Shown here: positions 1 through 64,000 of the stretch, in pieces
Layout of the letters: each line of letters opens with the position of its first letter
Numbering within the stretch: the first letter of the stretch is position 1
IMG/VR virus record: IMGVR_UViG_3300032268_000832
Location: 186,001-250,000 of that record
Source of the DNA: a virus
Reading direction: 5' to 3' (one strand)
Length of the DNA: 64,000 nucleotides
Translations under genes and position numbers: made by a program
The notes under the pieces: model-generated
Seen by the model: only the letters and a program-made list of their open reading frames with translations
Databases searched by the model: none
Told to the model about the DNA's origin: nothing

Positions 1-1
1 A

Positions 2-574
2 GAAGGGTGGACAGTTCCAGAGGACCCAGCAATCACTAAAGTTAAGGGTGATGAAGGAATGAATTACTATATGATTTATAGTGAAAAAAAAGGGATTGGG
101 ATTGATGAATTATTGTCTTTTGTTGATAAAACAATTAAATTAAATCTTGAAAGAGAAAAAAAACATGAATTATTAAGAGTTAAAGTTGAAGAACTTAAAA
201 AATTATTTAAAGAAAATTCATTAACAAAACTTTCTAGATTAAAATTTAGTTTTTCAGAAGAAGACATAGTGCCGTCTTTAGGTGAGTTTGATTTAAACAT
301 AGACGAAGATGTTGAACCACAAGACATCCAACCAAGTGAAAATTATCAAGAACCTATTATCTATACTTCTGAAATGATAGACAATATGGGTGTTGAAGAA
401 ATGTCTGAAACAATGACAACTCCACAATACTTAGATGAAAACGGAAAACCAATTCAATTTACAGAAGAAGAATTGGAAATGATGGAAGAAGAAGCGAGAG
501 CTGAAAGAAATCGAAAAATGTTTAAAAACAAAAAAAACGGGATGGCTAGCAAAATAGAGTTACCACCTAGATAA
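2..574 (+). CDS. Partial hypothetical protein, 5' end outside window
   Basis: The frame is open from the first bases of the window through the internal ATG at 59, so the true start lies upstream and the ATG at 59 is probably an internal Met. The visible product is about 190 residues, highly charged, with a Lys/Glu-rich helical first half and a very acidic second half. I do not recognise a family. It ends in TAA just before a bidirectional terminator shared with the convergent gene at 623-958. Confidence 0.7.
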   Translation, partial: EGWTVPEDPAITKVKGDEGMNYYMIYSEKKGIGIDELLSFVDKTIKLNLEREKKHELLRVKVEELKKLFKENSLTKLSRLKFSFSEEDIVPSLGEFDLNIDEDVEPQDIQPSENYQEPIIYTSEMIDNMGVEEMSETMTTPQYLDENGKPIQFTEEELEMMEEEARAERNRKMFKNKKNGMASKIELPPR

Positions 575-580
575 AAAAAA

Positions 581-606
581 GCCTTAGAAATTTCTAAGGC
601 TTTTTT
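581..606. terminator. Bidirectional rho-independent terminator
   Basis: A perfect 20-base palindromic hairpin (GCCTTAGAAA with its complement) is flanked by an A run on the left and a T run on the right. It separates the convergent genes ending at 574 (+) and 623 (-). Confidence 0.9.
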
Positions 607-622
607 AATTAAAACAATAACA

Positions 623-958
623 TTAAGAAAATGCTCTTTCAAGTAACTCTTGAAAAGTATGTATCAACCAGACTCCTCCAGCTGATAATAATCCGTTTAG
701 GAAAATCACTAAATAAAAATCGGTTACGCCCATAGAGCCAACAGGTGTTAAATCTGAATAACCAAAATAAATAAAAATGAACGATATCGCAAAACCCATC
801 CATGTACCTAAGCACATAAAACAAGTGAATAGTTTATGTAAACTATAACCACCAGTCCCATATTTACTTAAGAAATTTCTGAAACTTTCGAATAAAGACC
901 CATAAATTAAATTATTACATGCCCCATAACAAATCAGTAAAAAAACAATTGTATTCAT
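623..958 (-). CDS. Small membrane protein, DUF1360-like
   Basis: 111 residues with a hydrophobic N-terminus (MNTIVFLLICYGACNN), a central LFTCFMCLGTWMGF segment and two more hydrophobic stretches, so probably three membrane spans. The CxxC in a membrane context recalls the DUF1360 family of small phage and bacterial membrane proteins; that match is from memory of the family pattern. Function is unknown. Transcribed away from its neighbours from its own promoter at 968-998. Confidence 0.75.
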   Translation of the reverse strand: MNTIVFLLICYGACNNLIYGSLFESFRNFLSKYGTGGYSLHKLFTCFMCLGTWMGFAISFIFIYFGYSDLTPVGSMGVTDFYLVIFLNGLLSAGGVWLIHTFQELLERAFS

Positions 959-967
959 AATTTTTAT

Positions 968-998
968 TAAATATAAACATAATATATAAATTAGTCAA
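968..998 (-). promoter_or_regulatory. Host-type promoter for the 623-958 gene
   Basis: On the minus strand TTGAC (998-994) and TATATTTA (975-968) are spaced as in Bacteroidetes -33/-7 promoters, just upstream of the ATG at 958. Confidence 0.55.
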
Positions 999-1006
999 TA
1001 TTTATA
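998..1006 (+). promoter_or_regulatory. ATATTTATA element (second promoter class)
   Basis: ATATTTATA lies 13 bases before the ATG at 1019. The same element precedes many genes with the targeting-like N-terminus described for that gene. Confidence 0.45.
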
Positions 1007-1018
1007 ATAAAAAAAAAC

Positions 1019-1192
1019 ATGAAGAATTTTATAAAAAAATTACTTAGAGAAACCATAGATAGAATCATAAAATGTAAAAAATGTGGTTGGTCTTGGAAAG
1101 AATCTGAATCTTCAAAAGAAGATTTGTATGTTTGTCATAAATGTGGGTTTGATAATGAATCAAATTATATTGACAAAAACAAAAATAACTAG
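1019..1192 (+). CDS. Small zinc-ribbon protein with LLRE N-terminal tag
   Basis: 57 residues. It starts MKNFIKKLLRET, the recurring N-terminal peptide of this genome, followed directly by a zinc ribbon made of CKKCGW and CHKCGF pairs. The tag plus an LxE site resembles a T4-type capsid-targeting sequence cut by prohead protease, so this may be a packaged small nucleic-acid-binding protein (inference). Preceded by ATATTTATA; ends in TAG. Confidence 0.75.
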   Translation: MKNFIKKLLRETIDRIIKCKKCGWSWKESESSKEDLYVCHKCGFDNESNYIDKNKNN

Positions 1193-1200
1193 TATATTTA
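1193..1200 (+). promoter_or_regulatory. -7 element TATATTTA
   Basis: TATATTTA lies 12 bases upstream of the ATG at 1213; no clear -33 element. Confidence 0.4.
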
Positions 1201-1212
1201 ATAAAAAAAAAT

Positions 1213-1428
1213 ATGGACGATAAAATAATAAGTAGAGAACAGTCGTTGGCTGATAAAGATGTGTTGGTTGAAAAATATAAAACAGCACTTAAAAAAACAC
1301 AATTTATAAACGAAGTTAAAAACGGCCTTGGTGATGAGATTAAAAAGAACCCAAAACCTAAAGTGATTAAAAAAAGCTTCACATCAAAAATAATATCAGC
1401 AATAAAAAAAGTGTTTACTAAATTTTAA
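1213..1428 (+). CDS. Hypothetical basic protein, 71 aa
   Basis: 71 residues, Lys-rich, with an amphipathic helical C-terminus (SKIISAIKKVFTKF). No family recognised. One base separates it from the next gene, so the two are probably co-transcribed. Confidence 0.6.
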   Translation: MDDKIISREQSLADKDVLVEKYKTALKKTQFINEVKNGLGDEIKKNPKPKVIKKSFTSKIISAIKKVFTKF

Positions 1429-1429
1429 T

Positions 1430-1663
1430 ATGAACTTTGATAAATTAATTGAAACAGTTTCCGAAATATTCGAAAATGAGAAAATAGAAAAAAATGGTCT
1501 GGTGCTAACCTACCAATTACATCCAAAAGCCCACTTGTCGATGAACTTAGAATTACTACAAAAAACACAAGGTGTTAATACCAATTTTGAACCAGTTGAT
1601 GAATTTGAAGTTGAAATTAGTGGTATTTTAATAAAATTTGTTAAAAAAAATTACGAAGAATAA
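1430..1663 (+). CDS. Hypothetical protein, 77 aa
   Basis: 77 residues, mixed charge, one frame from ATG to TAA directly after the 1213-1428 gene. No family recognised. Confidence 0.6.
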   Translation: MNFDKLIETVSEIFENEKIEKNGLVLTYQLHPKAHLSMNLELLQKTQGVNTNFEPVDEFEVEISGILIKFVKKNYEE

Positions 1664-1673
1664 AAAAAAGTAG

Positions 1674-1681
1674 TATATTTG
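1674..1681 (+). promoter_or_regulatory. Host-type -7 element for rnhB
   Basis: TAGTATATTTGC sits 13 bases before the rnhB ATG. Confidence 0.6.
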
Positions 1682-1694
1682 CCAAAAATAATTA

Positions 1695-2294
1695 ATGGCA
1701 AAGACAAAGAAAATACTTGAAGACTTTGGTGATTACGATTATGTAGTCGGATTAGACGAGGTTGGTCGTGGAGCTGGCGCTGGGCCAGTTGTAACAGCAG
1801 CTGTGATAATGCCTAAGGGTTTTAAATCAGAACTAATAAGAGATAGCAAACAACTTACCGAAAAACAACGCAAAGACGCATACAAATTAATTATGGATAA
1901 TGCGATTGATGTTGTATGCGAAGCTGTCTCAGCCATTGATATCAACGAAATAGGTATCAACCCAGCAACATTCAAAGCAATGCACCTATGTTTAGATAAA
2001 CTAACCAAAACACCAGAACACATACTTGTGGATGGCACCGTATGGGAAAAATACTCAGATACGCCAGTAACAACAGTACCTAAGGGTGACGATACATACA
2101 CATGTATAGCAGCAGCTGCTATAGTAGCTAAAGTTAGACGTGATGAATACATGGGTAAAATACACAAACTACACCCACAATACGAATGGAGTGGTAATAA
2201 GGGTTATTTAAGTGCTGGACACATAGCCGCTATAAAACAATACGGCTCATGTAGGTATCATAGGACACAATATATAAAAAACTTTGTATCCTAA
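1695..2294 (+). CDS. rnhB: Ribonuclease HII
   Basis: 199 residues, the usual family length. RNase HII cleaves the RNA strand of RNA-DNA hybrids and removes single ribonucleotides. The family motifs are present in order: GLDEVGRGAGAGPV near residue 20 (first catalytic Asp-Glu), DSKQLTEKQR near 50, VDGT near 115 (catalytic Asp), GDDTYTCIAAAAIVAKVRRD near 130-150, and the C-terminal GYLSAGH and YHRTQY. Likely acts in phage primer removal or ribonucleotide repair. Confidence 0.95.
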   Translation: MAKTKKILEDFGDYDYVVGLDEVGRGAGAGPVVTAAVIMPKGFKSELIRDSKQLTEKQRKDAYKLIMDNAIDVVCEAVSAIDINEIGINPATFKAMHLCLDKLTKTPEHILVDGTVWEKYSDTPVTTVPKGDDTYTCIAAAAIVAKVRRDEYMGKIHKLHPQYEWSGNKGYLSAGHIAAIKQYGSCRYHRTQYIKNFVS

Positions 2295-2347
2295 ATCACT
2301 GAAAATCAACAAACAAAAAAATATTTTAAAAAAAGTTGCAAAAAAAT

Positions 2348-2378
2348 TTGACACGGACTAAAAAACTTCGTATCTTTG
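2348..2378 (+). promoter_or_regulatory. Strong host-type promoter for the Ro-like gene
   Basis: TTGACA (2348) and TATCTTTG (2371-2378) form a near-consensus Bacteroidetes promoter, followed by a 40-base A-rich leader to the ATG at 2418. Confidence 0.8.
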
Positions 2379-2417
2379 CATCACTGAAATAAATAATAAA
2401 CTTTAAAAACAAATATT

Positions 2418-3872
2418 ATGAGCACTTTATTAAAAGCTATGCAAACTAACAATTCTTTAACTGAAAACGGAATGACTACAAATTCAAGTTCTTTGAATTT
2501 ATGTGTTGATTTATTTTTTCAAATTGGTGCAATGAGAGGTCAAGATAAAACTAGACTTATCAATGTGTTTACCAAAGCTTTTGGTGAGAACCCGTTAAAC
2601 GCTATGCGTTTGCTTTTTTGGGCTCGTGATGTTCGTGGTGGTGCTGGTGAGAGACAAATTTTCAGAGACATAATTGAATATTTAGGTAAAAACCGTACAG
2701 AGGTTCTTGCTAAGAACTTACATTTGATTAGTGAGTTTGGTCGTTGGGATGATTTATTTATGATGATTGGAACACCTTTAGAAACACAAGCGTTAGGTTT
2801 ATATGCTGAAGGTTTGACTAGTAAAAATGGTTTAGCTGCAAAATGGGCTCCACGTCCAAATGTTGGTAATCGTGAGAAAAAAAGATGGGCAACCACTTTA
2901 AGAAAATATATGGGTATGTCACCAAAAGACTACCGTAAAATGTTAGTTGAAAATTCTAACACAGTTGAGCAATTAATGTGTTCTAGAGAATTCTCTTTAA
3001 TTGATTACTCTAAATTGCCTTCAAAAGCTATGAGTGATTACATGAAAGCGTTCTCTAAAAACGACTTAGCTCGTTTTCAAGAATACTTAACAAGTGTTGA
3101 AAAAGGTGAAACCAAAATCAATGCTGGTGCCGTATACCCATACGACATCATCAAAAACCTTAAACAAGGTAATACCAAAGGTGCTGATGTTCAATGGAAC
3201 GCGTTACCAAACTACATGGAAAACAACAACGAAAGAGTGTTGCCATTGGTTGACGTATCTGGTTCTATGGAAACACCAGCGGGTAGTAACGCTAATGTTA
3301 CTTGTATGGATGTATCAATCTCATTGGGGTTATACATTTCAGAAAGAAACGTTGGTCCATTCAAAGACGCGTTTATTACTTTCCACGAATCACCATCATT
3401 AGAAATAGTGAAAGGTAGTTTGTCAGAAAGATACCGTCAAATGGCACGTTCAAAATGGGGTGGTAGTACTAATTTAGAAGCAGCTTTCAAGTTGATTTTA
3501 AATAAAGCTGTTGCTTCTAATGTTGCACCTGAGGAAATGCCAACAATGATGTTAATCCTATCAGATATGGAGTTTGACTCTGCTGTAGGTAGTCGTTGGG
3601 GTGGTCAAGGTTCTTGGAACCCAACTGCTCAACAAATGATTGAAAAAATGTATAACGATGCTGGGTACGAAGTGCCAAAAATCGTTTTCTGGAACATTCA
3701 ATCAAGAGGTGATAACAACAAACCAGTTCACTTTGATAAAAATGGAACTGCGCTTGTATCTGGGTTCAGTCCAGCTTTACTTACCAACTTGTTGGCTGGT
3801 AAAGAAATGACACCATTAGCAATGATGATGTCAGTTATCGGCTCAGAGCGTTACGCTAGCGTAACTGTTTAA
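2418..3872 (+). CDS. Ro60/TROVE-like protein with vWA domain (DUF2828-type)
   Basis: 484 residues. The first ~260 residues form a helical repeat module with LTENG, FWARDVRGGAGERQIFR and EFGRWDDL, the pattern of TROVE/DUF2828 proteins related to the Ro autoantigen. Residues ~275-460 are a von Willebrand A domain with the metal-ion site PLVDVSGSM and a later LILSDMEFD. Ro proteins bind misfolded small RNAs and Y RNAs and can feed them to exonucleases. The structured noncoding segment immediately downstream (3909-4067) would be the expected place for a partner RNA. The substrate is inferred, not shown. Confidence 0.8.
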   Translation: MSTLLKAMQTNNSLTENGMTTNSSSLNLCVDLFFQIGAMRGQDKTRLINVFTKAFGENPLNAMRLLFWARDVRGGAGERQIFRDIIEYLGKNRTEVLAKNLHLISEFGRWDDLFMMIGTPLETQALGLYAEGLTSKNGLAAKWAPRPNVGNREKKRWATTLRKYMGMSPKDYRKMLVENSNTVEQLMCSREFSLIDYSKLPSKAMSDYMKAFSKNDLARFQEYLTSVEKGETKINAGAVYPYDIIKNLKQGNTKGADVQWNALPNYMENNNERVLPLVDVSGSMETPAGSNANVTCMDVSISLGLYISERNVGPFKDAFITFHESPSLEIVKGSLSERYRQMARSKWGGSTNLEAAFKLILNKAVASNVAPEEMPTMMLILSDMEFDSAVGSRWGGQGSWNPTAQQMIEKMYNDAGYEVPKIVFWNIQSRGDNNKPVHFDKNGTALVSGFSPALLTNLLAGKEMTPLAMMMSVIGSERYASVTV

Positions 3873-3879
3873 TAAGGGT

Positions 3880-3903
3880 GAGGTGGGAAACTGCCTCATT
3901 TTT
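3880..3903 (+). terminator. Terminator after the Ro-like gene
   Basis: GAGGT/GCCTC stem with loop GGGAAACT followed by ATTTTTAT, 8 bases after the stop codon. Confidence 0.7.
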
Positions 3904-3908
3904 ATCAA

Positions 3909-4067
3909 GATTGTCATTGAAAGATGTATACCGCAAGCTATCTACAAATATTTATGATTCAGTACTTAGTTAATGTAGGTCTTCCCAGCAACCTCTAAAT
4001 TTATTTTTAATGTTGGGAAACTTCAAACAGGGTTTAGAAGTAAAAGCCCCAACATCTTGAGACAATT
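3909..4067 (+). ncRNA. Candidate Y-like small RNA next to the Ro-like gene
   Basis: A noncoding stretch of about 160 bases lies between the Ro gene terminator and the next terminator. Its ends pair (GATTGTC at 3909 with GACAATT at 4061). Inside are ATGTTGGG (4010) with CCCAACAT (4048), enclosing ACTTC/GAAGT, and an AGGT/ACCT hairpin near 3976-3993. A closed end-to-end stem with inner hairpins beside a Ro gene is the usual arrangement of bacterial Y RNAs. The identification is by position and folding pattern only. Confidence 0.45.
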
Positions 4068-4074
4068 AAAATAA

Positions 4075-4101
4075 AACCTTCCATATATGGAGGGTTTTTT
4101 T
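4075..4101 (+). terminator. Rho-independent terminator
   Basis: AACCTTCCATATATGGAGGG hairpin followed by seven T. It would end the candidate small RNA. Confidence 0.8.
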
Positions 4102-4135
4102 GTTTTATATTATTTACATATTTTTTATTTTTCGG

Positions 4136-4143
4136 TATATTTA
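4136..4143 (+). promoter_or_regulatory. -7 element TATATTTA
   Basis: CGGTATATTTA lies 7 bases before the ATG at 4151. Confidence 0.4.
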
Positions 4144-4150
4144 AAATAAA

Positions 4151-4393
4151 ATGAAAAAACTATTAATTAAAGAGGTAGACCGTTATTATAGTAGTAATAA
4201 AAAAGGTAAATATATTAGTGAATTTTTAATCTATGTTAAAATTGATGACCAAAATTTAAAATGTGAAACTGCTATTGGTGATAATGAAAAAAAAGAAATT
4301 GTTAACGAACTAATTTTAATACATTTTTACGATTACAACACAAAAGAAATCCTTAATTCAATAGAAGAAATAACATTATTTAATAAAAACTAA
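4151..4393 (+). CDS. Hypothetical protein, 80 aa
   Basis: 80 residues, begins MKKLLIKEVDRYYSS. No family recognised. Start chosen as the first ATG after the -7 element; next gene begins 2 bases after its stop. Confidence 0.6.
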   Translation: MKKLLIKEVDRYYSSNKKGKYISEFLIYVKIDDQNLKCETAIGDNEKKEIVNELILIHFYDYNTKEILNSIEEITLFNKN

Positions 4394-4394
4394 A

Positions 4395-4733
4395 ATGGAA
4401 AACAACCACCCACTTATCCTAGTATTTTACTTGGACGCTGAAATGATGCAAAACCAACAAATTATTCAACCATTTGCCGAATCGGTAAATCATATGATTG
4501 AACAAAAAAATTCTAACATGATGGCATTCTTTTTACCAACTACTGGTGAAGAACGAGTAGAATGTATCAACCCAGTAATGCTTTCAGAACCAGATATGGA
4601 GAAAGTACAACAAATGATTAAAGAGATTCAAGAACAGTTTTCAGTAGGTGTTGATATGGATATTGAAGATATTGAAATTGAAAATAATCCATGCGAATGC
4701 GGTGGAGATTGTAATTGTGGTAAATATGAATAA
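4395..4733 (+). CDS. Hypothetical protein with Cys-rich tail
   Basis: 112 residues. Begins MENNHPLILVFYLDAEMM and ends with NPCECGGDCNCGKYE, four cysteines in 11 residues, suggesting a small metal site. No family recognised. Its 3' end overlaps the next start by 8 bases. Confidence 0.65.
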   Translation: MENNHPLILVFYLDAEMMQNQQIIQPFAESVNHMIEQKNSNMMAFFLPTTGEERVECINPVMLSEPDMEKVQQMIKEIQEQFSVGVDMDIEDIEIENNPCECGGDCNCGKYE

Positions 4734-4914
4734 TCAAGATAAAGCAATAATATATGACAATTGTCTTAGAGAAAGTGATTCACTTCAAAGACAAAATTCT
4801 AAATTAAAATCTGAATATGCTGGTAATATACCAAATAATATTCAACAACAAATAGATAGAAATGATAAGAGAATAGCTGAGTTGGTAACAAAATTAGAAA
4901 ACTTATTTAAATAA
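4726..4914 (+). CDS. Hypothetical coiled-coil protein, 62 aa
   Basis: 62 residues from the ATG at 4726 (MNNQDKAIIYDN). A longer upstream reading overlaps the previous gene fully and is unlikely. Charged, helical, probably a coiled coil. Ends at a terminator shared with the convergent gene. Confidence 0.6.
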   Translation: MNNQDKAIIYDNCLRESDSLQRQNSKLKSEYAGNIPNNIQQQIDRNDKRIAELVTKLENLFK

Positions 4915-4918
4915 AATT

Positions 4919-4944
4919 AAACCCAGAAATTTTCTGGGTTTTTT
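4919..4944. terminator. Bidirectional terminator
   Basis: AAACCCAGAAA/TTTCTGGGTTT hairpin with flanking A and T runs between convergent genes. Confidence 0.85.
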
Positions 4945-5602
4945 AATGTAACGTACTTTGTCTTCGTATTTTAGGGTAAGGCCAACCTGTTTCATCATGT
5001 ATCACATCATATAATCTACCTATATTAGACTTAGTTGCTGTCCCCATAAATAAAAGACTTTTTATTTTTTGTTTTTTAGCTATTTTAGCAAGTGTATGGT
5101 GTAACCTTTGAGCTTCTTCTAAATTCTTACATAAAACCATATCAAATTGGTCCTCATTATATATTAACAATTTGTTATAAACAACTATGATTTGTTTAAC
5201 AGTTTTTTTAGAATGTGCGTTAAGCATAAGTCTTTTAACTATTTCACGTATTGTTGGTCTTTCACCGTTTTTATAACCAATACCATAAATCATAAATGTT
5301 TCTTCAAGCTCATAATCTTGAGATGTTAAAATAGTCCAATCACCCAAGGGTTCTTCAGTGTATAACTTACCATAACCATCTCTAAGGGTTCTAAATGTAT
5401 CACCCTCTTCAGTTGGTTTTGTCACAGCAATCTCGTATTTTACAGGTATAATTTTATTACTATTAACAAAACGTTTAGGAAACAAAACATTATTTTCTTC
5501 TTTTATTTTATGGTAACGTGTAAAAATAGTTTCTAGGGTTCTAGCTCTATGAATTGTCTTTTTATATTCGCCGTTACACAATAATACAACTCTATATGTC
5601 AT
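4943..5602 (-). CDS. Hypothetical protein, 219 aa
   Basis: 219 residues, soluble, mixed alpha/beta character, no signal peptide. Starts MTYRVVLLCNGEYKK. No family recognised. Divergent from dnaJ, with 55 bases between the two starts. Confidence 0.65.
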   Translation of the reverse strand: MTYRVVLLCNGEYKKTIHRARTLETIFTRYHKIKEENNVLFPKRFVNSNKIIPVKYEIAVTKPTEEGDTFRTLRDGYGKLYTEEPLGDWTILTSQDYELEETFMIYGIGYKNGERPTIREIVKRLMLNAHSKKTVKQIIVVYNKLLIYNEDQFDMVLCKNLEEAQRLHHTLAKIAKKQKIKSLLFMGTATKSNIGRLYDVIHDETGWPYPKIRRQSTLH

Positions 5603-5629
5603 CTATTTGCATTTTTAATATAATTTAAG

Positions 5630-5637
5630 TATATTTG
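5630..5637 (+). promoter_or_regulatory. Host-type -7 element for dnaJ
   Basis: AAGTATATTTGC sits 20 bases before the dnaJ start. Confidence 0.55.
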
Positions 5638-5657
5638 CTAAAAAATAAATACAAACT

Positions 5658-6689
5658 ATGAGCAAAAAAGATTATTATGAAGTTTTAGGTCTTAATAAGG
5701 CTGCTACTGCTGAAGAAATCAAAAAAACCTATAGAAAATTAGCAAAAGAACACCATCCAGATAAGGGCGGTGATGAAACACTATTTAAAGAAATTTCAGA
5801 AGCTTATGAAGTTTTATCTGATAAAGATAAAAAAGCCAAATACGATAGATTTGGTCATTCTCATGATAATATAGGTGGGTATGATGATATGCAAAATGGT
5901 TTCCATGATATGTTCAGTCAATTTTTTAGACAAAAACAAGCTAGAGAACGCGTTGGTGAAAATATGACCTTAACTGTAAAATTAACACTAGAAGAAATTT
6001 TTACAGGTGTTAAAAAGAAATATAACTACAATAGAAATGTTTCTTGTACTGACTGTTCTGGACATGGTGGTTCTGAACCACAAGAATGTTCTACATGTAA
6101 TGGAAGTGGTCAGATTAGACAAGTCACTAGAACACCTTTTGGTTTTATGGAAAACATAAATGATTGTCATGTTTGTAGTGGTACTGGAACAACTTTTAAA
6201 AACGAATGTAAAACTTGTAGTGGTAGTGGTTTAGTAAAAAAACAAGAACTAGTTGAAGTAGACATACCAACTGGAATCCAAGATGGTATGGCATTTGTTA
6301 TGGGTGGTAAAGGCCATGGTGTTAAAAGCGGAAGAGAAGGTGATTTAATTATACGAATATCCGAATTACCACACGAAAAATTCACTAGAGTTGGTTCGGA
6401 ACTAAAATTAAAACTTAAATTAGAATACCATCAGTTGGTATTGGGTGATAAAGTTGAAATAAACACCATAGAAGGTGGTAAAATTAGAATACCAATATCA
6501 GAATACAGTCAAATTGGGCAAAACCTTAAAATACCGTTTAAAGGTCTCAGAGAGCTAAATACAGACAAACGTGGTGATTTAATTGTTACTTTGGATGTGA
6601 ATATACCAAAAACTCTAGATGATAGCTTAAAAGCTATTATAATCGATTTAAAAGAAGAGTACGAAAAAAAACAAACGGAAAGTTTGTAA
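5658..6689 (+). CDS. dnaJ: DnaJ-type co-chaperone
   Basis: 343 residues, slightly shorter than the usual ~375. J domain at residues 1-68 with the HPD motif (EHHPDKGG) that activates DnaK; the Gly/Phe linker is short. Four CxxCxGxG zinc repeats (CTDCSGHG, CSTCNGSG, CHVCSGTG, CKTCSGSG) at about 135-200, then the C-terminal client-binding domains. Expected to work with the host DnaK in folding or assembly, as no DnaK is visible here. Confidence 0.95.
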   Translation: MSKKDYYEVLGLNKAATAEEIKKTYRKLAKEHHPDKGGDETLFKEISEAYEVLSDKDKKAKYDRFGHSHDNIGGYDDMQNGFHDMFSQFFRQKQARERVGENMTLTVKLTLEEIFTGVKKKYNYNRNVSCTDCSGHGGSEPQECSTCNGSGQIRQVTRTPFGFMENINDCHVCSGTGTTFKNECKTCSGSGLVKKQELVEVDIPTGIQDGMAFVMGGKGHGVKSGREGDLIIRISELPHEKFTRVGSELKLKLKLEYHQLVLGDKVEINTIEGGKIRIPISEYSQIGQNLKIPFKGLRELNTDKRGDLIVTLDVNIPKTLDDSLKAIIIDLKEEYEKKQTESL

Positions 6690-6706
6690 ATTAGAATATT
6701 AATTAG

Positions 6707-6714
6707 TATTTTTG
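6707..6714 (+). promoter_or_regulatory. Host-type -7 element TATTTTTG
   Basis: TAGTATTTTTG, with a TTG about 23 bases upstream, before the gene at 6751. Confidence 0.5.
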
Positions 6715-6750
6715 TAAAACAATAACATTATATAAAATTTTTTAAAAACA

Positions 6751-7176
6751 ATGGCTAGATACGAAGAACCATTTGAAGACACAACAGACTTGTATACTAA
6801 ACACATAGAAAGAGCAGGTCTATCTAATTTCATTAACATTACTGTGTTAACTAACAATAAAGCTAAAGACGTTTACAAGGTAAACAAAGCTAACGAATTG
6901 TTAAAATACAGAACTGGTGATGATATCATCATCGTTATCAACGAAAACGTCTTAGATAAACTTGATGACGCTGATAAAGAAATGGTGATTGAAGAATCTA
7001 TTTCTTCAATCCACTATAACACTGAAAAAGACAGAATTGAGATTTCTAAACCAGACGTTGTTACGTTTAGTGGTATTTTATCTAAACACGGTTTCGATAA
7101 ATGGAATCGAGTTAGAGAAACTATAAGTTTGTTATTCGAATCAGAAAAACAAACAGAGGCAGAAAACGCTGAGTAA
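6751..7176 (+). CDS. Conserved hypothetical phage protein, 141 aa
   Basis: 141 residues, acidic. Contains YRTGDDIIIVINENVLDKLD and IEESISSIHYN, which look like a compact conserved domain, but I cannot name it. The stop overlaps the start of the next gene (TAATG), so the pair is probably translationally coupled and co-transcribed with clpP. Confidence 0.65.
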   Translation: MARYEEPFEDTTDLYTKHIERAGLSNFINITVLTNNKAKDVYKVNKANELLKYRTGDDIIIVINENVLDKLDDADKEMVIEESISSIHYNTEKDRIEISKPDVVTFSGILSKHGFDKWNRVRETISLLFESEKQTEAENAE

Positions 7177-7472
7177 TGTTCAAAGAACAGATTGCTGAAA
7201 TAAACCCAGAAGCGTTATTAGTTGATGGGTTTGACGAAGCTATTATAGGCATGGCCGAGAGAATAAATCTCGGCCCTGTTGTTGCCTATGACGTAGAAAA
7301 AATAATCGAAATACTTGCTAAAGACATGGAAGTTGATATTGACGACATTACGGATGGTCAATCAATTGAAGAAGTTCAAATTAGTATGGCTTACGAATAT
7401 TTTTATTTTAATATCCAAGGAGCTTGGATGGGTGACTACACACCAATTTTTATTAGTAAACTACAAAATTAA
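7176..7472 (+). CDS. Hypothetical acidic protein, 98 aa
   Basis: 98 residues, starts MFKEQIAEINPEALLVDG. No family recognised. Sits 5 bases before clpP in the same operon. Confidence 0.6.
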   Translation: MFKEQIAEINPEALLVDGFDEAIIGMAERINLGPVVAYDVEKIIEILAKDMEVDIDDITDGQSIEEVQISMAYEYFYFNIQGAWMGDYTPIFISKLQN

Positions 7473-7477
7473 ATAAA

Positions 7478-8173
7478 ATGAATTACGCACAAGAATTTAA
7501 AGATTACGCTATCAAACACATGGGTATTAGCTCATGTCAATTTCAAGCATGGGAAGATGTTCAAACTAGAATATATGGTCCATCAGCTTCACTAACACCT
7601 TACATCTTAGAAGAAAGAGAATTGCGTGTTACACAAATGGATATTTTTTCCAGACTTATGATGGATAGAATCATTTGGTTAGCTGGACCTGTTAACGATA
7701 GAATGAGTACTGTTGTTCAAGCACAGTTAATGTTCTTAGACAATTTAGAAGTTAAGGATGTTACGTTACATGTTGATACACCAGGTGGGTCAGTAAAATC
7801 AGGTCTTTCAATCGTTGATGTAATGAACTATGTTTCATCTGATATCATTACAGTAAACACTGGTATGGCTGCAAGTATGGGTAGTATCTTATTAGGTGCT
7901 GGTACCAAAGGTAAACGCTTCACATTACCAAATAGTAGAGTAATGTTACACCAAGTATCAACAGGTGCCCAAGGTAACATTCAAGATATCAGACGTTCAA
8001 TCGCTGAGGGTGAAAAATATAACACAACATTATTTAACATGCTTGGAGAATTTACTGACAAAACACCAGAACAAGTTCTTAAAGATGCTGAAAGAGATTT
8101 TTGGATGAATGGTGAAGAAGCGTTGGCTTATGGTATTGTTGATGGTGTTATAACAAACAAAAAGAAAAAATAA
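7478..8173 (+). CDS. clpP: ClpP-like serine protease
   Basis: 231 residues, usual ClpP length. The Ser/His/Asp triad is in place: Ser in GMAASMGS, His in RVMLHQ, Asp in ERDFWM, and TPGGSV supplies the oxyanion region. ClpP forms a barrel that degrades proteins fed by Clp ATPases. No Clp ATPase is visible, so it may dock on host ClpX. It lies directly upstream of the tmRNA gene, whose tag marks proteins for such proteases. Phage ClpP can also act as a prohead protease, so that role is an alternative. Confidence 0.93.
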   Translation: MNYAQEFKDYAIKHMGISSCQFQAWEDVQTRIYGPSASLTPYILEERELRVTQMDIFSRLMMDRIIWLAGPVNDRMSTVVQAQLMFLDNLEVKDVTLHVDTPGGSVKSGLSIVDVMNYVSSDIITVNTGMAASMGSILLGAGTKGKRFTLPNSRVMLHQVSTGAQGNIQDIRRSIAEGEKYNTTLFNMLGEFTDKTPEQVLKDAERDFWMNGEEALAYGIVDGVITNKKKK

Positions 8174-8185
8174 TTATAAATAAAC

Positions 8186-8216
8186 TTGCATTTTATAAAA
8201 AATGTTAGTATATTTG
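8186..8216 (+). promoter_or_regulatory. Host-type promoter for the tmRNA
   Basis: TTGCA (8186) and TATATTTG (8209-8216) lie about 75 bases before the tmRNA 5' end. Confidence 0.65.
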
Positions 8217-8230
8217 TAAAAAGATTTAGG

Positions 8231-8262
8231 ATATGCGGGTTTTTTAATGTGTGCCCGCATAT
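8231..8262 (+). other. Hairpin in the tmRNA 5' leader
   Basis: ATATGCGGG pairs perfectly with CCCGCATAT across a 14-base loop that begins with a T run. It lies between the promoter and the mature tmRNA end and may be a processing or transcription-control element. Confidence 0.5.
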
Positions 8263-8291
8263 TTATAAATCACAAGTTCTTAGAAAAATAT

Positions 8292-8642
8292 GGGGTTGGT
8301 TGGTTTTGATTGGGTATAGTCGTAAACTGTAAGCATGTAGTGCTAGATTGGAAGCACTTTAATCTGTCTATTAAACATTGAATTGACAACGATTTTATCG
8401 TATCTGAAAATTTCCTTGATGAAGCTGTAATGGTTTCTAACGGAGAGTTAGCAGTAGCTTAAAACTGCAAATAGTGGTAATCCACTTGATAGTGATAATT
8501 CACTAAATAATGGTACACCATTCATCTTTATTATTGGATGCCATCGATAATATATTCTGGCGCTAGAAGAAAAATTGTAGCTAAACATGTAGAAAACATT
8601 TGAAGAATACTCAAGACGCGGGTTCGATTCCCGTCAGCTCCT
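8292..8642 (+). ncRNA. ssrA: Transfer-messenger RNA
   Basis: About 350 nt. The 5' end GGGGTTGGTTGGTTTTGATT and the 3' end with GACGCGGGTTCGATTCCCGT and CAGCTCC give the tRNA-like acceptor (7 pairs, G3-U70 kept for alanine charging) and T arm. An internal frame closes with GELAVA and TAA at 8460-8462 and is open back to an in-frame TGA just before 8382, so the tag is at most 26 residues. The base after the acceptor is T rather than the usual A, and CCA is not encoded. tmRNA rescues stalled ribosomes and tags the product for proteolysis; clpP lies just upstream. Confidence 0.9.
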
Positions 8643-8734
8643 CGAGTACTTTTTTGGGTGTATTAGGTTAATTCTTATTATACTCAACTCTTTAAAAAGA
8701 TTCAGTTAATTTTACCGAAAACATACTGAAATAA

Positions 8735-8775
8735 AAACCCCTAGTAAATTGTCGCTTACTAGGGGTTTAACTTTT
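8735..8775. terminator. Terminator with 10-bp stem
   Basis: AAACCCCTAGTAA pairs with TTACTAGGGGTTT. It has T runs on both strands and could serve the tmRNA and the minus-strand mini-gene. Confidence 0.85.
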
Positions 8776-8787
8776 TAATGCAATACC

Positions 8788-8829
8788 TTATTTTTTAGGT
8801 GGTTTGCATCCACATCCTTTGTTTTTCAT
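8788..8829 (-). CDS. Possible 13-residue Cys-rich peptide
   Basis: Minus-strand ATG to TAA frame encoding MKNKGCGCKPPKK. It has its own ATATTTATA element upstream (8863-8871, minus) and a strong terminator after it, so it looks like a complete transcription unit. Function unknown; it could instead be a small RNA. Confidence 0.4.
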   Translation of the reverse strand: MKNKGCGCKPPKK

Positions 8830-8862
8830 AGTACTAATTATTTAATGAAGTGTTATAACAAT

Positions 8863-8871
8863 TATAAATAT
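8863..8871 (-). promoter_or_regulatory. ATATTTATA element
   Basis: Second-class promoter element read on the minus strand, 34 bases before the ATG of the 13-residue peptide. Confidence 0.4.
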
Positions 8872-8890
8872 CTTATAAAAAATATTAATT

Positions 8891-9115
8891 ATGTTTTTCG
8901 ATAAAAAATATACTGTCACATTCCTAAATAGTAAATGGGAAATTGTAAAATCTAATGTCAAATTAATCTCAATTCCACAAAGAAACGAATATATTTACAT
9001 TAATAATAAATATTACGATGTTATCAACGTGATTCATTCGATTGATAAAACACATAAAATACATATTGTTATAGAAGAAACTGAGGAAAAATATGATTTA
9101 AATAAAAAAAAATAA
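8891..9115 (+). CDS. Hypothetical protein, 74 aa
   Basis: 74 residues, beta-rich pattern, starts MFFDKKYTVTFLNSKW. No family recognised. Confidence 0.6.
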   Translation: MFFDKKYTVTFLNSKWEIVKSNVKLISIPQRNEYIYINNKYYDVINVIHSIDKTHKIHIVIEETEEKYDLNKKK

Positions 9116-9133
9116 AAAAAGTTGTAAAAAAAC

Positions 9134-9164
9134 TTGACATGAGTCGAAACTTTTAGTATCTTTG
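9134..9164 (+). promoter_or_regulatory. Strong host-type promoter of tRNA array 0
   Basis: TTGACA (9134) and TATCTTTG (9157-9164), very similar to the promoters of the three leader-peptide modules. Confidence 0.75.
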
Positions 9165-9175
9165 CATATATTTAT

Positions 9176-9586
9176 TACAATACGTTCTTAAACAACATAT
9201 CTAAAAAGATGATTTCTGCAAACAGATATCTACAACTATGAGAAGGAGTAACTAGTCTCCATCGGACATTACTGACAACATTGAAATACCATGAGTCGCT
9301 ATTGTCACACGAAAGTGAAAAAAACTGGGAGTGTTGTGAGGACACTTTAAATCTACTACCGTGAGCACGTTAGTCACGTAAAACAAAGCGAACTATCATC
9401 TTGAGATAACTTATATGGTTAAAGAATCTTTTCAGCAAACTAAAACTCTATTTTTAATTTGATAAAAAACACAGAAAAAAAGAGATTCTGACCAAAAGTG
9501 GTAGAAGTTAAGTCTTTATCTGAAAGATTGCCTTAAAAAGCATTTTCTAGGATAGCTGGTTCATAGCCAGCCTACCGCACTAACAT
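9176..9586 (+). other. Long noncoding leader before the initiator tRNA
   Basis: About 400 bases with no convincing gene. It holds a mini-frame ATG-AGA-AGG-AGT-AAC-TAG at 9238 resembling the ATG-AGA starts of the other array leaders but ending at once in TAG, a TTCAGCAA element (9423-9489), and a 7-base loop hairpin GCTGG-TTCATAG-CCAGC near 9559 that looks like an isolated Met anticodon arm. No terminator with a T run was seen. Role unknown. Confidence 0.5.
9423..9489 (+). repeat. TTCAGCAA stem element, copy A
   Basis: AGAATCT then TTTCAGCAAACTAAAAC, an AT-rich interior, an A run, then AGATTCT completing a 7-bp stem. One of four such elements, all inside tRNA arrays. Confidence 0.55.
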
Positions 9587-9659
9587 TGCGGGGTAGAGCA
9601 GTAGGTAGCTCGCAAGGCTCATAACCTTGAGGTCGTCCGTTCGAGTCGGGCCCCCGCTA
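9587..9659 (+). tRNA. Initiator tRNA-fMet (CAT)
   Basis: Full cloverleaf: acceptor TGCGGGG/CCCCGCT, D arm GAGC/GCTC, anticodon arm CAAGG-CTCATAA-CCTTG, T arm GTCCG/CGGGC, A73. Positions 1 and 72 are a T-T mismatch, the initiator hallmark, and the body resembles bacterial fMet tRNA. CCA not encoded. Confidence 0.88.
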
Positions 9660-9693
9660 CTGGAGACTTTTTTGTACTTTTCAGTTTTCTGAG

Positions 9694-9702
9694 ATATTTA
9701 TT
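9694..9702 (+). promoter_or_regulatory. ATATTTATT element
   Basis: Second-class element 15 bases before the GIY-YIG gene. Confidence 0.4.
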
Positions 9703-9717
9703 ATTAAAGAAATTGAA

Positions 9718-10377
9718 ATGGCAAGAAAAGAAAAAAACATACACTACATTTATAAAACAACGTGTAATATAACAGGACGATGGTACATCGGAATGCATAG
9801 CACGTATAACTTAGAAGATGGTTATATAGGTAGTGGTAAAACATTAAGACGTTCTATTAGAAAATACGGTAAAGAAAATCACACAAAAGAGATTCTAGAA
9901 TTTTTAGAAAATAGAGAAGAATTAGCTAAAAGAGAAAAAGAAATTGTTAATAAAGAATTAATTTCAGATTCCAAATGTATGAATTTGGCTCTTGGTGGTG
10001 AAGGTGGTGGTTTTATCAATGAAGAACATATGTTTAAATGTGTTAAAGCTGGTAGAAAAAAAACTGACGAAGTTTTAAAAGAAAAGTTCGGTGGTGATGA
10101 AAACTGGTTAAGTAGATTCAATTCTCATGTTAATAAAATAGCTTGGGAAAATGAAGAATACAGACAGAATAAATTAAAAAATCTAGATTGGACTGGTAAA
10201 AATCATGCTGAAGAATCTAAACGTTTAATCTCTGAAAAAAGAAAAGGTACTGGTATTGGTGAAACAAATAGTCAATACGGTACGTGTTGGATAACCAGAG
10301 ACGGTGCTAACAAAAAGATAAAAAAAGAAAACCTTGAAACTTATCTGAACGAAGGTTGGGTTAAGGGTAGAAAATAA
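9718..10377 (+). CDS. GIY-YIG homing endonuclease (Seg-like)
   Basis: 219 residues. The GIY-YIG nuclease domain covers residues ~8-95: YIYKTTCNITGRWYIGMHST, GYIGSG, then a conserved LGGEGGG. The rest is a basic DNA-binding region. Free-standing enzymes of this type (T4 Seg family) cut related genomes and copy themselves in. It lies between two initiator-type tRNA genes, so a tRNA array was probably its landing site. Confidence 0.85.
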   Translation: MARKEKNIHYIYKTTCNITGRWYIGMHSTYNLEDGYIGSGKTLRRSIRKYGKENHTKEILEFLENREELAKREKEIVNKELISDSKCMNLALGGEGGGFINEEHMFKCVKAGRKKTDEVLKEKFGGDENWLSRFNSHVNKIAWENEEYRQNKLKNLDWTGKNHAEESKRLISEKRKGTGIGETNSQYGTCWITRDGANKKIKKENLETYLNEGWVKGRK

Positions 10378-10384
10378 AATACAT

Positions 10385-10471
10385 CGCGGAATGGTGGAAA
10401 TGGTAACATGCTAGGCTCATAACCTAGAGGAGCAGTAACACTGTGTTGTAGGTTCGAATCCTACTTCCGCA
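10385..10471 (+). tRNA. Initiator-like tRNA (CAT) with long variable arm
   Basis: Acceptor CGCGGAA/TTCCGCA with a C1-A72 mismatch and A73 as in bacterial initiators; anticodon arm CTAGG-CTCATAA-CCTAG; T arm GTAGG/CCTAC. Between them is a ~20-base variable arm (AGCAGT-AAC-ACTGT hairpin), which CAT tRNAs normally lack. Could be a remodelled Leu-type tRNA. Confidence 0.75.
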
Positions 10472-10477
10472 ACTAGA

Positions 10478-10525
10478 AGAATAGATTCAGCAATTTAATG
10501 TTTAGGATACAAAAAAGACTATTCT
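10478..10525 (+). repeat. TTCAGCAA stem element, copy B
   Basis: AGAATAG-ATTCAGCAATTTAA, a short interior, CAAAAAAGA, then CTATTCT pairing with the first seven bases. Directly follows the long-arm initiator tRNA. Confidence 0.55.
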
Positions 10526-10536
10526 GTAAAAATTAA

Positions 10537-10559
10537 AACCCATAGCAATATGGGTTTTT
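10537..10559 (+). terminator. Terminator ending tRNA array 0
   Basis: AACCCATAGCAATATGGGTTTTT: CCCATA/TATGGG stem followed by T run. Confidence 0.75.
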
Positions 10560-10597
10560 CTATTTAAACTAATAATTAATTTAAAACACAAAAACCA

Positions 10598-11275
10598 ATG
10601 GAAAAGATTAAACTTGAAATTCGTGGTGCAGAGGGCGGGACCGATGCAAAGCTATTGGTGTGTGAAATGAAAGACATTTACACCAAAGCAGCAAACATTA
10701 ATAACATCGGATGAATAACCGATGAAGAAAGAGATGGCTATGTTAGCATATGACTAACTGGTAAAAATGTCAAAAAAATCTTCGAAAACGAAATTGGTAA
10801 CCACAGGTGGCAAAGAGTCCCACCAACCGAACGTAAGGGAAGAGTCCACACTAGTTCAATAACAGTAGCACTTATGCAAGAAAACGATTACAAAGAAGTA
10901 GAGATACATCCAAGTGAATATCGTTTAGAAACAACTAGAGGGACTGGTCCAGGTGGGCAGCACCGCAACACTACTGACTCTACAGTAATTGTAACTCATG
11001 AAGCAACAGGTATTAAAGTTGTAAGAAACGGAAGATGCCAACATAAAAATAAAGAAGAAGCTCTTGTCGAATTAAAAAAACGAGTAAACGATTTTTATAG
11101 AAGCGGTCATGATAATGAAGCTAGTGAACAAAGAAAAGACCAAATCGGGAAGGGTGATAGAGGTGATAAACGAAGAACCTACAGAGTTAAAGATGGTGTT
11201 GTAATCGACCATATCACAGAAAAGACTGCAAATATAAAAGACATATACAGAGGTAAAATACAATTACTATCGTAA
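10598..11275 (+). CDS. RF1-like release factor with two in-frame UGA codons
   Basis: From ATG 10598 to TAA 11275 the frame encodes 225 residues if TGA at 10712 (codon 39) and 10751 (codon 52) are read. The product matches domains 2-4 of class I release factors: [43 protein letters not shown] with the catalytic GGQ, and QHKNKEEAL. The PPT tripeptide matches the RF1 type, which reads UAA and UAG, not UGA. Codon 39 aligns with a Trp conserved in RF1 (RRW), so UGA-to-Trp is the likely reading. The domain 1 part of RF1 is missing. Either expression depends on UGA readthrough or the gene is decaying. Confidence 0.75.
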
Positions 11276-11286
11276 TAAAAAAAAAA

Positions 11287-11310
11287 GGGTGAAATTTTCA
11301 CCCTTTTTTA
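11287..11310 (+). terminator. Terminator after the release factor gene
   Basis: GGGTGAAATTTTCACCC hairpin with an A run before and seven T after. Confidence 0.9.
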
Positions 11311-11334
11311 TTTGTACATAAGTAAAAAAATCGG

Positions 11335-11342
11335 TATCTTTG
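11335..11342 (+). promoter_or_regulatory. Host-type -7 element TATCTTTG
   Basis: CGGTATCTTTG, 17 bases before the ATG at 11360. Confidence 0.6.
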
Positions 11343-11359
11343 TAAAAAAATCTTTAAAT

Positions 11360-11554
11360 ATGAAAAACAATCCTTTAATTATTGTTATTTTTTGGATATT
11401 ATGGGTGGTTGGGTTAGATTACATTTCCGAGTATGTGATTAGCAGACCAACAGACGGTTCTGTTCAATTCTTATCCTTAATCTTTGTATTAGCAATGACT
11501 GTATTGTTAGTTAAAAAGACTTATTTGTATATTATTAACAATTTAAATAAATAA
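11360..11554 (+). CDS. Small membrane protein, 64 aa
   Basis: 64 residues from ATG 11360 (MKNNPLIIVIFWILW); an upstream TTG start would overlap the promoter. Two hydrophobic segments, about residues 4-22 and 36-52. No family recognised. Five bases before the SPFH gene, so it may be its partner. Confidence 0.6.
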   Translation: MKNNPLIIVIFWILWVVGLDYISEYVISRPTDGSVQFLSLIFVLAMTVLLVKKTYLYIINNLNK

Positions 11555-11559
11555 AAACC

Positions 11560-12498
11560 ATGATTTCAACAATTATTATTGTTTTATCGCTAATAATGGC
11601 GATAGTAATCGCTCTTTCCACAAGGGAATCGAGCACAAAACAAACCAACTGGGGAACAGAATTTAATAGTGTTTGGTTAATTAAACCAATACTAATATTA
11701 GTTTTGGGCCTTACGTTAGGTTTTACTCAACCTTACAAATTAGATAGGGTCGATGCTGGTAACGTAGGTATCAAAGTCAACTTATCTGGTGATGCACGCG
11801 GTGTATCAAAGTATGAATACAAAACTGGTTGGGTAGTATTCAATACATGGACTGAACAACTTTATCAGTTTCCAGTTTTCCAACAAACTATTGGATATGA
11901 AAAACAACAAGTTATAACCAAAGGTGGTTTCCCAGCGACAATTCACCCAAGTTTTAACTATTCATTAAAAGCTGGTGCTGTTGGTGATATGTTCCAGAAT
12001 TTACGTTTGGATATTAAATCAGTAGAACAAGGTTGGTTACAAACAGCCATAGTTGGTGCTATTAATGACGTTGCTAATAAATGGGAGGTTGATAAAATCT
12101 TTAACGAGCGTGAACAATTTGAAGCTGCGATTAAAACTGAATGTAACAAGCGTTTATCTAAATGGTTTACCGTGTCACAATTAAGAACAAACATTGTTCC
12201 ACCACAATCCTTACAAGAAACAATTATAGCTAAAACTAGAGCGATTCAACAAGCACAAGCTGAGGACCAAAAAGCTCTTACAGCTGAAGCTGAAGCTAGA
12301 AAGAAAGTGGCTATTGCTAATGGTGATGCACAACAAACAATTATCGCGGCTAAAGCACAAGCAGAAGCTATGAGAATTAGAAAACAAGAAATCACTCCGT
12401 TGTATGTTGAATACTTAAAATGGATTGACATCAACCCTAACACACCAAGGGTACCACAAGTTGTGGGTAGCACAGCAGTGTTAAACCAACTTAAATAA
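11560..12498 (+). CDS. SPFH/Band 7 (prohibitin-like) membrane protein
   Basis: 312 residues. Two N-terminal hydrophobic segments (MISTIIIVLSLIMAIVIAL and PILILVLGLTLGF), then an SPFH domain from about residue 65 (VDAGNVGIKVNLSGDARGVSKYE), then a long Ala/Gln/Glu-rich helix around 215-285 typical of the family coiled coil. SPFH proteins form membrane rings and scaffold proteases. Membrane protection during infection is plausible. Confidence 0.85.
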   Translation: MISTIIIVLSLIMAIVIALSTRESSTKQTNWGTEFNSVWLIKPILILVLGLTLGFTQPYKLDRVDAGNVGIKVNLSGDARGVSKYEYKTGWVVFNTWTEQLYQFPVFQQTIGYEKQQVITKGGFPATIHPSFNYSLKAGAVGDMFQNLRLDIKSVEQGWLQTAIVGAINDVANKWEVDKIFNEREQFEAAIKTECNKRLSKWFTVSQLRTNIVPPQSLQETIIAKTRAIQQAQAEDQKALTAEAEARKKVAIANGDAQQTIIAAKAQAEAMRIRKQEITPLYVEYLKWIDINPNTPRVPQVVGSTAVLNQLK

Positions 12499-12551
12499 AC
12501 CAAGAACTCTACTGTGAAAGGTAGGGTTTCTTCTAATTTAAAAAAATAGAT

Positions 12552-13055
12552 ATGTTTAAAAAAATGCTTATTATAGGTCACGCTCGCCACGCGAAAGATA
12601 CGTTAGCTGAAATATGGCGAGATAATTATGGTCTTACGTTCAAATCATCATCACAAGCTGCTGCTGATATTTTCTTGTATGACACCTTAAAAGACAAGTA
12701 TGGTTATACAACACCAGAAGAATGTTTCGAGGATAGAGTAAACCACAGAGCTGAATGGAAACAATTGATTTGTGATTACAACAAAGACGACAGAGCTAGA
12801 TTAGCTAAGAGTATACTAGAACAATCAGATTGTTATGTAGGTATGCGTGATAGAGAAGAAATAAACGAGTGTATGCGCCAAGGGTTGTTTGATATAATCA
12901 TTTGGGTTGACGCATCAGAAAGATTACCGTTGGAAGACCCTTCATCATTTGATATTGACAAAACATGCGCTGATATCATCATTGAAAACAATGGAACTTT
13001 CGAAGAATTCAAAGAGAAAGTTTTAAGACTTGGAAAATTTTTGAAAAAAAATTAG
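12552..13055 (+). CDS. Deoxynucleotide monophosphate kinase-like protein
   Basis: 167 residues. The N-terminal IIGHARHAKDTLAEIW resembles the variant P-loop GHARHGKDT seen in phage dNMP kinases. A DCYVGMRDREE segment and IIIWVDAS fit a nucleotide-kinase fold. Likely supplies dNTP precursors. Ends in TAG. Confidence 0.7.
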   Translation: MFKKMLIIGHARHAKDTLAEIWRDNYGLTFKSSSQAAADIFLYDTLKDKYGYTTPEECFEDRVNHRAEWKQLICDYNKDDRARLAKSILEQSDCYVGMRDREEINECMRQGLFDIIIWVDASERLPLEDPSSFDIDKTCADIIIENNGTFEEFKEKVLRLGKFLKKN

Positions 13056-13063
13056 AAAAAAAG

Positions 13064-13094
13064 TTGCACAATTAAAAAAGTTGTGGTATCTTTG
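13064..13094 (+). promoter_or_regulatory. Host-type promoter for the CTA tRNA
   Basis: TTGCA (13064) and TATCTTTG (13087-13094), 12 bases before the tRNA 5' end. Confidence 0.75.
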
Positions 13095-13105
13095 TATCAC
13101 AATAA

Positions 13106-13178
13106 GGTTCTATAGTATTAACGTGAATACGCCCGCCTCTAAAACGGAGAAATATCGGTTCGAGTCCGATTAGAACTA
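13106..13178 (+). tRNA. Amber-suppressor-like tRNA (anticodon CTA)
   Basis: 73 nt: acceptor GGTTCTA/TAGAACT (G1-U72 wobble), D stem GTAT/ATAC, T arm ATCGG-TTCGAGT-CCGAT, A73. The anticodon loop CTCTAAA gives anticodon CTA, reading UAG. The anticodon stem has three central pairs with C-A mismatches at both ends; the D loop lacks the usual GG. Amino acid identity cannot be read from the sequence. The next gene has UAG at codon 3. Confidence 0.7.
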
Positions 13179-13238
13179 CAAACACTTTACATTTTTTAGA
13201 AAAATGATATATTTATAAACAAAAAACAAATAGAACAA

Positions 13239-13589
13239 ATGACTTAGATTAACAATCAAAAATTAAGAGTTGTCACAAGACGTGACTTACCAATTTCCAC
13301 ACAAGCGGTGCAATCGGCACACGCAGCCATTGATTTTCAACATGACCACCCAGAAGTGGCATCACAATGGCAAACAAAATCAAATTATTTAGCATTATTA
13401 ACTGTCGCTGATGAAGAAGAGTTAATCAAATTGATTACCAAAGCTATCTTTATTGGTATCAAACACACTATTTTCCGTGAACCAGATTTGGGTAACGTGA
13501 TTACAGCAGTAGCCTTTGAACCAACAGACGCGGCTAAAAAACTTACCAGTTCATGTCCGTTATTAGGAAAGGAGGTTCAATATGCTTAA
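13239..13589 (+). CDS. Peptidyl-tRNA hydrolase 2-like protein, UAG at codon 3
   Basis: From ATG 13239 the frame reads ATG-ACT-TAG-ATT and then codes without interruption. The family-conserved N-terminal strand KLRVVTRRDLPISTQAVQ lies entirely before the first downstream GTG (13308), so starting there would delete an essential part. About 115 residues; VQSAHAAIDF and FREPDLGNVITAVAF match PTH2/PTRHD1-type enzymes, which free tRNA from peptidyl-tRNA. Full length needs UAG readthrough (a CTA tRNA is 61 bases upstream) or initiation at the ATT after the UAG. Confidence 0.75.
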
Positions 13590-13839
13590 TATTCAATCCA
13601 GAACAGAAATCATTTTCCATTTTAACAAAATGTCTTTACAAGACCCTAGTATACCTATGTGGGTAATCAAAGCCAAGGGTGAAACATATTATGTAGACCA
13701 CGTAGATATGGAATCTGGTGTAGGTTTTACTACCAAAGAAACACCAGACAACCCAAGTACAAAGGGTTCTATTAAATTCAAAGCTAAATTGAAAATTGAA
13801 AAAATAAACAATAGGGTAGTCGCAACGATTTACCCTTAA
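13582..13839 (+). CDS. Hypothetical protein, 85 aa
   Basis: 85 residues, beta-rich, starts MLNIQSRTEIIFHFNK and overlaps the PTH2 gene by 8 bases. An AGGAGG sequence lies 9 bases upstream, a rare Shine-Dalgarno-like match in this window. No family recognised. Confidence 0.6.
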   Translation: MLNIQSRTEIIFHFNKMSLQDPSIPMWVIKAKGETYYVDHVDMESGVGFTTKETPDNPSTKGSIKFKAKLKIEKINNRVVATIYP

Positions 13840-13845
13840 TTAAAT

Positions 13846-13915
13846 GGTTTGGTGACCGAGTGGTAGGTACAGTTCCGCAAGAACTGGCACGGTGGTTCGA
13901 ATCCACCCCAAACCT
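13846..13915 (+). tRNA. tRNA-Cys (GCA)
   Basis: Acceptor GGTTTGG/CCAAACC perfect; anticodon arm CAGTT-CCGCAAG-AACTG, anticodon GCA; T arm GGTGG/CCACC; discriminator T, specific to Cys tRNA. Position 33 is C rather than U. Confidence 0.85.
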
Positions 13916-14049
13916 CTAATAATAATTTAAAACATAGAAATCATGATGTAGATTGCAAGACCACCGAATTAAGTTTATTATAACTTGGACATTATCTTGG
14001 ACAACTTGTCCAACTACTAACAATTATAATAAATTTAAAAAGAAAACAA

Positions 14050-14463
14050 ATGAAAACACAAGAACAAGTTCAACAAGAATTGAATACATATTTAAACAAA
14101 ACAGCACAACACGTGTTTGTAAAAACAATAAACGATAAAAAAGTAGTATTTAGACTTTTTGATGTTAAAACAAAAGATGGTAAAACCTATTGGATGGGTT
14201 TATTATTAAATGAAGATTTAACCCCAAACAGAATAAACATCCAAGTCAATATTGATGGTTGGTCAAGTTCTAACGCTAAGAATGGTCTTAAACACCTTAT
14301 GTTTTTGAATCAAGGTTACATGAGTGTTAGACTTAAAAGAAAAACACAACCTATCATTGATAGTTTAAAAGAAATTGTTGCGTCAATGGACGCTCCAGAT
14401 GTAAATTGGAGAGTGATGGAACAATACAAAAAAGATTTAATTGAAAAGCTACATGTAGCGTAA
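14050..14463 (+). CDS. Hypothetical protein, 137 aa
   Basis: 137 residues, soluble, starts MKTQEQVQQELNTYLNK. No family recognised. The 130 bases before it contain ATG-ATG-TAG at 13943 and a perfect TTGGACA/TGTCCAA hairpin near 14000, but no gene. Confidence 0.65.
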   Translation: MKTQEQVQQELNTYLNKTAQHVFVKTINDKKVVFRLFDVKTKDGKTYWMGLLLNEDLTPNRINIQVNIDGWSSSNAKNGLKHLMFLNQGYMSVRLKRKTQPIIDSLKEIVASMDAPDVNWRVMEQYKKDLIEKLHVA

Positions 14464-14470
14464 TAAATTA

Positions 14471-14491
14471 GGGCCACTGAGGCCCTTTTTT
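14471..14491 (+). terminator. Rho-independent terminator
   Basis: GGGCCACTGAGGCCC followed by T run. Confidence 0.85.
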
Positions 14492-14501
14492 ATTTTATTG
14501 A

Positions 14502-14510
14502 ATATTTATA
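14502..14510 (+). promoter_or_regulatory. ATATTTATA element
   Basis: Second-class element 3 bases before the start of the metallopeptidase-like gene. Confidence 0.45.
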
Positions 14511-14513
14511 GGT

Positions 14514-15725
14514 ATGAAAGATACGATTAAACAATTACTTAGAGAGGCATTAGGTGTGCCAGACAATATAACAAATGTTGGTGTTGAAGTTTATAATAAA
14601 GTTTTAGATTATTTAAACCAACAACCAGCAGATATGCTTATGACTGATATTCCAAATAAAATTAAAATAACTGGTGAGTATAAAGTTGGTGATGCTGTGT
14701 TTAATAAAGTTAAACTTAAATTAAATACTAAGGTATTAAACCGTCATGACAACAATTTACCTAAAGTTTATGGTATGGCTTTTAGAAATAAAAGCGAGTT
14801 TGATGTTCAATTATTTAGAAATATTTCTGTAGGTAAAGACGGCTCTGTTTATCTATTCATTGAAATTGCAATAAACAAAACAACAACGGTAGAAGAAGTA
14901 TTAGAAGAATTTGCTAAAGAAAAGATTAAATTAACAATGGCTTTAACTCATGAGTTAAAACATGCTTACGATATGTATAAAAAGAAAGTGTCTAAAATAC
15001 ATAGAAATAGTGAATATGGTGTTTTTACCGATATGAGAACAAACATACCACCTTTGGACCAATTTATACATGATTTATATTTTACTACTAATGCTGAAAA
15101 TTTAGTTAGAGCAACAGAAGTAGCATCAAATATAGAACAAGTAGGTATCACCAAAAAACAATTTTTAAATTTTTTGGAAACTGATGACACGTATCAAAAC
15201 CTAAAAAGGATAAATTCATTCTCTTTAGATGAGTTGATAAATGAATTGAAACAACACAAAGATAGGATAATTAAGGTGTTGGATGATGCTGGGTACAAAA
15301 TACCTTCATCTGAGGATGATTTAATTAGTCTTTTATTGAAACTTACATATGAATTAATACAAAAGCGTAAATTTGAGTCTTATAAAGCCGCTGCTAGATT
15401 AAATGTCCCTTTTGTTGCTATGTTATTACAAGGTGATTCGGTTTCTAGAAAAGAAATTAAAGATTATGTTGACACTTTAAAACGATTTGATAATTATCAA
15501 CAGTTCTTCAATTATGAACAAAAAAACTTTAAAACCGTAACCGATAAGTTATTAAAGAAAATTCATAAATTATACGCTATGGCAAAAGATGATAACCAGT
15601 CAGATGTAATGCAAAAAATAAACGCTAGAACAACCAATGAATCTATTTTAGATTGGGATTTATACTACGAAGCAAATAACATAAGTGAAACAAACCCTTT
15701 TAAAAAAAATGAAGAATTTAATTAA
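14514..15725 (+). CDS. Predicted packaged metallopeptidase-like protein
   Basis: 403 residues. N-terminus MKDTIKQLLREA, the recurring tag with an LxE site. A zinc-peptidase HExxH motif lies in LTHELKHAYDMY near residue 145. The remainder is helical with no family I can name. The tag and ATATTTATA element suggest a late protein packaged in the capsid (inference). Its 3' end overlaps the next tagged gene by 17 bases. Confidence 0.7.
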   Translation: MKDTIKQLLREALGVPDNITNVGVEVYNKVLDYLNQQPADMLMTDIPNKIKITGEYKVGDAVFNKVKLKLNTKVLNRHDNNLPKVYGMAFRNKSEFDVQLFRNISVGKDGSVYLFIEIAINKTTTVEEVLEEFAKEKIKLTMALTHELKHAYDMYKKKVSKIHRNSEYGVFTDMRTNIPPLDQFIHDLYFTTNAENLVRATEVASNIEQVGITKKQFLNFLETDDTYQNLKRINSFSLDELINELKQHKDRIIKVLDDAGYKIPSSEDDLISLLLKLTYELIQKRKFESYKAAARLNVPFVAMLLQGDSVSRKEIKDYVDTLKRFDNYQQFFNYEQKNFKTVTDKLLKKIHKLYAMAKDDNQSDVMQKINARTTNESILDWDLYYEANNISETNPFKKNEEFN

Positions 15726-17637
15726 ACAATTACTTAGAGAAAACTTACAATTGGCTGATAAGGTTTATTTCAATTCTGGGAAGTTATCACCTAGAGTTAG
15801 AGAAATAATTACACGTATCACCAATGGTGACCCATATACCAAAATAATGACTGACATCTACTATACGATGTTAACCAATAATCATAGAACTGGTGAATGG
15901 GCTCTTAAACAATTAGACCCAGAACATCAAGAAACTGAAAAACCAGAAAATGATGTGATGAGTACACCTGATTTGCAAAAATTAAGACCAATATACAACC
16001 AATTAAAAGAATACGATAAAAATGTATTCCCCATCAAAGGTTTCAACATCAATGGTGTTCAAGATACAAATGATTTAATTAGAGGGTTGATTCAGCGTGA
16101 AAAAATACTTAATATCTTTAATGAATGGCCTTCAATAGCTAAACGTAATATGAAAACTGATATTAGAACTGAAAGAGATAGCTCCCAAATGAATAGTTAT
16201 AGAGATGATTTAGAACATGCTGATGCGCATATTAGTCAGTTGAATAATAGAAACGAAGAAGCTAGAAACAGCATATTAAGAAAGATGTTTACTAACAACA
16301 CAACACTTGATGATGTATTGGATTTTGTACAAGAGAAAGAAAACTTACTTGGTGGTGTTGACTTAACTAGAAAACAAATAGGACAAATACTTAAACATGA
16401 TAAAGAAAACTATGACGAATTAAAAGTTAAATATAATAAAGGTAACATAATGATTATTGAAGTTTCTGGTCCAAATGGGATAAAAGAAATTGGTTGTAAT
16501 TCTCTTTGGTGTTTTACTTATAATAGAAAAGGTGGTTCTACTAATTGGGAAGATTGGTCTAGGAATTCAACTAACGGATATTGTTATATAATAATAGATT
16601 TTTCAGAGCCTTCAGATTCTGAATTGTTTATGCATGTCCTTACAAAACCACTTAGATATGATTATTCAGATTATGGTGAAACTGGTGATGAAAGACTTTA
16701 TACTATGTCAAACAGAGATATTCATGATGACGATGAGGACTATGGTAGAAGTGTTAACGAATACATAGAGTACCTAATTGATTTACCAACTGCAATGAAA
16801 GTAATGAACTTTGGAGTAAAAAAACCAAAAGAAAAAAAGAAAAAACAAAAATTCGTTGACCCTAACCAGTTATCATTAGATTTAAACGAAGTAAAAAATA
16901 CACTCAGAGAAGGTTTGATAACTGAAGCTCTTTACAATATAGACGATGATGTAGATTTAATTTATGATAATTTTTTTGCTGAGGATTTAGATACATTACT
17001 TAAAACTAGAAAATTAAATAATAGTATGTTTTATAACACAATTATAAGCACTAGTATTTTAAGTAATCCATTATGTGTTAAAGCAAATGAAATAAACCCT
17101 TGTAAAATATTAATTAACTTTGACAACAATATTTATAACCCAAACACTAAAACAATTTCAATTACAGCATCTAAAAGAGCGTTAGAATTTATAAAAGATA
17201 ACAATAATGATTTTGATAAAGCTTTAGATAATTTAGAATGGGATGATGCTAAAAAAATAAAATCAGATTTATCGGAAGAAAAAATCAAAGGTTCTATACA
17301 TCATGAATTAACACATTGGTTAGATGATACGTTTAACAACAATAGAATAAAAAGAGCTGTTGATAAATTCATCAAAAAAAATAAAAAAGTTGGTAGAAAT
17401 AACATACCAATTGATGCTGATACTTTAGAAATACAAGCACAAATACATAATATTCATCAATTAAAAAGAAAATATCAAGATGTTTGGGATAATTTAACTT
17501 TTAATGAAATGATGAATATGTCAGTAACGATTAGAGTTGTTTACAATAATTTACCTTTAAAATATAGAAACAGATGGGTTCGAGATTTAAAAACTAGAAT
17601 GTATCGTGAAGGCTTGTTAGGTAAAAATATGTATTAA
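15709..17637 (+). CDS. Predicted packaged protein with C-terminal HExxH motif
   Basis: 642 residues from ATG 15709; an upstream GTG would lie before the tag. N-terminus MKNLIKQLLREN. The middle (about 260-320) holds SLWCFTYNRKGG and a GYCYIIIDF strand, a Trp-Cys pattern shared with the tagged protein at 54341. The C-terminal third carries a zinc-peptidase motif in IHHELTHWLDD. A second LREG sequence near residue 400 (TLREGLITEA) could be another processing site, so the precursor may be cut in two. Function unknown. Confidence 0.7.
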   Translation: MKNLIKQLLRENLQLADKVYFNSGKLSPRVREIITRITNGDPYTKIMTDIYYTMLTNNHRTGEWALKQLDPEHQETEKPENDVMSTPDLQKLRPIYNQLKEYDKNVFPIKGFNINGVQDTNDLIRGLIQREKILNIFNEWPSIAKRNMKTDIRTERDSSQMNSYRDDLEHADAHISQLNNRNEEARNSILRKMFTNNTTLDDVLDFVQEKENLLGGVDLTRKQIGQILKHDKENYDELKVKYNKGNIMIIEVSGPNGIKEIGCNSLWCFTYNRKGGSTNWEDWSRNSTNGYCYIIIDFSEPSDSELFMHVLTKPLRYDYSDYGETGDERLYTMSNRDIHDDDEDYGRSVNEYIEYLIDLPTAMKVMNFGVKKPKEKKKKQKFVDPNQLSLDLNEVKNTLREGLITEALYNIDDDVDLIYDNFFAEDLDTLLKTRKLNNSMFYNTIISTSILSNPLCVKANEINPCKILINFDNNIYNPNTKTISITASKRALEFIKDNNNDFDKALDNLEWDDAKKIKSDLSEEKIKGSIHHELTHWLDDTFNNNRIKRAVDKFIKKNKKVGRNNIPIDADTLEIQAQIHNIHQLKRKYQDVWDNLTFNEMMNMSVTIRVVYNNLPLKYRNRWVRDLKTRMYREGLLGKNMY

Positions 17638-17662
17638 TTTTTGTTTTTTAAAAATAAAATTG

Positions 17663-17670
17663 TATCTTTG
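17663..17670 (+). promoter_or_regulatory. Host-type promoter for cca
   Basis: TATCTTTG five bases before the ATG, TTG at 17641. Confidence 0.65.
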
Positions 17671-17674
17671 CAAA

Positions 17675-18847
17675 ATGAAAACACAGATAAAACAAATACT
17701 TAGAGAAGGACTTACAATGGAAGAAAGAATTAAATTTGACTTCCAAATACCATCAGATATAATTGAAATCCAAAAGGTGTTCACCAAAAACGGATATAAA
17801 TTATATGTGGTTGGTGGAGCTGTGCGCGATGCCCTATTAGGAAAAACACCTAAGGATTTTGATTTAGCTACAGATGCTGTTCCTGACAAAGTAGAAGAAA
17901 TGATGCAAGATGCTGGGTTCAGAACCCTACCAACTGGTAAAGCTTTTGGTGTTATCAACGTATTCACTGACCAAGGAGAATATGAAGTAGCTACGTTTCG
18001 AAATGATATTGGTTCTGGTAGAAGACCAGACAGTGTTGAATTTACAAATATAGATGGTGATGTAAAAAGACGTGACCTTACAATCAACGCTTTGTTCTAT
18101 GATATAGACACAAAAGAAATAGTTGACCTTGTAGGTGGTGTAGACGACCTTAAAAACGGTGTTGTGAGAACTGTTGGTGCCCCAGAAGATAGATTTGGTG
18201 AAGATAGGCTTAGAATTCTAAGAGCGATTAGATTTGCTGGTAGATTTGGTTCTGATTTAGACCCAGCAACAGATATGGCATTACAAAAAGATGCAAGTCT
18301 TGAAGGTATTTCTGGTGAGCGTATTAGAGATGAGTTTATCAAAGGATTAATCTCAGCTAAGTCATTTAAAAAATACATGGAAATGTTAGATAAATATGAC
18401 TTATTCAAATGGGTGTTACCTAACATGTTATTGAATAAAAAATCATACATGAGAAACTCTGGTAAAGTTGACAATTACATTGTTGAATTGGCTAGTTTAT
18501 TAAAAGATAACGAAATTGATTTGTTAAGAAGAAAATTAAATGAATTGAAATACTCAGCAGACGAAATAAAAGCGATTGTGTTTTTAATTTCATTCTTAAA
18601 ATTGAGTGTTGATACCGCATACTTGTTGAAAAAAATGCAACAAACTGCTGGTGTTTCTGATAAACAAATTAGAGAATTTGGTGAGAAAGAAAACATACCA
18701 GAAAAATTGTTAAACGCTTTTGAACAATATAGACTTAGCGTTAGCGGACCAGAGGCTATGGAAAAATTTGATTTGAAACCAAGTCCTGAGTTGGGAAAAG
18801 CCATCCAAAAAATGGAAACAGCTAACTTTGAAAAATTATTAAAATAA
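17675..18847 (+). CDS. cca: CCA-adding tRNA nucleotidyltransferase
   Basis: 390 residues from ATG 17675. N-terminal tag MKTQIKQILREG, then a class II nucleotidyltransferase: LYVVGGAVRDALLG and DFDLATDA (catalytic aspartates) near 50-70, RRDLTINAL near 150, the RILRAIRFAGRFG segment near 190, then the helical tRNA-binding part. It adds or repairs the CCA end of tRNA, which fits the many tRNA genes here that lack encoded CCA. The tag suggests it may also be carried in the virion. Confidence 0.9.
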   Translation: MKTQIKQILREGLTMEERIKFDFQIPSDIIEIQKVFTKNGYKLYVVGGAVRDALLGKTPKDFDLATDAVPDKVEEMMQDAGFRTLPTGKAFGVINVFTDQGEYEVATFRNDIGSGRRPDSVEFTNIDGDVKRRDLTINALFYDIDTKEIVDLVGGVDDLKNGVVRTVGAPEDRFGEDRLRILRAIRFAGRFGSDLDPATDMALQKDASLEGISGERIRDEFIKGLISAKSFKKYMEMLDKYDLFKWVLPNMLLNKKSYMRNSGKVDNYIVELASLLKDNEIDLLRRKLNELKYSADEIKAIVFLISFLKLSVDTAYLLKKMQQTAGVSDKQIREFGEKENIPEKLLNAFEQYRLSVSGPEAMEKFDLKPSPELGKAIQKMETANFEKLLK

Positions 18848-18849
18848 TA

Positions 18850-18879
18850 TTGATTTCGTTTAGTGTATTAGTATATTTA
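18850..18879 (+). promoter_or_regulatory. Host-type promoter
   Basis: TTG at 18850 and TATATTTA at 18872-18879, before the gene at 18900. Confidence 0.5.
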
Positions 18880-18899
18880 TTCGTATAAACAAAAAGAAT

Positions 18900-19277
18900 A
18901 TGGCAAAATTTTTAGTAACATTTACCGACACGTTAGATGACATTGAAATTAACGGTTTTACCGTAATGACAGAAAAAGAAGTTGAAAGCTTTGAAGAAAC
19001 TGCGATGAGCATTACATGGCCTTTTATTTACGCCATGGGTCAAGATGAATTAGAATTCTCAAGTGGAGATGATTTCTTATCTAGAGTTGATTTTAAAGAA
19101 ATTACAAATGAAGAAGCTAAATCACTTAAAAAATTATTTGGTGACTCATTCGGAGTATTTATTGATGAAGCGTTCTTAGAAGAAGTTATTGGTGATGAAG
19201 ATGATTCTGATTTTGATGATGAAGATGATATGGATGATATGTACGACAATTACGGTGATGAAGAAGATTACGATTAG
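18900..19277 (+). CDS. Hypothetical protein with acidic tail
   Basis: 125 residues; the last ~30 are almost all Asp/Glu. No family recognised. Ends in TAG and overlaps the next gene by 20 bases. Confidence 0.65.
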   Translation: MAKFLVTFTDTLDDIEINGFTVMTEKEVESFEETAMSITWPFIYAMGQDELEFSSGDDFLSRVDFKEITNEEAKSLKKLFGDSFGVFIDEAFLEEVIGDEDDSDFDDEDDMDDMYDNYGDEEDYD

Positions 19278-19737
19278 TTATAAACAACAACCAACTGGCA
19301 ATACATGTGGACCAACATGTATCTACATGGCACTAAACTACATAATCAACAAACCAAACGACTTACCCTTTGACGTATACATCACAAAACCCATAGAAGA
19401 AATAGCCGATGATTGCGGAACTGATTGGGTGGTAGGAACACCACCAGAAAGAATGATTAAAGGTTTTGATAAGTATGATATGAAATATGTGGAATACACA
19501 CACTCTCCTAACCCATATATGTTATTGAGAAGCGTTATCGATTCAGACAACATTCCAATTGTTAGAACAATCACACAAGGTGTTCCACATTGGATAATAG
19601 TAAATGGATTTGATGATGAAAAATACAATATACTTGACCCATGGCTTGGGCAAATACAATACACACAAGAACAACTAGACTACATTTGGTCACCAAGACA
19701 ATATCAATTTTTTGAAATAATAACCGATGAAAATTAA
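19258..19737 (+). CDS. Peptidase C39-like cysteine protease
   Basis: 159 residues from ATG 19258 (MKKITISYKQQ). QQPTGNTCGPTCIYMAL carries the Gln and catalytic Cys of the C39 fold; VPHWIIVNGF supplies His and NILDPW the Asp. C39 enzymes cut after double-glycine leaders or similar sites. No transporter domain is attached, so it is a stand-alone, probably cytoplasmic protease or peptide-binding relative. Confidence 0.75.
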   Translation: MKKITISYKQQPTGNTCGPTCIYMALNYIINKPNDLPFDVYITKPIEEIADDCGTDWVVGTPPERMIKGFDKYDMKYVEYTHSPNPYMLLRSVIDSDNIPIVRTITQGVPHWIIVNGFDDEKYNILDPWLGQIQYTQEQLDYIWSPRQYQFFEIITDEN

Positions 19738-20170
19738 ACAAGGAATCCCAGAAGACTTAATCCAATATGTTTTGGATTTTACATACCCAAATTTTAAACA
19801 CTTAATGTCCAGACAAGGTTATGATTTTTATTTAAAAGGTGTTACAAATTGGGGTATATCAGCGATGCTTGTAACAGACGATGATACAATATTAGGTGTT
19901 TATTTGTTGGGTGATACTCAATTAACCGATTATGTCGATGCACCAAAATATGAAGTTTTAAGAGGTGTTGAAGGTGTTCTATTGTTTATCGATTCATCAA
20001 TAAGAGGGTTAGGTTACGGTAATAAACTTAAAGACTATCCAAGGACACTTGGATATGATTATATCTGGGGTCAGCAGTTTAAGGGTCTTAATAACTTAAA
20101 TGATTGGCTTAAGCGTAGAGAATTGGTTGCAACAACTGGTGAAGTTTATATAACTGCTGAAATTTTTTAA
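19727..20170 (+). CDS. GNAT-like acetyltransferase
   Basis: 147 residues. GVLLFIDSSIRGLGYGNKL matches the acetyl-CoA-binding motif (RxxGxG) following a beta strand. Acceptor unknown. Start overlaps the C39 gene by 11 bases. Confidence 0.55.
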   Translation: MKIKQGIPEDLIQYVLDFTYPNFKHLMSRQGYDFYLKGVTNWGISAMLVTDDDTILGVYLLGDTQLTDYVDAPKYEVLRGVEGVLLFIDSSIRGLGYGNKLKDYPRTLGYDYIWGQQFKGLNNLNDWLKRRELVATTGEVYITAEIF

Positions 20171-20180
20171 TTTTATTTAG

Positions 20181-20189
20181 ATATTTATA
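20181..20189 (+). promoter_or_regulatory. ATATTTATA element
   Basis: Second-class element 13 bases before the ATG at 20203. Confidence 0.45.
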
Positions 20190-20202
20190 AATAAAATTAA
20201 AG

Positions 20203-20802
20203 ATGAGAAAATTTGATAAAATTAAAAATATTAAAAAAGCTAATTTACTATCTGAACAAAGATACTTAGAATCTAAAGGGTTCTTAAAAGAAAATATCAA
20301 CACAGCTTTAGATAACTTATTAAAAACTGCTGATTTTGATAAATTATCAGAAGTTGATAAAGTTGTATTGTTATCAGCTGGTAACGATATTGAAAAGTTA
20401 AAAAAAATTGATTTAATAAAATTTTATAGAGATAACGGAAACACATTCGGTGATTTGAAATTAAGAGTTAAAGTAAAAGAAGTGAATGAACAACCAATAA
20501 CACAAAGATATTCAATTGAAAACGCTGGGAAAATTGGTTATGTTTTCCCATCATTACGCAAATCACCAGATGGTGTTTATTTTGTGATTATAAAATTGGA
20601 AGAGGGTGTAGAAGATGAAATTCAATTTGGTGGTGAATACCATCAAGATGTTTTAATTTTAATAGATAATATGTATCCTTTAAGTTATGGTAATCTTAGT
20701 GAAGAATTTGAAAAATTTATGGACAGACATAATTTTGAATTGGGTAATTTTAGAAAAGATAATGATTTACCACCAAACGGTTTTTTTGATGATTTTAAAT
20801 AA
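20203..20802 (+). CDS. Predicted packaged protein with KANLLSEQ N-terminus
   Basis: 199 residues. N-terminus MRKFDKIKNIKKANLLSEQR, a second form of N-terminal signal related to that of the 21161 gene and also carrying an LxE site. No family recognised in the rest. Confidence 0.65.
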   Translation: MRKFDKIKNIKKANLLSEQRYLESKGFLKENINTALDNLLKTADFDKLSEVDKVVLLSAGNDIEKLKKIDLIKFYRDNGNTFGDLKLRVKVKEVNEQPITQRYSIENAGKIGYVFPSLRKSPDGVYFVIIKLEEGVEDEIQFGGEYHQDVLILIDNMYPLSYGNLSEEFEKFMDRHNFELGNFRKDNDLPPNGFFDDFK

Positions 20803-20841
20803 AAAACAATAATTACATTATATAAAAGAATATACAAACAA

Positions 20842-21117
20842 ATGAAAAAGAAACAATTTTTAACAGAATCAGACAGAAAACAAATACTAGCTGATAAAGA
20901 GAAAGCCATATTAGAAAACTTTGCAAAGACATTTAATTCTATTAAACGTGTTGACGAAGCTGAAATAACGGAAAATAACGAATCAACAGTTTTAACGTCT
21001 ACAGATAAAAATGATTTGAAACAAGACATAGCTAAACTAAAAAAAGAAAAACCAGACGCTAAAGTTGGTGAAATAACTAAAAATGGTAAAATTTTTAGTG
21101 TTAGAATAACTTTTTAA
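20842..21117 (+). CDS. Hypothetical protein with QFLTE N-terminus
   Basis: 91 residues, starts MKKKQFLTESDRKQILADKE. The first residues resemble a 10-codon mini-frame at 21136 (MKNKQFLTNE, then TAG) lying just before the next gene, as if the start region had been duplicated. Unknown function. Confidence 0.6.
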   Translation: MKKKQFLTESDRKQILADKEKAILENFAKTFNSIKRVDEAEITENNESTVLTSTDKNDLKQDIAKLKKEKPDAKVGEITKNGKIFSVRITF

Positions 21118-21160
21118 GTCAAACATAAAAAAAAAATGAAAAACAAACAATTTTTAACAA

Positions 21161-22354
21161 ATGAATAGAAAAAATAAAATATCCATTATTAACAAAGCTA
21201 ATATTTTATTAGAAAATAAATTCATTGAAGAAAAAATTGGTAAAGACTCAATGATTAATGATTTAACAAACAAGGTTAATGATTTAACAAAAAGAGTAAA
21301 TTCAGGTGAAAATTTAGAAAATGAACTTAAAAATGTAATAAATAAGTTAATATTAGTTTTAAAAGACGATTCTATTGATGAAAATAAAATAGTTGAAGGG
21401 GTATTTGATTATGCTAAAATTGCTTTAATAAGTGGTTTGATGGCTTTAGGTATGACTAATACACAAGCACAATCAAAAATAGATAACTCAATTAATATAT
21501 CTTCTGTAAATAAAAGTGCTGAAGTTGAGTTATCGGATAATATAAAATTAGATGTTTCTAGAACTATTAACAGGTATCTTAATCAAGATAAAGGTGTTAA
21601 CCAAATAATTATTGAGATTGTTGGTAAAGCTTCCCTAGTAACACCACCAGCAGGTATGACAAATGAAGAATTAGCAACAAAAAGAGCGGAAAAAGCTAAA
21701 GAATATATTGAAGCTAAATATGGTAATAAAGTAATTGTGTCAAATATCACGACTAAAATAGGTGATACCAAATATATTAGTGGTTTGGATTCAAAAGATT
21801 CTCAAAAGTTTACGAAAGAACAAGGTGTTTCTATAAACATTGTTGCTAGTTTTGGTGGTAATTTAAATGGTTATTTTAATTCGATTATTATCTCCCCAGG
21901 TAAGAATCCAGATAATTTATTAGTATACAATTCTAGAGGTGAATTAATTACCAGTACTGGTTTTTTTGGTGATGGTGACAAATACCATCCACATTATTTG
22001 GTGTCAACAACGATGGGAATTGTTAAAGATAATGAATTGGGAAATAATACTAAACTTTTTGAAGGTACTTTAGATGAATTAAAAACTTTATTGACACAAC
22101 CCTTAGCGGATAACGACACTTATTATAATAATGCTTTAAAAATATTAATAGATAGGTATAATAACAATAAACCTATTTACTTATATGACTTACACACCCC
22201 AAAGACTTTAGATTTAAGTGATTTAGGTTTTGTAACGATTAAAGTTGTAACCAGTGATAAAGATACTGAGGGGAGTGTTATAATTAATGGTAGTAATAAT
22301 CAAAAAATTAAAGGAATTTACAACAAAAAAGGTTTTTCATTTTATGGTTTTTAA
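21161..22354 (+). CDS. Predicted packaged protein with OmpA-like segment
   Basis: 397 residues. N-terminus MNRKNKISIINKANILLENK parallels the 20203 protein. Around residues 145-220 the pattern IIIEIVGKAS followed by ATKRAEKAKEYIEAKYG resembles an OmpA C-terminal peptidoglycan-binding fold. The C-terminal half is beta-rich and unrecognised. Confidence 0.6.
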   Translation: MNRKNKISIINKANILLENKFIEEKIGKDSMINDLTNKVNDLTKRVNSGENLENELKNVINKLILVLKDDSIDENKIVEGVFDYAKIALISGLMALGMTNTQAQSKIDNSINISSVNKSAEVELSDNIKLDVSRTINRYLNQDKGVNQIIIEIVGKASLVTPPAGMTNEELATKRAEKAKEYIEAKYGNKVIVSNITTKIGDTKYISGLDSKDSQKFTKEQGVSINIVASFGGNLNGYFNSIIISPGKNPDNLLVYNSRGELITSTGFFGDGDKYHPHYLVSTTMGIVKDNELGNNTKLFEGTLDELKTLLTQPLADNDTYYNNALKILIDRYNNNKPIYLYDLHTPKTLDLSDLGFVTIKVVTSDKDTEGSVIINGSNNQKIKGIYNKKGFSFYGF

Positions 22355-22378
22355 AAAAAAACCATAAAACATTTTTTT
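22339..22378 (+). terminator. Terminator overlapping the 21161 gene stop
   Basis: TTTTATGGTTTTT pairs with AAAAACCATAAAA, then seven T. Confidence 0.75.
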
Positions 22379-22394
22379 ATTAAAAAAAAATGTA

Positions 22395-22402
22395 TATCTT
22401 TG
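22395..22402 (+). promoter_or_regulatory. Host-type -7 element TATCTTTG
   Basis: TGTATATCTTTGC, 26 bases before ATG 22429. It overlaps the upstream in-frame ATG at 22390, which argues against that start. Confidence 0.6.
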
Positions 22403-22428
22403 CACTATTAATTTTAAAACAAAAAACC

Positions 22429-22785
22429 ATGAAAGTATTTTTTATTGCTTTTTTAATGTTTTCTTTATCGATTAAAGCCCAAAAACTAAAGAATGAATTA
22501 TTTACGTTTAATGTTGATTATACAAACAAAGAGTTTATAGTTAGGGTTGGTGATATAGATGAAAATAAATCACAAGTTGAAGTTGAAATTAAGTGTTCTA
22601 AAATAATTCTAGACTATAAAAAGGAAAAACATTTTGTGGAAGTTTTTAATATAAAACAACATGTTAATAATAGCAATGTTTTTTTTGGTGGTAAATTGAT
22701 TGAAGGTGAATATGTTATAACGTTAACATATGTTGAAAATGGTAAAAAAATAAAAAAAATAGAAAAAAAATTAATAAAAACTTGA
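22429..22785 (+). CDS. Secreted hypothetical protein, 118 aa
   Basis: 118 residues from ATG 22429 with a signal peptide (MKVFFIAFLMFSLSIKAQ), then a beta-rich domain. Ends in TGA, one of only two TGA stops in the window; if UGA were read the product would gain five residues and stop at TAG. The stop lies inside the -33 element of the array 1 promoter. Confidence 0.7.
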   Translation: MKVFFIAFLMFSLSIKAQKLKNELFTFNVDYTNKEFIVRVGDIDENKSQVEVEIKCSKIILDYKKEKHFVEVFNIKQHVNNSNVFFGGKLIEGEYVITLTYVENGKKIKKIEKKLIKT

Positions 22786-22812
22786 CTTGTATTAAAATAG
22801 TTAGTATATTTG
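22782..22812 (+). promoter_or_regulatory. Promoter of tRNA array 1
   Basis: TTGAC (22782) and TATATTTG (22805-22812), nearly identical to the promoters at 51913 and 53512. A GATATATTTATAAAC element lies further down the leader at 22842. Confidence 0.85.
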
Positions 22813-22866
22813 CATAACTTTTTAAAACAAGGATATATTTATAAACAAATACAAAAATAAAACAAA

Positions 22867-22968
22867 ATGAGAACAATTAACATACATATGATATCGATTT
22901 CGAATTGGAGACGCAATAGTCACCAAATGTCGGGTATGTCTAATTGCCAAGGTGGGACTGAAGTATAA
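22867..22968 (+). CDS. Leader peptide of tRNA array 1 (attenuator)
   Basis: 33 codons from ATG to TAA, too short for ordinary gene callers. Residues 4-16 read INIHMISISNWRR and 17-26 NSHQMSGMSN: 21 of these 23 are Ile, Asn, His, Met, Ser, Trp or Arg, exactly the amino acids of the tRNAs that follow (Ser, His, Trp, Ile, Met, Asn, Arg). Codons include TCG, AGT, CGC, AGA, CAT, ATT and AAC, matching the anticodons present. GTCGGG within the frame (22929-22934) is complementary to the 5' arm of the terminator. Interpreted as a ribosome-stalling attenuator. Confidence 0.8.
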   Translation: MRTINIHMISISNWRRNSHQMSGMSNCQGGTEV

Positions 22969-22995
22969 TTCAGAAACACATATAACAATACACAA

Positions 22996-23027
22996 CCCGA
23001 CTAGTTAAAAGCTTAGTCGGGTTTTTT
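22996..23027 (+). terminator. Attenuator terminator of tRNA array 1
   Basis: CCCGACTA pairs with TAGTCGGG, followed by six T. Its 5' arm CCCGAC can pair instead with GTCGGG in the leader ORF. Confidence 0.9.
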
Positions 23028-23038
23028 ATTTTAAAACT

Positions 23039-23230
23039 ATGGGTGAATTAGTAAGAAAATTAGGAACTGAAAAAAGTGTCAACTTAGTTAAAGACTTTAA
23101 CCTAATAGTTGACAAGTACAGAAAAATAGCAGATGCCAGTGGATATCACGGAGAGCTAAAATTTCAAAAAGAAGGTGGGTTCACCGTAATATTTGTAGAT
23201 ATTAAAACGGACGATAATTTGGAGGAGTAA
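23039..23230 (+). CDS. Hypothetical protein, 63 aa
   Basis: 63 residues, starts MGELVRKLGTEKSVNLVKDF. First gene after the array 1 attenuator; its last 10 bases lie in the tRNA-Ser gene. No family recognised. Confidence 0.6.
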   Translation: MGELVRKLGTEKSVNLVKDFNLIVDKYRKIADASGYHGELKFQKEGGFTVIFVDIKTDDNLEE

Positions 23231-23308
23231 AGCGTAATGGTTGACCGCTCTAGTCTTGAAAACTAGTCTCGCGAAAGTGGGTTGCAGGTTCGAGTCCTGT
23301 CTCCTCCG
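23221..23308 (+). tRNA. tRNA-Ser (TGA)
   Basis: Acceptor GGAGGAG/CTCCTCC, anticodon arm CTAGT-CTTGAAA-ACTAG, long variable arm, T arm GCAGG/CCTGT, G73 as expected for Ser. Confidence 0.9.
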
Positions 23309-23366
23309 CAAAAATTTACACATGCGGTGAATAGTAAAAATTATCCGCACTTTTACAAAATGTAAT

Positions 23367-23375
23367 ATATTTATT
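23367..23375 (+). promoter_or_regulatory. ATATTTATT element
   Basis: Second-class element 3 bases before the endonuclease VII-like gene. Confidence 0.4.
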
Positions 23376-23378
23376 AGT

Positions 23379-23813
23379 ATGGAAATAAATATAAACGTTA
23401 AAAGGTGTTCCAAATGTCAAGAAGAAAAAAGTATTGATTTATTTGGTGTAAAAAATTATAATAAAGATGGTTTAAATCATTATTGTAAAGAATGTGAAAA
23501 TAATAGGAATAAGGTTAGATATCAAGACCCTATTCAAAAAGAAAAAATAAAGTATAATTCAATTTTAAGAAATTATGGTCTTACTAAAGAAGAATATTTA
23601 TTAAAATTAGATAAACAAGAACATAAATGTTCTATCTGTAGTGATGTTTTAAAAAATGATAAAAAAACACACGTAGACCATTGTCATTTGACTGGTGTTG
23701 TTAGAGATATTTTATGTGATAAATGTAATAAATTATTGGGTAACGTAAAAGAAGATGTTAATTACCTAAAAAATTTAATAAATTACATTGAAAAATATTC
23801 ACCGCAAAAATAA
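23379..23813 (+). CDS. Recombination endonuclease VII-like HNH nuclease
   Basis: 144 residues. N-terminal CxxC pairs (RCSKCQ, YCKECE), then YGLTKEEYLLKLDKQEHKC, the VDHCHLTGVVRDILCDKCN nuclease core and LGNVKED, the endonuclease VII/HNH pattern. Probably a homing-type enzyme set in the tRNA array. Flanked by GCGGTG hairpins on both sides, possibly insertion boundaries. Confidence 0.85.
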   Translation: MEININVKRCSKCQEEKSIDLFGVKNYNKDGLNHYCKECENNRNKVRYQDPIQKEKIKYNSILRNYGLTKEEYLLKLDKQEHKCSICSDVLKNDKKTHVDHCHLTGVVRDILCDKCNKLLGNVKEDVNYLKNLINYIEKYSPQK

Positions 23814-23830
23814 GGCGAATAGAAAAGATA

Positions 23831-23852
23831 ATCACCGCAAAAATGCGGTGAT
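23831..23852 (+). repeat. GCGGTGAT hairpin
   Basis: ATCACCGCA pairs perfectly with TGCGGTGAT; no T run. A related TGCGG...CCGCA pair lies before the nuclease gene near 23324-23350. Confidence 0.5.
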
Positions 23853-23866
23853 TGTAAATTAAACAT

Positions 23867-23939
23867 GGTGGCTATAGTGTAACGGTTAACACGCTAGATT
23901 GTGGTTCTGGAAATGGGAGTTCGATTCTCCTTAGTCACC
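23867..23939 (+). tRNA. tRNA-His (GTG)
   Basis: Encoded G-1 opposite C73, acceptor GTGGCTA/TAGTCAC, anticodon arm CTAGA-TTGTGGT-TCTGG, T arm GGGAG/CTCCT. All are His features. Confidence 0.9.
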
Positions 23940-23946
23940 CTTTTAT

Positions 23947-24018
23947 ACTTCGCTGGTGAAATGGCTATCATCTTGGTCTCCAAAACCAAGGTTTCAGGTT
24001 CGAGTCCTGAGCGTAGTG
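23947..24018 (+). tRNA. tRNA-Trp (CCA)
   Basis: Anticodon arm TTGGT-CTCCAAA-ACCAA, T arm TCAGG/CCTGA, acceptor ACTTCGC/GCGTAGT with one T-T mismatch, G73. The only Trp tRNA in the window; it would be the candidate reader if UGA is translated. Confidence 0.85.
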
Positions 24019-24027
24019 CTAAAACAT

Positions 24028-24100
24028 AGGCGTGTGGTGAAATTGGTTATCACGCAAGACTGATACTTTTGTATTTCGAGTTCGAGTCTCGACATGCCTA
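24028..24100 (+). tRNA. tRNA-Ile (GAT)
   Basis: Acceptor AGGCGTG/CATGCCT, anticodon arm CAAGA-CTGATAC-TTTTG, T arm TCGAG/CTCGA, A73, short variable loop. Confidence 0.88.
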
Positions 24101-24105
24101 CAAAC

Positions 24106-24189
24106 TGTGATGTGGATGAATGGTTTAGTCACCAGCCTGATACGCTGGGTGTTTATAACACAATGTGGGTTCGAGTCCCACCGTCACAA
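24106..24189 (+). tRNA. tRNA-Ile-type (GAT) with long variable arm
   Basis: Acceptor TGTGATG/CGTCACA, anticodon arm CCAGC-CTGATAC-GCTGG, variable arm GTGTT-TAT-AACAC (5-bp stem), T arm GTGGG/CCCAC, A73. A long arm is not expected for Ile. A normal Ile(GAT) tRNA is 5 bases upstream. Confidence 0.8.
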
Positions 24190-24191
24190 CT

Positions 24192-24425
24192 ATGAAAAGA
24201 CAATATAGTGAAAATGAAAAAGGATTGGTAGAAGCCATAGTTGGATTGTTCATTTTGCTTCCTAACCCACAATTGAAGGGTAAAGAACAAGAAATAATGA
24301 AAATTGCTTTTAAAATTCTGGACGAAATGTTAGATGAAGACTTTGAACCAGAAGAAAATGAAGATGAAGACGATGATGATGGATACGAAGATTACATCAA
24401 GTATATTGTTGAAAAACGTAAATAA
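24192..24425 (+). CDS. Hypothetical acidic protein, 77 aa
   Basis: 77 residues from ATG 24192 (MKRQYSENEKG); an upstream start would lie in the tRNA. The C-terminal half is rich in Asp/Glu. Ends one base before the next tRNA. Confidence 0.6.
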   Translation: MKRQYSENEKGLVEAIVGLFILLPNPQLKGKEQEIMKIAFKILDEMLDEDFEPEENEDEDDDDGYEDYIKYIVEKRK

Positions 24426-24499
24426 GGTCCTCTGGCGCAATTGGTTAGCGCAGCGCGCTCATAACGCGACGGTTTCGGGTTCGAGTCCCGAGGGGACCA
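24426..24499 (+). tRNA. tRNA-Met or tRNA-Ile2 (CAT)
   Basis: Acceptor GGTCCTC/GGGGACC, loop CTCATAA, T arm TCGGG/CCCGA, A73. Elongator Met versus lysidine-modified Ile2 cannot be decided by eye; the leader of this array contains both AUG and AUA codons. Confidence 0.85.
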
Positions 24500-24604
24500 C
24501 ACCCTATCAAATGGTGTAACCACGGGTAAAAACAGCAACGCTGGCGAATGGACCAGAGGCGCACCGTAATTGTGGTACTCGGTGTATTGATAAAAATATA
24601 AAAT
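24500..24604 (+). other. Structured noncoding spacer
   Basis: No gene. TATCAA near 24505 pairs with TTGATA near 24588, enclosing CACCG/CGGTG and CAGC/GCTG hairpins. May be a degenerate or unusual tRNA-like RNA. Confidence 0.35.
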
Positions 24605-24690
24605 TCTGGTTTGGCCGAGTGGACGATGGCAGCAGACTGTTAATCTGCTAGGGTACACCCTCAACGTAGGTTCGAATCCTACAGCCAGAG
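24605..24690 (+). tRNA. tRNA-Asn-type (GTT) with long variable arm
   Basis: Acceptor TCTGGTT/AGCCAGA, anticodon arm GCAGA-CTGTTAA-TCTGC, variable arm AGGG-TACA-CCCT, T arm GTAGG/CCTAC, G73. T1-A72 and G73 fit Asn, but the long arm and the D-arm GGCCGAGTGG look like Ser/Tyr tRNA. A normal Asn(GTT) tRNA lies at 25300. Confidence 0.8.
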
Positions 24691-24712
24691 CGAAAATTTT
24701 TTTGTTAATCTA

Positions 24713-24742
24713 TTGACTTTTTGTTCGAATTTATTATATTTA
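24713..24742 (+). promoter_or_regulatory. Host-type promoter for the HNH gene
   Basis: TTGAC (24713) and TATATTTA (24735-24742), 16 bases before the ATG. Confidence 0.6.
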
Positions 24743-24757
24743 TAATAAAAACAAATT

Positions 24758-25312
24758 ATGAAAGAAAAAATATTAGAATTAAGAAAAAAAGGTTTAAAAA
24801 TTGATGAAATTGTTAAAGAATTGGGTTGTGCTAAAAGCACCGTATCATATCACATTAACAATAATGGTTTAGGTGGTAAGGTTATAACTGACAGTTTAAT
24901 TTCTAAAATTAATGAGTATTATTTAACTCATAGTAAAGCTGAAACAGCTAAACATTTCGGGATTGGAGCTTCAACTGTAACTAAATATACTGAAAATAAA
25001 AGAGTCTATTTAAGCGAAGAAGAGAGGAAAGAAAAAGCTGTTAAAGCCGTTGTAAAAAGAAGACAAAAAGTCAAAGAGATGGCAGTTGAATACAAAGGCG
25101 GTTCATGTCAGAGATGTGGTTATAATAAATACATAGGTGCTTTAGAGTTTCACCATATGGACCCAAATGAAAAAGATTTTTTAATAAGCAGAAAAGGTCA
25201 TTGTACATCTTGGGAAAAAATAAAAAAAGAATTAGATAAATGTATTTTAGTTTGTGCTAATTGTCACAGAGAAGTACACGAAGAAGAAAGAAATAACAAG
25301 GGGCTGTCGTAG
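24758..25312 (+). CDS. HNH homing endonuclease with helix-turn-helix
   Basis: 184 residues. Helix-turn-helix segments (IDEIVKELGCAKSTVSYHI; AETAKHFGIGASTVTKY) occupy residues 15-85; the HNH core is C-terminal: SCQRCGY, LEFHHMDPNEKDF, CILVCANCHREVHEE. The TAG stop falls inside the following tRNA-Asn gene, so enzyme and tRNA overlap by 13 bases. Confidence 0.85.
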   Translation: MKEKILELRKKGLKIDEIVKELGCAKSTVSYHINNNGLGGKVITDSLISKINEYYLTHSKAETAKHFGIGASTVTKYTENKRVYLSEEERKEKAVKAVVKRRQKVKEMAVEYKGGSCQRCGYNKYIGALEFHHMDPNEKDFLISRKGHCTSWEKIKKELDKCILVCANCHREVHEEERNNKGLS

Positions 25313-25373
25313 CAGCGGTCTAATACGGAGGACTGTTAATCCTTTTACATGGGTTCGAATCCCATCGGCCCCG
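25300..25373 (+). tRNA. tRNA-Asn (GTT)
   Basis: Acceptor GGGGCTG/CGGCCCC, D stem CGTA/TACG, anticodon loop CTGTTAA, T arm ATGGG/CCCAT, G73. Confidence 0.9.
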
Positions 25374-25387
25374 CAAAATAAAAGAAG

Positions 25388-25540
25388 ATGGAAAAGACAA
25401 GTGAAGCTGATATGCAGCGTCTTTATGATTACTTGGATAAAATGGGTGTATCTTATACGGTAGACCGAAATCCAAGTCCAGAAAAGATTGCTAGAATCAA
25501 AGCACAAATTGAAAAGAACAAAAAAATAAGAATGTGTTAA
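25388..25540 (+). CDS. Hypothetical protein, 50 aa
   Basis: 50 residues from ATG 25388 (MEKTSEADMQRLYDYLDK) to TAA, helical and charged, between two tRNAs. Codon usage looks like the neighbouring genes. No family recognised. Confidence 0.5.
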   Translation: MEKTSEADMQRLYDYLDKMGVSYTVDRNPSPEKIARIKAQIEKNKKIRMC

Positions 25541-25640
25541 TGCTGATAAACTACAACAGCACCAGACGAAAAACTGGCGTGGAGCATGGGACTAGTTAAC
25601 CACCACAATTGTAGGAGAATACCCTACCACATTCACAAAT
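25541..25640 (+). other. Structured noncoding spacer
   Basis: No gene. Contains CCAG/CTGG and GTAGG/CCTAC hairpins, the latter with a 7-base loop like a degenerate T arm. Shares the ACAGCA...GACG/GGCG pattern with the spacer at 24500. Confidence 0.35.
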
Positions 25641-25710
25641 GCCGAGGCTTATAGGAAAAGAGCCATCCCTCATAAAGATGGTCAAGTCGGTTCGACTCCG
25701 ATACTCGGTA
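25641..25710 (+). tRNA. tRNA-Met-type (CAT)
   Basis: Acceptor GCCGAGG/ACTCGGT (one mismatch), D stem GCT/AGC, anticodon arm CATCC-CTCATAA-AGATG with a C-A mismatch, T arm GTCGG/CCGAT, A73. Elongator Met or Ile2. Confidence 0.75.
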
Positions 25711-25718
25711 CCAAAATT

Positions 25719-25791
25719 GGCTCTATCGTTCAACTGGATAGGACCTCGGTCTACGAAATCGAAAATACAGGTTCGAATCCTGTTAGAGTCA
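25719..25791 (+). tRNA. tRNA-Arg (ACG)
   Basis: Acceptor GGCTCTA/TAGAGTC, anticodon arm TCGGT-CTACGAA-ATCGA, T arm ACAGG/CCTGT, A73. Confidence 0.87.
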
Positions 25792-25840
25792 CAACATCAG
25801 TCAAATCTATAATTTATATGTATCATTTGGCTAACAATAT

Positions 25841-25913
25841 GCCTCCATAGCATAAATGGAAATGCAACATCCTTCTAAGATGTCCAATCGGGGTTCGAAT
25901 CCCTGTGGGGGTA
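25841..25913 (+). tRNA. tRNA-Arg (TCT)
   Basis: Acceptor GCCTCCA/TGGGGGT, anticodon arm ACATC-CTTCTAA-GATGT, T arm CGGGG/CCCTG, A73. Confidence 0.87.
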
Positions 25914-26117
25914 CAAATAAAATAGCAATCAAGGTTTGTTTCACCTTCAAGATATTCCTGAAAAGAAACTAGGTGTGTTGATAGGGGTAGCCTCCCAACA
26001 GTGACTGATTAAATTCAAGGTAGATACGGACTGGTACAGTGGTGACTTACACACGGAATTCCACTAATCCCTTTGTAGCCCGTCACGACCCAAGGGCGGG
26101 ATTGTTATTTTATTTAT
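25914..26117 (+). other. Noncoding region before tRNA-Ser
   Basis: About 200 bases without a gene. Contains a GTTTGTTTC...GAAACTAGG fold and, near 26078-26100, a CCCGTC/GGCGGG hairpin followed by a T-rich stretch, which may be a terminator. Confidence 0.4.
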
Positions 26118-26201
26118 GGAGAGTTGCCAGAGTGGTAATGGAGCGGATTGCTAATCCGTGGTCGTTAGTTCGGCCCATGGGTTCGAATCCCATACTCTCC
26201 A
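26118..26201 (+). tRNA. tRNA-Ser (GCT)
   Basis: Acceptor GGAGAGT/ACTCTCC, anticodon arm GCGGA-TTGCTAA-TCCGT, long variable arm, T arm ATGGG/CCCAT. Position 73 is A rather than the usual Ser G, followed by CCA in the DNA. Confidence 0.85.
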
Positions 26202-26225
26202 CCACGTCTTATTCATTATTTCTAG

Positions 26226-26234
26226 ATATTTATT
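26226..26234 (+). promoter_or_regulatory. ATATTTATT element
   Basis: Second-class element 14 bases before the ATG at 26249. Confidence 0.4.
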
Positions 26235-26248
26235 TAAAAATATTGATA

Positions 26249-27043
26249 ATGAAAAAATATATTAAAAATTTGCTTAGAGAAAATATTTTAAAAGAGTATA
26301 TCAATCAAGACATGGTATCTCTTAAGAGATATTTTTCTATGTCAGATGAACAAAAGAAGTCTTATTTACCACATGAATATCCATATGAATTTGATAGGTT
26401 CTTAGATGAAGAAGGTATAGAAACAGATATTGAGGGTGAAACATATGAAATATCAGATATTCTATTTGATAAAAACCCAGAATTATACAATAGATTTGCT
26501 GAATGGTTATTTAGAGAAATTGAACAAAACACACTAAACGTTCCAGACTCTGATTATCCAGCATGGGCCTATTTTGATAACCCAAGACTTGTTAAGAATC
26601 AATGGTTAATTCATTTCACTGATAATGCTGAGAGTATTGCAAGACAAGGTTTTAAATATGGTGTTGATGAAATTGATAAATTGGCGTTAACAACACATTT
26701 GGGAGAGTTCGAAAAAAAATATGGTGGTTATAATTTTGCTTATGATATTGAGAGATATGATAGATATGCACATAGCAATCGTGGTTCTGGTTTTAAATAT
26801 GGTAAAGAAGCTGTTATATTTAGAGCATCTGGTATAGAATTATGGCATTATAGTGATGAGGAACCACAAGTTATTTTTTATGGTAATACAGCTAGAAACA
26901 TAATACCAATAATAAGAGGTGAGAATGCTGATTGGGCGGTTTATAGCACAAAGAGTGGTCGTATCTTATATGAGAACGATGATTTTGACAATGTAGTTGT
27001 ATGGGTTTTAAGAAATTACGTTCAATATAGAAAACAAGTGTAA
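26249..27043 (+). CDS. Predicted packaged protein, possibly ADP-ribosyltransferase-like
   Basis: 264 residues from ATG 26249; a longer upstream frame runs through tRNA and is rejected. N-terminus MKKYIKNLLREN, the recurring tag. Residues ~125-240 contain WLIHFTDNAESIARQGFKYG and later AVIFRASGIELWHYSDEEPQV, which resemble the H-x-T and terminal Glu regions of the ADP-ribosyltransferase/phosphotransferase fold. T4 packages an ADP-ribosyltransferase (Alt), which makes the idea attractive, but the assignment is tentative. Confidence 0.6.
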   Translation: MKKYIKNLLRENILKEYINQDMVSLKRYFSMSDEQKKSYLPHEYPYEFDRFLDEEGIETDIEGETYEISDILFDKNPELYNRFAEWLFREIEQNTLNVPDSDYPAWAYFDNPRLVKNQWLIHFTDNAESIARQGFKYGVDEIDKLALTTHLGEFEKKYGGYNFAYDIERYDRYAHSNRGSGFKYGKEAVIFRASGIELWHYSDEEPQVIFYGNTARNIIPIIRGENADWAVYSTKSGRILYENDDFDNVVVWVLRNYVQYRKQV

Positions 27044-27045
27044 AT

Positions 27046-27723
27046 ATGAAAGATTTTATTAAACAAAAATTATCAGAGAATTTAGTACATGAGGTAATCG
27101 AATCTTATTTAGAAGAGGATTACCCATCCAATTTTGATTTAGAAGAATTTTCAAAATTAAATAGTTTTAACAAAAGAATCCAATACTGTCAAGAAAGACT
27201 TAAAAGAATATCATCTGGCTCATCTAGGATTGTCTATATGGTTGACGATACTAAAGTGCTTAAGATTGCGAGAAATAAAAAGGGTCTTGCACAAAACGAA
27301 ATTGAAATTGATTATTCAAATTACTATGATTTAAAAGACATCACAGCACAAGTATTTGCTTATGACCAAAATAATTTATGGGTTGAAATGGAGTTGGCTA
27401 AAAAAGTAACGCCAGCAATATTTGAAAGAGTTGTTGGTTTTACATTTGCTGATTATTGTGCTGGCCTTAGAAAACATCATGATGAAATAAACCCAAAAAG
27501 AGGTTCATGGTTTAGTTCTGATGTAAGCAAAGAAGTTTATGAAGCTATGTGGGAAGATGAATTTACTTATGAAATGTTAAGTTTTATTGGTGGTTATGAT
27601 ATTCCAGTTGGTGATTTGTGTAAACTTAACACATATGGTCTTGTAAAAAGAAATGGTGAAGACACGATTGTTATGATTGATTACGGATTAAATAATGATG
27701 TTTGGCAAGACTATTATAAATAA
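27046..27723 (+). CDS. Predicted packaged protein kinase-like protein
   Basis: 225 residues. N-terminus MKDFIKQKLSEN, a variant tag with an LSE site. GSSRIVYMVDDTKVLKIARN resembles a Gly-rich loop and the beta-3 Lys of protein kinases, and DTIVMIDYGL resembles the metal-binding DFG region. The classic HRD loop is not obvious. Two bases after the 26249 gene, same operon. Confidence 0.55.
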   Translation: MKDFIKQKLSENLVHEVIESYLEEDYPSNFDLEEFSKLNSFNKRIQYCQERLKRISSGSSRIVYMVDDTKVLKIARNKKGLAQNEIEIDYSNYYDLKDITAQVFAYDQNNLWVEMELAKKVTPAIFERVVGFTFADYCAGLRKHHDEINPKRGSWFSSDVSKEVYEAMWEDEFTYEMLSFIGGYDIPVGDLCKLNTYGLVKRNGEDTIVMIDYGLNNDVWQDYYK

Positions 27724-27749
27724 TTTTTGTATAGTTAAAAAATAAGTAG

Positions 27750-27757
27750 TATATTTG
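27750..27757 (+). promoter_or_regulatory. Host-type -7 element for the kinase-phosphodiesterase gene
   Basis: AGTAGTATATTTGC five bases before the ATG. Confidence 0.6.
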
Positions 27758-27761
27758 CATC

Positions 27762-28700
27762 ATGAAAAAAGAAATAAGAACAATATTAAGAGAAGGTATG
27801 TTAAAGAATTCATTAGGGGTTGCGGTTTCAAGACCAGACCAAGTGCTTATCGTGATGCGTGGTATACCAGGCTCGGGTAAATCAACAAAAGCCAAAGAAC
27901 TAGTAGGTGAAGGAGTAATCCATTCAACTGATGCTGTTATAGAGTCACAAGGTGATTACAACAAATTCTTTCAATTAATGTTTGAATCTAAAGACTTTAC
28001 ACCATTGTCAAGAGCTCACTCTACCAATTTAAAAAACGTTGTTGGTTCGTTAAAAGAAGGTGTTTCACCAGTTATCCTAGATAACACAAACATCAAACAA
28101 AACGAATCAAAGGCCGCTATTAAGGCTGCTTTGGAAATGGGGTTGGCTGACAACAACATAAAGTTTGTGGATATAGGTACAGCTGGTCTTACAGCTGAGC
28201 AATTAGCTGAAAGAAACACTCATGGTGTACCGCTTGAAAAAATACAATCAATGATTGAATCACACAAGGGTCAAGGTCCATTAACGCTTAAAAGCGTTTT
28301 AGAATCGAAAGACATGTACAAAGAATCAAACATTTTGTATTCTGCTGTTGTATTGGATGGTGGGTCTAGAGCAGCTTTGTTGTCAAGAATTGAGGGTATG
28401 ATACCTGATGGTTGGAAAGTAATTGCGCACCACATGACTATAGTGTTTGGTAAACCAGTACCAAACCAAGAAGATTTAGGTAAAGAAGTTACTTTGTATG
28501 TTGAAGCTATAGGGATTAGCGATATGGCTATGGCTGTTAGGGTTGAAGGTTATCCATCAACCAATGCGATTCCACATATAACAATTGCGATAAACCCAGA
28601 TGGTGGAAAACCAGTGATGTCGAATGATATCACCAAATGGCAAAAAATAAAGAACTTTGCCATTAAGGGTAGAGTTACTGAAATTAAGAAAGGGTCGTAA
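27762..28700 (+). CDS. Polynucleotide kinase / 2H phosphodiesterase fusion (RNA repair)
   Basis: 312 residues. Tag MKKEIRTILREG, then a P-loop kinase domain (MRGIPGSGKSTKAKEL near 30; DNTNIK near 110) and a C-terminal 2H domain with two H-x-T motifs, HHMTIVFG and PHITIAI. This kinase plus cyclic phosphodiesterase pairing is the end-healing half of fungal tRNA ligase, preparing 5'-phosphate and opened 3' ends for joining. RNA ligases are encoded at 29888 and 35135, so a complete repair or splicing set is present. Confidence 0.8.
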   Translation: MKKEIRTILREGMLKNSLGVAVSRPDQVLIVMRGIPGSGKSTKAKELVGEGVIHSTDAVIESQGDYNKFFQLMFESKDFTPLSRAHSTNLKNVVGSLKEGVSPVILDNTNIKQNESKAAIKAALEMGLADNNIKFVDIGTAGLTAEQLAERNTHGVPLEKIQSMIESHKGQGPLTLKSVLESKDMYKESNILYSAVVLDGGSRAALLSRIEGMIPDGWKVIAHHMTIVFGKPVPNQEDLGKEVTLYVEAIGISDMAMAVRVEGYPSTNAIPHITIAINPDGGKPVMSNDITKWQKIKNFAIKGRVTEIKKGS

Positions 28701-28712
28701 AGACCCTTTTTT
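28692..28712 (+). terminator. Rho-independent terminator
   Basis: GGGTCGTAAAGACCC followed by six T, overlapping the stop codon. Confidence 0.8.
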
Positions 28713-28737
28713 ATTTGCATATAATAAAAATATGTTG

Positions 28738-28745
28738 TATCTTTG
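28738..28745 (+). promoter_or_regulatory. Host-type -7 element TATCTTTG
   Basis: Lies 14 bases before the Nudix gene start. Confidence 0.6.
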
Positions 28746-28758
28746 TAAAAAATATATT

Positions 28759-29394
28759 ATGATAACAGCGCAAGTAGTATTAATTAACGAAGAAGGTTTA
28801 ATTCTTGGAGTGTCTAGAAAAGACAACCATTCTGATTTCGGATTACCTGGAGGTAAGATGGACCCAGAAGACGACAATGACCCTACAACAACGGCAATAA
28901 GAGAATGTAAAGAAGAAACTGGTTTGGATATTTTTAATTTACAATTAGTTTTTGCTATCCATAAAAATGGTAACATGGGTTACACTTATTTGGCTAAGTA
29001 TTCTGGTGAAATAAACCATAACGAACCACATGTAGTTAAATGGGTGGCTATGGAAGTTCTAATTAACGGAAGCTTCGGTAGATACAATCAAATGGTGTCT
29101 GAATCACTTACGGATTTGGGTGTTGATTATCAATTGGATGTTGATTTGGATAGTTTAACTAACGAAGTTAAAGAGTATGCTGCTAATAATAAGCTGTTGG
29201 GGATGACTTTTAACGTTGACCATCTTTATAAACAGTATGGTTTTACTGGTAAAACTTCTTATGTTGTTTATTTTGATATAGATTACGATGAATTTTTGTG
29301 GGATTTTGACAATGACTTTATAATTGGTTTGGAAGCTATTGGTAAAAAATATGGGGTTGGTGTTCAATTACCACATCATTATTATACAAAATAG
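28759..29394 (+). CDS. Nudix hydrolase
   Basis: 211 residues from ATG 28759. Nudix box in GGKMDPEDDNDPTTTAIREC and the following KEETGLDI, with a slightly longer first loop than the classic box. Nudix enzymes hydrolyse nucleotide diphosphate derivatives. The C-terminal ~80 residues are an extra domain I cannot name. Ends in TAG. Confidence 0.85.
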   Translation: MITAQVVLINEEGLILGVSRKDNHSDFGLPGGKMDPEDDNDPTTTAIRECKEETGLDIFNLQLVFAIHKNGNMGYTYLAKYSGEINHNEPHVVKWVAMEVLINGSFGRYNQMVSESLTDLGVDYQLDVDLDSLTNEVKEYAANNKLLGMTFNVDHLYKQYGFTGKTSYVVYFDIDYDEFLWDFDNDFIIGLEAIGKKYGVGVQLPHHYYTK

Positions 29395-29417
29395 TTGTAA
29401 CAATAGAAATTAATTAG

Positions 29418-29425
29418 TATATTTG
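29418..29425 (+). promoter_or_regulatory. Host-type -7 element TATATTTG
   Basis: Lies 16 bases before ATG 29441, with TTG about 24 bases upstream. Confidence 0.55.
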
Positions 29426-29440
29426 CAAAAACTTATAAAT

Positions 29441-29827
29441 ATGAAAAATGCTGAAAGACGTCTTCAACTAACGTCAAAATTTGTACAGATGGGTAAAGCT
29501 CTAGTTGAAGAGGGTAGAGAATCCAATGATTTAATTATCGCTCAGTTGGGTAGTATGATAATCTTTTTAGGTGGGATTTGTTTTGATGATGAAGATGTCA
29601 CAAAATTTGGTGAATTGGTTTCTATGTATTCAGCAAAAAAATTGGTTGAATCTTTAGAAGAAAACAATGACCCTGAAATTATGGCTATCAGAAGAAAAGC
29701 TGAAGCTGACACTTATGAAAACATCTTAGATGGGATTGATGGTTTAATTGATGATGCTAAGAGAGGTAAATTGGATGATGAGGATGAAATCAATTTTGAC
29801 CAAGATGATGACGATGATAATGATTAA
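29441..29827 (+). CDS. Hypothetical acidic-tailed protein, 128 aa
   Basis: 128 residues from ATG 29441 (MKNAERRLQLTSKFVQ). Helical with an Asp/Glu-rich C-terminus. No family recognised. Confidence 0.65.
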   Translation: MKNAERRLQLTSKFVQMGKALVEEGRESNDLIIAQLGSMIIFLGGICFDDEDVTKFGELVSMYSAKKLVESLEENNDPEIMAIRRKAEADTYENILDGIDGLIDDAKRGKLDDEDEINFDQDDDDDND

Positions 29828-29862
29828 TTAACGCAAATATTTTGTGCATTAAAATAAACACA

Positions 29863-29870
29863 TATATTTG
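29863..29870 (+). promoter_or_regulatory. Host-type -7 element TATATTTG
   Basis: Lies 18 bases before the RNA ligase gene. Confidence 0.55.
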
Positions 29871-29887
29871 CACAAAAAATACATGTT

Positions 29888-31012
29888 ATGTTAAAAATAC
29901 AAAAATTTATAAAAGAAAACGGTTTTGAAAAAGCTGTTAAAGAGTTTCAATTAAAAACTCGTGAATACGAACACAAAGTGTTATTGAAATATGACCAATT
30001 AGTGTCACCAACTATTATGTCGAACATAGAAGTTCAAGAATGTAGAGGTCTTATCCTTGAAAAAGGTACATGGGATGTTATGTCGTTGGCTTTCACAAAA
30101 TTCTTCAATGCTGAAGAAGGAAACGCTGCTAAAATAGATTGGAACACAGCTCACGTTTTAGAGAAACTTGACGGTACTCTTATACAAGTGTATTGGGACT
30201 GGGTAAACGAAGAATGGTATGCTGGTACTACTGGTACAGCTGAGGGTGAGGGTGAAGTTAACAACAAAATGGGAACTACTTTTAACTCATTGTTTTGGGA
30301 CACTGTAACAAAACAATATGCGTTGAATACATGTATGTTCGACAAAAACCATGTATATGTGTTTGAGTTAACAACTCCATATAATATTGTTGTAAAACCA
30401 CACGGAGAATCATCAGCAACTTTGTTGACTGTTAGAAACCGTGTTACATTACAAGAGGTTTCTTGGAAAAACTTAACTATGATTGCAGAATCGTTAAGAG
30501 TACCATTGGTTAAAAGATTTGACTTGAATGCTAAAGATGTGGGTACTTTGTTACGTACATTTGAAGGTATGCCATGGTCAGAAGAAGGTTACGTTGTTGT
30601 AGACGCTAATTTTAACCGTATCAAGATAAAAAACCCAGCTTACGTTGCGGTTCACCACTTGAAAGGTAAAACAGCTGAACACAACATCATAACTATCGTT
30701 AAATCTAACGAGATAGAAGAATTCGCTTCAACTTTCCCAGAAAGAAAAGATGAATTGCTTAGACTTAAAGATAACTACGATAAATTAACTGACAAGTTAA
30801 ATGATGTTTGGGTTGAGTTAAGTGCTCGTAAACCAAAAAACATAACCAAAGAAGAAAAGAAAAGATACGCTGCGGCTGTATTTGAAGTTTGTGGTAAACA
30901 CGACTTAAAACAATTCACTGGATTGTATTTCGGATTGGTTGATGGTAAAGTTGGTTCCGTAGAAGACTTCATTGTAAACTACGATGACAAATTATTATAC
31001 AAAATGCTCTAA
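29888..31012 (+). CDS. T4 Rnl1-like RNA ligase
   Basis: 374 residues, the size of T4 RNA ligase 1. Adenylation motif I is LEKLDGTLIQV near residue 95 (nucleophilic Lys), motif III VFELTTPYNIVV near 160, motif IV SEEGYVVVD near 235 and motif V RIKIKNPAYVAVH near 250. Such ligases seal cleaved tRNA anticodon loops. Works logically with the kinase-phosphodiesterase at 27762. Confidence 0.88.
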   Translation: MLKIQKFIKENGFEKAVKEFQLKTREYEHKVLLKYDQLVSPTIMSNIEVQECRGLILEKGTWDVMSLAFTKFFNAEEGNAAKIDWNTAHVLEKLDGTLIQVYWDWVNEEWYAGTTGTAEGEGEVNNKMGTTFNSLFWDTVTKQYALNTCMFDKNHVYVFELTTPYNIVVKPHGESSATLLTVRNRVTLQEVSWKNLTMIAESLRVPLVKRFDLNAKDVGTLLRTFEGMPWSEEGYVVVDANFNRIKIKNPAYVAVHHLKGKTAEHNIITIVKSNEIEEFASTFPERKDELLRLKDNYDKLTDKLNDVWVELSARKPKNITKEEKKRYAAAVFEVCGKHDLKQFTGLYFGLVDGKVGSVEDFIVNYDDKLLYKML

Positions 31013-31029
31013 CTCTTTGGGGTTAGAGC
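31006..31029 (+). terminator. Possible terminator hairpin
   Basis: GCTCTAAC pairs with GTTAGAGC over the ligase stop codon; only a weak T-rich tail follows. Confidence 0.45.
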
Positions 31030-31050
31030 TTAACCTTTAAAAATAAAAAA

Positions 31051-31692
31051 ATGGCAAAAAATCATAAACTAAATGAACGTTTATTAATAGAATACGTTAA
31101 TTCTGGTGAATGGACTATTAATGATAGTGGTGAAATATGGTCTAAAATTAAAAGGGTTGGTGCTGGGTTTTATGAAGTAGAACCATACAGAATTGAGAGA
31201 AAGACCAAGGAAGGTTATTTAAGTATAAGAGGTTCTGTTAATGGAAAAAGATATAGTAGTTTTGCACATAGATTAGTTTGGCAATATTTTAACGGTGATA
31301 TAAACGATGGTTTAACAATAAACCATAAAGATGGTGATAAAACTAATAACAAATTATCAAATTTAGAACTAGCAACATATAAAGAACAATCCAAGCATTC
31401 TAGAGAAGTTCTCGGTAACGTGATAGACCAATATGGTGAAAAAAACCCTTCCTTTAAACTAAAAGATTCAGAGGTAGAAGAAATTAGAGAATTATATAAA
31501 ACCAAAAACTACACTCAAGTACAAATTGGGGAAATGTACGGTGTTGCACATCAAACAATATCTAAAATAGTAAATGGTGATAGAAGAAATAAAGATTTAA
31601 AAACAGTAAAACAAGATTATAGAAACTGCCTTAAAAGCGTTAGAAACGATAAAGGTAGGTTTATATTAAAAACAAATAAAGATAACATTTAA
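31051..31692 (+). CDS. HNH homing endonuclease (HNH_3 type)
   Basis: 213 residues. SSFAHRLVWQYF, INDGLTINHKDGDKTNNK and LELATYKEQSKHS form the HNH_3 core at about 70-120, followed by a helix-turn-helix region (TQVQIGEMYGVAHQTISKIV). Inserted just after an RNA ligase gene. Confidence 0.87.
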   Translation: MAKNHKLNERLLIEYVNSGEWTINDSGEIWSKIKRVGAGFYEVEPYRIERKTKEGYLSIRGSVNGKRYSSFAHRLVWQYFNGDINDGLTINHKDGDKTNNKLSNLELATYKEQSKHSREVLGNVIDQYGEKNPSFKLKDSEVEEIRELYKTKNYTQVQIGEMYGVAHQTISKIVNGDRRNKDLKTVKQDYRNCLKSVRNDKGRFILKTNKDNI

Positions 31693-31702
31693 TTAGTTTA
31701 TA

Positions 31703-32044
31703 ATGGCAAAAATAACACCTTTATATCCACAATTCGTAACTGTTGATGGTAATTGTGCGTTACGTTTAATCTACGATGGTGGAAAATATAAATATTACAG
31801 AGATGGCGGTCAATGGGGTGTTGATTGTTATAGAGACTCAGAAGGTATTTTACGAGCATATTGTAGGGATATTAAATCGTTAGATGATAAACCATTGCTT
31901 TCAATATCTGAAAAAGAATGGAGACTATGTAACGGTAAATACGTGCCACATAAGTTTGAACGATACGGTTCTGAACGTGACACCACTGGAGATGTAAAAA
32001 AAGAAGTACCAAAAAACAAAAATAAATACCTTTTAATACGATAA
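31703..32044 (+). CDS. Hypothetical protein with KYLLIR tail
   Basis: 113 residues. Ends NKNKYLLIR, closely like the C-terminus of the next protein. No family recognised. Confidence 0.65.
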   Translation: MAKITPLYPQFVTVDGNCALRLIYDGGKYKYYRDGGQWGVDCYRDSEGILRAYCRDIKSLDDKPLLSISEKEWRLCNGKYVPHKFERYGSERDTTGDVKKEVPKNKNKYLLIR

Positions 32045-32046
32045 AA

Positions 32047-32217
32047 ATGGAAAAAGAAAATAACTATGAAGGTATAAAGTCGATTTACCATTATATTCCT
32101 CATTATGATATTGAGACTTTGATTGATTTTGATAGGGTATCTAAAAATCCTTGTTCCGAAATTGAATTACCAAAACAAAAAGAAAACAAACGTAAATACC
32201 TTTTAATTGCAAGATAA
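32047..32217 (+). CDS. Hypothetical protein with KYLLIAR tail, 56 aa
   Basis: 56 residues from ATG 32047 (MEKENNYEGIKSIYHY) to TAA. Ends ENKRKYLLIAR, resembling the previous protein's tail. Its stop overlaps the HD gene start. Confidence 0.6.
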   Translation: MEKENNYEGIKSIYHYIPHYDIETLIDFDRVSKNPCSEIELPKQKENKRKYLLIAR

Positions 32218-32720
32218 TGACTTATACAGACAAAACTTACGAAGAAGCAAAATTGGTTGCTATAAAAGCGCATAGCAACCAATCCTATGATGAAATATTC
32301 CCATACCACAAACACTTACAAGACGTTGTGGATGTAATCAAAAGATTTGGATACTCTGGGAAATACATCGTGGCATCTTGGTTGCATGATGCAATCGAGG
32401 ACGATGGTATAAGCTACAACGACATAAAGAAACACTTCGGTATTGAAGTTGCTGAAATGGTTTTCTGTGTTACTGATGAGCTTGGGAGAAACAGAAAAGA
32501 GAAAAAAGAGAAAACTTTACCTAAAACTGCTAGCAATCCAGATGCAATTATTCTTAAGTTGGCTGATAGAATCGCAAACATTGAACATGGTGGTAAAATT
32601 GACATGTATGCCAAGGAATACGCGGAGTTCAAAGGTGCTTTGTACTTAAACACACCAATCGCTGCCAAACCAATGTGGGAACACTTAGAAAAATTATTGG
32701 GAAAAAGTTTGGAGGATTAA
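32217..32720 (+). CDS. HD-domain alarmone hydrolase-like protein (MESH1/SpoT type)
   Basis: 167 residues. Pattern of the (p)ppGpp-hydrolase HD fold: YHKHLQDVVDVIKRFG, ASWLHDAIEDDGISY (HD and ED motifs), VCVTDE-like VFCVTDELGRNR and LKLADRIANIEH. No synthetase domain. Probably lowers the host stringent-response signal during infection; another nucleotide substrate is possible. Confidence 0.8.
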   Translation: MTYTDKTYEEAKLVAIKAHSNQSYDEIFPYHKHLQDVVDVIKRFGYSGKYIVASWLHDAIEDDGISYNDIKKHFGIEVAEMVFCVTDELGRNRKEKKEKTLPKTASNPDAIILKLADRIANIEHGGKIDMYAKEYAEFKGALYLNTPIAAKPMWEHLEKLLGKSLED

Positions 32721-32730
32721 AAATAAGTAG

Positions 32731-32738
32731 TATATTTG
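32731..32738 (+). promoter_or_regulatory. Host-type -7 element TATATTTG
   Basis: AGTAGTATATTTGC, 20 bases before the ATG at 32759. Confidence 0.55.
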
Positions 32739-32758
32739 CAATCTAAAACAAAAACATT

Positions 32759-33070
32759 ATGGCAGGTGAAATAATTGGTGAATTGATAGCGGGGGTAGCT
32801 GAAGTTGGGTTTGAAGCCGCTTCAATCTCAAACAACAAAAAAAATGGTATTGGGTGTCTAATAATGACAATTCTTTTAATAGGGTTGATTATTGGTGTAT
32901 ACTACATGGCCACTAAAGAACCAACACAACCAACACATGGTCTTGTGACCAAAAAATTACCCGATGACAAGATGGTTATCAAAACCAAAAAAGGTGAAGA
33001 CGTTTATACAATAACACATGAGTTATACCTTAACAAAAAAGTAGGTGACTCAATAATTCTAAATAATTAA
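32759..33070 (+). CDS. Small membrane protein, 103 aa
   Basis: 103 residues with one membrane segment (CLIMTILLIGLIIGVYYM, about 38-56) and a soluble C-terminal part. No family recognised. One base before the DNA ligase gene. Confidence 0.65.
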   Translation: MAGEIIGELIAGVAEVGFEAASISNNKKNGIGCLIMTILLIGLIIGVYYMATKEPTQPTHGLVTKKLPDDKMVIKTKKGEDVYTITHELYLNKKVGDSIILNN

Positions 33071-33071
33071 T

Positions 33072-34472
33072 ATGACAATCAAACAAATTTTTGATGAGAT
33101 TGCTGCTGAAAGCGGTAACAACGCTAAGATTGAAATTCTTAGAAAGTACCAAGACAACGAACTATTGAAAAAAGTTCTTTATATGGCTAACTCTAAAAGA
33201 GTTAAATTTTATATCAAAAGAATCCCTGAATATACACCTATTTTAGAATATCCAGAAGGTATTGATTTTATAGGTCAATTAGGTAGATTAGATGGTTTAT
33301 CATTAAGAGTTACTACTGGTTCTTATGCTACTTTATTATTAAAAGATATTTTATCACATATGACAGCTGATGATGCTTATATCGTAGAACGTATAATTGA
33401 GAAAGATTGTAAAATTGGTATGGGTACCACATTTATGAACAAAGTATTCAAAGACCTTATTGAAGACACACCTTATATGGGTGCTGTTTCTTTTGATGAG
33501 AAGAAAGCTCGTAAAATCTTCGAAAAAGGTGCTAAGGGTTTTTCACAAATTAAAATGGATGGCCGTTACTGTAATGCCGTTATCCGAAATGGTGAAGTTG
33601 AAATGGAATCACGCCAAGGTGAACCAACAACACTTACTGGTGCTAAATTTTTAGAAGAATTAGAATCGTTTGAAGACTGTGTACTTAATGGTGAGTTAAC
33701 AATGGTTGATACACCTAGATATGAGTCTAACGGTATCATAGCTTCTCTTATCGACATCTTAGGTAAAAAAGACTCTAGAACTGAAAAAGAGAACGAAAAG
33801 AAATTAAAAGCGTTCAATGACAAACATGGTTCGTTGGAAGAAGCGTTAGATAAAATCCGTTACACAGTATGGGACCGATTAACCGTAGATGAATACTTCA
33901 ACAAATCATCAAAACTTAAATATGTTGAGCGTTTAGCAACACTAGAAAAAGTGATTCAAGATGCTGGTTCTACATGTGTTAATTTGATTGAGAGTATGAT
34001 TGTTCATAACTATAAGCAAGCTATGAATCACTTCAAAGAAGTGTTAGCGTTAGGTGAAGAAGGTACAATCCTTAAAGCGTGGGATGGTGAGTGGAAAGAT
34101 GGTAAACCAACATGGCAAATTAAGCTTAAATTGGAATTAACGTTAGATTTGGTTATTACTGGATTCAACTACGGAACCAAAGGAACTAAAAACGAAAACG
34201 TTGTTAGTTCATTGAACGCCGAAACATCATGTGGTAAATTAAAAACTAGACCACAAGGGTTAAAAGAAGACTTAATGAAAGAAATTACTAAAAACCAAGA
34301 TAATTTGTTAGGTACAATTATTGAGGTTAAGTGTTCTGGTCTTTCATTTGATAACACAGGTGCTTATTCATTGTTATATCCAGCGTTTAAACACTTTAGA
34401 GATGATAAGAGTGAGGCTAATTCTTTAGATGAGTGTATTGAAATTCAAAATGCTGCGTTAGGTTTATCATAA
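33072..34472 (+). CDS. ATP-dependent DNA ligase (T4 gp30-like)
   Basis: 466 residues, close to T4 DNA ligase. N-terminal helical domain, adenylation motif I QIKMDGRYCNAVI near residue 160, LNGELTMVD near 215, motif IV EEGTILKAWDG near 350 and motif V WQIKLKLELTLDLVI near 370. Seals nicks in DNA using ATP. Confidence 0.93.
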   Translation: MTIKQIFDEIAAESGNNAKIEILRKYQDNELLKKVLYMANSKRVKFYIKRIPEYTPILEYPEGIDFIGQLGRLDGLSLRVTTGSYATLLLKDILSHMTADDAYIVERIIEKDCKIGMGTTFMNKVFKDLIEDTPYMGAVSFDEKKARKIFEKGAKGFSQIKMDGRYCNAVIRNGEVEMESRQGEPTTLTGAKFLEELESFEDCVLNGELTMVDTPRYESNGIIASLIDILGKKDSRTEKENEKKLKAFNDKHGSLEEALDKIRYTVWDRLTVDEYFNKSSKLKYVERLATLEKVIQDAGSTCVNLIESMIVHNYKQAMNHFKEVLALGEEGTILKAWDGEWKDGKPTWQIKLKLELTLDLVITGFNYGTKGTKNENVVSSLNAETSCGKLKTRPQGLKEDLMKEITKNQDNLLGTIIEVKCSGLSFDNTGAYSLLYPAFKHFRDDKSEANSLDECIEIQNAALGLS

Positions 34473-34521
34473 ATTAACAAAAAATAAACAATAAAAATTT
34501 GGTATATCAAATTTAACTTAG

Positions 34522-34529
34522 TATATTTG
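34522..34529 (+). promoter_or_regulatory. Host-type -7 element TATATTTG
   Basis: TTAGTATATTTG, 48 bases before the ATG at 34577. Confidence 0.5.
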
Positions 34530-34576
34530 TAACCTAATAACAAAAAAATTTAATTATTAAAAAAAAAAGAAAAATT

Positions 34577-35053
34577 ATGAAAAAATTATTTTACGTATTA
34601 ATTGCGTTTATCGCATTAACAGTTACAGCACAAGGTCAAACAGATTCTACAAAAGTTAAAACAACTAAATATGTTTCGGTTGGGTTATCAATGTCAAATT
34701 TTGACGAAACTTTTTCTGATAACTCTTATCCAAGTGTTGAAGTTGGTTTCACAAAAAATGATATTTCTTATGGTGTGGTTTTAGGTAGAGCATCGTTAAG
34801 AGATTTAGGTAGTTTTAGTGATAACATCCAAAATTATTTTTATGAAATTAAGATATCTCCATCTACATCTTTAGGTTACTTAAACGGTAATTTAATTTTA
34901 GGTCTTGGGGGTTACATTAATCAAGGGAATAGACATTTTGTAGAATATGGCGCTGGTTTATCTAAAACTTTTGGTAACGTAAGTTATGGTTTATCATATT
35001 CTAATTGGGATGGTGTTGATTATGTTACACCAAGTGTTAGTTTAAGTTTCTAA
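34577..35053 (+). CDS. Secreted small beta-barrel-like protein
   Basis: 158 residues with a signal peptide (MKKLFYVLIAFIALTVTAQG) and alternating beta strands ending VSLSF, a terminal aromatic typical of outer-membrane barrels. Probably an outer-membrane protein; could alter the host surface. Confidence 0.7.
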   Translation: MKKLFYVLIAFIALTVTAQGQTDSTKVKTTKYVSVGLSMSNFDETFSDNSYPSVEVGFTKNDISYGVVLGRASLRDLGSFSDNIQNYFYEIKISPSTSLGYLNGNLILGLGGYINQGNRHFVEYGAGLSKTFGNVSYGLSYSNWDGVDYVTPSVSLSF

Positions 35054-35081
35054 TAAACAAAAAACATATAAAAACAAAAAT

Positions 35082-35105
35082 GGGTGTGTAATAACACCCT
35101 TTTTT
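35082..35105 (+). terminator. Rho-independent terminator
   Basis: GGGTGTGTAATAACACCC followed by six T. Confidence 0.85.
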
Positions 35106-35134
35106 ACTAGTAAAAATTAAATAAAAAGAACAAG

Positions 35135-36187
35135 ATGAAAAAAATGATTAAATTTCCGTCTATCGAACAATTCAGAAGCGTTGTAGCTACTGTTCTTAGA
35201 AAATATAATTTTGTTGGTCTTGATGAGAATGGTGATGCGATTTACGACACCACAAAACCAAAACCAACGCTTACCTTCAAGGGCACTGTGAAACTTCACG
35301 GAACCAATGCTGGTGTTTCTTTCAAATACGGTTATGATAACACTAGTGAGTATTGGGTACAATCTCGTGAAAACATTATCACACCAGAAAAAGACAATGC
35401 TGGTTTTGCTTTCTTTGTTGAATCACATAAAGAAGCGTTTAAAAAATTTGCTAGTCAAATTGATTCGTTGGGGATGTTTGATGTCCGTCATAACATCGTT
35501 ACGATTTATGGTGAATGGGCTGGTGGTAACATTCAGAAGGGTGTTGGTATTTCAAATCTACCAAAATCATTCTTTATCTTTGGTGTTAAAGTAACTCCGA
35601 TTACTGAAACTGAAGAAGAAGCTAGACAAAAACCAGCTTATTGGATTCCTTCACACTTTTTGAAAAGTCCTGAGGATAACATTTACAATATCGAAGATTT
35701 CCAAACTTGGGAAATCGATATTGACTTTAACATGCCACAATTGGTTCAAAACAAATTGTCAGAACTTACACTAGCTGTTGAAGAAGAATGTCCAGTTGCT
35801 AAGGCTTTTGGGTTCTCTGGAATCGGTGAAGGTATTGTTTGGTCAACAACGCTTAACGGAAACGTACACCGCTTCAAGGTGAAGGGCGAACGCCACTCTA
35901 GTTCAAAGGTTAAAACACTTGCAGCTGTAGACACTGAAAAATTGGAATCAATCCAAAGCTTTGTTGAATACGCAGTAACTGAAAGTCGTTTCAATCAAGC
36001 ACTTGAAAATGTATTCCCTAACGAAGAACCAATTGAAAACAAAAAATTGGGTGATGTAATTCGTTGGGTTGTAAACGACGTAATCAAAGAGGAAATGGAC
36101 ACCATGACTGATAACAAAATCGAACCAAAAGATGTGAACAAATACATCTCTTCTAAGGTTAGAGATATGTTCTTTAAGTTGGTGTAA
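35135..36187 (+). CDS. Rnl2-family RNA ligase
   Basis: 350 residues. Motif I TVKLHGTNAGVSF near residue 53 (Lys nucleophile), EWAGGNIQ near 130, motif IV GEGIVWSTT near 230, motif V HRFKVKGERHSSSKV near 248, plus a helical C-terminal domain. Rnl2 enzymes seal nicked double-stranded RNA. A second ligase beside the Rnl1-like enzyme gives different substrate coverage. Confidence 0.88.
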   Translation: MKKMIKFPSIEQFRSVVATVLRKYNFVGLDENGDAIYDTTKPKPTLTFKGTVKLHGTNAGVSFKYGYDNTSEYWVQSRENIITPEKDNAGFAFFVESHKEAFKKFASQIDSLGMFDVRHNIVTIYGEWAGGNIQKGVGISNLPKSFFIFGVKVTPITETEEEARQKPAYWIPSHFLKSPEDNIYNIEDFQTWEIDIDFNMPQLVQNKLSELTLAVEEECPVAKAFGFSGIGEGIVWSTTLNGNVHRFKVKGERHSSSKVKTLAAVDTEKLESIQSFVEYAVTESRFNQALENVFPNEEPIENKKLGDVIRWVVNDVIKEEMDTMTDNKIEPKDVNKYISSKVRDMFFKLV

Positions 36188-36190
36188 ATC

Positions 36191-36246
36191 AAAGAGTTAG
36201 TAGCTGAAAAAAGTTAATTTTTTTTAGTGAAAACTCTTTATTTTTA
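36191..36246 (+). terminator. Likely terminator
   Basis: AAAGAGTT pairs with AACTCTTT across a ~33-base loop, followed by a T-rich run. Confidence 0.5.
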
Positions 36247-36281
36247 TATAAAATAACGTATATTAATAATAAAAAAAACGG

Positions 36282-37622
36282 ATGAATTCAAAATTATTTA
36301 TTGCAGAAAAAGTTAAGGTTGGTTTTAACCCAAGAACCGATACTTATAGTGGAAAATTGGGTTATGTTATCGGCTTTGACGGTAAAAAATGGCGTAAAGA
36401 ACCTTCATGGGAAGGTTGGAGGTATCACCACATGGATGATGATACGTATCAGCAAAAACGTAGAGAGCAATACAATGACCGTGTGGCTAAGTCTAAAAAA
36501 GACCATGCTTATTATGTTCAAGAATCTTCAAAAAATAAAAATAATTGGTATAAGCAATATGCTGATATGACTGAGGAAGAATATGTTGATAAATTTGTTG
36601 GTTCTTATGATAAATTCACACCTAGTCTTGGTAGAGTTTCTTCTGACGAATCACTTAAACCAATTGAATTTGACAACGTACCAACAGAAGGTTTTGTATT
36701 AAACAAAAAAGTTGGTGGTTACTCTAACGGTTGGGACCATAGGTCAACTTATTGTCGTGTGTACGACCCGAGAGGTTTCGAGTTTGAAATCAGTGTTCCT
36801 AATTTGTTGTTTATTCTTCAAGAGTGTAACGCGATGAAAGGAAAAGGTCTAGAAGGGGCTTTTGTGTATGCTTGGGATGGTAAGGATTTAGTGTTGTTAC
36901 CAACAACCAGTCTTGATTATCAAGAATCACAGAAGTTTACTGAAATGCAATCACAAAAAATCGGGGTTAAGGATTTGGTTGAGGGTTGTACTTACAAAAC
37001 AAAACAAATGGAAGAATACATCTATTTGGGTAAATTCAACTGGTTTGATGAACATTACAGATATAGTCATGATAGATACGACAAAGTTAGTTGTGGGAAA
37101 AGACAGGTGTTTTATAAAGTTCAAAAACCTAATTATGGTGAAAGAATTGAATCGTTTACTAGTTTAGCTAAATTTGCAATTAAAACAAATGACACACCAG
37201 TTTCAAACTACGCTGAATTGTTGGATGAATTTAATAAATCAAAATTTAGTGGTATTATTGATAACCTTGAAGAAATCGATGCTTTTATACCAACAGAATT
37301 AACATATTCTCACCATTCGCATGAAGATTATGGGTATTGTTATTTACCATTGGGTAATAACCAATACGAACAGTATGCTTTAGAAACGGACGAAGTTGAA
37401 TACTCTAACGCTAGTTACTATTATAATAGAAATAGTAAAAATAAGATTAAGACATACAAGTTAACAGCTAAAAAAGTTGTTACGGTTAAAGACGGTGAGA
37501 TTAAATTGAAAACAATCAAACCAAAGTTAATTGAAAAGATTTCATATCAAACTATTAAGGATATGAAATTAAAATTAGTTACGATAAATAAAAATAACAA
37601 AAATAGAGTATTAGTATTTTAA
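36282..37622 (+). CDS. Hypothetical protein, 446 aa
   Basis: 446 residues, soluble, rich in Tyr, Lys and Asp, no signal peptide or membrane segment. Contains SNGWDHRSTYCRVYDPRGFEFE and a C-terminal basic stretch. No family recognised. Confidence 0.7.
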   Translation: MNSKLFIAEKVKVGFNPRTDTYSGKLGYVIGFDGKKWRKEPSWEGWRYHHMDDDTYQQKRREQYNDRVAKSKKDHAYYVQESSKNKNNWYKQYADMTEEEYVDKFVGSYDKFTPSLGRVSSDESLKPIEFDNVPTEGFVLNKKVGGYSNGWDHRSTYCRVYDPRGFEFEISVPNLLFILQECNAMKGKGLEGAFVYAWDGKDLVLLPTTSLDYQESQKFTEMQSQKIGVKDLVEGCTYKTKQMEEYIYLGKFNWFDEHYRYSHDRYDKVSCGKRQVFYKVQKPNYGERIESFTSLAKFAIKTNDTPVSNYAELLDEFNKSKFSGIIDNLEEIDAFIPTELTYSHHSHEDYGYCYLPLGNNQYEQYALETDEVEYSNASYYYNRNSKNKIKTYKLTAKKVVTVKDGEIKLKTIKPKLIEKISYQTIKDMKLKLVTINKNNKNRVLVF

Positions 37623-37624
37623 TT

Positions 37625-38062
37625 ATGAGTGCAAACAACGACAAATTAGTACAAGAGTTAACCAAGATTGTTAACGAGAAAAAAGCAGCCATCGCTAAGG
37701 CTGAAAGACCTAACTGGAACACTAACTGTGCTTTCAGATACAGCAAAGATTCCTCAGCTAGTATCAACCTACAAGTATGTAGTGCGGTAGAAGAATTGGT
37801 TTATATTTTAGGTTTCTTGTGTGAGAAACGTAACGCGTTTAACGAAGCACAAAAAATCATCGGTACAAACCTAGAATTTAAGTGGTTTGGTTTTACCTTT
37901 GATGATTGGGCCGAAGACATCAAAACAAGAATCGACAAAATCGAGATTACAACCAAGAAAAAAGAGTTGGAAATGCTTGAGGAACGTCTTAACAAATTAA
38001 TCAGCCCAGAGCTTAGAGCACAAATGGAGCTTGAAGAAATCAGAAAATCTCTTGGTGTATAA
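37625..38062 (+). CDS. Hypothetical coiled-coil protein, 145 aa
   Basis: 145 residues with a C-terminal coiled coil (about 95-140). No family recognised. Overlaps the next gene by one base (TAATG). Confidence 0.65.
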   Translation: MSANNDKLVQELTKIVNEKKAAIAKAERPNWNTNCAFRYSKDSSASINLQVCSAVEELVYILGFLCEKRNAFNEAQKIIGTNLEFKWFGFTFDDWAEDIKTRIDKIEITTKKKELEMLEERLNKLISPELRAQMELEEIRKSLGV

Positions 38063-38268
38063 TGATTACCAATAAAGTATACAGATTGACCAAAAATGTT
38101 GAAGTGGCTAGAGATATGCCACTTAAAGCTGGTCAAGAACTTGAAGTTGTGATGGATGTGGTTTATATTAATGGGTTTCCATTACAACCAGAACTACAAC
38201 CATTATTCTTACGTTTTGTCAATGAAAACCAAAGTATTTTGGAAGACGTGACAAAAAAATGGAAATAA
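38062..38268 (+). CDS. Hypothetical protein, 68 aa
   Basis: 68 residues, beta-rich, starts MITNKVYRLTKNVEVARD. Translationally coupled to the previous gene. No family recognised. Confidence 0.6.
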   Translation: MITNKVYRLTKNVEVARDMPLKAGQELEVVMDVVYINGFPLQPELQPLFLRFVNENQSILEDVTKKWK

Positions 38269-38293
38269 ATTTGGAAGTATAAAAAAGATTTAA

Positions 38294-38301
38294 TATCTTT
38301 G
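38294..38301 (+). promoter_or_regulatory. Host-type -7 element TATCTTTG
   Basis: TAATATCTTTGC, 19 bases before the PARP gene. Confidence 0.6.
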
Positions 38302-38320
38302 CAAAAATAAATGTAGAAGT

Positions 38321-39610
38321 ATGATAACTAAAGAAAACGGCTTAAAATACGCTAAATTAATTCACGTATCGGTTGATAACGGAAAAACAGATAATAGCAA
38401 CAAAGTCTATATAATGGAAGAGCTTGCTGACGGTAGAATCAAATGTGAATACGGTAGAGTTGGTAAAAGTCTCACTACTGAGTATAAAGATAGTTCTAAA
38501 TGGAGTAGTGTTTACAAACAAAAGACTGGTGCTAGTAAAGGTTACACTGATGTAACAGAGTTATTAGCAGAACCAGTAGTTGATAATTCAAACGGTGGTT
38601 CACAAAACAACACTGTTGAAGCGATAAAAGATGCTATGGTTAAGAAATTAGTTCAAGACCTTATGGCATACGCAAATAAATCTATTCAAAAGAATTATAA
38701 AGTTACTCAAGACGCTGTTTCTGAACAACAAGTTGAAGCAGCACAAGAGGTTTTGTCTAAAGTTACAGCTATGCTTAAAGTTGGTGGTGACCTTAAAGAA
38801 GTGAACAACGAATTGTTAAGACTTTTTACCGTTATTCCTAGAAAAATGGATAACGTTAAAAATCACTTGGTTCAAGGTCTTGATAACGATGACGAATTGG
38901 AAAAAGCTCAAAGATTGTTGGGTGAAGAACAAAGTGCGCTGGATACCATGGCTGGTCAGGTTAAACTTATCAAACAACAAAAACAAACTATTGAAACCAC
39001 TGGTGAAGAAATGTCAGATATTGACATCCTTACTCAAATGGGTCTTAAGATTGAAGTTGAGAAAGATAGCGAAACACTTAGCCTTATCACCAAATTATTG
39101 GGTGATAATTCGTCAAAAGCCAAAAAGATTTTCAAAGTTGTTAATATTGCCACACAAGCCAAATTTGATAACCATTTTAAAACAGCTAAAGTTAAAAAGA
39201 AAAGACTTTACTGGCATGGTTCTCGAAACGAGAACTGGTTTAACATTATCCAGACTGGTCTTATGATTAGACCTTCTGGTGCTGTTTACACTGGTTCTAT
39301 GTTCGGTGATGGTGTGTATTTCGCTAACAAGAGTCAAAAATCATTGGGGTATAGTTCACTATCAGGTTCACATTGGACTAGAGGTAACTCTCAAGTAGGT
39401 TTCTTGGCATTGTTCGATGTACATTTAGGAAACGAGAAACACATTCACAAACATGATTCATCATGTTATAGTTTGAGTTACTCTAACATCCAAAAGGATG
39501 GTTTTGATAGCGTATACGCTCATGGTGGTGCTGACCTTAGAAATGACGAGTTCATTATCTACAATCCAGTACAATGTACAATTTCTCACTTAATACAAAT
39601 GGAACACTAA
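38321..39610 (+). CDS. Poly(ADP-ribose) polymerase-like protein (WGR + PARP)
   Basis: 429 residues. Residues ~8-90 form a WGR-like domain (NKVYIMEELADGRIKCEYGR). A helical regulatory region follows, then a PARP catalytic domain from about 290: LYWHGSRNENWFNI (His), FGDGVYFANKSQKSLGY (Tyr) and LRNDEFIIYN (catalytic Glu), completing the H-Y-E triad. WGR domains bind DNA breaks or nicks. The target may be host or phage protein or DNA ends. Confidence 0.88.
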   Translation: MITKENGLKYAKLIHVSVDNGKTDNSNKVYIMEELADGRIKCEYGRVGKSLTTEYKDSSKWSSVYKQKTGASKGYTDVTELLAEPVVDNSNGGSQNNTVEAIKDAMVKKLVQDLMAYANKSIQKNYKVTQDAVSEQQVEAAQEVLSKVTAMLKVGGDLKEVNNELLRLFTVIPRKMDNVKNHLVQGLDNDDELEKAQRLLGEEQSALDTMAGQVKLIKQQKQTIETTGEEMSDIDILTQMGLKIEVEKDSETLSLITKLLGDNSSKAKKIFKVVNIATQAKFDNHFKTAKVKKKRLYWHGSRNENWFNIIQTGLMIRPSGAVYTGSMFGDGVYFANKSQKSLGYSSLSGSHWTRGNSQVGFLALFDVHLGNEKHIHKHDSSCYSLSYSNIQKDGFDSVYAHGGADLRNDEFIIYNPVQCTISHLIQMEH

Positions 39611-40332
39611 TGGAAGAATTAGAATTTAAAACACCTTATCAATGGTGTTTAGAACTTAACATAAGGGTCTTAGACCTAAACGAATGGCCACTAGAGTGGT
39701 TCGGTTCAAAGGAGATGCATTATTTTATGTTTCCTACAATGCCTAAAGGTGAATTCCTTGAAGCGTTGTCACAATGCAAGGTAAAAGCTAACTCGATGCC
39801 AAGAAAAACTGAAATGTATTTGGAATACAGAATGTATGGTCTGGTTCCTTACAATATAAGTCCAATTCAACAAGGTATCCAATTTGGTCATGCTGTGGTT
39901 GAGTACGGTCAAACAGTTAAAGGTCTATCTAATTTAGAGAAGATTTATAATAAATGGGCCAAAGAAGATAAAACTTTTATTATCCTTAATGGTGGTACTA
40001 CTAACAATACACCAGATAAGTTAGGAAGTCTTAACCAACATTTAAGAACACTTACTGATAATGGTGTCGCTACAGCTGTTTTCCATGAACCAGACTTAGG
40101 GGACCAGTTAACAGCAGTTGTGTTCTTGGTTGACGAGAGAGTTTTCAATAGAGAACTTTACCCAGAGTTCCAAGAAGAAAAGTTACCTTATGGTACTCGT
40201 AAGCCGTCCAAAAAAGCTCAACTTGAATTGGAAGAAAGAAATGAATCCAACTACCAAAAATGGGTTGAAAAGATTGGAGGTCCTAAAAACGCTTTCTTGA
40301 GAGAGTTTTTAAAACCACTTAGGTTGGCTTAA
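39610..40332 (+). CDS. Protein with C-terminal peptidyl-tRNA hydrolase 2-like domain
   Basis: 240 residues from ATG 39610, overlapping the PARP stop (TAATG). Residues ~95-195 contain ISPIQQGIQFGHAVVEYG and VFHEPDLGDQLTAVVFLVD, matching the same positions in the PTH2-like protein at 13239. The first 95 residues are an unrecognised domain and the C-terminus is basic. A second PTH2-like fold is unusual in one genome. Confidence 0.7.
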   Translation: MEELEFKTPYQWCLELNIRVLDLNEWPLEWFGSKEMHYFMFPTMPKGEFLEALSQCKVKANSMPRKTEMYLEYRMYGLVPYNISPIQQGIQFGHAVVEYGQTVKGLSNLEKIYNKWAKEDKTFIILNGGTTNNTPDKLGSLNQHLRTLTDNGVATAVFHEPDLGDQLTAVVFLVDERVFNRELYPEFQEEKLPYGTRKPSKKAQLELEERNESNYQKWVEKIGGPKNAFLREFLKPLRLA

Positions 40333-40369
40333 ACCTTTACTAATTTCCTTGGGTTTCATATAATTGTGT

Positions 40370-40822
40370 ATGAAACCCATTGAGATTAAAAAAATACTAG
40401 ACAAATATTTAAATAAACATTATGTAGTTTGTAATAACAAATTTTATCATGTTAACACAACTCAGTTAGAATATGGTCAAGACATCGTTATAGAATGTCA
40501 TGTTGTTTTTGATTTTGATATTTTAGAATGTGAAAAAATATTTAGAAAATGGTCGTTTTCAAATGGGTTGCAAAAAAAAGAGTTTGGTTCAGCGTATAAA
40601 AAACCATTTTGGACTGTTGAAATGTCTGATGACTTGCATGCTTTTCATCATATAGATGCTGAGGCTGAACTAATTAATATGTTATCACAAGAAATTTCAA
40701 ACGAAATTGATAGAGAGATTATTAACGATTTAATAGCTATAAATGGAAACGAAATTGATAGAGAGATTATTACTGATTTAATAACAATAAATGGAAACCA
40801 AAATATTACACCTTACAGGTAA
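40370..40822 (+). CDS. Hypothetical protein with tandem 16-residue repeat
   Basis: 150 residues from ATG 40370. The C-terminus has two copies of NEIDREIINDLIAING (second copy with three changes), encoded by a 48-base tandem duplication at 40700-40795. No family recognised. Overlaps the next gene by 32 bases. Confidence 0.65.
   Translation: MKPIEIKKILDKYLNKHYVVCNNKFYHVNTTQLEYGQDIVIECHVVFDFDILECEKIFRKWSFSNGLQKKEFGSAYKKPFWTVEMSDDLHAFHHIDAEAELINMLSQEISNEIDREIINDLIAINGNEIDREIITDLITINGNQNITPYR
40700..40795 (+). repeat. 48-bp tandem duplication in a coding region
   Basis: Two adjacent 48-base copies beginning AACGAAATTGATAGAGAG with few differences, in frame. Confidence 0.85.
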
Positions 40823-41312
40823 GATTGAGTTTGAACCTGAGGACAAAACAAAAAAACACTTAAATCAAGCGTCATGGAAAAAAATAGCCATGGTTATGGT
40901 AGATGGAGAGATATGCGAATACTACAATTGGTTCATAAAAAGAAGATACAATCTAACACTAAATAAACCGCTTAGAGGGGCTCATATTTCGTTTATTAAC
41001 GACAGCATGAGGGATTTAACCCAGAATGGACAAAAGTCCGTTGAAGAGGCTCTAAATGCGTGGGATATAACAAAACAAAAATGGCATGGTAAAACTATAC
41101 CTATCGTTATTGATTTGGACCCTAGGACTGATGGTAGAACATGGTGGTTTAACGTTCCTCATGAAGAGAGAGAATCATTACAATCCATAAGAACTGAATT
41201 GGGTTTAGGGAAACCATTCTTTGGAATGCACATGAGTATTGGTTATGCTAACGAAAAAAACATAGAACACTCTGAATACTTACATGATTTAATAAAAAAG
41301 GGCTACATTTAG
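40791..41312 (+). CDS. 2H phosphoesterase-like protein
   Basis: 173 residues. Two H-x-S motifs in beta strands, RGAHISFIND near 63 and FGMHMSIGYA near 145, fit the 2H (LigT/cyclic phosphodiesterase) superfamily, which opens 2',3'-cyclic phosphates or 2',5' bonds in RNA. Also starts within the preceding gene. Ends in TAG. Confidence 0.65.
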   Translation: METKILHLTGKIEFEPEDKTKKHLNQASWKKIAMVMVDGEICEYYNWFIKRRYNLTLNKPLRGAHISFINDSMRDLTQNGQKSVEEALNAWDITKQKWHGKTIPIVIDLDPRTDGRTWWFNVPHEERESLQSIRTELGLGKPFFGMHMSIGYANEKNIEHSEYLHDLIKKGYI

Positions 41313-41327
41313 CCCTTTTTATTTTTT
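41295..41327. terminator. Bidirectional terminator
   Basis: AAAAAGGGCT/AGCCCTTTTT around ACATTT, between convergent genes and overlapping both stops. Confidence 0.85.
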
Positions 41328-41740
41328 GCGTTATTGATTAACCATGGTTCCACGTTAGGTATCTTTTCTAGGAATTTCAATTCCACTTCATAAGCTCTAG
41401 ATTCTTCTTCTAGTTCTGTTAACCCATAATTATCATGTAATGCTTTAAGATGAAAAGATTCATGTACGATTACAGCAGCTATATTATTTATTGAAACGCT
41501 ATTCATATCGTTTGTTGTTATGAGTACTGTATCACCATTTTGTGTTGTTGAGAATGTGCTAAGTATATAACTTATTTTTTTACAATGTTTTTTAACCATA
41601 TCATAAGCTTCGGTATCGTTGTTCTGAATGATTAGTAAAGCTTGTTCAACTTTAACTTTCCAACCAGTTCCAACATCGTCAATCTTTATTTGCCCATAAG
41701 ATGTGATAGACAAAAGTAATATAAATAATATTTTTTTCAT
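41309..41740 (-). CDS. Secreted protein with HExxH motif
   Basis: 143 residues, signal peptide MKKILFILLLSITSYGQ. IVHESFHLKALHDNYG carries a zinc-peptidase HExxH signature near residue 95. Possibly a small secreted metallopeptidase. Last gene of the minus-strand envelope operon. Confidence 0.7.
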   Translation of the reverse strand: MKKILFILLLSITSYGQIKIDDVGTGWKVKVEQALLIIQNNDTEAYDMVKKHCKKISYILSTFSTTQNGDTVLITTNDMNSVSINNIAAVIVHESFHLKALHDNYGLTELEEESRAYEVELKFLEKIPNVEPWLINNAKNKKG

Positions 41741-43383
41741 TAGTTGGCGTATCCTGTATTAACAATATAATAATTTGAACTTCCACCAGACACTGGGGAA
41801 TTTATAACAATAGATTGAACACCAGAATAGGTGGTTTTTAAATTACTATTTGATGAGTTTATTATAGAAAATTGGGTCGGTGTGAATATCCTAGTGTTAA
41901 CCAAAGTTGGTTTCCACGAAGTAAATTTACCTATTTTTTTAGCGTAAATATAATAAACGTCTGAAATGTTTATTTTAGAATCATCATTAACATCAAATTT
42001 ATAATAATCCCAAGCATTTATATTTCTACTTAAAACCTTAGAGTTTGCTGAAATAGCGTCAAAAGTTGTTATAGCGTTAGGTGTTGGTGCATCAATTTGA
42101 ATATACCATTCTATTGATGGGTTAGTAGTTTCTGTGATAGTATATTTTCCATTAGAATCTGTGTATATTGTTTTATATAACTCCCATGAACCTGTGCTAA
42201 ATATATAATCAAATTCCAAGACATAATTTAAAGAATTGTTATTATTTAAATCATTCCAACGACCACTACCAACAAACTGAATATAATCTTCACCACCAGA
42301 ATTGTTAGGTTCACCACCATTCCAATTAGAATAAGGATAAACACCAAATCTCCATGCTGTTGACATGTAATTACGATTCATCTCATCAGCTGTAAGAGCG
42401 TTAGAATATACTTGAAAACTACCTAATCTAAAATTACCATAAGCGCCAGAACCCATGTTTGTAAAATCGGTTAACCCAATACCATAATATAAACCATTTC
42501 CGTAATAATATGGTGCTTGTCTAGCTGTATTTATAGTAGCAAAAGCAACACCATCTTTATAACCAGTAAGTGTTGTTCCATCGTAAGTAAAACCAACTAA
42601 ATGCCAAGCGTTTAATGTTATACTAGTAGAAACTTGTACCATTCCACCGTTCCAAAGCCCACATCTAAGTGTGTTACCACCAGTTATTTCTATTTGTGCG
42701 TCGTGCCAACCAGATGATGGGCTACCAGCACCTAATTCAGTTACAACAACACCATTTCCAGTTGGATAAATCCACGCTAATAATGAAACTTTAGTTGATG
42801 TAAATTTTGAGGCTAAATTACCCGTAATACCATATTGGTTAATACCGTTGAATGTTAAGTATTTACCACCACTATTAGTATATGTAGGGTTGTTTGTTAA
42901 TGTAGTGTTAATACTAGATTTAATATCTGTTAGTATATTTCCTGATGTGTAGGACGCTACATCATAATCAGCTTGTTGGTTTGTGGTGACATAATTTTCT
43001 GTCCATCTCCACCCAGCATTTGGTTCCCCATAAAAATTACCTGTTTTGTCTTGATAATATCCTATCCATCCACTAGGCCATGTGTTAAAAACAAAGGTAT
43101 TTTCAGCAGCGTTAGAAATTGTCACTAAATGACCATTCATAGCTACACAGTTAGCTTGGGCTGTAGTCCAATTAGCGGTGGTTGTTGAACGATAATATGA
43201 ATGACCGTTATAATTTGTTTGTGAAGTAAATCCAGCTAAATTTGACGTTGTTCTTTTAAAAAGTTTTATAGGTATATTAGGAATACCTACACTATTTGAG
43301 TTGTAGATATAACCAGAATAATTAAATTGACCAAATAATTGGTTAGTCAATAATAATATGAATACCACTAACTTTTTCATCAT
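41740..43383 (-). CDS. Secreted C-type lectin with inserted LamG domain
   Basis: 547 residues with a signal peptide. A C-type lectin domain starts near 60 (HSYYRSTTTANWTTAQANCV, GWIGYYQD, GWRWTEN) and is completed only near 355-395 (NWNGGEPNNSGGEDYIQFVG, WNDLNNN). The intervening ~210 residues form a LamG/concanavalin-like domain (LTFNGINQYG, SLLAWIYPTG, WHLVGFTYDG). The C-terminus has a dockerin-like FDVNDDSKINISDVYYIY. Probably binds surface sugars. Overlaps the upstream gene's stop. Confidence 0.75.
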   Translation of the reverse strand: MMKKLVVFILLLTNQLFGQFNYSGYIYNSNSVGIPNIPIKLFKRTTSNLAGFTSQTNYNGHSYYRSTTTANWTTAQANCVAMNGHLVTISNAAENTFVFNTWPSGWIGYYQDKTGNFYGEPNAGWRWTENYVTTNQQADYDVASYTSGNILTDIKSSINTTLTNNPTYTNSGGKYLTFNGINQYGITGNLASKFTSTKVSLLAWIYPTGNGVVVTELGAGSPSSGWHDAQIEITGGNTLRCGLWNGGMVQVSTSITLNAWHLVGFTYDGTTLTGYKDGVAFATINTARQAPYYYGNGLYYGIGLTDFTNMGSGAYGNFRLGSFQVYSNALTADEMNRNYMSTAWRFGVYPYSNWNGGEPNNSGGEDYIQFVGSGRWNDLNNNNSLNYVLEFDYIFSTGSWELYKTIYTDSNGKYTITETTNPSIEWYIQIDAPTPNAITTFDAISANSKVLSRNINAWDYYKFDVNDDSKINISDVYYIYAKKIGKFTSWKPTLVNTRIFTPTQFSIINSSNSNLKTTYSGVQSIVINSPVSGGSSNYYIVNTGYAN

Positions 43384-43829
43384 ATTTTAGAAATAGCGTC
43401 TTGTAAGGCTTTTTTTAACGCACCAGAAAAAGCTGATTTTTCGAAAGGTAGGGTTTCATCTTGTAATTCAATAAATGTTGAACTAACATCAGTATTTGTA
43501 TCACCTTCACCTTCATATTCATCACCATCTATTTTTACTATTAATTTAACTGTTGTTTTTTTTCTTTTTTTCTCAAAAGGACCTAAAGACACACTATTGG
43601 TTGGTGCTTCAATACTTTCAATTAAAACACTAACAGGTTTCCCATCTTGACAAATAGAATAACTATTAGAAAGAATTTCTTCGGTAATTTGTTTTACACC
43701 TAGCAAAAATCTATTAGGGTTCACTCCTTCAATTTCACCTTCGTTTTTAACATCTTTAACTGAATAACATTCTTGAGAATATCCTCTTAAAGAAATAAAT
43801 ATTGTTAATATAATTAAAATTTTTTTCAT
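43380..43829 (-). CDS. Secreted hypothetical protein, 149 aa
   Basis: 149 residues, signal peptide MKKILIILTIFISLRGYSQ, beta-rich mature part. Ends at a double TGA overlapping the lectin start (ATGATG); if UGA were read it would gain four residues and stop at TAG. C-terminus resembles that of the CsgG-like protein at 45592 (ALKKALQDAISKI). Confidence 0.65.
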   Translation of the reverse strand: MKKILIILTIFISLRGYSQECYSVKDVKNEGEIEGVNPNRFLLGVKQITEEILSNSYSICQDGKPVSVLIESIEAPTNSVSLGPFEKKRKKTTVKLIVKIDGDEYEGEGDTNTDVSSTFIELQDETLPFEKSAFSGALKKALQDAISKI

Positions 43830-43834
43830 ATGTA

Positions 43835-45232
43835 TTATAATATTGCTTTTGCTCCTGTTAAAATTTGGTAAGATAACGGTTTATCATTTATTTGTTGAAC
43901 ACCGCTTATACTTATATTTAACTTGAATTTTTTTGTTATTTTATAATCAGCTGATACAAAAGGTATTGCTAACAATCCTGAATTATACCACATACCTTGA
44001 TAATAGTAAACATATGGTGAATAAACAGCAACAAACATAGTTGTTAATTTTATTTTTTTATTTAATTTAAAATCACTATAAACACCACCTAACATTGAAA
44101 TACTTTTAAATCTAGATTCACCTAAATTCCCAGTTGTTAAATTAACACCAATTGTTGATGTTACTTTACGATACTTATATGATTCCATAAAAGAAATAGT
44201 GTTGAAAAAGTCTTTATCAAAATTCAACATAGTTGAATTAGCCAGTATACTGGTAAATTTCTTATGTCTATATGAAACAAACAAAGTTATGTTTGAATTA
44301 TTAATATAACTCGTAAAATTAACTAACACACCTTTAGCGAATGTGTTTTTAGTGTTTGATGAAACAATACTAGCGTTTAATTTAAACTGACTAGGGTCGG
44401 CCCCATCTGCACTACCTATAACAACGACATCACCATTCATCATTAGATTACCTTTTTTCGCTCCAGCTACTTTACTTTTTGTCGTAGATGAAGATTGAGA
44501 AGAAGATACTAACGCGTTATTAGCTTGTTCTTTATTTTTTTCTGAAGTTTCTGATTTTTCAGTATTGTCTAACCTTACAGAATTAACACCTCCTGTAATA
44601 TTACTTATGGGTGTTTGACTTTCTTGTGTTCCTGTTGTAGTTGTGCTAGTCTGAGTTGGATTAGTAGTTCCTTCATTTCCACTATTTGTTCCAGTTCCAT
44701 TATTAGAGGTATTATTTCCGTTGGTAACTGGTGTTTTTTTATCTCCGTTACTATTTCCTGTATTTCCGATAGAATTGGTCCCATTTTTATTATCTTTTTT
44801 TTCTTCATTGTTATTTGCTGAAACCTTCTCGTCAGCTTCAACAATCCCTGAAATTGTTGAACCACCACTTATGGCTTCCATGTCACTTAAAATAGACAAA
44901 ACACTGGTCACCACAGCTATATTGTTTTGCGCAATTAAAACATTCATAGTGGTATCTAAGGTTAAACCAACACCACTACATGGACCTGCTGGGTTTTGAG
45001 AATTTACAGTATTAATCCAATCTTGAAAAACACCCGATTGTAATTCAGCATCAGTAAATGAACGTACTTGGCCGTTATAAGTTACTGGTACCGAACCAGA
45101 AGATGTATCAATATAGATTTGTTTAGTTTTAGAGGTGCAAGGGTCGGTATAAGAATACATAAACCCTTGCGCCACAGCTAAAACCGATGTGAATAATAAT
45201 AAAATTGTATATATAAATTTATTAACATTCAT
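43835..45232 (-). CDS. Secreted protein with low-complexity linker and beta-barrel
   Basis: 465 residues. Signal peptide, a ~115-residue N-terminal part, then about 120 residues rich in Asn, Gly, Thr and Ser, then a C-terminal ~200 residues with the alternating pattern of an outer-membrane barrel. No named family. Likely an outer-membrane component of the operon. Confidence 0.65.
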   Translation of the reverse strand: MNVNKFIYTILLLFTSVLAVAQGFMYSYTDPCTSKTKQIYIDTSSGSVPVTYNGQVRSFTDAELQSGVFQDWINTVNSQNPAGPCSGVGLTLDTTMNVLIAQNNIAVVTSVLSILSDMEAISGGSTISGIVEADEKVSANNNEEKKDNKNGTNSIGNTGNSNGDKKTPVTNGNNTSNNGTGTNSGNEGTTNPTQTSTTTTGTQESQTPISNITGGVNSVRLDNTEKSETSEKNKEQANNALVSSSQSSSTTKSKVAGAKKGNLMMNGDVVVIGSADGADPSQFKLNASIVSSNTKNTFAKGVLVNFTSYINNSNITLFVSYRHKKFTSILANSTMLNFDKDFFNTISFMESYKYRKVTSTIGVNLTTGNLGESRFKSISMLGGVYSDFKLNKKIKLTTMFVAVYSPYVYYYQGMWYNSGLLAIPFVSADYKITKKFKLNISISGVQQINDKPLSYQILTGAKAIL

Positions 45233-45237
45233 TTTAA

Positions 45238-45588
45238 TTAATTTTCAGTTGTACTTGACATAGAAATTCCGTCTTCTTCATCAACTTTTTGGATAAGCAT
45301 TTTATCTCTATCTTCTGAGTTAAACCAATAGTCAACAACTTTGTTTAAGTTACCAACAAAAGCACCTAATAAGATAAGTAACATTTCTTTCCAATCTTCA
45401 TTAATAGTAGCGCCAAAAAAAACACCAGCGTTAATCCCTAATATAATCATTGTAAATAAACCTAACACAATTGCTGTAATTTTCCAACGATTATTTTGCA
45501 TTTCAACAAGCATATAATAGAATCTATTTTTTTCATCTATTTTTTTTGGTATTTCTTTACCTGTTATCATTTGTTTTAATTTGTTCAT
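45238..45588 (-). CDS. Two-helix membrane protein, possible holin
   Basis: 116 residues with two membrane segments (ITAIVLGLFTMIILGINAGVF and EMLLILLGAFVG) and a charged C-terminus, the shape of a class II holin. Assignment by topology only. Confidence 0.5.
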   Translation of the reverse strand: MNKLKQMITGKEIPKKIDEKNRFYYMLVEMQNNRWKITAIVLGLFTMIILGINAGVFFGATINEDWKEMLLILLGAFVGNLNKVVDYWFNSEDRDKMLIQKVDEEDGISMSSTTEN

Positions 45589-45591
45589 TTT

Positions 45592-46296
45592 TTAATTTTT
45601 AAATATTCCATTTTTTATTAATTTTGAAATTACCCTAGAAGCAGCTGTTTCTAAGGCTTTTTTTGTTGATATACCGATTGTTGATTGATTAAATTTAATT
45701 TCATCCACACCATCTAATAACGAAGATGTTTTTACAGTTGAAGCTTCACCTAATCCACTACCAGTATAAATTTCACCAGTTTCAGCATCTACAAATCTAA
45801 CTTGTAATCCTAATCTAGTTGTTTGTGTTGTTTTAGAACCATCTGTTAGTTTAACCTCTTCATCTTCTGATACACTGAAGTCATATACTTCAATATAAAC
45901 AAAGAATTTTGCTAAAATGACATTACCCTTCACTTCTATTTTATTTGATGAAATACCCTTATCTGAAGCTTTATCTTGAGCTATCATTTTTTGTTTTATT
46001 TCATTTTTATCTTCAGTAAATTTGAATCTGTCTGTTGTTTCTAAGAACTCTAAAACAATATTTGCAACCCCAAGTCCAACACGTTTGTCTTTTAACTCTG
46101 GGTACATTTCATATAATTCCTCGTTGATACCTATTTTAAGTACTTGAACTGGAATAGCCTCACCTTCATAGCCACTAACTACATCAAGTGATTGTTTCTT
46201 TTCAAAATCAGCCTTATAATCCTCGGTCTTTACAGTGCCAATTTGACCGTAAAGACCGAAAGATGATAATAATAAGGTTAAAAGCAATTTTTTCAT
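45592..46296 (-). CDS. CsgG-like secretion lipoprotein family protein
   Basis: 234 residues with signal peptide MKKLLLTLLLSSFGLYGQ. GLGVANIVLEFLETTDRFKFTEDKNE, VILAKFFVYIEVYDF and LGLQVRFVDAETGEIYTGSG follow the CsgG fold, the outer-membrane export channel of curli systems. No lipobox Cys is obvious after the signal peptide. Might form an export pore for the operon's other products. Confidence 0.65.
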   Translation of the reverse strand: MKKLLLTLLLSSFGLYGQIGTVKTEDYKADFEKKQSLDVVSGYEGEAIPVQVLKIGINEELYEMYPELKDKRVGLGVANIVLEFLETTDRFKFTEDKNEIKQKMIAQDKASDKGISSNKIEVKGNVILAKFFVYIEVYDFSVSEDEEVKLTDGSKTTQTTRLGLQVRFVDAETGEIYTGSGLGEASTVKTSSLLDGVDEIKFNQSTIGISTKKALETAASRVISKLIKNGIFKN

Positions 46297-46297
46297 A

Positions 46298-46612
46298 TTA
46301 CCAAGGGTCCTCTTCTGTTTTTTTAGGAGCGGGTGCTGGAGCTGCTACTGGCGCAGCAACTGAAGTTTTTTGGTTATTAGTATTATTACTTTGTTGTTTT
46401 TGTTGGTTGGTATTGTTATTAGATAAATTGATAACAACAGGAGCAGCTGCTGGAGCTGCTTGTTCTGTTTTTGTTTCTTCTTTATCTTCACCTTCACCAC
46501 CAAATAAATGAGTAGACACCCAAATACCTGCACCACCAATTACAGTGGTTAATGTTCCTAGGATAGTTTTTTTAAGACCTGACCATCCTTCTTCTGTTTT
46601 GTTTTCTTCCAT
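46298..46612 (-). CDS. Small membrane protein with Ala/Pro/Asn-rich tail
   Basis: 104 residues: one hydrophobic segment (TILGTLTTVIGGAGIWVSTHLF), then a Glu/Lys part and a low-complexity tail of Ala, Pro, Asn and Gln. No family recognised. Confidence 0.6.
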   Translation of the reverse strand: MEENKTEEGWSGLKKTILGTLTTVIGGAGIWVSTHLFGGEGEDKEETKTEQAAPAAAPVVINLSNNNTNQQKQQSNNTNNQKTSVAAPVAAPAPAPKKTEEDPW

Positions 46613-46618
46613 TTTTTT

Positions 46619-48511
46619 TTAATATTTAGCAATTTTATCAGTTTCAATTTTACTTATAGTATTTAATTTAGCAATATATAACCCACTAGCTAAAGAAGAT
46701 AAGTTAGTAGAATAAACATATTGACCCTTAGCCATATATTTGTTTATTATAGTAAATACTTTTCTTCCCGCTACATCGAACAAACATAGTTCAGTTTCAC
46801 CGCTTTTATCTACTTTAAAATTTACAAATACATCACCATTTGTTGGGTTAGGATAAACAATCATATCACCAGTGATAAATGTTTGATTACCAATTTTATT
46901 GATTTCAACAACACCATTGGTAGGTACAATATTCATATCTGAAGAAGTTTCGTTTCCTACAAATTTTCTAGATGTGTATAATGGACTAGAGTTCCATTCG
47001 CTTTGTGGTGATTTAGCTGTAAAATATAATGTGAAAAGAGTTTCCCCGTCTTCAACAAAGTTATTATTACTAGCATCATAACCACCCCACTCAATAACAT
47101 CATCATGAGGGTTAACAAAACTTAACCATGACATTGCTTTTTGTGAGTTTCTTACTTCATTAAATTCTAATAAATTAGAATCATAATATAAAGCTAATTG
47201 TAGAGAACCTAATTTATTATTACCAGTAAGTGTTTTAACAGGTATTTCAACCATATTACCTTCACTCACAGTTAAACTAGGTAAATTAATTTCAACTGTT
47301 GGTAAAGGTCTATCATACTCAACTTTTTCATCAATAACATAACTAGAAGCATTAGCTGGGTTATTAATTTCAATAGGTGTTAAACGAGCCATATGATAAC
47401 CAGTTCTATTTGCGTCACCAGTAACCATAACATAATATGTTATACTAGTTTCACCAAAAGGTATTTCATATGTAAAGTCAGTAACACCAGCAATACTTGA
47501 AGTCATGTTTGTGTTAGGTGAACCCATAACAGTAGTGTATTCACTAGATGTAAAGAATTTAATATTGTTTACACCATTTGGCCATACGCTAAATCTACCA
47601 GAGATTTTACCAAAAACACCATAAGCATCAGATATTGTAATGTTATTGTTACCATTTACGTCAGCAGCGTAAAAATCAAAATCACTTGGTTGTCCAGTAC
47701 CTAACACCCATTGATTAATTTGCTGTGCATCCGCAACTGAAATAACGTTACCAACATCCATAGTACCACCGTTTACAACTAATCTTATATCATAAAACGT
47801 AGCGTCAATTTGCTCATTAATAGCATAAGAACCGTTTAAATCAGTAAGATAATTGTTAACTAAAGTCCATGGACCGCCAGTTTTAAGTTTTTTCTCTAAT
47901 GAGAATGGTAAATTTTTAGCTGGAGTATCGTTTACGTTCACAAAATTTGCTGTGTAAGTAAAAGTTTGTCTTAAGAAGTTACCACCATAATTGTGAAGTG
48001 ATAACACTAAGTCATTACCAGCTTGGTCAGCACCCATTTGAGGAAAAGTTTGAACACCAGTCCATGTTAAGTTTCCAATAGACGGCAAAGAATCAAAAGT
48101 TCCAGCAGCAACATGGGTAAAAGCAATATTAAACAAATTACCGATTGGTAATGTGTATGTACTATCACTACCTGTGTATACTACAGTTATAGTTACGTAA
48201 CCATTAGCATTGTTATCAACAAATTGTAAATCTAAATTGGTTGTAGAACCAATTAAAGATACAGCTGCTGATGAAAATGCTGTTTTATCATAAAACACTC
48301 TAAATTGAAGACCTGTAACTAACGAAGTAGTTGTATTAGCATAGGTTAATTTAGTGTTAGTAACACCTTGTACACTAGTACCAACGGTATAGTTCGTGTC
48401 AATTAAAACCCAAACACCGTTAGACGGTGCAACAGGTTCTTGTGCGAAAGTTGGTGTTATGAAACTAAATAATAGTAACGCAACACTAACTAATTTTTTA
48501 ATGTTTTTCAT
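46619..48511 (-). CDS. Type IX secretion substrate with cohesin/dockerin-like domains
   Basis: 630 residues. Signal peptide (MKNIKKLVSVALLLFSFITP), a cohesin-like beta domain in the first ~170 residues, dockerin-like calcium loops (DVNGNNNITISDAYGVFGKI) near 290, a second cohesin-like domain near 400-530 (VSEGNMVEIPVKT), and a C-terminal type IX sorting tail: IVYPNPTNGDVFVNFKV, LFDVAGRKVF and ASGLYIAKL. In Bacteroidetes such tails send proteins through the T9SS to the cell surface. A phage gene exploiting host T9SS is unusual. Confidence 0.82.
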   Translation of the reverse strand: MKNIKKLVSVALLLFSFITPTFAQEPVAPSNGVWVLIDTNYTVGTSVQGVTNTKLTYANTTTSLVTGLQFRVFYDKTAFSSAAVSLIGSTTNLDLQFVDNNANGYVTITVVYTGSDSTYTLPIGNLFNIAFTHVAAGTFDSLPSIGNLTWTGVQTFPQMGADQAGNDLVLSLHNYGGNFLRQTFTYTANFVNVNDTPAKNLPFSLEKKLKTGGPWTLVNNYLTDLNGSYAINEQIDATFYDIRLVVNGGTMDVGNVISVADAQQINQWVLGTGQPSDFDFYAADVNGNNNITISDAYGVFGKISGRFSVWPNGVNNIKFFTSSEYTTVMGSPNTNMTSSIAGVTDFTYEIPFGETSITYYVMVTGDANRTGYHMARLTPIEINNPANASSYVIDEKVEYDRPLPTVEINLPSLTVSEGNMVEIPVKTLTGNNKLGSLQLALYYDSNLLEFNEVRNSQKAMSWLSFVNPHDDVIEWGGYDASNNNFVEDGETLFTLYFTAKSPQSEWNSSPLYTSRKFVGNETSSDMNIVPTNGVVEINKIGNQTFITGDMIVYPNPTNGDVFVNFKVDKSGETELCLFDVAGRKVFTIINKYMAKGQYVYSTNLSSLASGLYIAKLNTISKIETDKIAKY

Positions 48512-48520
48512 TTTTCCGTT

Positions 48521-48769
48521 TTAAGCTTCGTTTGAGTTGTCTTTGTTAGATTTACCAAAAACTTTGTCAACCGATGCTAAACCTAGACATCCGAATGATA
48601 ACATTGCGACAGCATTAACTAATGTGTCAGAAGGTTTGATATCACCATGTGAATAACTATTTACGAACATTGTTGCACATAAAGTTAATCCAGCGATGAT
48701 TCCAACAAACCTTTTTGATGAGAAATTTCCTGTCTCATCTTGGAAAATTTGTGTAAAGAATTTTTTCAT
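48521..48769 (-). CDS. Holin-like membrane protein, 82 aa
   Basis: 82 residues from the internal ATG at 48769 (MKKFFTQIFQDETGNFSSKR). Two hydrophobic segments and a DETGNFSSKRFVG start resembling holin-like proteins of Bacteroidetes phages and prophages. First gene of the minus-strand operon. Confidence 0.6.
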   Translation of the reverse strand: MKKFFTQIFQDETGNFSSKRFVGIIAGLTLCATMFVNSYSHGDIKPSDTLVNAVAMLSFGCLGLASVDKVFGKSNKDNSNEA

Positions 48770-48826
48770 TTTTTTTAATTTTATTCTTTTGTTATTTTTT
48801 TGATGAAACATTTGCTTTCGCTTAAA

Positions 48827-48835
48827 TATAAATAT
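48827..48835 (-). promoter_or_regulatory. ATATTTATA element of the envelope operon
   Basis: Second-class element on the minus strand 58 bases before the holin-like start; likely promoter of the whole 48769-41309 operon. Confidence 0.5.
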
Positions 48836-48878
48836 TGAAAAAAAGTTTAAAAAAAATCTTTATTTAAAAAAAAAGTAG

Positions 48879-48886
48879 TATCTTTG
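48879..48886 (+). promoter_or_regulatory. Host-type -7 element TATCTTTG
   Basis: AGTAGTATCTTTGC, 19 bases before ATG 48906. Confidence 0.6.
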
Positions 48887-48905
48887 CATAAAATTATTTA
48901 ATGCG

Positions 48906-49167
48906 ATGAAATTGATTTTTAAATATAATTGGTGTGTACCCTACGAAGCTAGTGGTACTGAAATTTTTATAATAGAATGTGATAGTAAAATTAAATTACA
49001 AGTTTACGTTTTAGATAAAATAAAAGAAGTTAGGCAAAAAAAAAAATAACTACCTAACATTATTTAATTTTGAATTTTATAATTTAGATGAATTAGAGTA
49101 CCAAATAGAATATAACGTATACACCTTAGATGAATGGTGTGAAAAAGAAATAATAAAAATAGAATAA
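48906..49167 (+). pseudogene. Small gene split by a frameshift in an A-run
   Basis: ATG 48906 opens a 47-codon frame (MKLIFKYNWCVPYEASGTE) that stops right after an 11-A run at 49036-49046. A second frame begins in the same run (NNYLTLFNFEFYNLDELEYQ) and reaches TAA 49165, directly before the next gene. Together they make a plausible ~87-residue protein. Either a sequencing or assembly slip, a true mutation, or slippage at the A-run. Confidence 0.6.
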
Positions 49168-49168
49168 A

Positions 49169-50392
49169 ATGAGCAAACAACTAACACACGAGTTTCTAGT
49201 AGAAAATGGGTTAATACTTTTTGAAACCATAATTGGTTCTCAAGCATATGGTACCCAAACACCTACTAGTGATGTAGACAAAAAATTCGTATACATATTA
49301 CCTATGGATTATATCTTGGGTACTGGATATGTTGAACAAATAAATGTAAATAAAGACTACACAGGTTGGGAACTTAGACGTTTCCTAGAATTAATGGAAA
49401 CAAACAACCCAACGGTTCTAGAACTTTTAAACAGCCCAGGAGACTGTATAATCAGCAAACACCCTTTGTTTGACCTAATCCTTGCACATAAGGAGGATTT
49501 CATAACAAAACTATGTAAAAATAGCTTTGGTGGATACGCTAGACAACAAATTGTTAAAGCTAAAGGTCTTAACAAGAAACAAAACTGGGAAAAAGACAAA
49601 GTAACTAGAAAAGACTTGTTAGATTTCTGTTATGTTATTCAAGGTGATAAATCAATCCCATGGAGAGCGTGGAATGCTAACAAATATGATGAAAAATTTG
49701 TTGGTGCTGTGAATATCCCAAATGCGAGAGATACCTACGCTTTATTTTATGACAGCGTTGCTGAAATGCTTCATTCTGAAAATACTGATGAAGAACTTAG
49801 AGAGACTTATAAAGAAGCACTGAGAAAAGCTGGTAAATCAATGGGTATGGGTTATAAAGGACTTATCAATACTGGTCATGAAGATGAAGATGGTAAGATT
49901 AACTACGGTATCTCAAATCAATTACGTCTTTCTAGCGTACCTAAAGGTGAGAAAGTTATTGCAACAATAGTGTATAACAAAGATGGTTATTCAGAACATT
50001 GTAAAGACTATAAAGAGTATCAAGAATGGCTTGAAAACCGTAACGAAGCTCGTTATGTTGAAACACAAGAACATGGGCAAAGAATTGATGGTAAGAATAT
50101 GATGCACTGTATGCGTCTTATCAGAATGGCAACAGAAATTGGTCAAGGTAAAGGGATTCAAGTAAGAAGAGAAGATAGAGAATATCTATTATCAATTCGT
50201 AGAGGTGAACTAGACTTAGATAAATTAATCGAAGAAGCGGATAATGCAATTAAAAATATGGATGAAGTTTTTGATAATTCCACTCTACCTGACAGAGTCC
50301 CTAAGGGTTTGGTAAATGCTCTTTTAGTTACTATCAGAAGAGAATTTTATGATTTGCCAATATCGGCAACAACACTTGAAAAAAGACTTTAA
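49169..50392 (+). CDS. DNA polymerase beta-superfamily nucleotidyltransferase
   Basis: 407 residues. ETIIGSQAYGTQTPTSDVDKK near residue 20 is the GS...SDxD active-site pattern of stand-alone nucleotidyltransferases (COG3541-like). Long helical C-terminal region. Target unknown; related proteins modify nucleic acids or proteins. Confidence 0.75.
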   Translation: MSKQLTHEFLVENGLILFETIIGSQAYGTQTPTSDVDKKFVYILPMDYILGTGYVEQINVNKDYTGWELRRFLELMETNNPTVLELLNSPGDCIISKHPLFDLILAHKEDFITKLCKNSFGGYARQQIVKAKGLNKKQNWEKDKVTRKDLLDFCYVIQGDKSIPWRAWNANKYDEKFVGAVNIPNARDTYALFYDSVAEMLHSENTDEELRETYKEALRKAGKSMGMGYKGLINTGHEDEDGKINYGISNQLRLSSVPKGEKVIATIVYNKDGYSEHCKDYKEYQEWLENRNEARYVETQEHGQRIDGKNMMHCMRLIRMATEIGQGKGIQVRREDREYLLSIRRGELDLDKLIEEADNAIKNMDEVFDNSTLPDRVPKGLVNALLVTIRREFYDLPISATTLEKRL

Positions 50393-50393
50393 G

Positions 50394-50897
50394 ATGGATA
50401 TATTTGACGCACCTAAAAATTGTATAAGAACCAACAGTGGTTTATATATAAATGTTTTTGAACCAAAATCTGAAATGATTAATATTGAAGACATCGCACA
50501 TGCGTTAGCTTCTTTGCCCAGATTTGGCGGTCATTTAAACAAACACTATTCAGTGGCGCAACATTGTATAAGATGTTGCGAAATGGCTGAAGGGTTTGAA
50601 GACAAAAAAGCAGCTTTGCTCCATGATGCTAGCGAAGCGTATATGTTAGATATACCAACACCAATAAAATCAATGTTACCAGATTATAAAAAATATGAGG
50701 GTAATTTAATGATGTTTATTGCAAATCATTTTGATTTTGAATACCCATTAAACGAAAAAGTTCACACTATAGATAGAGATATGTTAGTATATGAATGGGA
50801 AAATTTAGTGGTAAATGAATCTGAGGAATTTGAATGTTGGGACCATGCAACAGCTAAGTCTAGATTTATAGATGAATTTAATAATTTATTTAAATAA
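50394..50897 (+). CDS. HD-domain phosphohydrolase (YfbR-like)
   Basis: 167 residues from ATG 50394; an earlier start lies within the previous gene. HYSVAQHCIRCCEMA, ALLHDASEAYMLDIPTPIK and IDRDMLVYEWE fit the HD 5'-nucleotidase pattern (H..HD..D). Probably hydrolyses deoxynucleoside monophosphates. Confidence 0.8.
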   Translation: MDIFDAPKNCIRTNSGLYINVFEPKSEMINIEDIAHALASLPRFGGHLNKHYSVAQHCIRCCEMAEGFEDKKAALLHDASEAYMLDIPTPIKSMLPDYKKYEGNLMMFIANHFDFEYPLNEKVHTIDRDMLVYEWENLVVNESEEFECWDHATAKSRFIDEFNNLFK

Positions 50898-51215
50898 ACT
50901 GTTATTTTCTAATAAAAATTGTATATTATCATCGGCTGTTTGACAGTCATCTATGAAGGAGAATATTTGCTCATTGGTAAGTATTCTCCATTCATTTTTA
51001 GCTTCAGTCTTAGTTTGGTGTTTTCTATGAAGCCATTGTTCTACTTTTAAGTAATTTTTACTTTCATATTGCTTTAATAATACAATCTTATTAGGGTTAC
51101 CAGTTTGTAATTCCGATAATCTAATTTTTATATCTCTTTTTGTGACACCTATCTTGTAGGATTCATTTCCATCAATGTCTGTTTGTAGTAATAAATATAC
51201 ATGTCCCATAATCAC
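50886..51215 (-). CDS. T5orf172/MUG113-type GIY-YIG domain protein
   Basis: 109 residues. GHVYLLLQTDIDGNESYKIG, VTKRDIKIRLSELQTGNPNK and EQWLHRKHQ match the compact T5orf172 branch of the GIY-YIG nuclease fold. Minus strand, its end overlaps the HD gene by 12 bases. Confidence 0.8.
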   Translation of the reverse strand: MIMGHVYLLLQTDIDGNESYKIGVTKRDIKIRLSELQTGNPNKIVLLKQYESKNYLKVEQWLHRKHQTKTEAKNEWRILTNEQIFSFIDDCQTADDNIQFLLENNSLFK

Positions 51216-51244
51216 AAATATATTAGAGTTTTTGTATTTTGTAA

Positions 51245-51253
51245 ATATTTATA
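51245..51253 (+). promoter_or_regulatory. ATATTTATA element
   Basis: Second-class element 12 bases before ATG 51266. Confidence 0.45.
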
Positions 51254-51265
51254 AATAAAAAAAAT

Positions 51266-51853
51266 ATGAAAGACTTTATAAAAAATAGACTTAGAGAATC
51301 TTTAGAACATGAAGAAGATTTACAAGAAATAAATTGGAAAGGATTAGCCGCTGGTGCTGCTATGACGTTGGGTACGTTAGGTGCGCAAGGACAAACGACA
51401 GAACCAACTACACAAACACAAACACCAACAACTCAAACAACACAACAAAAACCAATGTTCGGTACACCAGAACAAAGAGCTGCTGCTAAGGCTAAAAGAG
51501 AAGCTCAACGTAAAAAGAATTTTGATATTTCTGTAAATAATGCTTATGGAATGGGATTTGTTGAAGATATTGAAGAAGAAGAATTTAACACTGGTTGTAA
51601 CATAGCCAATAATCAAGAATTAAAATATTTAGATGGTTCATCACCTGAATTCCCTAATTTTGTATATAGAGAAATGGAAGATGGTACCAAAGTTAAGATT
51701 AATATGAAAAAATATCTTAATTATATTAGAAAACAAAATAAACAAGCTGATGTGCCTTTAGATGGTTTACAAGGTCCTAATTTTAAATCAACAAAATGTG
51801 GTGTTTCTAAAGATGCTGCAAAACAAAGCAAAAGCGATTGGAGTAAAAAATAA
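51266..51853 (+). CDS. Predicted packaged protein, 195 aa
   Basis: 195 residues. N-terminus MKDFIKNRLRES, the recurring tag. A hydrophobic WKGLAAGAAMTLGTLGAQ follows, then a Thr/Gln/Pro-rich linker and a charged C-terminal part with Cys pairs. No family recognised. Confidence 0.65.
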   Translation: MKDFIKNRLRESLEHEEDLQEINWKGLAAGAAMTLGTLGAQGQTTEPTTQTQTPTTQTTQQKPMFGTPEQRAAAKAKREAQRKKNFDISVNNAYGMGFVEDIEEEEFNTGCNIANNQELKYLDGSSPEFPNFVYREMEDGTKVKINMKKYLNYIRKQNKQADVPLDGLQGPNFKSTKCGVSKDAAKQSKSDWSKK

Positions 51854-51872
51854 CCATTTTAATGGTTTTTTT
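51852..51872 (+). terminator. Rho-independent terminator
   Basis: AACCATTTTAATGGTTTTTTT overlapping the stop codon. Confidence 0.75.
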
Positions 51873-51912
51873 AAAAAATCATATATTTATTATAAAAAAG
51901 TTGCAAAAAAAC

Positions 51913-51943
51913 TTGACTTGTATTAAAACAGTTCGTATATTTG
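51913..51943 (+). promoter_or_regulatory. Promoter of tRNA array 2
   Basis: TTGAC (51913) and TATATTTG (51936-51943), within a ~40-base stretch almost identical to the array 3 promoter. Confidence 0.85.
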
Positions 51944-51982
51944 CATCGTATTAAATTTTAACGAAAAAAGAAACAAAACAAA

Positions 51983-52063
51983 ATGAGAAATACTTTTAAC
52001 ATATTAGTCCTTTTAAGCTTATGCTTGCTAGTGGTAAACACAGCAGGGCTTTGCGTATGTTAA
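51983..52063 (+). CDS. Leader peptide of tRNA array 2 (attenuator)
   Basis: 26 codons from ATG to TAA. Residues 8-18 are LVLLSLCLLVV and 23-26 are LCVC, so Leu, Val and Cys dominate, the amino acids of every tRNA that follows (Cys, Val, Leu, Leu, Val, Leu). The Leu codons used are TTA, TTG, CTT and CTA, covering the three Leu anticodons present (TAA, TAG, AAG). GGGCTTT at 52046-52052 is fully complementary to AAAGCCC at 52096-52102, which overlaps the terminator's 5' arm. It could also be mistaken for a membrane peptide. Confidence 0.8.
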   Translation: MRNTFNILVLLSLCLLVVNTAGLCVC

Positions 52064-52095
52064 ACTCATCTGAATAAGATAAGTATCTCTCACAA

Positions 52096-52125
52096 AAAGC
52101 CCATCCTAACCAGATGGGTTTTTTT
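52096..52125 (+). terminator. Attenuator terminator of tRNA array 2
   Basis: CCCATC pairs with GATGGG across CTAACCA, followed by seven T. Confidence 0.9.
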
Positions 52126-52138
52126 ATTGAATAATAAT

Positions 52139-52219
52139 GCCGTGGTTCCTGAGTGGTCAAAGGGGGCGGACTGCAAATCCGCTGCGAAAGCTTCGTGGGT
52201 TCGAATCCCTCTCACGGCT
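52139..52219 (+). tRNA. tRNA-Cys-type (GCA) with long variable arm
   Basis: Acceptor GCCGTGG/TCACGGC, anticodon arm GCGGA-CTGCAAA-TCCGC, variable arm CGAA-AGC-TTCG, T arm with one T-T mismatch, discriminator T as in Cys tRNA. The D arm (CCTGAGTGGTCAAAGGGG) and long arm strongly resemble tRNA-Tyr. A normal Cys tRNA lies at 13846. Confidence 0.8.
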
Positions 52220-52240
52220 CAATGATAAACTGAAAAAAAA

Positions 52241-52621
52241 ATGGAAGGTAAAGATTACTTAGTTGGTTCATTTAGAACCAAAAACGGTGCTCAAGTTAAC
52301 GTTTATAGAAATATTAAAAATATGGAAAAGAATGAAATTAAAAAGGACTTGTATAAGTCAAAGAATCTGGCTAAATTTAGCCACTATGTAAACGGAAACC
52401 TGTATTATAAGGTAGACGTGATGGACGGAACTTATCAGTTCCCAATAAAAACAGTACAGAAATCATATGTAATGGATACTAGACAAGTTGAAAAGATTCC
52501 AACACTAGTATTAGCAGAAGATTTAGGAACAACAAGTTTTGACGCTGAAATAAAGGGTTCTGAATTGATTAGATGGATTGAAAAAGCTATCGATAATGAA
52601 GATTTTATAAAAGTAGGGTAA
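52241..52621 (+). CDS. Hypothetical protein, 126 aa
   Basis: 126 residues, beta-rich, starts MEGKDYLVGSFRTKNGAQ, inside tRNA array 2. No family recognised. Confidence 0.65.
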   Translation: MEGKDYLVGSFRTKNGAQVNVYRNIKNMEKNEIKKDLYKSKNLAKFSHYVNGNLYYKVDVMDGTYQFPIKTVQKSYVMDTRQVEKIPTLVLAEDLGTTSFDAEIKGSELIRWIEKAIDNEDFIKVG

Positions 52622-52634
52622 AACCTACTTAAAT

Positions 52635-52720
52635 GGGACTATGGTGTAGTTGGTTAAACATCCCATCCTTACAAGATGGAGACGAGAAGTATAACGCTGG
52701 TTCGAATCCAGCTAGTCCTA
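52635..52720 (+). tRNA. tRNA-Val-type (TAC) with long variable region
   Basis: Acceptor GGGACTA/TAGTCCT, anticodon arm CCATC-CTTACAA-GATGG, a 16-base variable region, T arm GCTGG/CCAGC, A73 followed by CCA in the DNA. A normal Val(TAC) tRNA is at 52916. Confidence 0.78.
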
Positions 52721-52731
52721 CCAAAATAAAT

Positions 52732-52818
52732 GGCCTTGTGGCGAAACTGGCAGTACGCACTAGACTTAAAATCTAGGGTCCCGAAGGGGGCGTGTGGGTT
52801 CGACTCCCACCAAGGCTA
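52732..52818 (+). tRNA. tRNA-Leu (TAA)
   Basis: Acceptor GGCCTTG/CAAGGCT, anticodon arm CTAGA-CTTAAAA-TCTAG, long variable arm, T arm GTGGG/CCCAC, A73. Confidence 0.9.
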
Positions 52819-52826
52819 CACAATAT

Positions 52827-52909
52827 GCGGATATGGTGGAATGGTAGACACACTAGCCTTAGAAGCTAGGGCTCATTTGGGCATGCGAGTTCGAGTCTCG
52901 CTATCCGTA
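52827..52909 (+). tRNA. tRNA-Leu (TAG)
   Basis: Acceptor GCGGATA/TATCCGT, anticodon arm CTAGC-CTTAGAA-GCTAG, long variable arm, T arm GCGAG/CTCGC, A73. Confidence 0.9.
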
Positions 52910-52915
52910 CAAATC

Positions 52916-52990
52916 GCATCTGTAACTCAGTGGTTCAGTAGTGCTTCCTTTACACGGAAGAAGTCGGGGGTTCGAATCCCTCCAGATGCA
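52916..52990 (+). tRNA. tRNA-Val (TAC)
   Basis: Acceptor GCATCTG/CAGATGC, anticodon arm CTTCC-TTTACAC-GGAAG, T arm GGGGG/CCCTC, A73, short variable loop. Confidence 0.9.
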
Positions 52991-52995
52991 CTAAA

Positions 52996-53081
52996 AGATA
53001 GTTTCAGCAAACAAAAACTGGTTAAAAATTCACACTTAAAATGCGAACGAAGCGGTTCAAATCCGCAAAATATAACTATCT
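52996..53081 (+). repeat. TTCAGCAA stem element, copy C, with tRNA-like interior
   Basis: AGATAGT-TTCAGCAAACAAAAACTGG begins it and ACTATCT closes it. Inside are a possible anticodon arm TCACA-CTTAAAA-TGCGA (TAA) and a T arm GCGG-TTCAAAT-CCGC, but the T arm is separated from the closing strand by extra bases. Either a degenerate Leu(TAA) tRNA or part of the element. Confidence 0.5.
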
Positions 53082-53088
53082 TGTTTTT

Positions 53089-53172
53089 GGCCGAGTGGCG
53101 TAATTGGTAGCCGCGCCAGTCTAAGAAGCTGGTTCTCGAAAGGGAGTGTGGGTTCGAGTCCCACCTTGGTCA
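53089..53172 (+). tRNA. tRNA-Leu (AAG)
   Basis: Acceptor GGCCGAG/CTTGGTC, anticodon arm CCAGT-CTAAGAA-GCTGG, long variable arm, T arm GTGGG/CCCAC, A73. Confidence 0.87.
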
Positions 53173-53189
53173 CAAATTGAAATATCAAC

Positions 53190-53198
53190 ATATTTATT
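53190..53198 (+). promoter_or_regulatory. ATATTTATT element
   Basis: Second-class element 3 bases before ATG 53202. Confidence 0.4.
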
Positions 53199-53201
53199 AG
53201 T

Positions 53202-53483
53202 ATGAAAACACTAATAAAACAATTGTTAAGAGAAAACATACTTGAATTACCAGATTACGCTGTTATTGAAATTACAATACCAATAGCATACATGGACCCT
53301 AAGTATTATTATCAAGCTGTACCAATAAATCAGTTGGATTCTGATAGGATATACATTTGGAAAGGTGCTGCTGGTGGTAAATCAATATCAACCAAGAGTG
53401 TTAGAGTATTAAAAACATTCAAATACAACGAAAAAGATGAAATGGACGTTTATCTTAATCAATTGAGAAACAACGAAATATAA
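53202..53483 (+). CDS. Predicted packaged protein, 93 aa
   Basis: 93 residues. N-terminus MKTLIKQLLREN, the recurring tag, then a beta-rich domain. No family recognised. Confidence 0.65.
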   Translation: MKTLIKQLLRENILELPDYAVIEITIPIAYMDPKYYYQAVPINQLDSDRIYIWKGAAGGKSISTKSVRVLKTFKYNEKDEMDVYLNQLRNNEI

Positions 53484-53511
53484 AATATTTCAAAAAAAGT
53501 TGCAAAAAAAC

Positions 53512-53542
53512 TTGACTTGTATTAAAACAGTTCGTATCTTTG
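53512..53542 (+). promoter_or_regulatory. Promoter of tRNA array 3
   Basis: TTGAC (53512) and TATCTTTG (53535-53542). Downstream leader contains CATATTTATAAACAAATACAAAAA like array 1 (shared in part). Confidence 0.85.
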
Positions 53543-53623
53543 CACTATAATTAAAAACAAAGAAAAAAAATGACTTTTTAAAAAAAGTCGCATATTTATA
53601 AACAAATACAAAAAGAAAACACA

Positions 53624-53713
53624 ATGAGAACTTTAACTAACATATTTGATTTCGCATTTTTTGCAGCCGAGGAGGATTACTCTTTCGGAAGGTCAAACAC
53701 TGTCATAAGTTAA
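53624..53713 (+). CDS. Leader peptide of tRNA array 3 (attenuator)
   Basis: 29 codons from ATG to TAA. Residues 8-18 are FDFAFFAAEED: all eleven are Phe, Asp, Ala or Glu, precisely the tRNAs that follow (Phe, Glu, Glu, Asp, Ala). AGGTCA near the end of the frame (53690-53695) is complementary to TGACCT (53744-53749) in the terminator 5' arm and loop. Same design as at 22867 and 51983. Confidence 0.82.
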   Translation: MRTLTNIFDFAFFAAEEDYSFGRSNTVIS

Positions 53714-53739
53714 CGTTTAAATTAACGATATAAATGATA

Positions 53740-53768
53740 AGTCTGACCTAATAAGTCAGACTTTTTTT
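53740..53768 (+). terminator. Attenuator terminator of tRNA array 3
   Basis: AGTCTGAC pairs with GTCAGACT across CTAATAA, then seven T. Confidence 0.92.
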
Positions 53769-53783
53769 ATGCAATAAATAATT

Positions 53784-53856
53784 GGTTCTGTAGCTCAGTT
53801 GGTAGAGCACTAGATTGAAGCTCTAGGTGTCGTGGGTTCGAGTCCCACTGGAACCA
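53784..53856 (+). tRNA. tRNA-Phe (GAA)
   Basis: Acceptor GGTTCTG/TGGAACC, anticodon arm CTAGA-TTGAAGC-TCTAG, T arm GTGGG/CCCAC, A73. Confidence 0.9.
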
Positions 53857-53865
53857 CAAAAAAAT

Positions 53866-53940
53866 GGCCCCGTCTTCTAAACGGAATAGGAAGCCACCCT
53901 TTCAAGGTGTGTAATGCGAGTTCGAGTCTCGTCAGGGCTA
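53866..53940 (+). tRNA. tRNA-Glu (TTC), copy 1
   Basis: Acceptor GGCCCCG/CAGGGCT with one C-A mismatch, loop CTTTCAA, T arm GCGAG/CTCGT, A73. Confidence 0.85.
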
Positions 53941-53977
53941 CAATCTGGTTAAGATTCCAGTAATCAAAAATCTAAAT

Positions 53978-54050
53978 GGTCTATTCGTCTAGTCGGTCAG
54001 GACGTGCCCCTTTCACGGGTAAAACACGGGTTCGAATCCCGTATAGACTA
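53978..54050 (+). tRNA. tRNA-Glu (TTC), copy 2
   Basis: Acceptor GGTCTAT/ATAGACT, loop CTTTCAC, T arm ACGGG/CCCGT, A73. Different body from copy 1. TCTGGTAA motifs lie in the spacers around this and the next two tRNAs. Confidence 0.87.
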
Positions 54051-54059
54051 CAATAAAAA

Positions 54060-54131
54060 GGTCCTATCGTTCATCGGCTAGGATGCCTCCCTGTCACGGA
54101 GGTGAGGAGGGTTCGATTCCCTCTAGGACCG
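54060..54131 (+). tRNA. tRNA-Asp (GTC)
   Basis: Acceptor GGTCCTA/TAGGACC, anticodon arm CCTCC-CTGTCAC-GGAGG, T arm GAGGG/CCCTC, G73. Confidence 0.92.
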
Positions 54132-54215
54132 CTGGTAACATCTGGTAATTTTAATACCAGTAAAAACCATTAAAAACAGGGATTATTAGTTTTATCTGGT
54201 AATGTCTGGTAATTT

Positions 54216-54287
54216 GGGGTCATAGCTCAACGGCTGAGCGCTTCCCTTGCACGGAAGAGGATGTGGGTTCGAATCCCATTGGCTCCA
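54216..54287 (+). tRNA. tRNA-Ala (TGC)
   Basis: Acceptor GGGGTCA/TGGCTCC with G3-U70, the Ala identity pair; anticodon arm CTTCC-CTTGCAC-GGAAG; A73. Confidence 0.92.
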
Positions 54288-54319
54288 CTAATTAGTTTCT
54301 ATCTTTTTAATTTTTAAAG

Positions 54320-54328
54320 ATATTTATA
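54320..54328 (+). promoter_or_regulatory. ATATTTATA element
   Basis: Second-class element 12 bases before ATG 54341. Confidence 0.45.
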
Positions 54329-54340
54329 GATAAAAAAAGT

Positions 54341-56683
54341 ATGAAATTATCACATATATTCAAGGATTTGTTAAATGAGGATTTTAAAACTCAAACACAG
54401 AAATTCATCTCTCAAGGTTATGAACCAGAAATTGTTAGGTCGTATATTGAAAAATTTAAATATATTAGAGATGGTAAGTATCGTGAGGCGCTTAACCCTG
54501 ACTTAAACATCAACGTTCCAGTTGAAAAACGATTTGATATTGATGCGTACCCAACGTTTAATTCTCTTGAAACCCTAGTTGATTATGTGTCAGGTCAAAG
54601 ACCAGTTAAAACCACTATGTCAAAACAAAATGATATTGAAGTTACTGGTGAAGCTGTTTATAACAAAGATGGTGTTGAAGTATTTTATGCTGACAATCCA
54701 AGAGCGTGTATTAAATATAAGGGTAGTATGCCATATAGTTGGTGTGTTGCTAGGTCAGATTCTTCAAACATGTTCTATACATACAGATTTAAACCATATG
54801 AACCAGCTTTTTATTTTGTTAAGGATGTAAAAGCTACTGAAAAAGAATTGGCAGATATTGCTAAAACTGGTACTGTTAGTGGTGGTTTTAAAAATAGATA
54901 TCATTTCTTTGTTATTCAAGTACCTAAAAACCTTAACCCTGAAGATGACAACACCCCACAATACATAGTTACTTCAGCTAACAATGACGGGGATAATCAA
55001 TTAAGTTGGAATCAAATTCTAGAAATAAACCCAAAATTAGCTGCTATAAAAAATGTATTGATTCCTAAACCTTTTACACCACAAGAAAGGGCGCAACATG
55101 AAAGGTTTAAAAAGGGTATAAATGATAATGAATTTAGGAAACTTAGTTACGAAGATAAGAAAGCTTATTTGGATATATACCCAACAATTGCTAAACCAAT
55201 TACAACTAATCAATTTTTGATATTACCAGACGATTTAAAGAATCTATATGTTTCATTTGGTATTGGATTAGACGATGAACAATTTGATAGTATTAAAAAC
55301 AACCCTAAATTACTTAAGCGTTATGTACAAATTAGTGATAGAAAGTTAGATGTTTATTTAAAAGCTGATAATTGGAATAGAACTAGTTATCGTATGATGT
55401 ATACTGAATTGATAGTACTTCCAGAGGAAAAAATATCAGAATACTTAAACACTTTAAATAAAAAAGAAATTGGTAGTTTTATTGCGAATAACGGTGTTGA
55501 TAAATTAGAAATGCTAGAGAAACTTGCTTCTGGTAAATTGGTTGGTAATTATTCTGATATTAAACCGATAATTGATGGTTTAAGAAAAAATAGTGGAATT
55601 AGATATAGAAGCAAATATAATGAAGAAACAGATGTAATAGAACTGTTAAACGAAATGCTTCCAGATAGTGTATCTGTTGAATATGGTGAATATTCAAATG
55701 AAATTATGTTTGAACTTTCTTCCGAAATAAAATTTGGTTATGATTTAGAAGGTGTTTTATCCAGCTTATCACAAGATAGTTGGGATTCATGGAATGATAG
55801 TTATTTTGATGGTTGGTCTGAAGGACTTAAAGAAGAATACGAAAACCAAATAGAATCAGTACTTAAAGACCAAAATTTAGTTAATGATTTAAGAAAAAAT
55901 GGTATAAACCCAACACCAAAAATAGTAGAAACGTTATTAGAAAAATTTAATGCGAGTGAAAAAATAAAAGAACACATTGATGAAGTTTATACTGAAGCTC
56001 AATCTGTTAGTGAAAATCGAATATTTAGAGAGTTACATAATAAATTTACAAAGATAATAACTTACGAGAATAGTAATAGCGGTGGTTATTATGGTTCTAG
56101 TAGAAGAAATTTTACTGAGGTTACTATAAATATATCTAATTTTATTGGTGCTTTAATTTCAGATTCTGACATATTAACAAAAGATAAAACACAATTTGAA
56201 AGCGCTTTTGAATCATTATTAGAAGACTTATTAGAACAAGCCGATTTACCTACAACTCAAGAAGAGATAGACGAAGAAGTTAGAAATGGTGGTGTAGATA
56301 TTGATAATGAAGCTATGAGTAACTACATAAAGGAAAAAATATATGAGATTATAGATGAAAAAATTTATAATAATGACGATGAATATAATGACGAAGAACG
56401 TGAAGAAATAAAAAAAACAAAATATGATATTCTTACAGCTTTTGAAAAAACACTTAAAGGGTTAGGTCAAGATGAAAATACTAATGAAATAGAAAATGAT
56501 TTAGTTCGTATTGTATTTGATAGAAGTAAAATTAAAACCAATGGGTCGATTTATACCTCTGTTATTCATAAGAAAGATAATAGTACTTTTAATGGTTATA
56601 TGTTTATTAATGACATCCCATCTTATTTTAAAAACTACAAATTATTTGAAGAAATAAAAAAAATGAAAAATTTAATCAATTAA
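54341..56683 (+). CDS. Large predicted packaged protein, 780 aa
   Basis: 780 residues. N-terminus MKLSHIFKDLLNED is a variant tag with an LNE site. Around residue 125 it has GSMPYSWCVARSDSSNMFYT and AFYFVKDV, a Trp-Cys domain shared with the 15709 protein. The rest is helical and acidic, with no catalytic motif I can identify. Confidence 0.68.
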   Translation: MKLSHIFKDLLNEDFKTQTQKFISQGYEPEIVRSYIEKFKYIRDGKYREALNPDLNINVPVEKRFDIDAYPTFNSLETLVDYVSGQRPVKTTMSKQNDIEVTGEAVYNKDGVEVFYADNPRACIKYKGSMPYSWCVARSDSSNMFYTYRFKPYEPAFYFVKDVKATEKELADIAKTGTVSGGFKNRYHFFVIQVPKNLNPEDDNTPQYIVTSANNDGDNQLSWNQILEINPKLAAIKNVLIPKPFTPQERAQHERFKKGINDNEFRKLSYEDKKAYLDIYPTIAKPITTNQFLILPDDLKNLYVSFGIGLDDEQFDSIKNNPKLLKRYVQISDRKLDVYLKADNWNRTSYRMMYTELIVLPEEKISEYLNTLNKKEIGSFIANNGVDKLEMLEKLASGKLVGNYSDIKPIIDGLRKNSGIRYRSKYNEETDVIELLNEMLPDSVSVEYGEYSNEIMFELSSEIKFGYDLEGVLSSLSQDSWDSWNDSYFDGWSEGLKEEYENQIESVLKDQNLVNDLRKNGINPTPKIVETLLEKFNASEKIKEHIDEVYTEAQSVSENRIFRELHNKFTKIITYENSNSGGYYGSSRRNFTEVTINISNFIGALISDSDILTKDKTQFESAFESLLEDLLEQADLPTTQEEIDEEVRNGGVDIDNEAMSNYIKEKIYEIIDEKIYNNDDEYNDEEREEIKKTKYDILTAFEKTLKGLGQDENTNEIENDLVRIVFDRSKIKTNGSIYTSVIHKKDNSTFNGYMFINDIPSYFKNYKLFEEIKKMKNLIN

Positions 56684-56708
56684 ATTTGCAAGATTAAAAA
56701 TTTACTCG

Positions 56709-56716
56709 TATATTTG
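56709..56716 (+). promoter_or_regulatory. Host-type -7 element TATATTTG
   Basis: CGTATATTTGC with TTG about 22 bases upstream, before the gene at 56753. Confidence 0.6.
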
Positions 56717-56752
56717 CATCATAATTAATATAAAACTTAAAATAAAAACAAG

Positions 56753-57091
56753 ATGAGTAAATTTGAAAAAATGATTTCGGCTAGTAATTCAACAACATTA
56801 GCAAACAGAGCTAGCGATTTAGCTGAAGAAGTGTCTTTAGAGTTAAACTCTTTCATCAACAATTTGAAAAGAGAAAAATCTCAGTTGAAAAGTAAAATCA
56901 ACAAGTTAACGGATTTAGCACCAGAGAACACTACATCTTTGAGACCTGGTCATCCAGAATTCAATGCTTCGAATTGGGTAGCTGAGTTACATCAATGTCG
57001 TATGGATTTAGCATTGAAAGATGTTGAATTAGCAGAAGCACAAGCTATCCACGATGAATACTTTGGTGAAGAAGCTGAAAACGCTAAGTAA
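56753..57091 (+). CDS. Hypothetical coiled-coil protein, 112 aa
   Basis: 112 residues with a helical coiled coil in the middle and a helical C-terminus. No family recognised. Two bases before the next gene. Confidence 0.65.
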   Translation: MSKFEKMISASNSTTLANRASDLAEEVSLELNSFINNLKREKSQLKSKINKLTDLAPENTTSLRPGHPEFNASNWVAELHQCRMDLALKDVELAEAQAIHDEYFGEEAENAK

Positions 57092-57093
57092 TC

Positions 57094-57579
57094 ATGAGTA
57101 CAAAACCGAAAGTGTATTTGGCGAAATCAAACAGAGCTAATCCAGAATTGGTTAGTAGAGTTCGCCAAACTCTTTCCAAATATGATATAGAAATCGTTGA
57201 ATTTAAGGGTGGTCAATTTAGTCACAAACCAATGTTAGAATGTGAACAATTAGTAGTTGTACCAGACTTATCAGATGAAGAAAATATCGTAATTGGGAAA
57301 GGGTTGTATGAGCAAATTGAAAGATTTGGTTCCTCAAAAGGTTTTGAATATGTTTTAACTATCACTAGTGATAACATGTTGATTAAAGAACTTGATGATA
57401 TTGATATAATTGATTATGATGATTACGTTGAATACGCTCTTCTACATTTTCAATCATCATGGGGTTCTGAACACTTGAAGGACGTTTTAGATGAAATTGG
57501 TTATAACCCAAAATCATCAAATACTTTAAAAACGTCTGGTAAATCAAATTATTATATGTTAATTGGTAAAAAAGTTTAA
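57094..57579 (+). CDS. Hypothetical protein, 161 aa
   Basis: 161 residues. The first ~80 residues (KVYLAKSNRANPELVSRVRQ, LSKYDIEIVEFKGGQF) have an alpha/beta pattern reminiscent of nucleotide-sugar or TIR-like folds, but no motif is firm. Unknown function. Confidence 0.6.
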   Translation: MSTKPKVYLAKSNRANPELVSRVRQTLSKYDIEIVEFKGGQFSHKPMLECEQLVVVPDLSDEENIVIGKGLYEQIERFGSSKGFEYVLTITSDNMLIKELDDIDIIDYDDYVEYALLHFQSSWGSEHLKDVLDEIGYNPKSSNTLKTSGKSNYYMLIGKKV

Positions 57580-57586
57580 AAAAAAC

Positions 57587-57617
57587 TTGCAAGATTGAAA
57601 AACACTTAGTATATTTG
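57587..57617 (+). promoter_or_regulatory. Promoter of tRNA array 4
   Basis: TTGCA (57587) and TATATTTG (57610-57617). Confidence 0.75.
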
Positions 57618-57649
57618 CATTGTAATTTTAAATAAACATCGTAGAGTGT

Positions 57650-57778
57650 TTGAGAGTAGTAGCTATTAGGAAAGTTCCTCCTCTTTATCGAAAGATAAAT
57701 GAAACTTTGTACTGGCGGTGGTATCAAACACAAAGACGTAAGTATTGGGGTCTTACAACCCCAAGAATGGTACCGTAG
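57650..57778 (+). CDS. Possible leader peptide of tRNA array 4
   Basis: A 42-codon frame starting TTG-AGA (the other leaders start ATG-AGA) and ending at a TAG inside the tRNA-Phe gene. Rich in Arg, Tyr, Pro, Thr, Lys, Gln and Trp (for example YWRWYQTQRRKYW), including the amino acids for which no canonical tRNA was found in this window. A TTGGGG/CCCCAA hairpin lies at 57745-57764 but has no T run. Speculative. Confidence 0.3.
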   Translation: MRVVAIRKVPPLYRKINETLYWRWYQTQRRKYWGLTTPRMVP

Positions 57779-57841
57779 CTCAGTTGGTAGAGCAATGGAC
57801 TGAAAATCCATGTGTCACTGGTTCGATTCCAGTCGGTACCA
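57769..57841 (+). tRNA. tRNA-Phe (GAA), second gene
   Basis: Acceptor GGTACCG/CGGTACC, anticodon arm ATGGA-CTGAAAA-TCCAT, T arm ACTGG/CCAGT, A73. Confidence 0.9.
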
Positions 57842-58013
57842 CTACAGTAAGACGGTTAGCCTTACGTAAAGAACTTTAAGACACCATGGAAGGTTTTAAA
57901 GGGAAATGACGCTAACAGCTGAGGAAGTGCTAGAACTTCTGGGTTTGCAGTTCGGACCCTCTCCCAAAGAAAACACTGCAATGGTACTATCATGGGAACG
58001 ATAGTACCAAAAC
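57842..58013 (+). other. Structured noncoding region in array 4
   Basis: No gene. Holds a GTAAG/CTTAC hairpin (57847), GAAGT/ACTTC (57930), and a perfect 9-bp GGTACTATC/GATAGTACC hairpin (57981-58006). I could not fit a standard tRNA. RNase P RNA was considered and not supported. Confidence 0.4.
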
Positions 58014-58090
58014 ACGGGGATAGCATAAGGGCGGCAGTTCCTTGCAGAACGTATACTAGTTGCCGAGGGGTTCGACTCCCTTCTCCCCGA
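58014..58090 (+). tRNA. tRNA-like gene, isotype unclear
   Basis: CGGGGAT/CTCCCCG acceptor (C1-G72 as in Pro tRNA), A73 and a clear T arm (AGGGG-TTCGACT-CCCTT). The middle is irregular: GGCAG/TTGCC could be the anticodon stem around a ~22-base loop containing a TTC/GAA hairpin. May contain an insertion, or be degenerate. Confidence 0.45.
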
Positions 58091-58104
58091 CTAAATTATT
58101 AACT

Positions 58105-58278
58105 ATGGCTACATTAGCACAAAAATCTAGACAAGCTAGAGCGTTAGCAATGCTTGAAACACAACTTAAAAGTGGTGTTAAAACTCAGAAAGGAACTTCT
58201 GACGTTAAAATCGAATTGACAGATGCGGATAGAAAACGTATCAACAAAGAGATTAGTAACTTAAAAGCGAAAGCTTAA
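58105..58278 (+). CDS. Small basic hypothetical protein, 57 aa
   Basis: 57 residues from ATG 58105 (MATLAQKSRQARALAMLETQ); an upstream start would be in the tRNA-like gene. Basic and helical, possibly nucleic-acid binding. No family recognised. Confidence 0.6.
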   Translation: MATLAQKSRQARALAMLETQLKSGVKTQKGTSDVKIELTDADRKRINKEISNLKAKA

Positions 58279-58292
58279 AAAATAGGTAAAGA

Positions 58293-58420
58293 AAGATTAT
58301 TTCAGCAATTTAAATCAACAGCCTCCTAAGCTCGTGGTCGCAGGTTCGAATCCTGTCTAGTTTTTCCTAGGAAAAGCAAGTAGCTCAGTTGGATAGAGCA
58401 CGTATGAAAAAATTAATCTT
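58293..58420 (+). repeat. TTCAGCAA stem element, copy D, enclosing a permuted tRNA
   Basis: AAGATTA-TTTCAGCAATTTAAATCAAC at the left and GAAAAAAT-TAATCTT at the right; the 7-base ends pair. The permuted tRNA halves lie inside. Confidence 0.6.
58320..58402 (+). tRNA. Circularly permuted tRNA-Arg (CCT)
   Basis: The 3' half comes first (58320-58364): AGC, loop CTCCTAA, GCTCG, TGGTC, T arm GCAGG-TTCGAAT-CCTGT, acceptor CTAGTTT. After a 9-base linker comes the 5' half (58374-58402): acceptor AAGCAAG, TA, D arm GCTC-AGTTGGATA-GAGC, A, CG. Joining CG to AGC gives a perfect 5-bp anticodon stem CGAGC/GCTCG, and the acceptor pairs with one mismatch. The body matches ordinary Arg(CCT) tRNA. Maturation would need processing of the linker and joining of the outer ends. 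Confidence 0.7.
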
Positions 58421-58431
58421 GTTACCTACAT

Positions 58432-58507
58432 ATGAGGATAGCTCAGTTGGTAGAGCGCTCGGTGGTTCGCTGCCGAGAGGTTGCAGGTTCGAGTCCTGCT
58501 CCTTGTA
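58432..58507 (+). tRNA. tRNA with enlarged anticodon loop
   Basis: Acceptor ATGAGGA/TCCTTGT, perfect D arm GCTC/GAGC, T arm GCAGG/CCTGC, A73. The anticodon stem CTCGG/CCGAG closes a 10-base loop TGGTTCGCTG (8 if a T-G pair is added) instead of 7, so the anticodon cannot be assigned. Could be a frameshift-type or intron-containing tRNA, or degenerate. Confidence 0.6.
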
Positions 58508-58565
58508 CAAAAAAATTTTTAACTATTATTTAACAAAAAAATTTTGTAGTTACAAAAATACTTAG

Positions 58566-58573
58566 TATATTTG
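58566..58573 (+). promoter_or_regulatory. Host-type -7 element TATATTTG
   Basis: TTAGTATATTTGC, 26 bases before ATG 58600. Confidence 0.6.
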
Positions 58574-58599
58574 CATTGTAAAACATAAACAATAACAAA

Positions 58600-59319
58600 A
58601 TGAGTTTTTTTAAAAATCTAATCTTCGCTCAAGATGAAAATCCTAGTGAGGGTACTAGTACACCAGCACCAGTGAAACAACAAACAACAAGTAAGTTTCC
58701 TGATTCTGGTCAAGCAACAACTGTTGCAACACCTGTTTTTTCGTTTCCAAATTCTGAAACGACACCAACACCTACAACCTTTGTTTCTCAAGCAAATGTT
58801 TCTCACGAACACTTAGAGAAAGCTATTGAGTTATATGAAAAGGGTTTTGATTCTTTAAACCAAAATGGTTTTGATTTCTACGAGTTTTTCCAATCAGTAT
58901 CACAAGGTGGTATCGCAAACCCTCAAGTATATACTATGGCTTATGCTATGGGAACAGCAATGGATAAAACTATTAACAAAGAGAAACTTACCTCACAAGC
59001 TGATTACTATATCGCTGAAATTACCAAAGTATACGATGAAAACGTTGCTAAAGGTCAAGGTAAAAAAGAAAGTTTATTGAGACAAAAAGAGTCTGAAAAT
59101 CAAACATTAGCAAATGAGTTAACTATGTTCCAACAACAATTGGAAGCGTTGCAAATTCAAATTGTTGATAGACAAAATAAACTTCAAGCTATCAATGGTA
59201 AATACCAACCACAATTGGATGAAGTTGATAGTAAATTAAATGCCAACACAATTGCCAAGAGTAAAATTGTTGAGGCTATTGAAATTGTAAAATCAGGGAT
59301 TAACACAAACATTAAATAA
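58600..59319 (+). CDS. Hypothetical coiled-coil protein, 239 aa
   Basis: 239 residues: a Thr/Pro-rich N-terminal 70 residues, then helices, then a long coiled coil (about 150-215). No signal peptide. One base before the next gene; likely works with it and the ABC transporter. Confidence 0.65.
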   Translation: MSFFKNLIFAQDENPSEGTSTPAPVKQQTTSKFPDSGQATTVATPVFSFPNSETTPTPTTFVSQANVSHEHLEKAIELYEKGFDSLNQNGFDFYEFFQSVSQGGIANPQVYTMAYAMGTAMDKTINKEKLTSQADYYIAEITKVYDENVAKGQGKKESLLRQKESENQTLANELTMFQQQLEALQIQIVDRQNKLQAINGKYQPQLDEVDSKLNANTIAKSKIVEAIEIVKSGINTNIK

Positions 59320-59320
59320 G

Positions 59321-60454
59321 ATGAGTTCACAAACACAATTTAAACAACCAACTACATTAAACGCAAATTTAATGGAGTTACCAATCCTTAAGCACTTTGA
59401 CCAAAATCAAATTGCAACTAAGGTAGACACATTCCGTAAAGGTGAGAAAAATCTTTTCTGGTTCATGAAATTAGCCGCATTTGGTGCTATTGGTTACGGA
59501 TTATGGAAGTATGTATTACCAACCGTATTCCAAGCCATAGGTCATATGTTAGCAGTTGCCGCTACTGGGGTGATGATTGTAGGTCTTATAATCGCAGCAC
59601 CAGTAATTCTTAAAGGGCTTAGAGCCTTGACTAGAAGTCTTCATAAGATGATTATCCGTCACGACCCTTTTGCTCAGTTGGAAATTGAGCGTCATAAGAT
59701 GATTTCTAACCAAACAACATTTAGAGTTGCTAAAGGAAACATTGCTCAGTTAAAAAATGATATGGAATTAGAATCAAGCAGAGCGCAAACAGAAGCTGAG
59801 GAAGGGCAAAAGTCAATTCTTAGACTTCAAGCCAAAGCACAAAAAATCAAAACCAGAATGGACGAAATGGTTCAAAAAGGTGGTGTAGAAGCTAGAGGTG
59901 AAGATGAATATGTAAACTTGGCGTCTGAATTTCAAAAAGTAAACGCTGAAGCATTGCGTGTTTCAAATAAATTAACGCAAGCTAAAGACTTCGTTCAAAA
60001 ATACGGTACACGTGCCAACATCATGAAGAAAATGGGTCAAAAGCTTACAATGGTTGAGACTGCTATGGAGATTAAAATCTCTGACTTTGATGCTACTGTA
60101 GAAATGCTTAAGAAAGACTATGAATTTGGTCAAAAATCTAACGCTGCTACAACTGCCGCTAAAAATGCAATGGGCTTCACCAAAGGATGGGAATTCGATT
60201 ATGCTCTTGACGTTGTAACATCAACGATTGCCGCTGATATCGCGATTACAGCTGGTAACTTGAAAGACATCGAAACGCTTACAACTAACTATACGTTAGA
60301 TTCTGATGAGTTGTTCGCTAACTTGAATGCTGTGGCTGACAAAATCAAAGTTGGTGAAGATATTATTCCAAGTTCAAAACAATACAACAACCCTGAGTAC
60401 GTTTTGTCATCAACTGACAGACAAAAATCAGGTGGGTTTGGTGAGTTGTTCTAA
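59321..60454 (+). CDS. Membrane-anchored coiled-coil protein (PspA-like shape)
   Basis: 377 residues. Two hydrophobic segments at about 45-100 (LAAFGAIGYGLWKYVLPTVF; LAVAATGVMIVGLIIAAPVI), then a long coiled coil (130-280) with the helical register of PspA/IM30 proteins. Membrane remodelling or support of the neighbouring transporter is possible. Family assignment tentative. Confidence 0.6.
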   Translation: MSSQTQFKQPTTLNANLMELPILKHFDQNQIATKVDTFRKGEKNLFWFMKLAAFGAIGYGLWKYVLPTVFQAIGHMLAVAATGVMIVGLIIAAPVILKGLRALTRSLHKMIIRHDPFAQLEIERHKMISNQTTFRVAKGNIAQLKNDMELESSRAQTEAEEGQKSILRLQAKAQKIKTRMDEMVQKGGVEARGEDEYVNLASEFQKVNAEALRVSNKLTQAKDFVQKYGTRANIMKKMGQKLTMVETAMEIKISDFDATVEMLKKDYEFGQKSNAATTAAKNAMGFTKGWEFDYALDVVTSTIAADIAITAGNLKDIETLTTNYTLDSDELFANLNAVADKIKVGEDIIPSSKQYNNPEYVLSSTDRQKSGGFGELF

Positions 60455-60665
60455 TCAAAGATAAAAAAGAACTGTTCGAGTACCTTTTGTTGACCATACA
60501 TCCAAAAGTGAAGTGGTGGACAAAGATACTATAGGATTGGTGAGCCTAGATGAGTAAGTAACAAGTCAGAAGAGTCTTAGACCGTATGGGTAGTTCCTCT
60601 AACTGGCGAACATTAAAAAAACGTTAAATAGAAAAAAAAGATTTGGTACATTAAAAATATGTTTG
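60455..60665 (+). other. Noncoding region before the transporter genes
   Basis: About 200 bases with no gene after the 59321 gene. No strong terminator. The GC-richer stretch 60470-60615 differs from the AT-rich spacers nearby and may encode a small structured RNA, but no known fold was recognised. Confidence 0.35.
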
Positions 60666-60673
60666 TATATTTG
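60666..60673 (+). promoter_or_regulatory. Host-type -7 element TATATTTG
   Basis: TTGTATATTTGTACC, with TTGG about 23 bases upstream, before the gene at 60708. Confidence 0.65.
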
Positions 60674-60707
60674 TACCATAAAACAATAACATTAAAATTT
60701 AAACAAA

Positions 60708-62522
60708 ATGGGAAGAATCCTTAAAATTCAAAAATTGACTACCTTTGCAGAAGGTGTAATTGTTGCTCTTGGAGCAGTATTGGTAATGGGTATCGTGTAC
60801 TTCGTGTCACCAGGCCTACGTGTAGAAGTGTCTAAAACACTTGGTGGTTTAGAGCTTAATTCAGAAACCTTGAACAATGTAACAGCTGGTACTAAATTGC
60901 CGTTGCCATCTAGTACTCCATCAAGTGAAGTTGCTTCAAAAGGTCTTATTAGAATTGCAGAGTATGCATGGAATGGTAACTCTGGTATGATTGTAGCTAA
61001 CGGTGGACCACGCACAACTGAGGGGTCGCTTATGGAAGCCGCAGGTGTAAACTTAGAAATTGTTCGTCAAGACATGGTTGGTGGTTTACGTGATATGCAA
61101 GTAAAATTCGTTGAAGAATTTGATGGTGGTGCCGCTTATCCTAAATCTGATAAATCAGCTGTTGCTGTATCTATCATGGGTGATGGTGTTCCATTCTATA
61201 TCACAACTACACAAAAATCGTTAGATGAAAAATTCGGTAAGGGTAAATACCACGTACAAGCGATTGCACAATATGGTTTATCATACGGTGAAGATAAGCT
61301 TATCGGACCACAAATTTGGAAAGATAACCCTCAATCATTGAAAGGTGCTGTTATTTCTTCTGTAATCGGTGACGGTGACTGGGTTGTAGCTTGTAACTAT
61401 GCGTTCGCTAACAAAATTCCAGTAAATCCAGACCCAAAAACTTACGACCCTAATGCGATTAACTTCGTACCATCACCAAATGATGACTTTATTGAATCTG
61501 TAAAAGACTTGATTAAATCTCAAACAGCTGGTTATACGGTTCCATTAAAAGAGGTTAAAGATGGTAAATTAACTGGTAAGACGGTTAACCGTAAGATTGA
61601 TGGTGCTACTACGTGGACTCCAGGTGATAAGATGGCTTTCGATGCGTTGACTGGTTTCACAGATGTTGTTTCAACAAAAGAGTTTGTGAATCAAATGGCT
61701 ACTACGCTTGTAATTGTTAAAGAGTGGGCTGTACAACACGATAAAGAAGTTATCAATTTATTGAAACAAACTTATGTTGCTTCTAATCAAATCAAACAAT
61801 ACGATGAATGGGCTCGTAAAGCGGCTGAGTGTGTAGCTAAAACATACAACGCAGAAACTGCTGAATACTGGTATAATATGTTCAAAGGACAAAAAGGTAC
61901 CAAAGCTGGTTTAGGTTACGATGTTGGTGGTACAAGAGTATTCAACTATGCTGATGCAATGCAATACAACGGTATCTCTGATGGTAACAACAGATACAAA
62001 GCAGTATATGACCAAGTTTCCGCTTATTTGACTGACTTGAACCCATGTGGTTTCAATGAAACTTGCCCTGAGGGTGTTATACCTTACGATGACGCGGTTA
62101 ACTTATACTTCTTAAAATCAATTAACATTGGTGATGCAGGTAAAACTGAAAAAATATCATATGCTGAAAACAAAACTAAAGTTTTAGCTAGTGGTCAATG
62201 GAACATCAACTTTGCAACTGGTAGTTCAGCTATCCAAGGGTCTGAAAAAGACTTAGAAACGATATATAACTTGTTAGTGCAAGCTGAGGAAGCAAAACTT
62301 AAAGTTGTTGGTCACACTGATAACGTAGGTAACTCAAATTCTAATATGGACTTGTCAAAAGGACGTGCTAACTCTGTAGTTGCATATTTAACAAGTAGAG
62401 GTATCTCTAAAGAACGTTTCCAATTGGTAGACGGAAAAGGTGATACACAACCTATCGGTGATAACAACACTGTATCAGGTAAAGCTAAAAATAGACGTGT
62501 AGAAATTACTCTATTAAAATAG
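60708..62522 (+). CDS. ABC substrate-binding protein fused to OmpA domain
   Basis: 604 residues. An N-terminal membrane anchor (VIVALGAVLVMGIVYFV), a periplasmic substrate-binding region of the nitrate/taurine type (about 85-470), and an OmpA peptidoglycan-binding domain at the C-terminus: WNINFATGSSAIQGSE, VVGHTDNVGNSNSN, DLSKGRANSVVAYL, KAKNRRVEITL. It would sit in the periplasm tethered to both membrane and wall. Followed by a permease and ATPase of the same transporter type. Confidence 0.85.
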   Translation: MGRILKIQKLTTFAEGVIVALGAVLVMGIVYFVSPGLRVEVSKTLGGLELNSETLNNVTAGTKLPLPSSTPSSEVASKGLIRIAEYAWNGNSGMIVANGGPRTTEGSLMEAAGVNLEIVRQDMVGGLRDMQVKFVEEFDGGAAYPKSDKSAVAVSIMGDGVPFYITTTQKSLDEKFGKGKYHVQAIAQYGLSYGEDKLIGPQIWKDNPQSLKGAVISSVIGDGDWVVACNYAFANKIPVNPDPKTYDPNAINFVPSPNDDFIESVKDLIKSQTAGYTVPLKEVKDGKLTGKTVNRKIDGATTWTPGDKMAFDALTGFTDVVSTKEFVNQMATTLVIVKEWAVQHDKEVINLLKQTYVASNQIKQYDEWARKAAECVAKTYNAETAEYWYNMFKGQKGTKAGLGYDVGGTRVFNYADAMQYNGISDGNNRYKAVYDQVSAYLTDLNPCGFNETCPEGVIPYDDAVNLYFLKSINIGDAGKTEKISYAENKTKVLASGQWNINFATGSSAIQGSEKDLETIYNLLVQAEEAKLKVVGHTDNVGNSNSNMDLSKGRANSVVAYLTSRGISKERFQLVDGKGDTQPIGDNNTVSGKAKNRRVEITLLK

Positions 62523-62544
62523 TGTTCGTGTTTTAATTAAAAAG

Positions 62545-62574
62545 TCCCTGATTAACATCAGGGATTTTTTTTTA
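62545..62574 (+). terminator. Rho-independent terminator
   Basis: TCCCTGAT pairs with ATCAGGGA, followed by ten T. Confidence 0.92.
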
Positions 62575-62604
62575 TTATTATTTGGTAGTTTGAAAAATAA
62601 ATAG

Positions 62605-62612
62605 TATTTTTG
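62605..62612 (+). promoter_or_regulatory. Host-type -7 element TATTTTTG
   Basis: ATAGTATTTTTG with TTTG about 24 bases upstream, before the permease gene. Confidence 0.55.
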
Positions 62613-62629
62613 TATAAAATTATAACACA

Positions 62630-63409
62630 ATGAAAAATATAATTAAAATGTTTGTCCCTTTTCAAACAATAAAAGGGTCTGAAAAAACAATAATGCTAAC
62701 AATATGGTTAGTTTCTTTGTTTGCTATTTGGGGTGTTTGTGCTATGGGTACAACGCACTTGTTTCCAACACCGTCACAAGTGTTGAAAGGGTTTGGAACT
62801 ATATGGACTGATGGTCTTATTGTTCATTTATTCAATTCTTTAGCGTTATGTGCTCAAGCTGTTTTAATTTCAGTTTTTATTTCTTTGTTTGTAACTTATT
62901 TAAGTACGTTACCATTCTTTAAGGGTTGGGCTGACTTTATTTCAAAGCTTAGATTCTTACCGCTAGCTGGTATTACATTTTACATCACTATTATCATTTC
63001 TAGTGCAAGAACTATACAAGTATGGGTACTTGTAATGTTTATGTCGACTTATTTGATTACATCGCTTGTACAGATGATTAAAGACATTTCACAAGAAGAA
63101 TTTGACCATGCAAGAACGCTTGGTTGTAACAGATGGGAAATGCTTTGGGAAGTGGTGATTAAAGGACGTTTTGATTACGTATTTGAATTGGTTAGACAAA
63201 ACCTTGCGATTGTATGGATGATGCTTGTAAGTATTGAGAGTATCCTTATCGCTGCTGGTGGTCTTGGTGTTCTTATTAAGAATGGTGATAAGGTTGGTGA
63301 CAACGGACGTGTTATTGCGGTTCAAATTGTGATTATCCTTGTTGGTATCGTGCTTGACTTCTTGTTAACAAAATTAAGAAAATTAATATTCAGGTATTCT
63401 AACTTTTAA
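62630..63409 (+). CDS. ABC transporter permease (nitrate/taurine type)
   Basis: 259 residues with about six membrane segments. The cytoplasmic coupling loop EFDHARTLGCNRWEMLWEVV (EAA-like loop with the A...G motif) is near residue 160. Resembles SsuC/NrtB-type inner-membrane permeases. Confidence 0.88.
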   Translation: MKNIIKMFVPFQTIKGSEKTIMLTIWLVSLFAIWGVCAMGTTHLFPTPSQVLKGFGTIWTDGLIVHLFNSLALCAQAVLISVFISLFVTYLSTLPFFKGWADFISKLRFLPLAGITFYITIIISSARTIQVWVLVMFMSTYLITSLVQMIKDISQEEFDHARTLGCNRWEMLWEVVIKGRFDYVFELVRQNLAIVWMMLVSIESILIAAGGLGVLIKNGDKVGDNGRVIAVQIVIILVGIVLDFLLTKLRKLIFRYSNF

Positions 63410-63420
63410 AATTAAAAATT

Positions 63421-63612
63421 ATGCTGTATGTTTTAATCATTATTATTTGTGGGTTAATTGGTGGTTTAATAGTTATAACTATTGATTATTTGTTTAATTT
63501 ATTTTCTAATAAAAAAAGTAATATAGTTACTTATGAGAAAATAAAACAAACACCTGAACAATTAAAAATTAGTAAACGTTTAGATGAAATGTTAGAAGAG
63601 TTTAAAAAATAA
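63421..63612 (+). CDS. Small membrane protein, 63 aa
   Basis: 63 residues: one N-terminal membrane helix (MLYVLIIIICGLIGGLIVIT) and a charged tail. Between the permease and ATPase genes, so possibly a transporter accessory subunit. Confidence 0.65.
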   Translation: MLYVLIIIICGLIGGLIVITIDYLFNLFSNKKSNIVTYEKIKQTPEQLKISKRLDEMLEEFKK

Positions 63613-63617
63613 AAATT

Positions 63618-64000
63618 ATGCCGTATACAACAAATGAAACGCTATTATACGTTGATAACGTAAGCGCAGGTTACGATGGGAAAGTCATTATTAAAGACAT
63701 CAACATCATAGAAAGAAATGTAATAAGAAAAGACTTTGATTCAACTGGTCAAGTTATTGCAGTGTTGGGACGTTCAGGTAGAGGTAAGTCTACATTGTTT
63801 AAAGTTCTTACTGGTTTATTAAAACCAATGAGTGGTCAAATATTATTGGCTGATATGGATACTGACGATTCAAGCGATGCTAAACCTTTAGATGAAGGTG
63901 ATGTTGGTTTTGTTGACCAAAAATACACGCTTTTCAGACATAAAACAGTTACTCAGATTTGTCAATACGCTATGCGTAAATCAACTTACCCTAAAGCAGA
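63618..64000 (+). CDS. ABC transporter ATPase, 3' end outside window
   Basis: The first 127 residues are visible. Walker A is VLGRSGRGKSTLFKVLTGLL near residue 50 and the Q-loop region is VGFVDQKYTLF near 98. Signature and Walker B lie beyond the window. Completes the transporter with the genes at 60708 and 62630. Confidence 0.88.
   Translation, partial: MPYTTNETLLYVDNVSAGYDGKVIIKDINIIERNVIRKDFDSTGQVIAVLGRSGRGKSTLFKVLTGLLKPMSGQILLADMDTDDSSDAKPLDEGDVGFVDQKYTLFRHKTVTQICQYAMRKSTYPKA

What the first reader, a model, noticed from the sequence alone, without database searches (positions are those of the whole stretch)
10598..11275. RF1-like release factor gene with two in-frame UGA codons at Trp-like positions
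The protein aligns through both UGAs; the first sits where RF1 has a conserved Trp. The PPT motif marks a factor for UAA/UAG, so it would not terminate at UGA. It could be made only when UGA is read through, a mirror image of RF2 autoregulation, or it could mark a UGA-reassigned late programme.
Basis: partly seen in the sequence, partly recalled or inferred. Interest (0 to 1): 0.75.

Follow-up and report, generated by a model that had tools for sequence, protein, structure and literature searches.

The report
Stop-codon-gated phage release factor genes
A huge phage carries a shortened gene for the protein that ends translation, and the gene is interrupted by two stop codons that its distant relatives in other phages and bacteria replace with equivalent stops or frameshifts, so it probably works as a sensor that makes more release factor only when translation termination is failing.

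Summary
Window 10598-11275 encodes a 225-aa RF1-like factor (domains 2-4, PxT and GGQ motifs) with in-frame UGA at codons 39 and 52 and no other damage. It is not a UGA-reassigned programme: UGA is an ordinary terminator in this 306-kb phage and its kin, and no UCA-anticodon tRNA was found in the record. A survey of viral contigs gave 171 distinct relatives; about 162 need recoding, always at codons 33-54. Some carry one or two in-frame stops (mostly UGA, sometimes UAG). The others (79 of 79 with CTT before the stop) need a prfB-type +1 shift at UGA, UAG or UAA. Two relatives combine in-frame UGA with a CTT-TAG-C shift, as reported for Mimivirus eRF1. The same gene is an extra release factor in Nannocystis, Minicystis, Achromobacter and Variovorax. 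Stop type and mechanism change repeatedly on the tree; the interruption stays. Best reading: a programmed, termination-sensing gate on a third class-I release factor. Neighbouring PTH2 (peptidyl-tRNA hydrolase) has a conserved UAG at codon 3 or 4, beside a CUA-anticodon tRNA and a tmRNA. The literature held calls readthrough-controlled RF2 or RF1 genes unknown, apart from giant-virus eRF1. Expression and the inserted residue are untested.

The parts
10598..11275 (+). RF1-like release factor gene (domains 2-4), full length only if both UGAs are decoded
10712..10714 (+). first in-frame stop, UGA, codon 39, context GGA TGA ATA
   Evidence: conserved in L015-L020, L047-L049, L039 and L053 (codon 38)
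10751..10753 (+). second in-frame stop, UGA, codon 52, context ATA TGA CTA; TAG at the same place in L058/L060/L120; Cys codon followed by a CTT-TAG-C shift in L022-L026
10385..10473 (+). tRNA-Met (CAT) immediately upstream
13106..13179 (+). tRNA with CTA anticodon (candidate amber suppressor), conserved beside this gene in kin
13239..13589 (+). PTH2 peptidyl-tRNA hydrolase gene with in-frame TAG at codon 3 (13245-13247); TAG at codon 3 or 4 in every relative found
8292..8645 (+). phage tmRNA (Rfam RF00023, 72.4 bits)
23947..24019 (+). tRNA-Trp (CCA) with U11-A24, possible near-cognate UGA reader (a lead only)

Best explanation
The gene encodes a shortened extra class-I release factor of RF1 type whose synthesis is gated by programmed recoding. 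Ribosomes normally stop at UGA39 (RF2) and make a 38-residue dead peptide that lacks both the codon-reading and the GGQ modules. When UGA termination is slow, for example when RF2 runs short during infection, a near-cognate aminoacyl-tRNA (most likely Trp-tRNA CCA) decodes UGA39 and then UGA52, and the full factor is made. It would then release peptides at UAA and UAG; UAA ends most long ORFs of this phage. Two serial stops should make the response steep. In relatives the same gate is a +1 shift at CTT-UGA, CTT-UAG or CTT-UAA, or one in-frame stop. Shown here: conserved interruption, purifying selection, intact fold and motifs, exchangeable stop types, leaky contexts. Inferred: actual readthrough, the residue inserted, what starves RF2, and the codon specificity of the product.
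For: About 162 of 171 distinct relatives are interrupted, always between codons 33 and 54. 79 of 79 shift sites have CTT before the stop; 56 of 67 early sites also have a Shine-Dalgarno-like stretch upstream. On a tree of 136 representatives the mechanism changes at least 11 times and the stop codon 27 times while the interruption persists. The TGA52 place holds TAG in L058/L060/L120; L063 and L071 have TGA39 plus a CTT-TAG-C shift. In-frame UGAs are never followed by T (0 of 79 against 51 of 139 ordinary UGA ends in the same loci, p 2e-12). The codon 33-37 clade has a covarying 18-bp hairpin that starts 8 nt after its UGA (0 of 500 shuffles). After codon 52, dN/dS between the window and L020 is about 0.07. 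AlphaFold pLDDT 89; best PDB matches are RF1 on ribosomes. In bacteria it is an extra paralogue beside full-length factors.
Against: No expression data. An RF1-type product (PxT, Gln) should not act at UGA, so the window gene would sense RF2 rather than itself, and the recognition loop does not vary with the stop type. Two serial UGAs would give very little protein at ordinary leakiness. A hairpin around TGA39 in the window clade is not supported by covariation. The trigger (loss of RF2 activity) is assumed.
Confidence: 0.7

Rival explanations
1. Strict autoregulation: the phage factor has altered or broadened specificity and itself terminates at UGA, so each gate senses the product's own activity, exactly as in prfB.
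For: UGA is the commonest gate (48 shift and 77 in-frame genes). Residues near the recognition loop vary in some phages (Q72 becomes I, N or H).
Against: PxT and Gln, the RF1-type signature, are nearly invariant whether the gate is UGA, UAG or UAA. UAG and UAA gates also occur.
Confidence: 0.17
2. UGA is read as an amino acid in a late or alternative-code programme of this phage, and the RF1-like gene is one of its genes.
For: Recoded huge phages are known. Long ORFs of this window rarely end in TGA (0 of 31 of at least 200 aa). An RF1-type factor would suit such a code.
Against: Record-wide, 25 of 298 long ORFs end in TGA, including a 659-aa ORF. No UCA tRNA found in the record. Coding-potential and conservation scans show no comparable in-frame TGA elsewhere. 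Relatives exchange UGA for UAG at the same place.
Confidence: 0.05
3. Decayed gene or sequencing error.
For: In-frame stops usually mean this.
Against: Same stops in independent assemblies and at 42% identity; dN far below dS after the stops; one stop outside codons 33-52 in the whole in-frame class; four complete Variovorax plasmids carry the interrupted gene.
Confidence: 0.01
4. UGA is decoded as selenocysteine.
For: Cys stands at both UGA columns in L022, L024 and L026; one clade has a hairpin 8 nt after its UGA.
Against: No tRNA-Sec (the ARAGORN hit is a misread tRNA-Glu). UAG replaces UGA at the same column. Other relatives have many different residues there.
Confidence: 0.01

Closest known systems
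prfB (RF2) programmed +1 frameshift of bacteria, CTT TGA C
   Same: Class-I release factor gene interrupted early by a stop; relatives of the window gene use the identical CTT-stop motif, most with an upstream Shine-Dalgarno-like stretch.
   Different: Product is RF1-like and lacks domain 1; the site lies at codons 34-54 of domain 2, not codon 26 of domain 1. UAG is common, whereas none of 8,164 genomes has TAG in the prfB motif (PMC12421855). The window member uses in-frame UGAs without a shift.
Mimivirus R726 / Megavirus mg280 eRF1 (PMC3521657)
   Same: Viral release factor gene needing UGA readthrough plus a CUU UAG C or CUU UAA C shift; L063 and L071 have the same combination.
   Different: Those are eukaryotic/archaeal-type factors in amoeba viruses, not homologous to bacterial RF1. 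The window gene has two readthrough sites and no shift.
Bacterial prfA (RF1)
   Same: Fold, PCRF and RF-1 domains, PxT and GGQ.
   Different: No domain 1, far below the prfA equivalog cut-off. Bacterial prfA is not known to be controlled by recoding.
PrfH (peptide chain release factor H)
   Same: Also lacks domain 1; structurally similar (9mor, TM 0.62).
   Different: 73.5 bits against a cut-off of 166.65; no recoding reported in what was read.
UAG- or UGA-recoded huge phages
   Same: CTA-anticodon tRNA beside the gene.
   Different: Here in-frame stops were found in two termination or rescue genes, not genome-wide.

Membership tests
Bacterial RF1 (prfA) | PCRF and RF-1 domains, PxT codon-recognition motif, GGQ | tested here: met
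Bacterial RF1 (prfA) | full length with domain 1 and score above the NCBIfam equivalog cut-off | tested here: not met
   189.8 bits against 400; alignment starts at profile position 105
Bacterial RF1 (prfA) | release activity at UAA and UAG | not testable with these tools
   needs an in vitro release assay
PrfH | above the release_prfH cut-off | tested here: not met
   73.5 against 166.65 bits
prfB-type programmed +1 frameshift | CTT then in-frame stop, rest of the gene in +1 frame | tested here: not met
   not in the window gene, which stays in frame; met in 79 related genes
Programmed stop-codon readthrough | conserved in-frame stop with purifying selection on both sides and weak context | tested here: met
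Programmed stop-codon readthrough | measured readthrough product | not testable with these tools
   no expression data
UGA-reassigned (code 4) phage | UGA absent as terminator and UCA tRNA present | tested here: not met
Selenoprotein | tRNA-Sec | tested here: not met
   candidate at 53866 reads as tRNA-Glu UUC; the host could supply one
Selenoprotein | SECIS element | not tested
   no SECIS model was run

The most novel reading that the evidence does not exclude
These phages carry a termination-stress regulon: two genes for freeing stuck peptides, an RF1-like factor and PTH2, are each gated by their own early stop codons, one read mainly by RF2 (UGA) and one by RF1 (UAG). They sit with a candidate amber-suppressor tRNA and a tmRNA. 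The phage thus measures the cell's release capacity through its own mRNAs, in a switch-like way because two stops lie in series.
Probability: 0.4. Interest if true: 0.88.

Novelty: new variant of a known kind. Interest (0 to 1): 0.8.

Why it matters
A major recoding review states that RF2 genes with an early in-frame UGA read through in frame, and the UAG counterpart for RF1 genes, are unknown, apart from one giant-virus factor (PMC5009743). In-frame readthrough forms and UAG-gated RF1-type forms are both found here in a large family of phages and named bacteria, with natural switches between readthrough and frameshift and among all three stops. That makes it possible to ask what such gates sense, why phages bring a third release factor, and how bacterial RF2 and giant-virus eRF1 control converged. 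Annotation can split these genes in two, as in the Variovorax plasmids, so the family has been hard to see.

Tried and rejected
UGA reassignment was rejected. The 'tRNA-SeC' at 53866 was rejected as a misread tRNA-Glu. The apparent TAG readthrough at record position 94117 is most simply two adjacent ORFs, the second starting MPNRKISQL. A coding-potential scan and a conserved-stop scan for other in-frame stops gave no further convincing case, but the second was noisy from mirror frames and covered only aligned regions. A conserved hairpin around TGA39 in the window clade was not supported by covariation. Hirsh-like A24 in phage tRNA-Trp is more frequent in in-frame-UGA phages (9 of 11 against 1 of 6, p 0.03), but the rows are related and A24 also occurs naturally in bacteria (own knowledge), so it is only a lead. 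The in-frame-TAG phages L172 and L059 showed no CTA tRNA among the part of their tRNA genes that was examined. L132, first listed as intact, is a missed TAG shift.

Full report
What is there. The window is positions 186001-250000 of a 306,463-base IMG/VR phage record. At 10598-11275 lies a 225-codon RF1-like gene with TGA at codons 39 and 52. Read through, it matches Pfam PCRF and RF-1 above cut-off and RF1 of the PDB at about 1e-37. Its AlphaFold model (mean pLDDT 89) matches ribosome-bound RF1 at TM about 0.85. It lacks domain 1. The two stops fall in the two strands of one beta-hairpin of domain 2, before the PPT loop and the GGQ loop, so termination at either leaves no working module. It is the only RF-1-domain gene in the record.

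Not error or decay. Both TGAs recur at 99, 94, 91, 77, 76, 73 and 72% identity, and in huge phage LR756501 at 42%. Huge phage LR745206 (48%) also has two, the first at a shifted place. Between the window and L020, codons 53-225 differ by dN 0.19 and dS 2.6. In the in-frame class only one of 101 stops lies outside codons 33-52.

A family with a fixed habit. Three scans of viral contigs gave 171 distinct genes. First counts: in-frame TGA 61, double TGA 16, TGA plus TAG 2, in-frame TAG 3 (one with a further TAA at codon 182), +1 shift at TGA 50, at TAG 25, at TAA 3, one +2 (L160, same site as L033), intact 10. Re-reading moved L063, L071 and L160 to CTT-TAG shifts (the first two after an in-frame TGA), giving 48 TGA, 28 TAG and 3 TAA shift genes. 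Of the 10 intact, L132 is a missed shift, L041 is a bacterial prfA and L042 a full-length RF2-type gene. About 162 are therefore interrupted. All 79 shift sites read CTT before the stop. 56 of 67 early sites have an SD-like stretch upstream, while none of the 12 late sites, in the window's part of the tree, has one. The window phage shows Bacteroidota-type promoters, and such hosts make little use of SD pairing (own knowledge), which may explain both the missing stimulator and the move to in-frame UGA.

Evolution. On a tree built only from columns after codon 55, with 136 representatives, shift and in-frame forms interchange at least 11 times and stop identity at least 27 times (quick tree, weak deep support). 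The window's starred 11-row clade mixes double TGA, CTT-TAG shift and the combined form. The TGA52 codon is TGT or TGC in the shift sisters, directly before CTT-TAG.

Context. In-frame UGAs are never followed by T (0 of 79), against 51 of 139 ordinary UGA ends. In the codon 33-37 clade an 18-pair helix starting 8 nt after UGA (base 11 of the alignment) is supported by paired changes (26 cells against 8.7 expected, 0 of 500 shuffles) and by folding energy (mean z -2.8 against -0.4 in control stretches). In the window clade folding is only mildly stronger than shuffled (z -1.85) and covariation gives no support.

Not a UGA code. UGA ends 25 of 298 long ORFs here, mostly followed quickly by another stop, and 177 of 581 in loci of single-in-frame-UGA kin. 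No real UCA tRNA was found near any family member. The only candidate in the window has loop CTTTCAA, that is anticodon UUC.

Mechanism. Shown: the interruption is conserved, placed before all functional modules, and realised by interchangeable recoding signals. Inferred: full-length factor is made when release at the gate stop is slow. For UAG and UAA gates this would be self-regulation of an RF1-type factor. For the UGA gates of the window phage it would sense RF2, because the recognition loop is RF1-type in every class. A factor serving UAA would then replace lost release capacity; UAA ends 255 of 298 long ORFs.

A second gated gene. PTH2 (13239-13589, Pfam 33 bits against 23) has TAG at codon 3. 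Every relative found, down to 51% identity, has TAG at codon 3 or 4, and so does a 30% match, L151. A CTA-anticodon tRNA lies just upstream and is conserved beside the release factor gene in both the double-UGA and the CTT-TAG clades. A tmRNA lies at 8292-8645, with DnaJ and ClpP nearby. Together these look like a translation quality-control island.

Beyond phages. One scan of genomes found 37 loci, 34 interrupted, including Nannocystis, Minicystis rosea, Pyxidicoccus fallax, Achromobacter anxifer and Variovorax sp. WDL1. Some of these loci may be phage-derived. In five genomes checked the gene is extra to full-length factors. Four complete Variovorax plasmids carry the interrupted form, annotated as two pieces.

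Literature. The prfB survey found no programmed frameshift in prfA and no TAG in the prfB motif (PMC12421855). The recoding review calls readthrough-controlled RF2 and RF1 genes unknown, except for a giant virus (PMC5009743), whose gene combines UGA readthrough and CUU UAG C (PMC3521657). Searches found no report on phages, but most subscription papers and preprints were not held.

Limits. All evidence is comparative. The amino acid inserted, the trigger and the product's codon specificity are open.

Noticed in passing
window 13239-13589: PTH2 peptidyl-tRNA hydrolase gene with an in-frame TAG at codon 3; TAG at codon 3 or 4 in all relatives found, close downstream of a CTA-anticodon tRNA.
   Followed up: partly
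window 8292-8645: Phage-encoded tmRNA (RF00023, 72.4 bits) that ARAGORN missed in the window; ARAGORN also reports tmRNAs in L020 and L022.
   Followed up: partly
window 5658-13589: Cluster of DnaJ, phage metallopeptidase, ClpP, tmRNA, RF1-like, SPFH protein, CTA tRNA and PTH2: a translation and protein quality-control island.
   Followed up: partly
window 58432-58508; L013 17683-17759; L021 6493-6569: tRNAs with 8-nt anticodon loops (ttcg, gagg, ccta), candidate frameshifting tRNAs.
   Followed up: no
window 13846-13916; L022 5958-6027; L024 12838-12907: tRNA-Cys(GCA) with C33 in the window; its counterparts in the CTT-TAG clade have lost a base in the anticodon arm and no longer read as Cys.
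   Followed up: no
L052 (record G002, 51923-52204 and 55271-55588): This 362-kb phage has a second RF1-like copy, apparently in separated pieces and with a TAA inside.
   Followed up: no
window 10598-10912 against L016 and L017: About the first 105 codons are identical in nucleotides among kin that differ by 6-9% of residues overall, all of it afterwards, suggesting recombination inside the gene.
   Followed up: no

Follow-up and report, generated by a model that had tools for sequence, protein, structure and literature searches.

Ribosome-mediated transcription attenuation is known for the amino acid biosynthetic operons his, leu, thr, phe, and ilv, and T-box riboswitches link the charging of tRNAs to the read-through of a terminator. 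In phages, tRNAs have been treated as replacements for those cleaved by host defences (eLife 2023, PMC10264068) and in relation to the evasion of defences (Nat Commun 2024, PMC11555353). The current study deals with a giant virus of bacteria whose tRNA genes appear to be arranged in four groups, each apparently governed by its own short leader gene. Our main reading of sequence and models is that each of these tRNA operons is probably under ribosome-mediated transcription attenuation (probability of about 0.88).

Layout of the tRNA operons

The window, i.e., the whole 64,000-nt stretch of DNA that was analyzed, is part of a 306-kb phage record and contains three tRNA operons (A, B, and C; Table 1). 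The first-pass annotation had described a shared layout of promoter, short ORF starting with ATG-AGA, terminator, and tRNAs; this holds for the three arrays that it saw, but the number of operons is four, and the ATG-AGA start is not universal among relatives. The fourth operon (D), located about 1 kb beyond the window end and hence outside its view, conforms to the same pattern. The promoters had been called near-identical; a 36-nt pattern recovered them at positions 22779, 51910, and 53509, with 0 occurrences in 100 shuffles; that of operon A presumably represents a Bacteroidota-type consensus. The four arrays combined serve all 20 amino acids, and no amino acid is represented in more than one array. 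Judging by its anticodon loop, the tRNA of array C that ARAGORN called SeC(tca) is interpreted as Glu(TTC). An architecture-only scan of the whole 306-kb genome returned six candidates, and the four with a strong duplex are the four tRNA operons. Besides the tRNAs, the regions downstream of the leaders contain two endonuclease genes and several ORFs, the five tested of which gave no informative match.

Table 1. Positions of the operon elements in the window.
Feature	Position	Strand	Basis
Promoter of operon A (predicted), TTG-N19-GTANNTTTG	22782..22812	+	36-nt pattern
Leader ORF A, MRTINIHMISISNWRRNSHQMSGMSNCQGGTEV	22867..22968	+	
Antiterminator arm (segment 2) of leader A; partner, terminator 5' arm	22928..22940	+	Predicted pairing
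Intrinsic terminator A (predicted; segments 3 and 4 plus T-run)	22994..23027	+	
tRNA array A: Ser, His, Trp, Ile, Ile, Met, Asn, Asn, Arg, Arg, Ser	23221..26204	+	Rfam tRNA matches
Promoter of operon B (predicted)	51913..51943	+	36-nt pattern
Leader ORF B, MRNTFNILVLLSLCLLVVNTAGLCVC	51983..52063	+	
Antiterminator arm of leader B	52045..52057	+	Predicted pairing
Intrinsic terminator B (predicted)	52094..52126	+	
tRNA array B: Cys, Val, Leu, Leu, Val, Leu	52139..53173	+	Rfam tRNA matches
Promoter of operon C (predicted)	53512..53542	+	36-nt pattern
Leader ORF C, MRTLTNIFDFAFFAAEEDYSFGRSNTVIS	53624..53713	+	
Antiterminator arm of leader C	53689..53706	+	Predicted pairing
Intrinsic terminator C (predicted)	53739..53768	+	
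tRNA array C: Phe, SeC(tca)-called tRNA, Glu, Asp, Ala	53784..54288	+	Rfam tRNA matches

Leader composition and array content in the phage and its relatives

As in an attenuator, the leader ORFs are rich in codons for the product of the operon, here the tRNAs for the respective amino acids. All amino acids of the own array are present in each leader (A, 7/7; B, 3/3; C, 4/4; D, 6/6), and the true assignment of leaders to arrays ranks first of 24. Among 1063 mechanically defined short ORFs of 20 to 40 amino acids in the genome, 1, 2, 2, and 1 matched in both fraction and coverage, the leader itself counted each time. The proposal that each ORF is built from the amino acids of its own array and not of the others applies to the control codons (about 7 to 18), but neither to the N terminus, which is approximately RTxTNI in A to C, nor to the C-terminal part with the RNA arm.

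In the leaders of relatives, 711 of 776 residues between codon 7 and the switch (about codon 18) belong to the own set, compared with 292 of 813 after the switch; the own set denotes the amino acids of the same class in the window phage or, for G008 and G011, their called sets. For these and the following counts, identical peptides were merged (67 left) and the class C leader of L191 (maximum P under 0.4) was dropped; set comparisons disregarded tRNAs labelled ???, SeC, or Pyl by ARAGORN. Except in G000, G001, G003, G005, G008, G011, and G015 to G017, most leaders of classes A, C, and D had been retrieved with DNA patterns that lie within the control region, and this inflates the uniformity; when strict class sets were used and residues covered by these patterns were left aside, 406 of 459 match (A, 144/144; B, 104/134; C, 96/118; D, 62/63). 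Leader 1 of G011 was included by hand.

Amino acid constraint is higher in the control codons than downstream of them. In protein-guided alignments, pN/pS values of.10/.41 (codons 11 to 18) versus.48/.54 (codons 19 to 26) were obtained for leader A,.11/.39 (codons 13 to 18) versus.45/.45 in the following segment for leader C, and.26/.56 (codons 7 to 16) versus.38/.60 for leader B; the values for A and C refer to codons outside the collecting patterns, without a motif filter. For leader D they were.16/.47 (codons 7 to 18) versus.51/.40 with 14 sequences, part of the codons lying inside the class D pattern, whereas no constraint was seen with a set of only 6 sequences (.17/.16). The serines of class A leaders switch between TCG and AGY.

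Related phages have kept the correlation between ORFs and tRNA content, whose loss the first-pass annotation had named as a counterargument, and re-partitioned operons carry re-partitioned leaders. An architecture-only scan of partial sequence of 11 leader-bearing records placed 23 of 24 candidates in front of an array of their own class; G045 gave no candidate despite having leaders. In G008, no leader was found before the Phe/Asp/Ala array, the upstream leader unites the amino acids of both arrays, and a Glu tRNA in array D is accompanied by E in that leader; a scan for such combined leaders found G008 alone. The distant lineage of G011 and G045 has a different, two-operon partition that the leaders follow, e.g., the two leaders of G045 contain 8/8 and 13/13 of the amino acids of their arrays. 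Single inserted tRNAs, however, often have no counterpart in the leader. Of 69 leader rows, 11 have an array with an extra tRNA whose amino acid does not occur among the first 20 residues: G003 C (His, Gln), L165 (Tyr), L174, L178, and L207 (His), L176 (Tyr), L182 B (Phe) and C (Cys), L183 and L204 (Pro), and L190 (Met); the L186 row of that table is an artefact of a C leader missed by the finder. The Ala tRNA in array A of G043 is likewise unmirrored, and in L286 the Phe, Lys, and Arg(tct) tRNAs were not called while leader 2 is unchanged. Matching residues of G011 leader 2 are not restricted to the permissive part (5/6 before the switch, 12/14 after), and in G045 leader 2 the modelled drop at codon 12 lies ahead of most matching codons.

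A near-match DNA search of phages returned no named relative, and a search with leader A returned no match. Among the best-listed matches, DnaB showed 24 to 28% identity, and for a tail protein there were 4 records with a match over 19%. With the region of array C, 356 records were retrieved; the 10 listed cover 12 to 14% of it, which corresponds to the size of a tRNA. A search for the G011 clade yielded tRNAs in 2 of 18 records, one of which (G005) lies outside that clade. Four matches of the class C pattern in bacterial genome contigs, none with tRNAs, were judged to be due to chance.

RNA arms, simulated ribosome stalling, and rival explanations

An intrinsic terminator (predicted hairpin plus T-run) is located between each leader ORF and the first structural gene, and the predicted antiterminator shares the 5' arm of the terminator, so that both are mutually exclusive. 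The complementarity between a segment near the ORF end and the 5' side of the terminator, as reported at first pass, was borne out by duplexes, albeit only moderately above shuffled leaders: the arm duplexes had a mean of -14.1 kcal/mol with the own terminator versus -9.8 kcal/mol with terminators of other classes, and a median of 8.5 in 200 shuffled leader regions reached the own duplex. In the class A alignment, 129 of 176 cells pair in register versus 43 to 107 in slid versions. Double changes were found in 5 of 8 pairs, a count that is only fair because the arms are misaligned and weak as covariation alone because slid versions also give 3 to 5 of 8; the case for pairing is based on the per-leader duplexes. 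A candidate 1:2 protector was at or under 5 of 100 shuffles in 26 of 70 leaders, which represents mixed support.

In the folding simulation, stalling on the control codons frees the arm and further movement blocks it, which is consistent with the trp/his-type logic initially suggested. With the ribosome on early codons, 69 of 70 leaders reached a plateau of the 2:3 antiterminator, the failing one being the class C leader of L191, and in 65 of the 69 the 2:3 pairing dropped to less than one-fifth of its plateau value no more than six codons from the switch. The same code applied to Escherichia coli trpL as a positive control gave P(2:3)=0.69 with the ribosome at Trp11 and a value of 0 with the ribosome at the stop codon. 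Without a ribosome, nascent 2:3 pairing amounted to.72 in A,.76 in C, and.56 in D, so an untranslated leader might open as well, and to.01 in B, the only one of the four closing in this model, and 0 in trpL. For almost every position of the ribosome, equilibrium folds of full-length leaders favored the terminator, with P(3:4) of.49 to.99, hence the control must be kinetic, as for trpL. Near the stop codon, arm 2 becomes free again in 18 leaders of class A, 11 of class D, and 1 of class C (30 of the 69); the 1:2 protector could close it there.

From these features, we infer that the leaders are translated, that transcription can terminate behind them, and that the operons are inducible. RNA polymerase would initiate at the promoter and produce a leader RNA with a short ORF full of codons for the amino acids of the downstream tRNAs. 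A ribosome that reads quickly would cover arm 2 (near codons 19 to 26), the 3:4 terminator would form, and no tRNAs would be made. Scarcity of a charged tRNA of the group, be it due to low tRNA, cleaved tRNA, or a missing amino acid, would stall the ribosome before about codon 18 and leave arm 2 free for 2:3 pairing with the terminator 5' arm, resulting in read-through into the tRNA genes. Between them, the four leaders would survey the aminoacyl-tRNA pools for all 20 amino acids, divided into four groups, with a group-wise negative feedback on tRNA supply as the outcome.

The unmirrored gains and losses of single tRNAs, together with the simulated antitermination, which is set by ribosome position irrespective of the codon read, and the opening of A, C, and D without a ribosome would also suit leaders that act as general translation sensors, whose operon opens upon slow or missing translation and whose array-like composition has another cause. 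This is unlikely, because the leaders differ among themselves as the arrays do, are re-partitioned in re-partitioned lineages, and are more conserved at the amino acid level in the control codons than in later ones. That conservation would also suit functional small peptides, with a terminator that only fixes the tRNA level, but the peptides are of low complexity, their residue order shifts in classes B and D with the composition kept, and their C-terminal third changes freely along with the RNA arm; such peptides, which would leave the complementarity and the tRNA match unexplained, are very improbable. Just as little can be said for a T-box-like riboswitch sensing uncharged tRNA directly via specifier pairing and without translation: its output (terminator/antiterminator) and input (tRNA charging) would be similar, but only tRNAs and neither a T-box nor another Rfam leader were found at the gathering threshold between positions 22300 and 54500 of the window, and a single leader has an open frame, conserved at the amino acid level, in which as many as 13 different amino acids are encoded.

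Proposed attenuation of tRNA genes compared with described systems

The first-pass annotation knew of no tRNA operon controlled in this way, and none was found in the open-access literature searched; if true, attenuation here would to our knowledge be the first case of a tRNA operon under a leader peptide. It offers a directly testable answer to the questions of what near-complete tRNA sets are for in phages and what regulates them, namely a feedback via ribosome waiting time for each group. Each phage leader would be a readable record of co-regulated tRNAs and a natural sensor for several amino acids or tRNAs simultaneously. With even odds, taken jointly, the leaders might form a sense-and-replace system that monitors the 20 aminoacyl-tRNA pools during infection and induces replacement tRNAs for a group depleted by the host or its defences; lineages differ in grouping the genetic code into four groups or two, with leaders rewritten accordingly. 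The purpose is perhaps to counter tRNA-cleaving defences, which would then be predicted to induce specific phage operons.

The phage-borne tRNA sets and their plausible benefit are shared with the systems of PMC10264068 and PMC11555353, but according to their titles and abstracts, these papers treat defence evasion and not tRNA regulation, and the terms "operon", "promoter", and "attenuat" are absent from the main text of the former. Compared with T-box riboswitches, the phage leaders lack a T-box match, and sensing would be performed by the ribosome via codons. With attenuators such as E. coli trpL, the phage leaders share a short ORF whose control codons correspond to the supply of the operon, an arm complementary to the 5' arm of the terminator, and antitermination favored by a stall before that arm; the in silico behavior is similar to that of trpL. 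In contrast to trpL, which is closed without a ribosome in the model, three of the four phage leaders are not closed by default. They also differ from biosynthetic attenuators in their location in phage genomes, in operons that yield tRNAs instead of enzymes of amino acid synthesis, in an arm 2 inside the ORF at about codons 19 to 26, in codons for 3 to 13 array amino acids per leader, and in a leader set that spans, in the window phage, all 20 amino acids.

Four tRNA operons and their leaders

Each of the three tRNA arrays in the window (bases 186001 to 250000 of its virus record) is preceded by a Bacteroidota-type promoter, a short ORF (the leader), and an intrinsic terminator, all of them predicted, as are the start codons. 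The promoter pattern, TTG-N19-GTANNTTTG, is that of the Bacteroidota-type consensus. The common layout described in the first-pass annotation was recovered at these arrays and at a fourth, operon D (leader MKTQTTYQTQYQPKGGKPFRSTGCVMFSDLTTI), 970 bases beyond the window end in the virus record of 306,463 bases. Arrays A to D jointly cover all 20 amino acids with no overlap. The remaining tRNA calls of the genome are Met, Met, anticodon CTA, Cys, Phe, and two without an assigned type; a whole-genome architecture-only scan (promoter, ORF of 14 to 45 codons, terminator; tRNA not required) found no leaders there. Of 124 promoter-like sites, six remained as candidates. Four are the tRNA leaders, whose duplexes with the terminator range from -12.3 to -15.6 kcal/mol; the other two have -4.5 and -6.3 kcal/mol.

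Positions and tRNA content of features in the window phage and relatives
Feature	Position	tRNA amino acids
Array A		Ser, His, Trp, Ile, Met, Asn, Arg (set)
Array B		Cys, Val, Leu (set)
Array C		Phe, Glu, Asp, Ala (set)
Operon D, start	genome 250970	
Array D	past window end	Pro, Lys, Lys, Pro, Gly, Gln, Tyr, Thr, Gly (set: Pro, Lys, Gly, Gln, Tyr, Thr)
63-aa ORF, directly 3' of terminator A	window 23039-23230	
Inter-tRNA endonuclease-like genes, array A	window 23379-23813, 24758-25312	
tRNA-like sequence	window about 25636-25712	possible CAT anticodon
tRNA, anticodon CTA (amber)	window 13106-13179	labelled Pyl by ARAGORN
Further tRNAs	window 9587, 10385, 13846	
ORF with TAG stop	genome 92254-94119	
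Tandem class A leaders, record L142	minus strand, 2842 and 4385	His tRNA in between
G011 array 1		Pro, Asn, Asp, Gly, Gly, Thr, Ala, Leu, Arg, Leu
G011 array 2		Glu, Val, Phe, Lys, Cys, Ile, Trp, Tyr, Met, Gln, Arg, His, Ser

Of the genes between the tRNAs of array A, matches are to endonuclease VII (PF02945) and to HTH plus HNH endonuclease families; these are possibly mobile endonucleases interrupting the array. The tRNA-like sequence, uncalled by ARAGORN and Rfam, may be an Ile or Met tRNA of this array. The 63-aa ORF matches nothing in Pfam or PHROGs at E 0.01, and a similar sequence occupies the equivalent site in three other records (G003, G005, G035). The CTA tRNA, for which no leader was found, is often close to Met and Cys tRNAs and recurs in G001, G003, G004, G005, G008, G017, G034, G035, G037, G040, and G043. 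Among 166 mechanical ORFs at least 200 aa long, 9 end in TAG; beyond the tabulated one, 471 codons are open, with an ATG 11 codons on, which may simply be the next gene.

Leader composition in the window phage and its relatives

That the ORFs are made from the amino acids of their own arrays was borne out: leaders A to D each contain every amino acid of their array, and the true pairing is the best of 24 assignments. Among 1,063 mechanical ORFs of 20 to 40 aa from the same genome, 1, 2, 2, and 1 equaled leaders A, B, C, and D in fraction and coverage jointly, the leaders themselves counted.

Relatives were gathered by promoter pattern, DnaB, and leader patterns, and a finder demanding promoter, ORF, terminator, and tRNA within 1.5 kb located leaders in about 51 records (hand count, window phage included, near-copies kept). 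These yielded 69 distinct leader ORFs, or 70 with leader 1 of record G011, which was included by hand and whose promoter deviates from the consensus. Of the 17 initially examined records, 11 have tRNAs of any kind; the four-way partition of the window phage recurs in G001, G003, and G005. A second architecture-only scan, of 11 further records of partial sequence selected for holding a leader, gave 24 candidates, 23 of them upstream of an array of their own class (partly overlapping the 70 leaders) and one, with a weak duplex (-9.2), not so placed; leaders G035 A, G036 B, and G045 1 and 2, seen by eye, were missed. Residue order varies between relatives with composition kept, e.g., in the cores of class B (VILVLLLCLLVV, IVLVLCLLVA, ILVLNLCLLLVVV) and class D (TTYQTQYQPKGGKP, TTYQPKQYTQGGKP, TTYTGKQYPQGKQG). 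In G000, G003, G005, G008, and G038, leader promoters have a mean identity of 0.84 within one phage (27 pairs) versus 0.69 between phages (144 pairs), as if homogenized or read by a shared factor. Two tandem leaders precede one array in L142.

The correlation of ORF and tRNA content is kept in related phages, including those with re-partitioned arrays. In G008 (362 kb), no leader was found before the Phe/Asp/Ala array; the leader of the preceding Cys/Val/Leu array, MRNNNNILLDSLCLAADVDFSIGMVGVCSVS, holds D, A, and F in addition to L, C, and V. E is absent from it, and neither array has a called Glu tRNA, although one tRNA there is untyped and one T-arm-like stretch uncalled. Array D of G008 includes a Glu(TTC) tRNA, and its leader (MKTTYTYQPETKQPKGG...) has the only E codon among the class D codons 7 to 18 compared. 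G011 (317 kb, DnaB 46% identical) divides its tRNAs differently, into two arrays whose leaders, MKQLFVNTNLVFRPTTPNGDGGNLCLDSDTDVG and MRTIVRNKVYSKQQEICWFKTRAVVS, have 7 of 8 and 11 of 13 array amino acids; those of its relative G045, MKQLFDLTNLLRPTTPNTGDAGRVCLGSEASGW and MRTIVRHMVYSKQQEICWFKTRAVVS, contain 8 of 8 and 13 of 13. Short ORFs matching these four on fraction and coverage numbered 0, 5, 0, and 0 of 1,063, and 5 of 1,063 matched the G008 B leader.

Not all gains and losses are mirrored. In 19 of 69 leader rows, the array serves an amino acid that the class set does not include: the leader follows it in two (G008 B and D), the residue is present yet common in the class or doubtful in five (G016, L143, L148, L173, L185), at least one extra amino acid is missing from the leader in 11, and the L186 row is an artifact. 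The leader of G008 array A includes S and M, yet neither Ser nor Met tRNAs were called in that array; in L286, where Phe, Lys, and Arg(tct) tRNAs are likewise uncalled, leader 2 is unchanged.

Pairing, simulated stalling, and control codons

An ORF segment complementary to the 5' side of the terminator (arm 2), as originally proposed, was found in all 70 leaders, only moderately above shuffled leaders: of 200 shuffles, a median of 8.5 equal the own duplex. The best duplexes (-9.0 to -19.9 kcal/mol) mostly start at about codons 18 to 24 and average -14.1 with the own terminator versus -9.8 with terminators of other classes. The own duplex is the strongest of all in 14 of 70 leaders and ranks in the best 5% in 31. 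Between leaders 1 of G011 and G045, arm and terminator co-change as read from the sequences (GATTCAG/CTGAATC to GGTTCAG/CTGAACC). Segments near the N-terminus can pair adjacent to arm 2 (in leader B, TTAACATA with TATGTTAA); such pairing might close the arm, with mixed statistics.

When nascent RNA ending at the terminator loop was folded with a ribosome, modeled as a 30-base footprint, placed on each codon in turn, the antiterminator (2:3) probability of the window-phage leaders was 0.66 to 0.84 over early positions (codons 2 to 17 in A, with 0.53 at 18; 2 to 15 in B; 2 to 19 in C; 2 to 17 in D) and dropped as the ribosome advanced. The plateau appears in 69 of 70 leaders, all but L191 C, and has dips in L184 C and in leader 2 of G011. 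In 65 of these 69, the probability declines to less than a fifth of the plateau within six codons of the switch. Identical code gave 0.32, 0.69, and 0.66 at Trp10, Trp11, and Arg12 of Escherichia coli trpL and at most 0.01 from codon 13. Wherever the ribosome is placed, with few exceptions, equilibrium folds of complete leaders favor the terminator, and those of trpL do likewise; therefore, the choice between the two structures must be made kinetically. As the ribosome nears the stop, arm 2 becomes free once more in 30 of 69 leaders, most of them of classes A and D.

The claim that the ORFs use their own array's amino acids exclusively largely stood from codon 7 to the drop (711 of 776 residues) and failed at codons 2 to 6 (165 of 330) and past the drop (292 of 813). 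Before versus after the drop, own-set residues number 244/244 versus 120/292 in class A, 110/134 versus 52/121 in B, 171/208 versus 15/159 in C, and 167/168 versus 85/216 in D; a strict count outside the collecting patterns gives 406/459. The G011 lineage is the exception (leader 2, 5/6 before and 12/14 after; leader 1, 14/16 and 8/11); in G045 leader 2, the model places the drop at codon 12. In all four classes, amino acid conservation is stronger in the control codons than later, with the smallest difference in B, and serine codons switch between TCG and AGY, which argues that the amino acid, not the RNA, is kept.

Interpretation and comparison with known attenuators

By anatomy and in-silico behavior, the leaders are trp/his-type attenuators, and we consider it highly probable (roughly 0.88) that the tRNA operons are under ribosome-mediated transcription attenuation by their leader ORFs. 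Two results count slightly against this reading and in favor of the leaders being general translation sensors: the G011-type exception, and the formation of 2:3 in A, C, and D even with no ribosome in the model, where only B is closed by default, like trpL. The general sensor nevertheless appears improbable. Under attenuation, the leaders would perhaps serve to counter host tRNA cleavage; such cleavage as a defense, and phage tRNAs as a countermeasure to it, are documented (PMC10264068).

An Rfam scan of window 22300-54500 returned only tRNA matches at threshold, and T-box identity was rejected. No description of leader-peptide control of tRNA operons was found in open-access PMC text. Control regions consisting almost wholly of control codons fit attenuation theory, in which, according to PMC1183508, a larger control-codon fraction gives higher sensitivity. 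Amino-acid biosynthesis attenuator families differ in the genes regulated, which here are tRNAs, and the leaders are therefore not members of them.

Follow-up and report, generated by a model that had tools for sequence, protein, structure and literature searches.

The window analysed here comprises 64 kb, bases 186,001-250,000 of a 306,463-base IMG/VR phage record that contains 40 tRNA matches; beyond the window, reading of the record was limited to stretches around tRNA loci. A tmRNA is present in the window, and the promoters, located by motif scan, are of the Bacteroidota type, TTG-N20-TATNTTTG. One of them, TTG-N20-TATATTTG (22782..22812, + strand, like all the features of the units described below), precedes a 33-codon ORF, MRTINIHMISISNWRRNSHQMSGMSNCQGGTEV (22867..22968), that is conserved in relatives. 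The ORF lies between this promoter and an intrinsic terminator, predicted by folding, with the 5' arm ACCCGACTA, the 3' arm TAGTCGGG and a subsequent T run (22994..23023), directly 5' of tRNA array 1. A 63-aa ORF without any Pfam family match (23039..23230) separates the terminator from the first tRNA. The array itself (23221..26204) carries 11 tRNAs with small ORFs interspersed, in the order Ser(TGA), His, Trp, two Ile(GAT), CAT, two Asn(GTT), Arg(ACG), Arg(TCT) and Ser(GCT), which agrees with the content listed in the initial annotation.

That annotation had also proposed that the peptide mirrors the array, and the count is confirmed: residues 4-26 are all Ile, Asn, His, Met, Ser, Trp or Arg save Q20 and G23, which gives 21 cognate residues of 23. 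The binomial tail for such a match is 1e-9 with the amino-acid frequencies of the long ORFs of the window, and when the 64 kb were read in six frames for the amino-acid set of array 1, leader 1 was the single 23-residue stretch at this level. Codons 4-19 (22876..22923), consisting exclusively of codons for these seven amino acids, constitute the putative sensor, delimited by composition and by the predicted range in which a stall would free the antiterminator. The presumed antiterminator strand, GTCGGGT (22929..22935), is located within the ORF at codons 21-23 and is suggested by folding and covariation. The GTCGGG complement to the terminator arm noted earlier proved to be one base longer, with a match of 7 nt, GTCGGGT/ACCCGAC.

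The same phage contains four such leader and array units, three within the window and one 1 kb past it, and all four are ordered alike: promoter, short ORF, intrinsic terminator, tRNAs. In the second unit, a promoter found by motif scan (51913..51943) precedes leader ORF 2, MRNTFNILVLLSLCLLVVNTAGLCVC (51983..52063), whose homologues were aligned. Folding and covariation point to GGGCTTT (52046..52052) as its antiterminator strand, and folding predicts its terminator at 52098..52123. The peptide reads ...LVLLSLCLLVV... ahead of Cys Val Leu Leu Val Leu (52139..53173). The third unit has its promoter, from the same scan, at 53512..53542, leader ORF 3, MRTLTNIFDFAFFAAEEDYSFGRSNTVIS, at 53624..53713, and an antiterminator strand, AGGTCA (53690..53695), and a terminator (53740..53766), both predicted by folding. 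Here ...FDFAFFAAEED... stands ahead of Phe Glu Glu Asp Ala (53784..54288), where the first Glu tRNA, at 53866, was called SeC(tca) by ARAGORN and is more likely Glu(TTC), judging by the register of its anticodon stem. Leader 4, outside the window at G000:C1:251079, shows the same features as leaders 1-3, including the promoter motif, and its peptide, MKTQTTYQTQYQPKGGKP..., is followed by an array for Pro Lys Lys Pro Gly Gln Tyr Thr. Provided that the CAT tRNA in array 1 stands for Met, arrays 1-4 jointly cover all 20 amino acids. The cognate runs of the four leaders amount to 21/23, 10/11, 11/11 and 17/17, but since their boundaries were set by eye, it is the permutation test described below that bears the weight.

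At 9134-9587 and 57587-57769 of the window, as well as at 1500-2440 of the contig L005, promoters are followed by a long, apparently non-coding RNA before the tRNAs, and a recognisable leader ORF is absent from these three stretches. Genes resembling tRNAs, with an anticodon arm seemingly closed by a tetraloop (TTCG, GAGG) and therefore without a usable anticodon, occur at 58432-58508 of the window and at 2362-2438 of L005, with similar unassigned calls in L011, L053 and L062. A motif, TTCAGCAA, recurs in imperfect hairpins 3' of tRNA genes (window 9430, 10491, 53002 and 58302; L004 2465). A tRNA with the anticodon CTA is situated just 5' of a PTH2-type peptidyl-tRNA hydrolase gene that has TAG at codon 3 (13106-13590). 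The class-I release factor gene at 10601-11275 (PCRF and RF-1 domains) contains two in-frame TGA codons, which possibly serve autoregulatory read-through.

Relatives were gathered by a promoter-pattern scan and by searches with two neighbouring proteins. Many phage contigs hold diverged versions of the four leaders; in more distant phages, the array composition differs and the leader differs correspondingly. For instance, ERREERE stands ahead of Glu Arg in L069, SWAPSYEPSSAYES ahead of Tyr Pro Ser Trp Glu Glu Ala in L080, and IIRLQQLQLLILR ahead of Arg Leu Leu Gln Ile Leu in L095. The published huge-phage genomes LR745206, LR756504, LR756501 and LR756502 share this layout: QQIQQQQ precedes Gln Gln Gln in the first (L112), AIVEIAVIGGAEEGV precedes Glu Ala Ile Val Gly Glu in the second (L114) and TPAPAVAFRRGTGTGTGT precedes Arg Thr Val Ala Gly Pro in the third (L120), and further matched leaders are found in LR756502 and LR756500. 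The layout is also shared by Tunturi_5, a cultured phage of an Acidobacteriota host, whose three main arrays jointly cover 20 amino acids. Clearly matched leaders are present at two of them. One, LCLSSYCLSSSLSLS, precedes Leu Cys Leu Leu Tyr Leu Ser Ser Ser; the other is the ORF gp308 (L135 12874-13023; PP885688.1 251573-251722), annotated as a hypothetical protein, which from its sequence looks like a tRNA-array leader peptide. At the third array, the matched stretch starts well within a longer ORF. A few leaders include amino acids missing from their array as detected. Matched leaders were absent from the examined regions of LR756511, LR745208, GAP32 and XbC2, a count of four phages that leaves out Lak-C1 and XacN1 (the XacN1 region being without tRNA), and no relatives were found in bacterial genomes with the array-2 protein as query. 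Overall, leaders change with their arrays among relatives, as expected of a ribosome-stalling attenuator.

To quantify this match, we selected leaders by their terminator and antiterminator, leaving composition aside, and clustered them into 32 types; since the clustering was automatic, by shared 3-mers, a few of these types may be distantly related. Nine ORFs were excluded by hand for being out of frame, lying within other genes or lacking leader architecture. At codons 8-19, leaders and their own arrays agree at 292 of 381 residues, compared to 104 with arrays permuted (sd 13.1, z=14); the maximum in 200,000 permutations was 171, and none reached 292. A chance match is rejected on the strength of this permutation and of the uniqueness of leader 1 in the window. 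Counted in codons from the antiterminator, 0.83-0.96 of the residues are cognate at positions -10 to -4; the fraction then declines to about 0.27, the baseline of the permutations, at -1, which is roughly the point at which the front of a ribosome (12-nt leading edge) would start covering the antiterminator. The match lies at the level of amino acids: isoacceptor-specific codon use found no clear support above background, with 16 TCN vs 9 AGY serine codons where the array holds a TCN reader only, and 3 CGN vs 3 AGR arginine codons where it holds a CGN reader only.

A complement to the terminator 5' arm of at least 7 nt is present in the ORF of 23 of the 32 leaders vs 2.4 expected from codon shuffles, a figure somewhat inflated by the selection of ORFs for the longest complement. 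The covariation is independent of this selection. In the leader-1 family, 90% of cells are paired, a level reached by none of 500 shuffles, vs 46-49% when the pairing is slid by one, and four of the seven pairs have changed on both sides. In the leader-2 family, the corresponding values are 92% vs 55-58%, and three pairs covary. In L013, one central G-C pair has become A-U jointly in the antiterminator, the 5' arm and the 3' arm. The covariation expected of an attenuator is hence observed in both families, though pairing is weak in some leaders, namely in L134 and in the second unit of L138.

Folding of leaders 1-4 predicts energies of -15.5 to -23.2 kcal/mol for the antiterminator state and of -9.9 to -16.0 kcal/mol for the terminators. 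Before synthesis of the 3' arm, the modelled probability of the antiterminator is about 1 for ribosomes stalled up to codon 18-19 and about 0 for stalls from codon 20-21 on. The terminator probabilities modelled for leaders 1-3, computed with an arm out of register, were disregarded. The cognate runs of these leaders end near residues 18-19. In both the folding model and the antiterminator-aligned match, the cognate codons are placed where a stalled ribosome would leave the antiterminator free, in line with the attenuator reading. The antiterminator is also predicted to pair upstream, at 0.69 vs 0.46 (sd 0.04) in shuffled sequences, although not strongly in every leader; this pairing would be the counterpart of the 1:2 hairpin in attenuators of the trp type.

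Selection acts differently on the two portions of the peptide. Sensor dN/dS is 0.17 for leader 1 and 0.19 for leader 3, vs 0.49 and 0.98 for the tails of these two families, and serine codons swap between TCG and AGC with Ser kept. The sensor codons are, by this measure, under purifying selection, and the low values suggest that the leader ORFs are translated. Stronger amino-acid selection on the sensor than on the tail had likewise been predicted for an attenuator.

Collectively, the sequence comparisons and folding models indicate that the arrangement is real, recurrent and highly specific, and that it would work like a trp/his-type attenuator while controlling tRNA arrays. The ribosome-stalling attenuator put forward in the initial annotation is supported, as its four predictions accessible without bench work all held. 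Each array is very probably an operon under ribosome-mediated transcription attenuation, which a shortage of cognate charged tRNA would switch on. RNA polymerase would start at the promoter and transcribe the short leader ORF, then the intrinsic terminator. By default, the antiterminator strand would pair onto the upstream sensor-coding region or lie under the moving ribosome, the terminator hairpin would form and the tRNAs would not be made. When charged tRNAs of the array are scarce, the ribosome would stall within the cognate codons (4-19 in leader 1) and block the upstream pairing, so the antiterminator would stay free and capture the terminator 5' arm, allowing the polymerase to read on into the tRNA genes. 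Each leader would thus sense a shortage of any one among several tRNAs, and its answer would be production of the entire array. Points that count against this reading are the lack of a clear isoacceptor preference in codon choice, the ribosome-free fold of leader 1 described below, the weak pairing in some leaders and the leader residues missing from their arrays. The data establish the matched codons, the place and covariation of the pairing, the terminators and the purifying selection; from these we infer that ribosomes stall, that polymerase reads through, that a 1:2 pairing is the default and what triggers the switch. The trigger is most likely loss of host tRNA during infection, through host tRNA-cutting defences or genome breakdown.

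It is unlikely, yet deserves serious consideration, that the same attenuator responds to amino-acid starvation, i.e. to uncharged tRNA, instead of the physical loss of tRNA. Starvation is what classical attenuators sense, and the significant match at the amino-acid level, with none at the isoacceptor level, would suit it. However, what the attenuator would switch on are tRNA genes instead of genes for biosynthesis or synthetases, and extra tRNA would not relieve amino-acid starvation; furthermore, up to 11 amino acids are mixed in one leader, in keeping with a signal of general shortage. RNA-repair genes are likewise present in the phage: alongside a CCA-adding enzyme, the window encodes two RNA ligases, a kinase/phosphodiesterase (CPD) and an RlaP-like protein (17660-18844, 27762-28697, 29888-31009, 35135-36184, 49169-50389), which fits with a phage exposed to tRNA damage. 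Host tRNA loss should therefore be regarded as a presumed trigger, with amino-acid starvation as its rival.

The direction of the switch could also be reversed, so that stalling favours termination and array transcription accompanies an ample tRNA supply. Indeed, in the thermodynamic model, leader 1 RNA without a ribosome favours the antiterminator for as long as the 3' arm is missing (P=1.0), so the default-off state of this leader would need the kinetics of folding or the passage of a ribosome. Nevertheless, modelled stalls in the sensor free the antiterminator and the cognate codons end where this effect ends, making reversed logic quite improbable. The leader ORFs might instead encode functional small proteins of incidental composition, as their conservation within families and the annotation of gp308 as a protein could suggest; with 32 unrelated leader types matching their own arrays and tails that vary freely, we find this hard to believe. 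Still less credible is a translation-independent, T-box-like binding of uncharged tRNA by the leader RNA. It would account for a terminator/antiterminator switch ahead of translation-related genes, but T-box RF00230, with its specifier loop and T-box bulge, has no match in the window, where tRNA and tmRNA are the only Rfam families at the gathering threshold, the peptide is under purifying selection that includes the Ser-preserving TCG to AGC switches, and there are many in-frame cognate codons instead of one specifier.

Among known systems, the closest to the proposed tRNA-array attenuators are those of amino-acid operons (trp, his, leu, thr, ilv and pheA; also pheST). The trp/his type shares with them a short leader ORF rich in regulatory codons, an intrinsic terminator and a mutually exclusive antiterminator, and perhaps also the 1:2 protector pairing. 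In contrast to these attenuators, which control enzyme genes for biosynthesis or synthetases, the phage leaders control tRNA arrays, comprise up to 11 amino acids each with several leaders dividing the amino acids per genome, and are phage-encoded, in hosts of the Bacteroidota type and in Acidobacteriota. T-box riboswitches (Rfam RF00230) have in common a terminator/antiterminator decision tied to the state of tRNA, but they lack the leader peptide present in the phage units. Phage tRNA clusters directed against tRNA-cleaving defences (PMC10264068, PMC11555353) share the phage tRNA sets and tRNA loss as the likely pressure; these papers treat tRNA function, and a sensor controlling expression, as proposed here, is not their subject. 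Attenuation or a leader peptide is not mentioned in PMC10264068, nor attenuation or a leader in Al-Shayeb 2020 or the Tunturi paper. No earlier report of phage tRNA-array attenuation was found in the literature searched, which left most subscription journals outside.

The purpose of large phage tRNA sets has been debated for decades. If a sensor turns such a set on at shortage, the purpose of the set follows. Whether these units form a widespread viral surveillance circuit appears evenly balanced to us: huge phages would divide the 20 amino acids among a few leader-guarded tRNA operons, each leader detecting the loss of any tRNA of its group from host defences or breakdown, and would replace lost tRNAs on demand. 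The cultured pair Tunturi_5 / Tunturiibacter makes attenuation testable now. If true, ribosome-mediated attenuation would extend to tRNA genes and to viruses, and, as each leader would list the tRNAs that its operon replaces, the pressure of tRNA loss on a phage could be read from its sequence.
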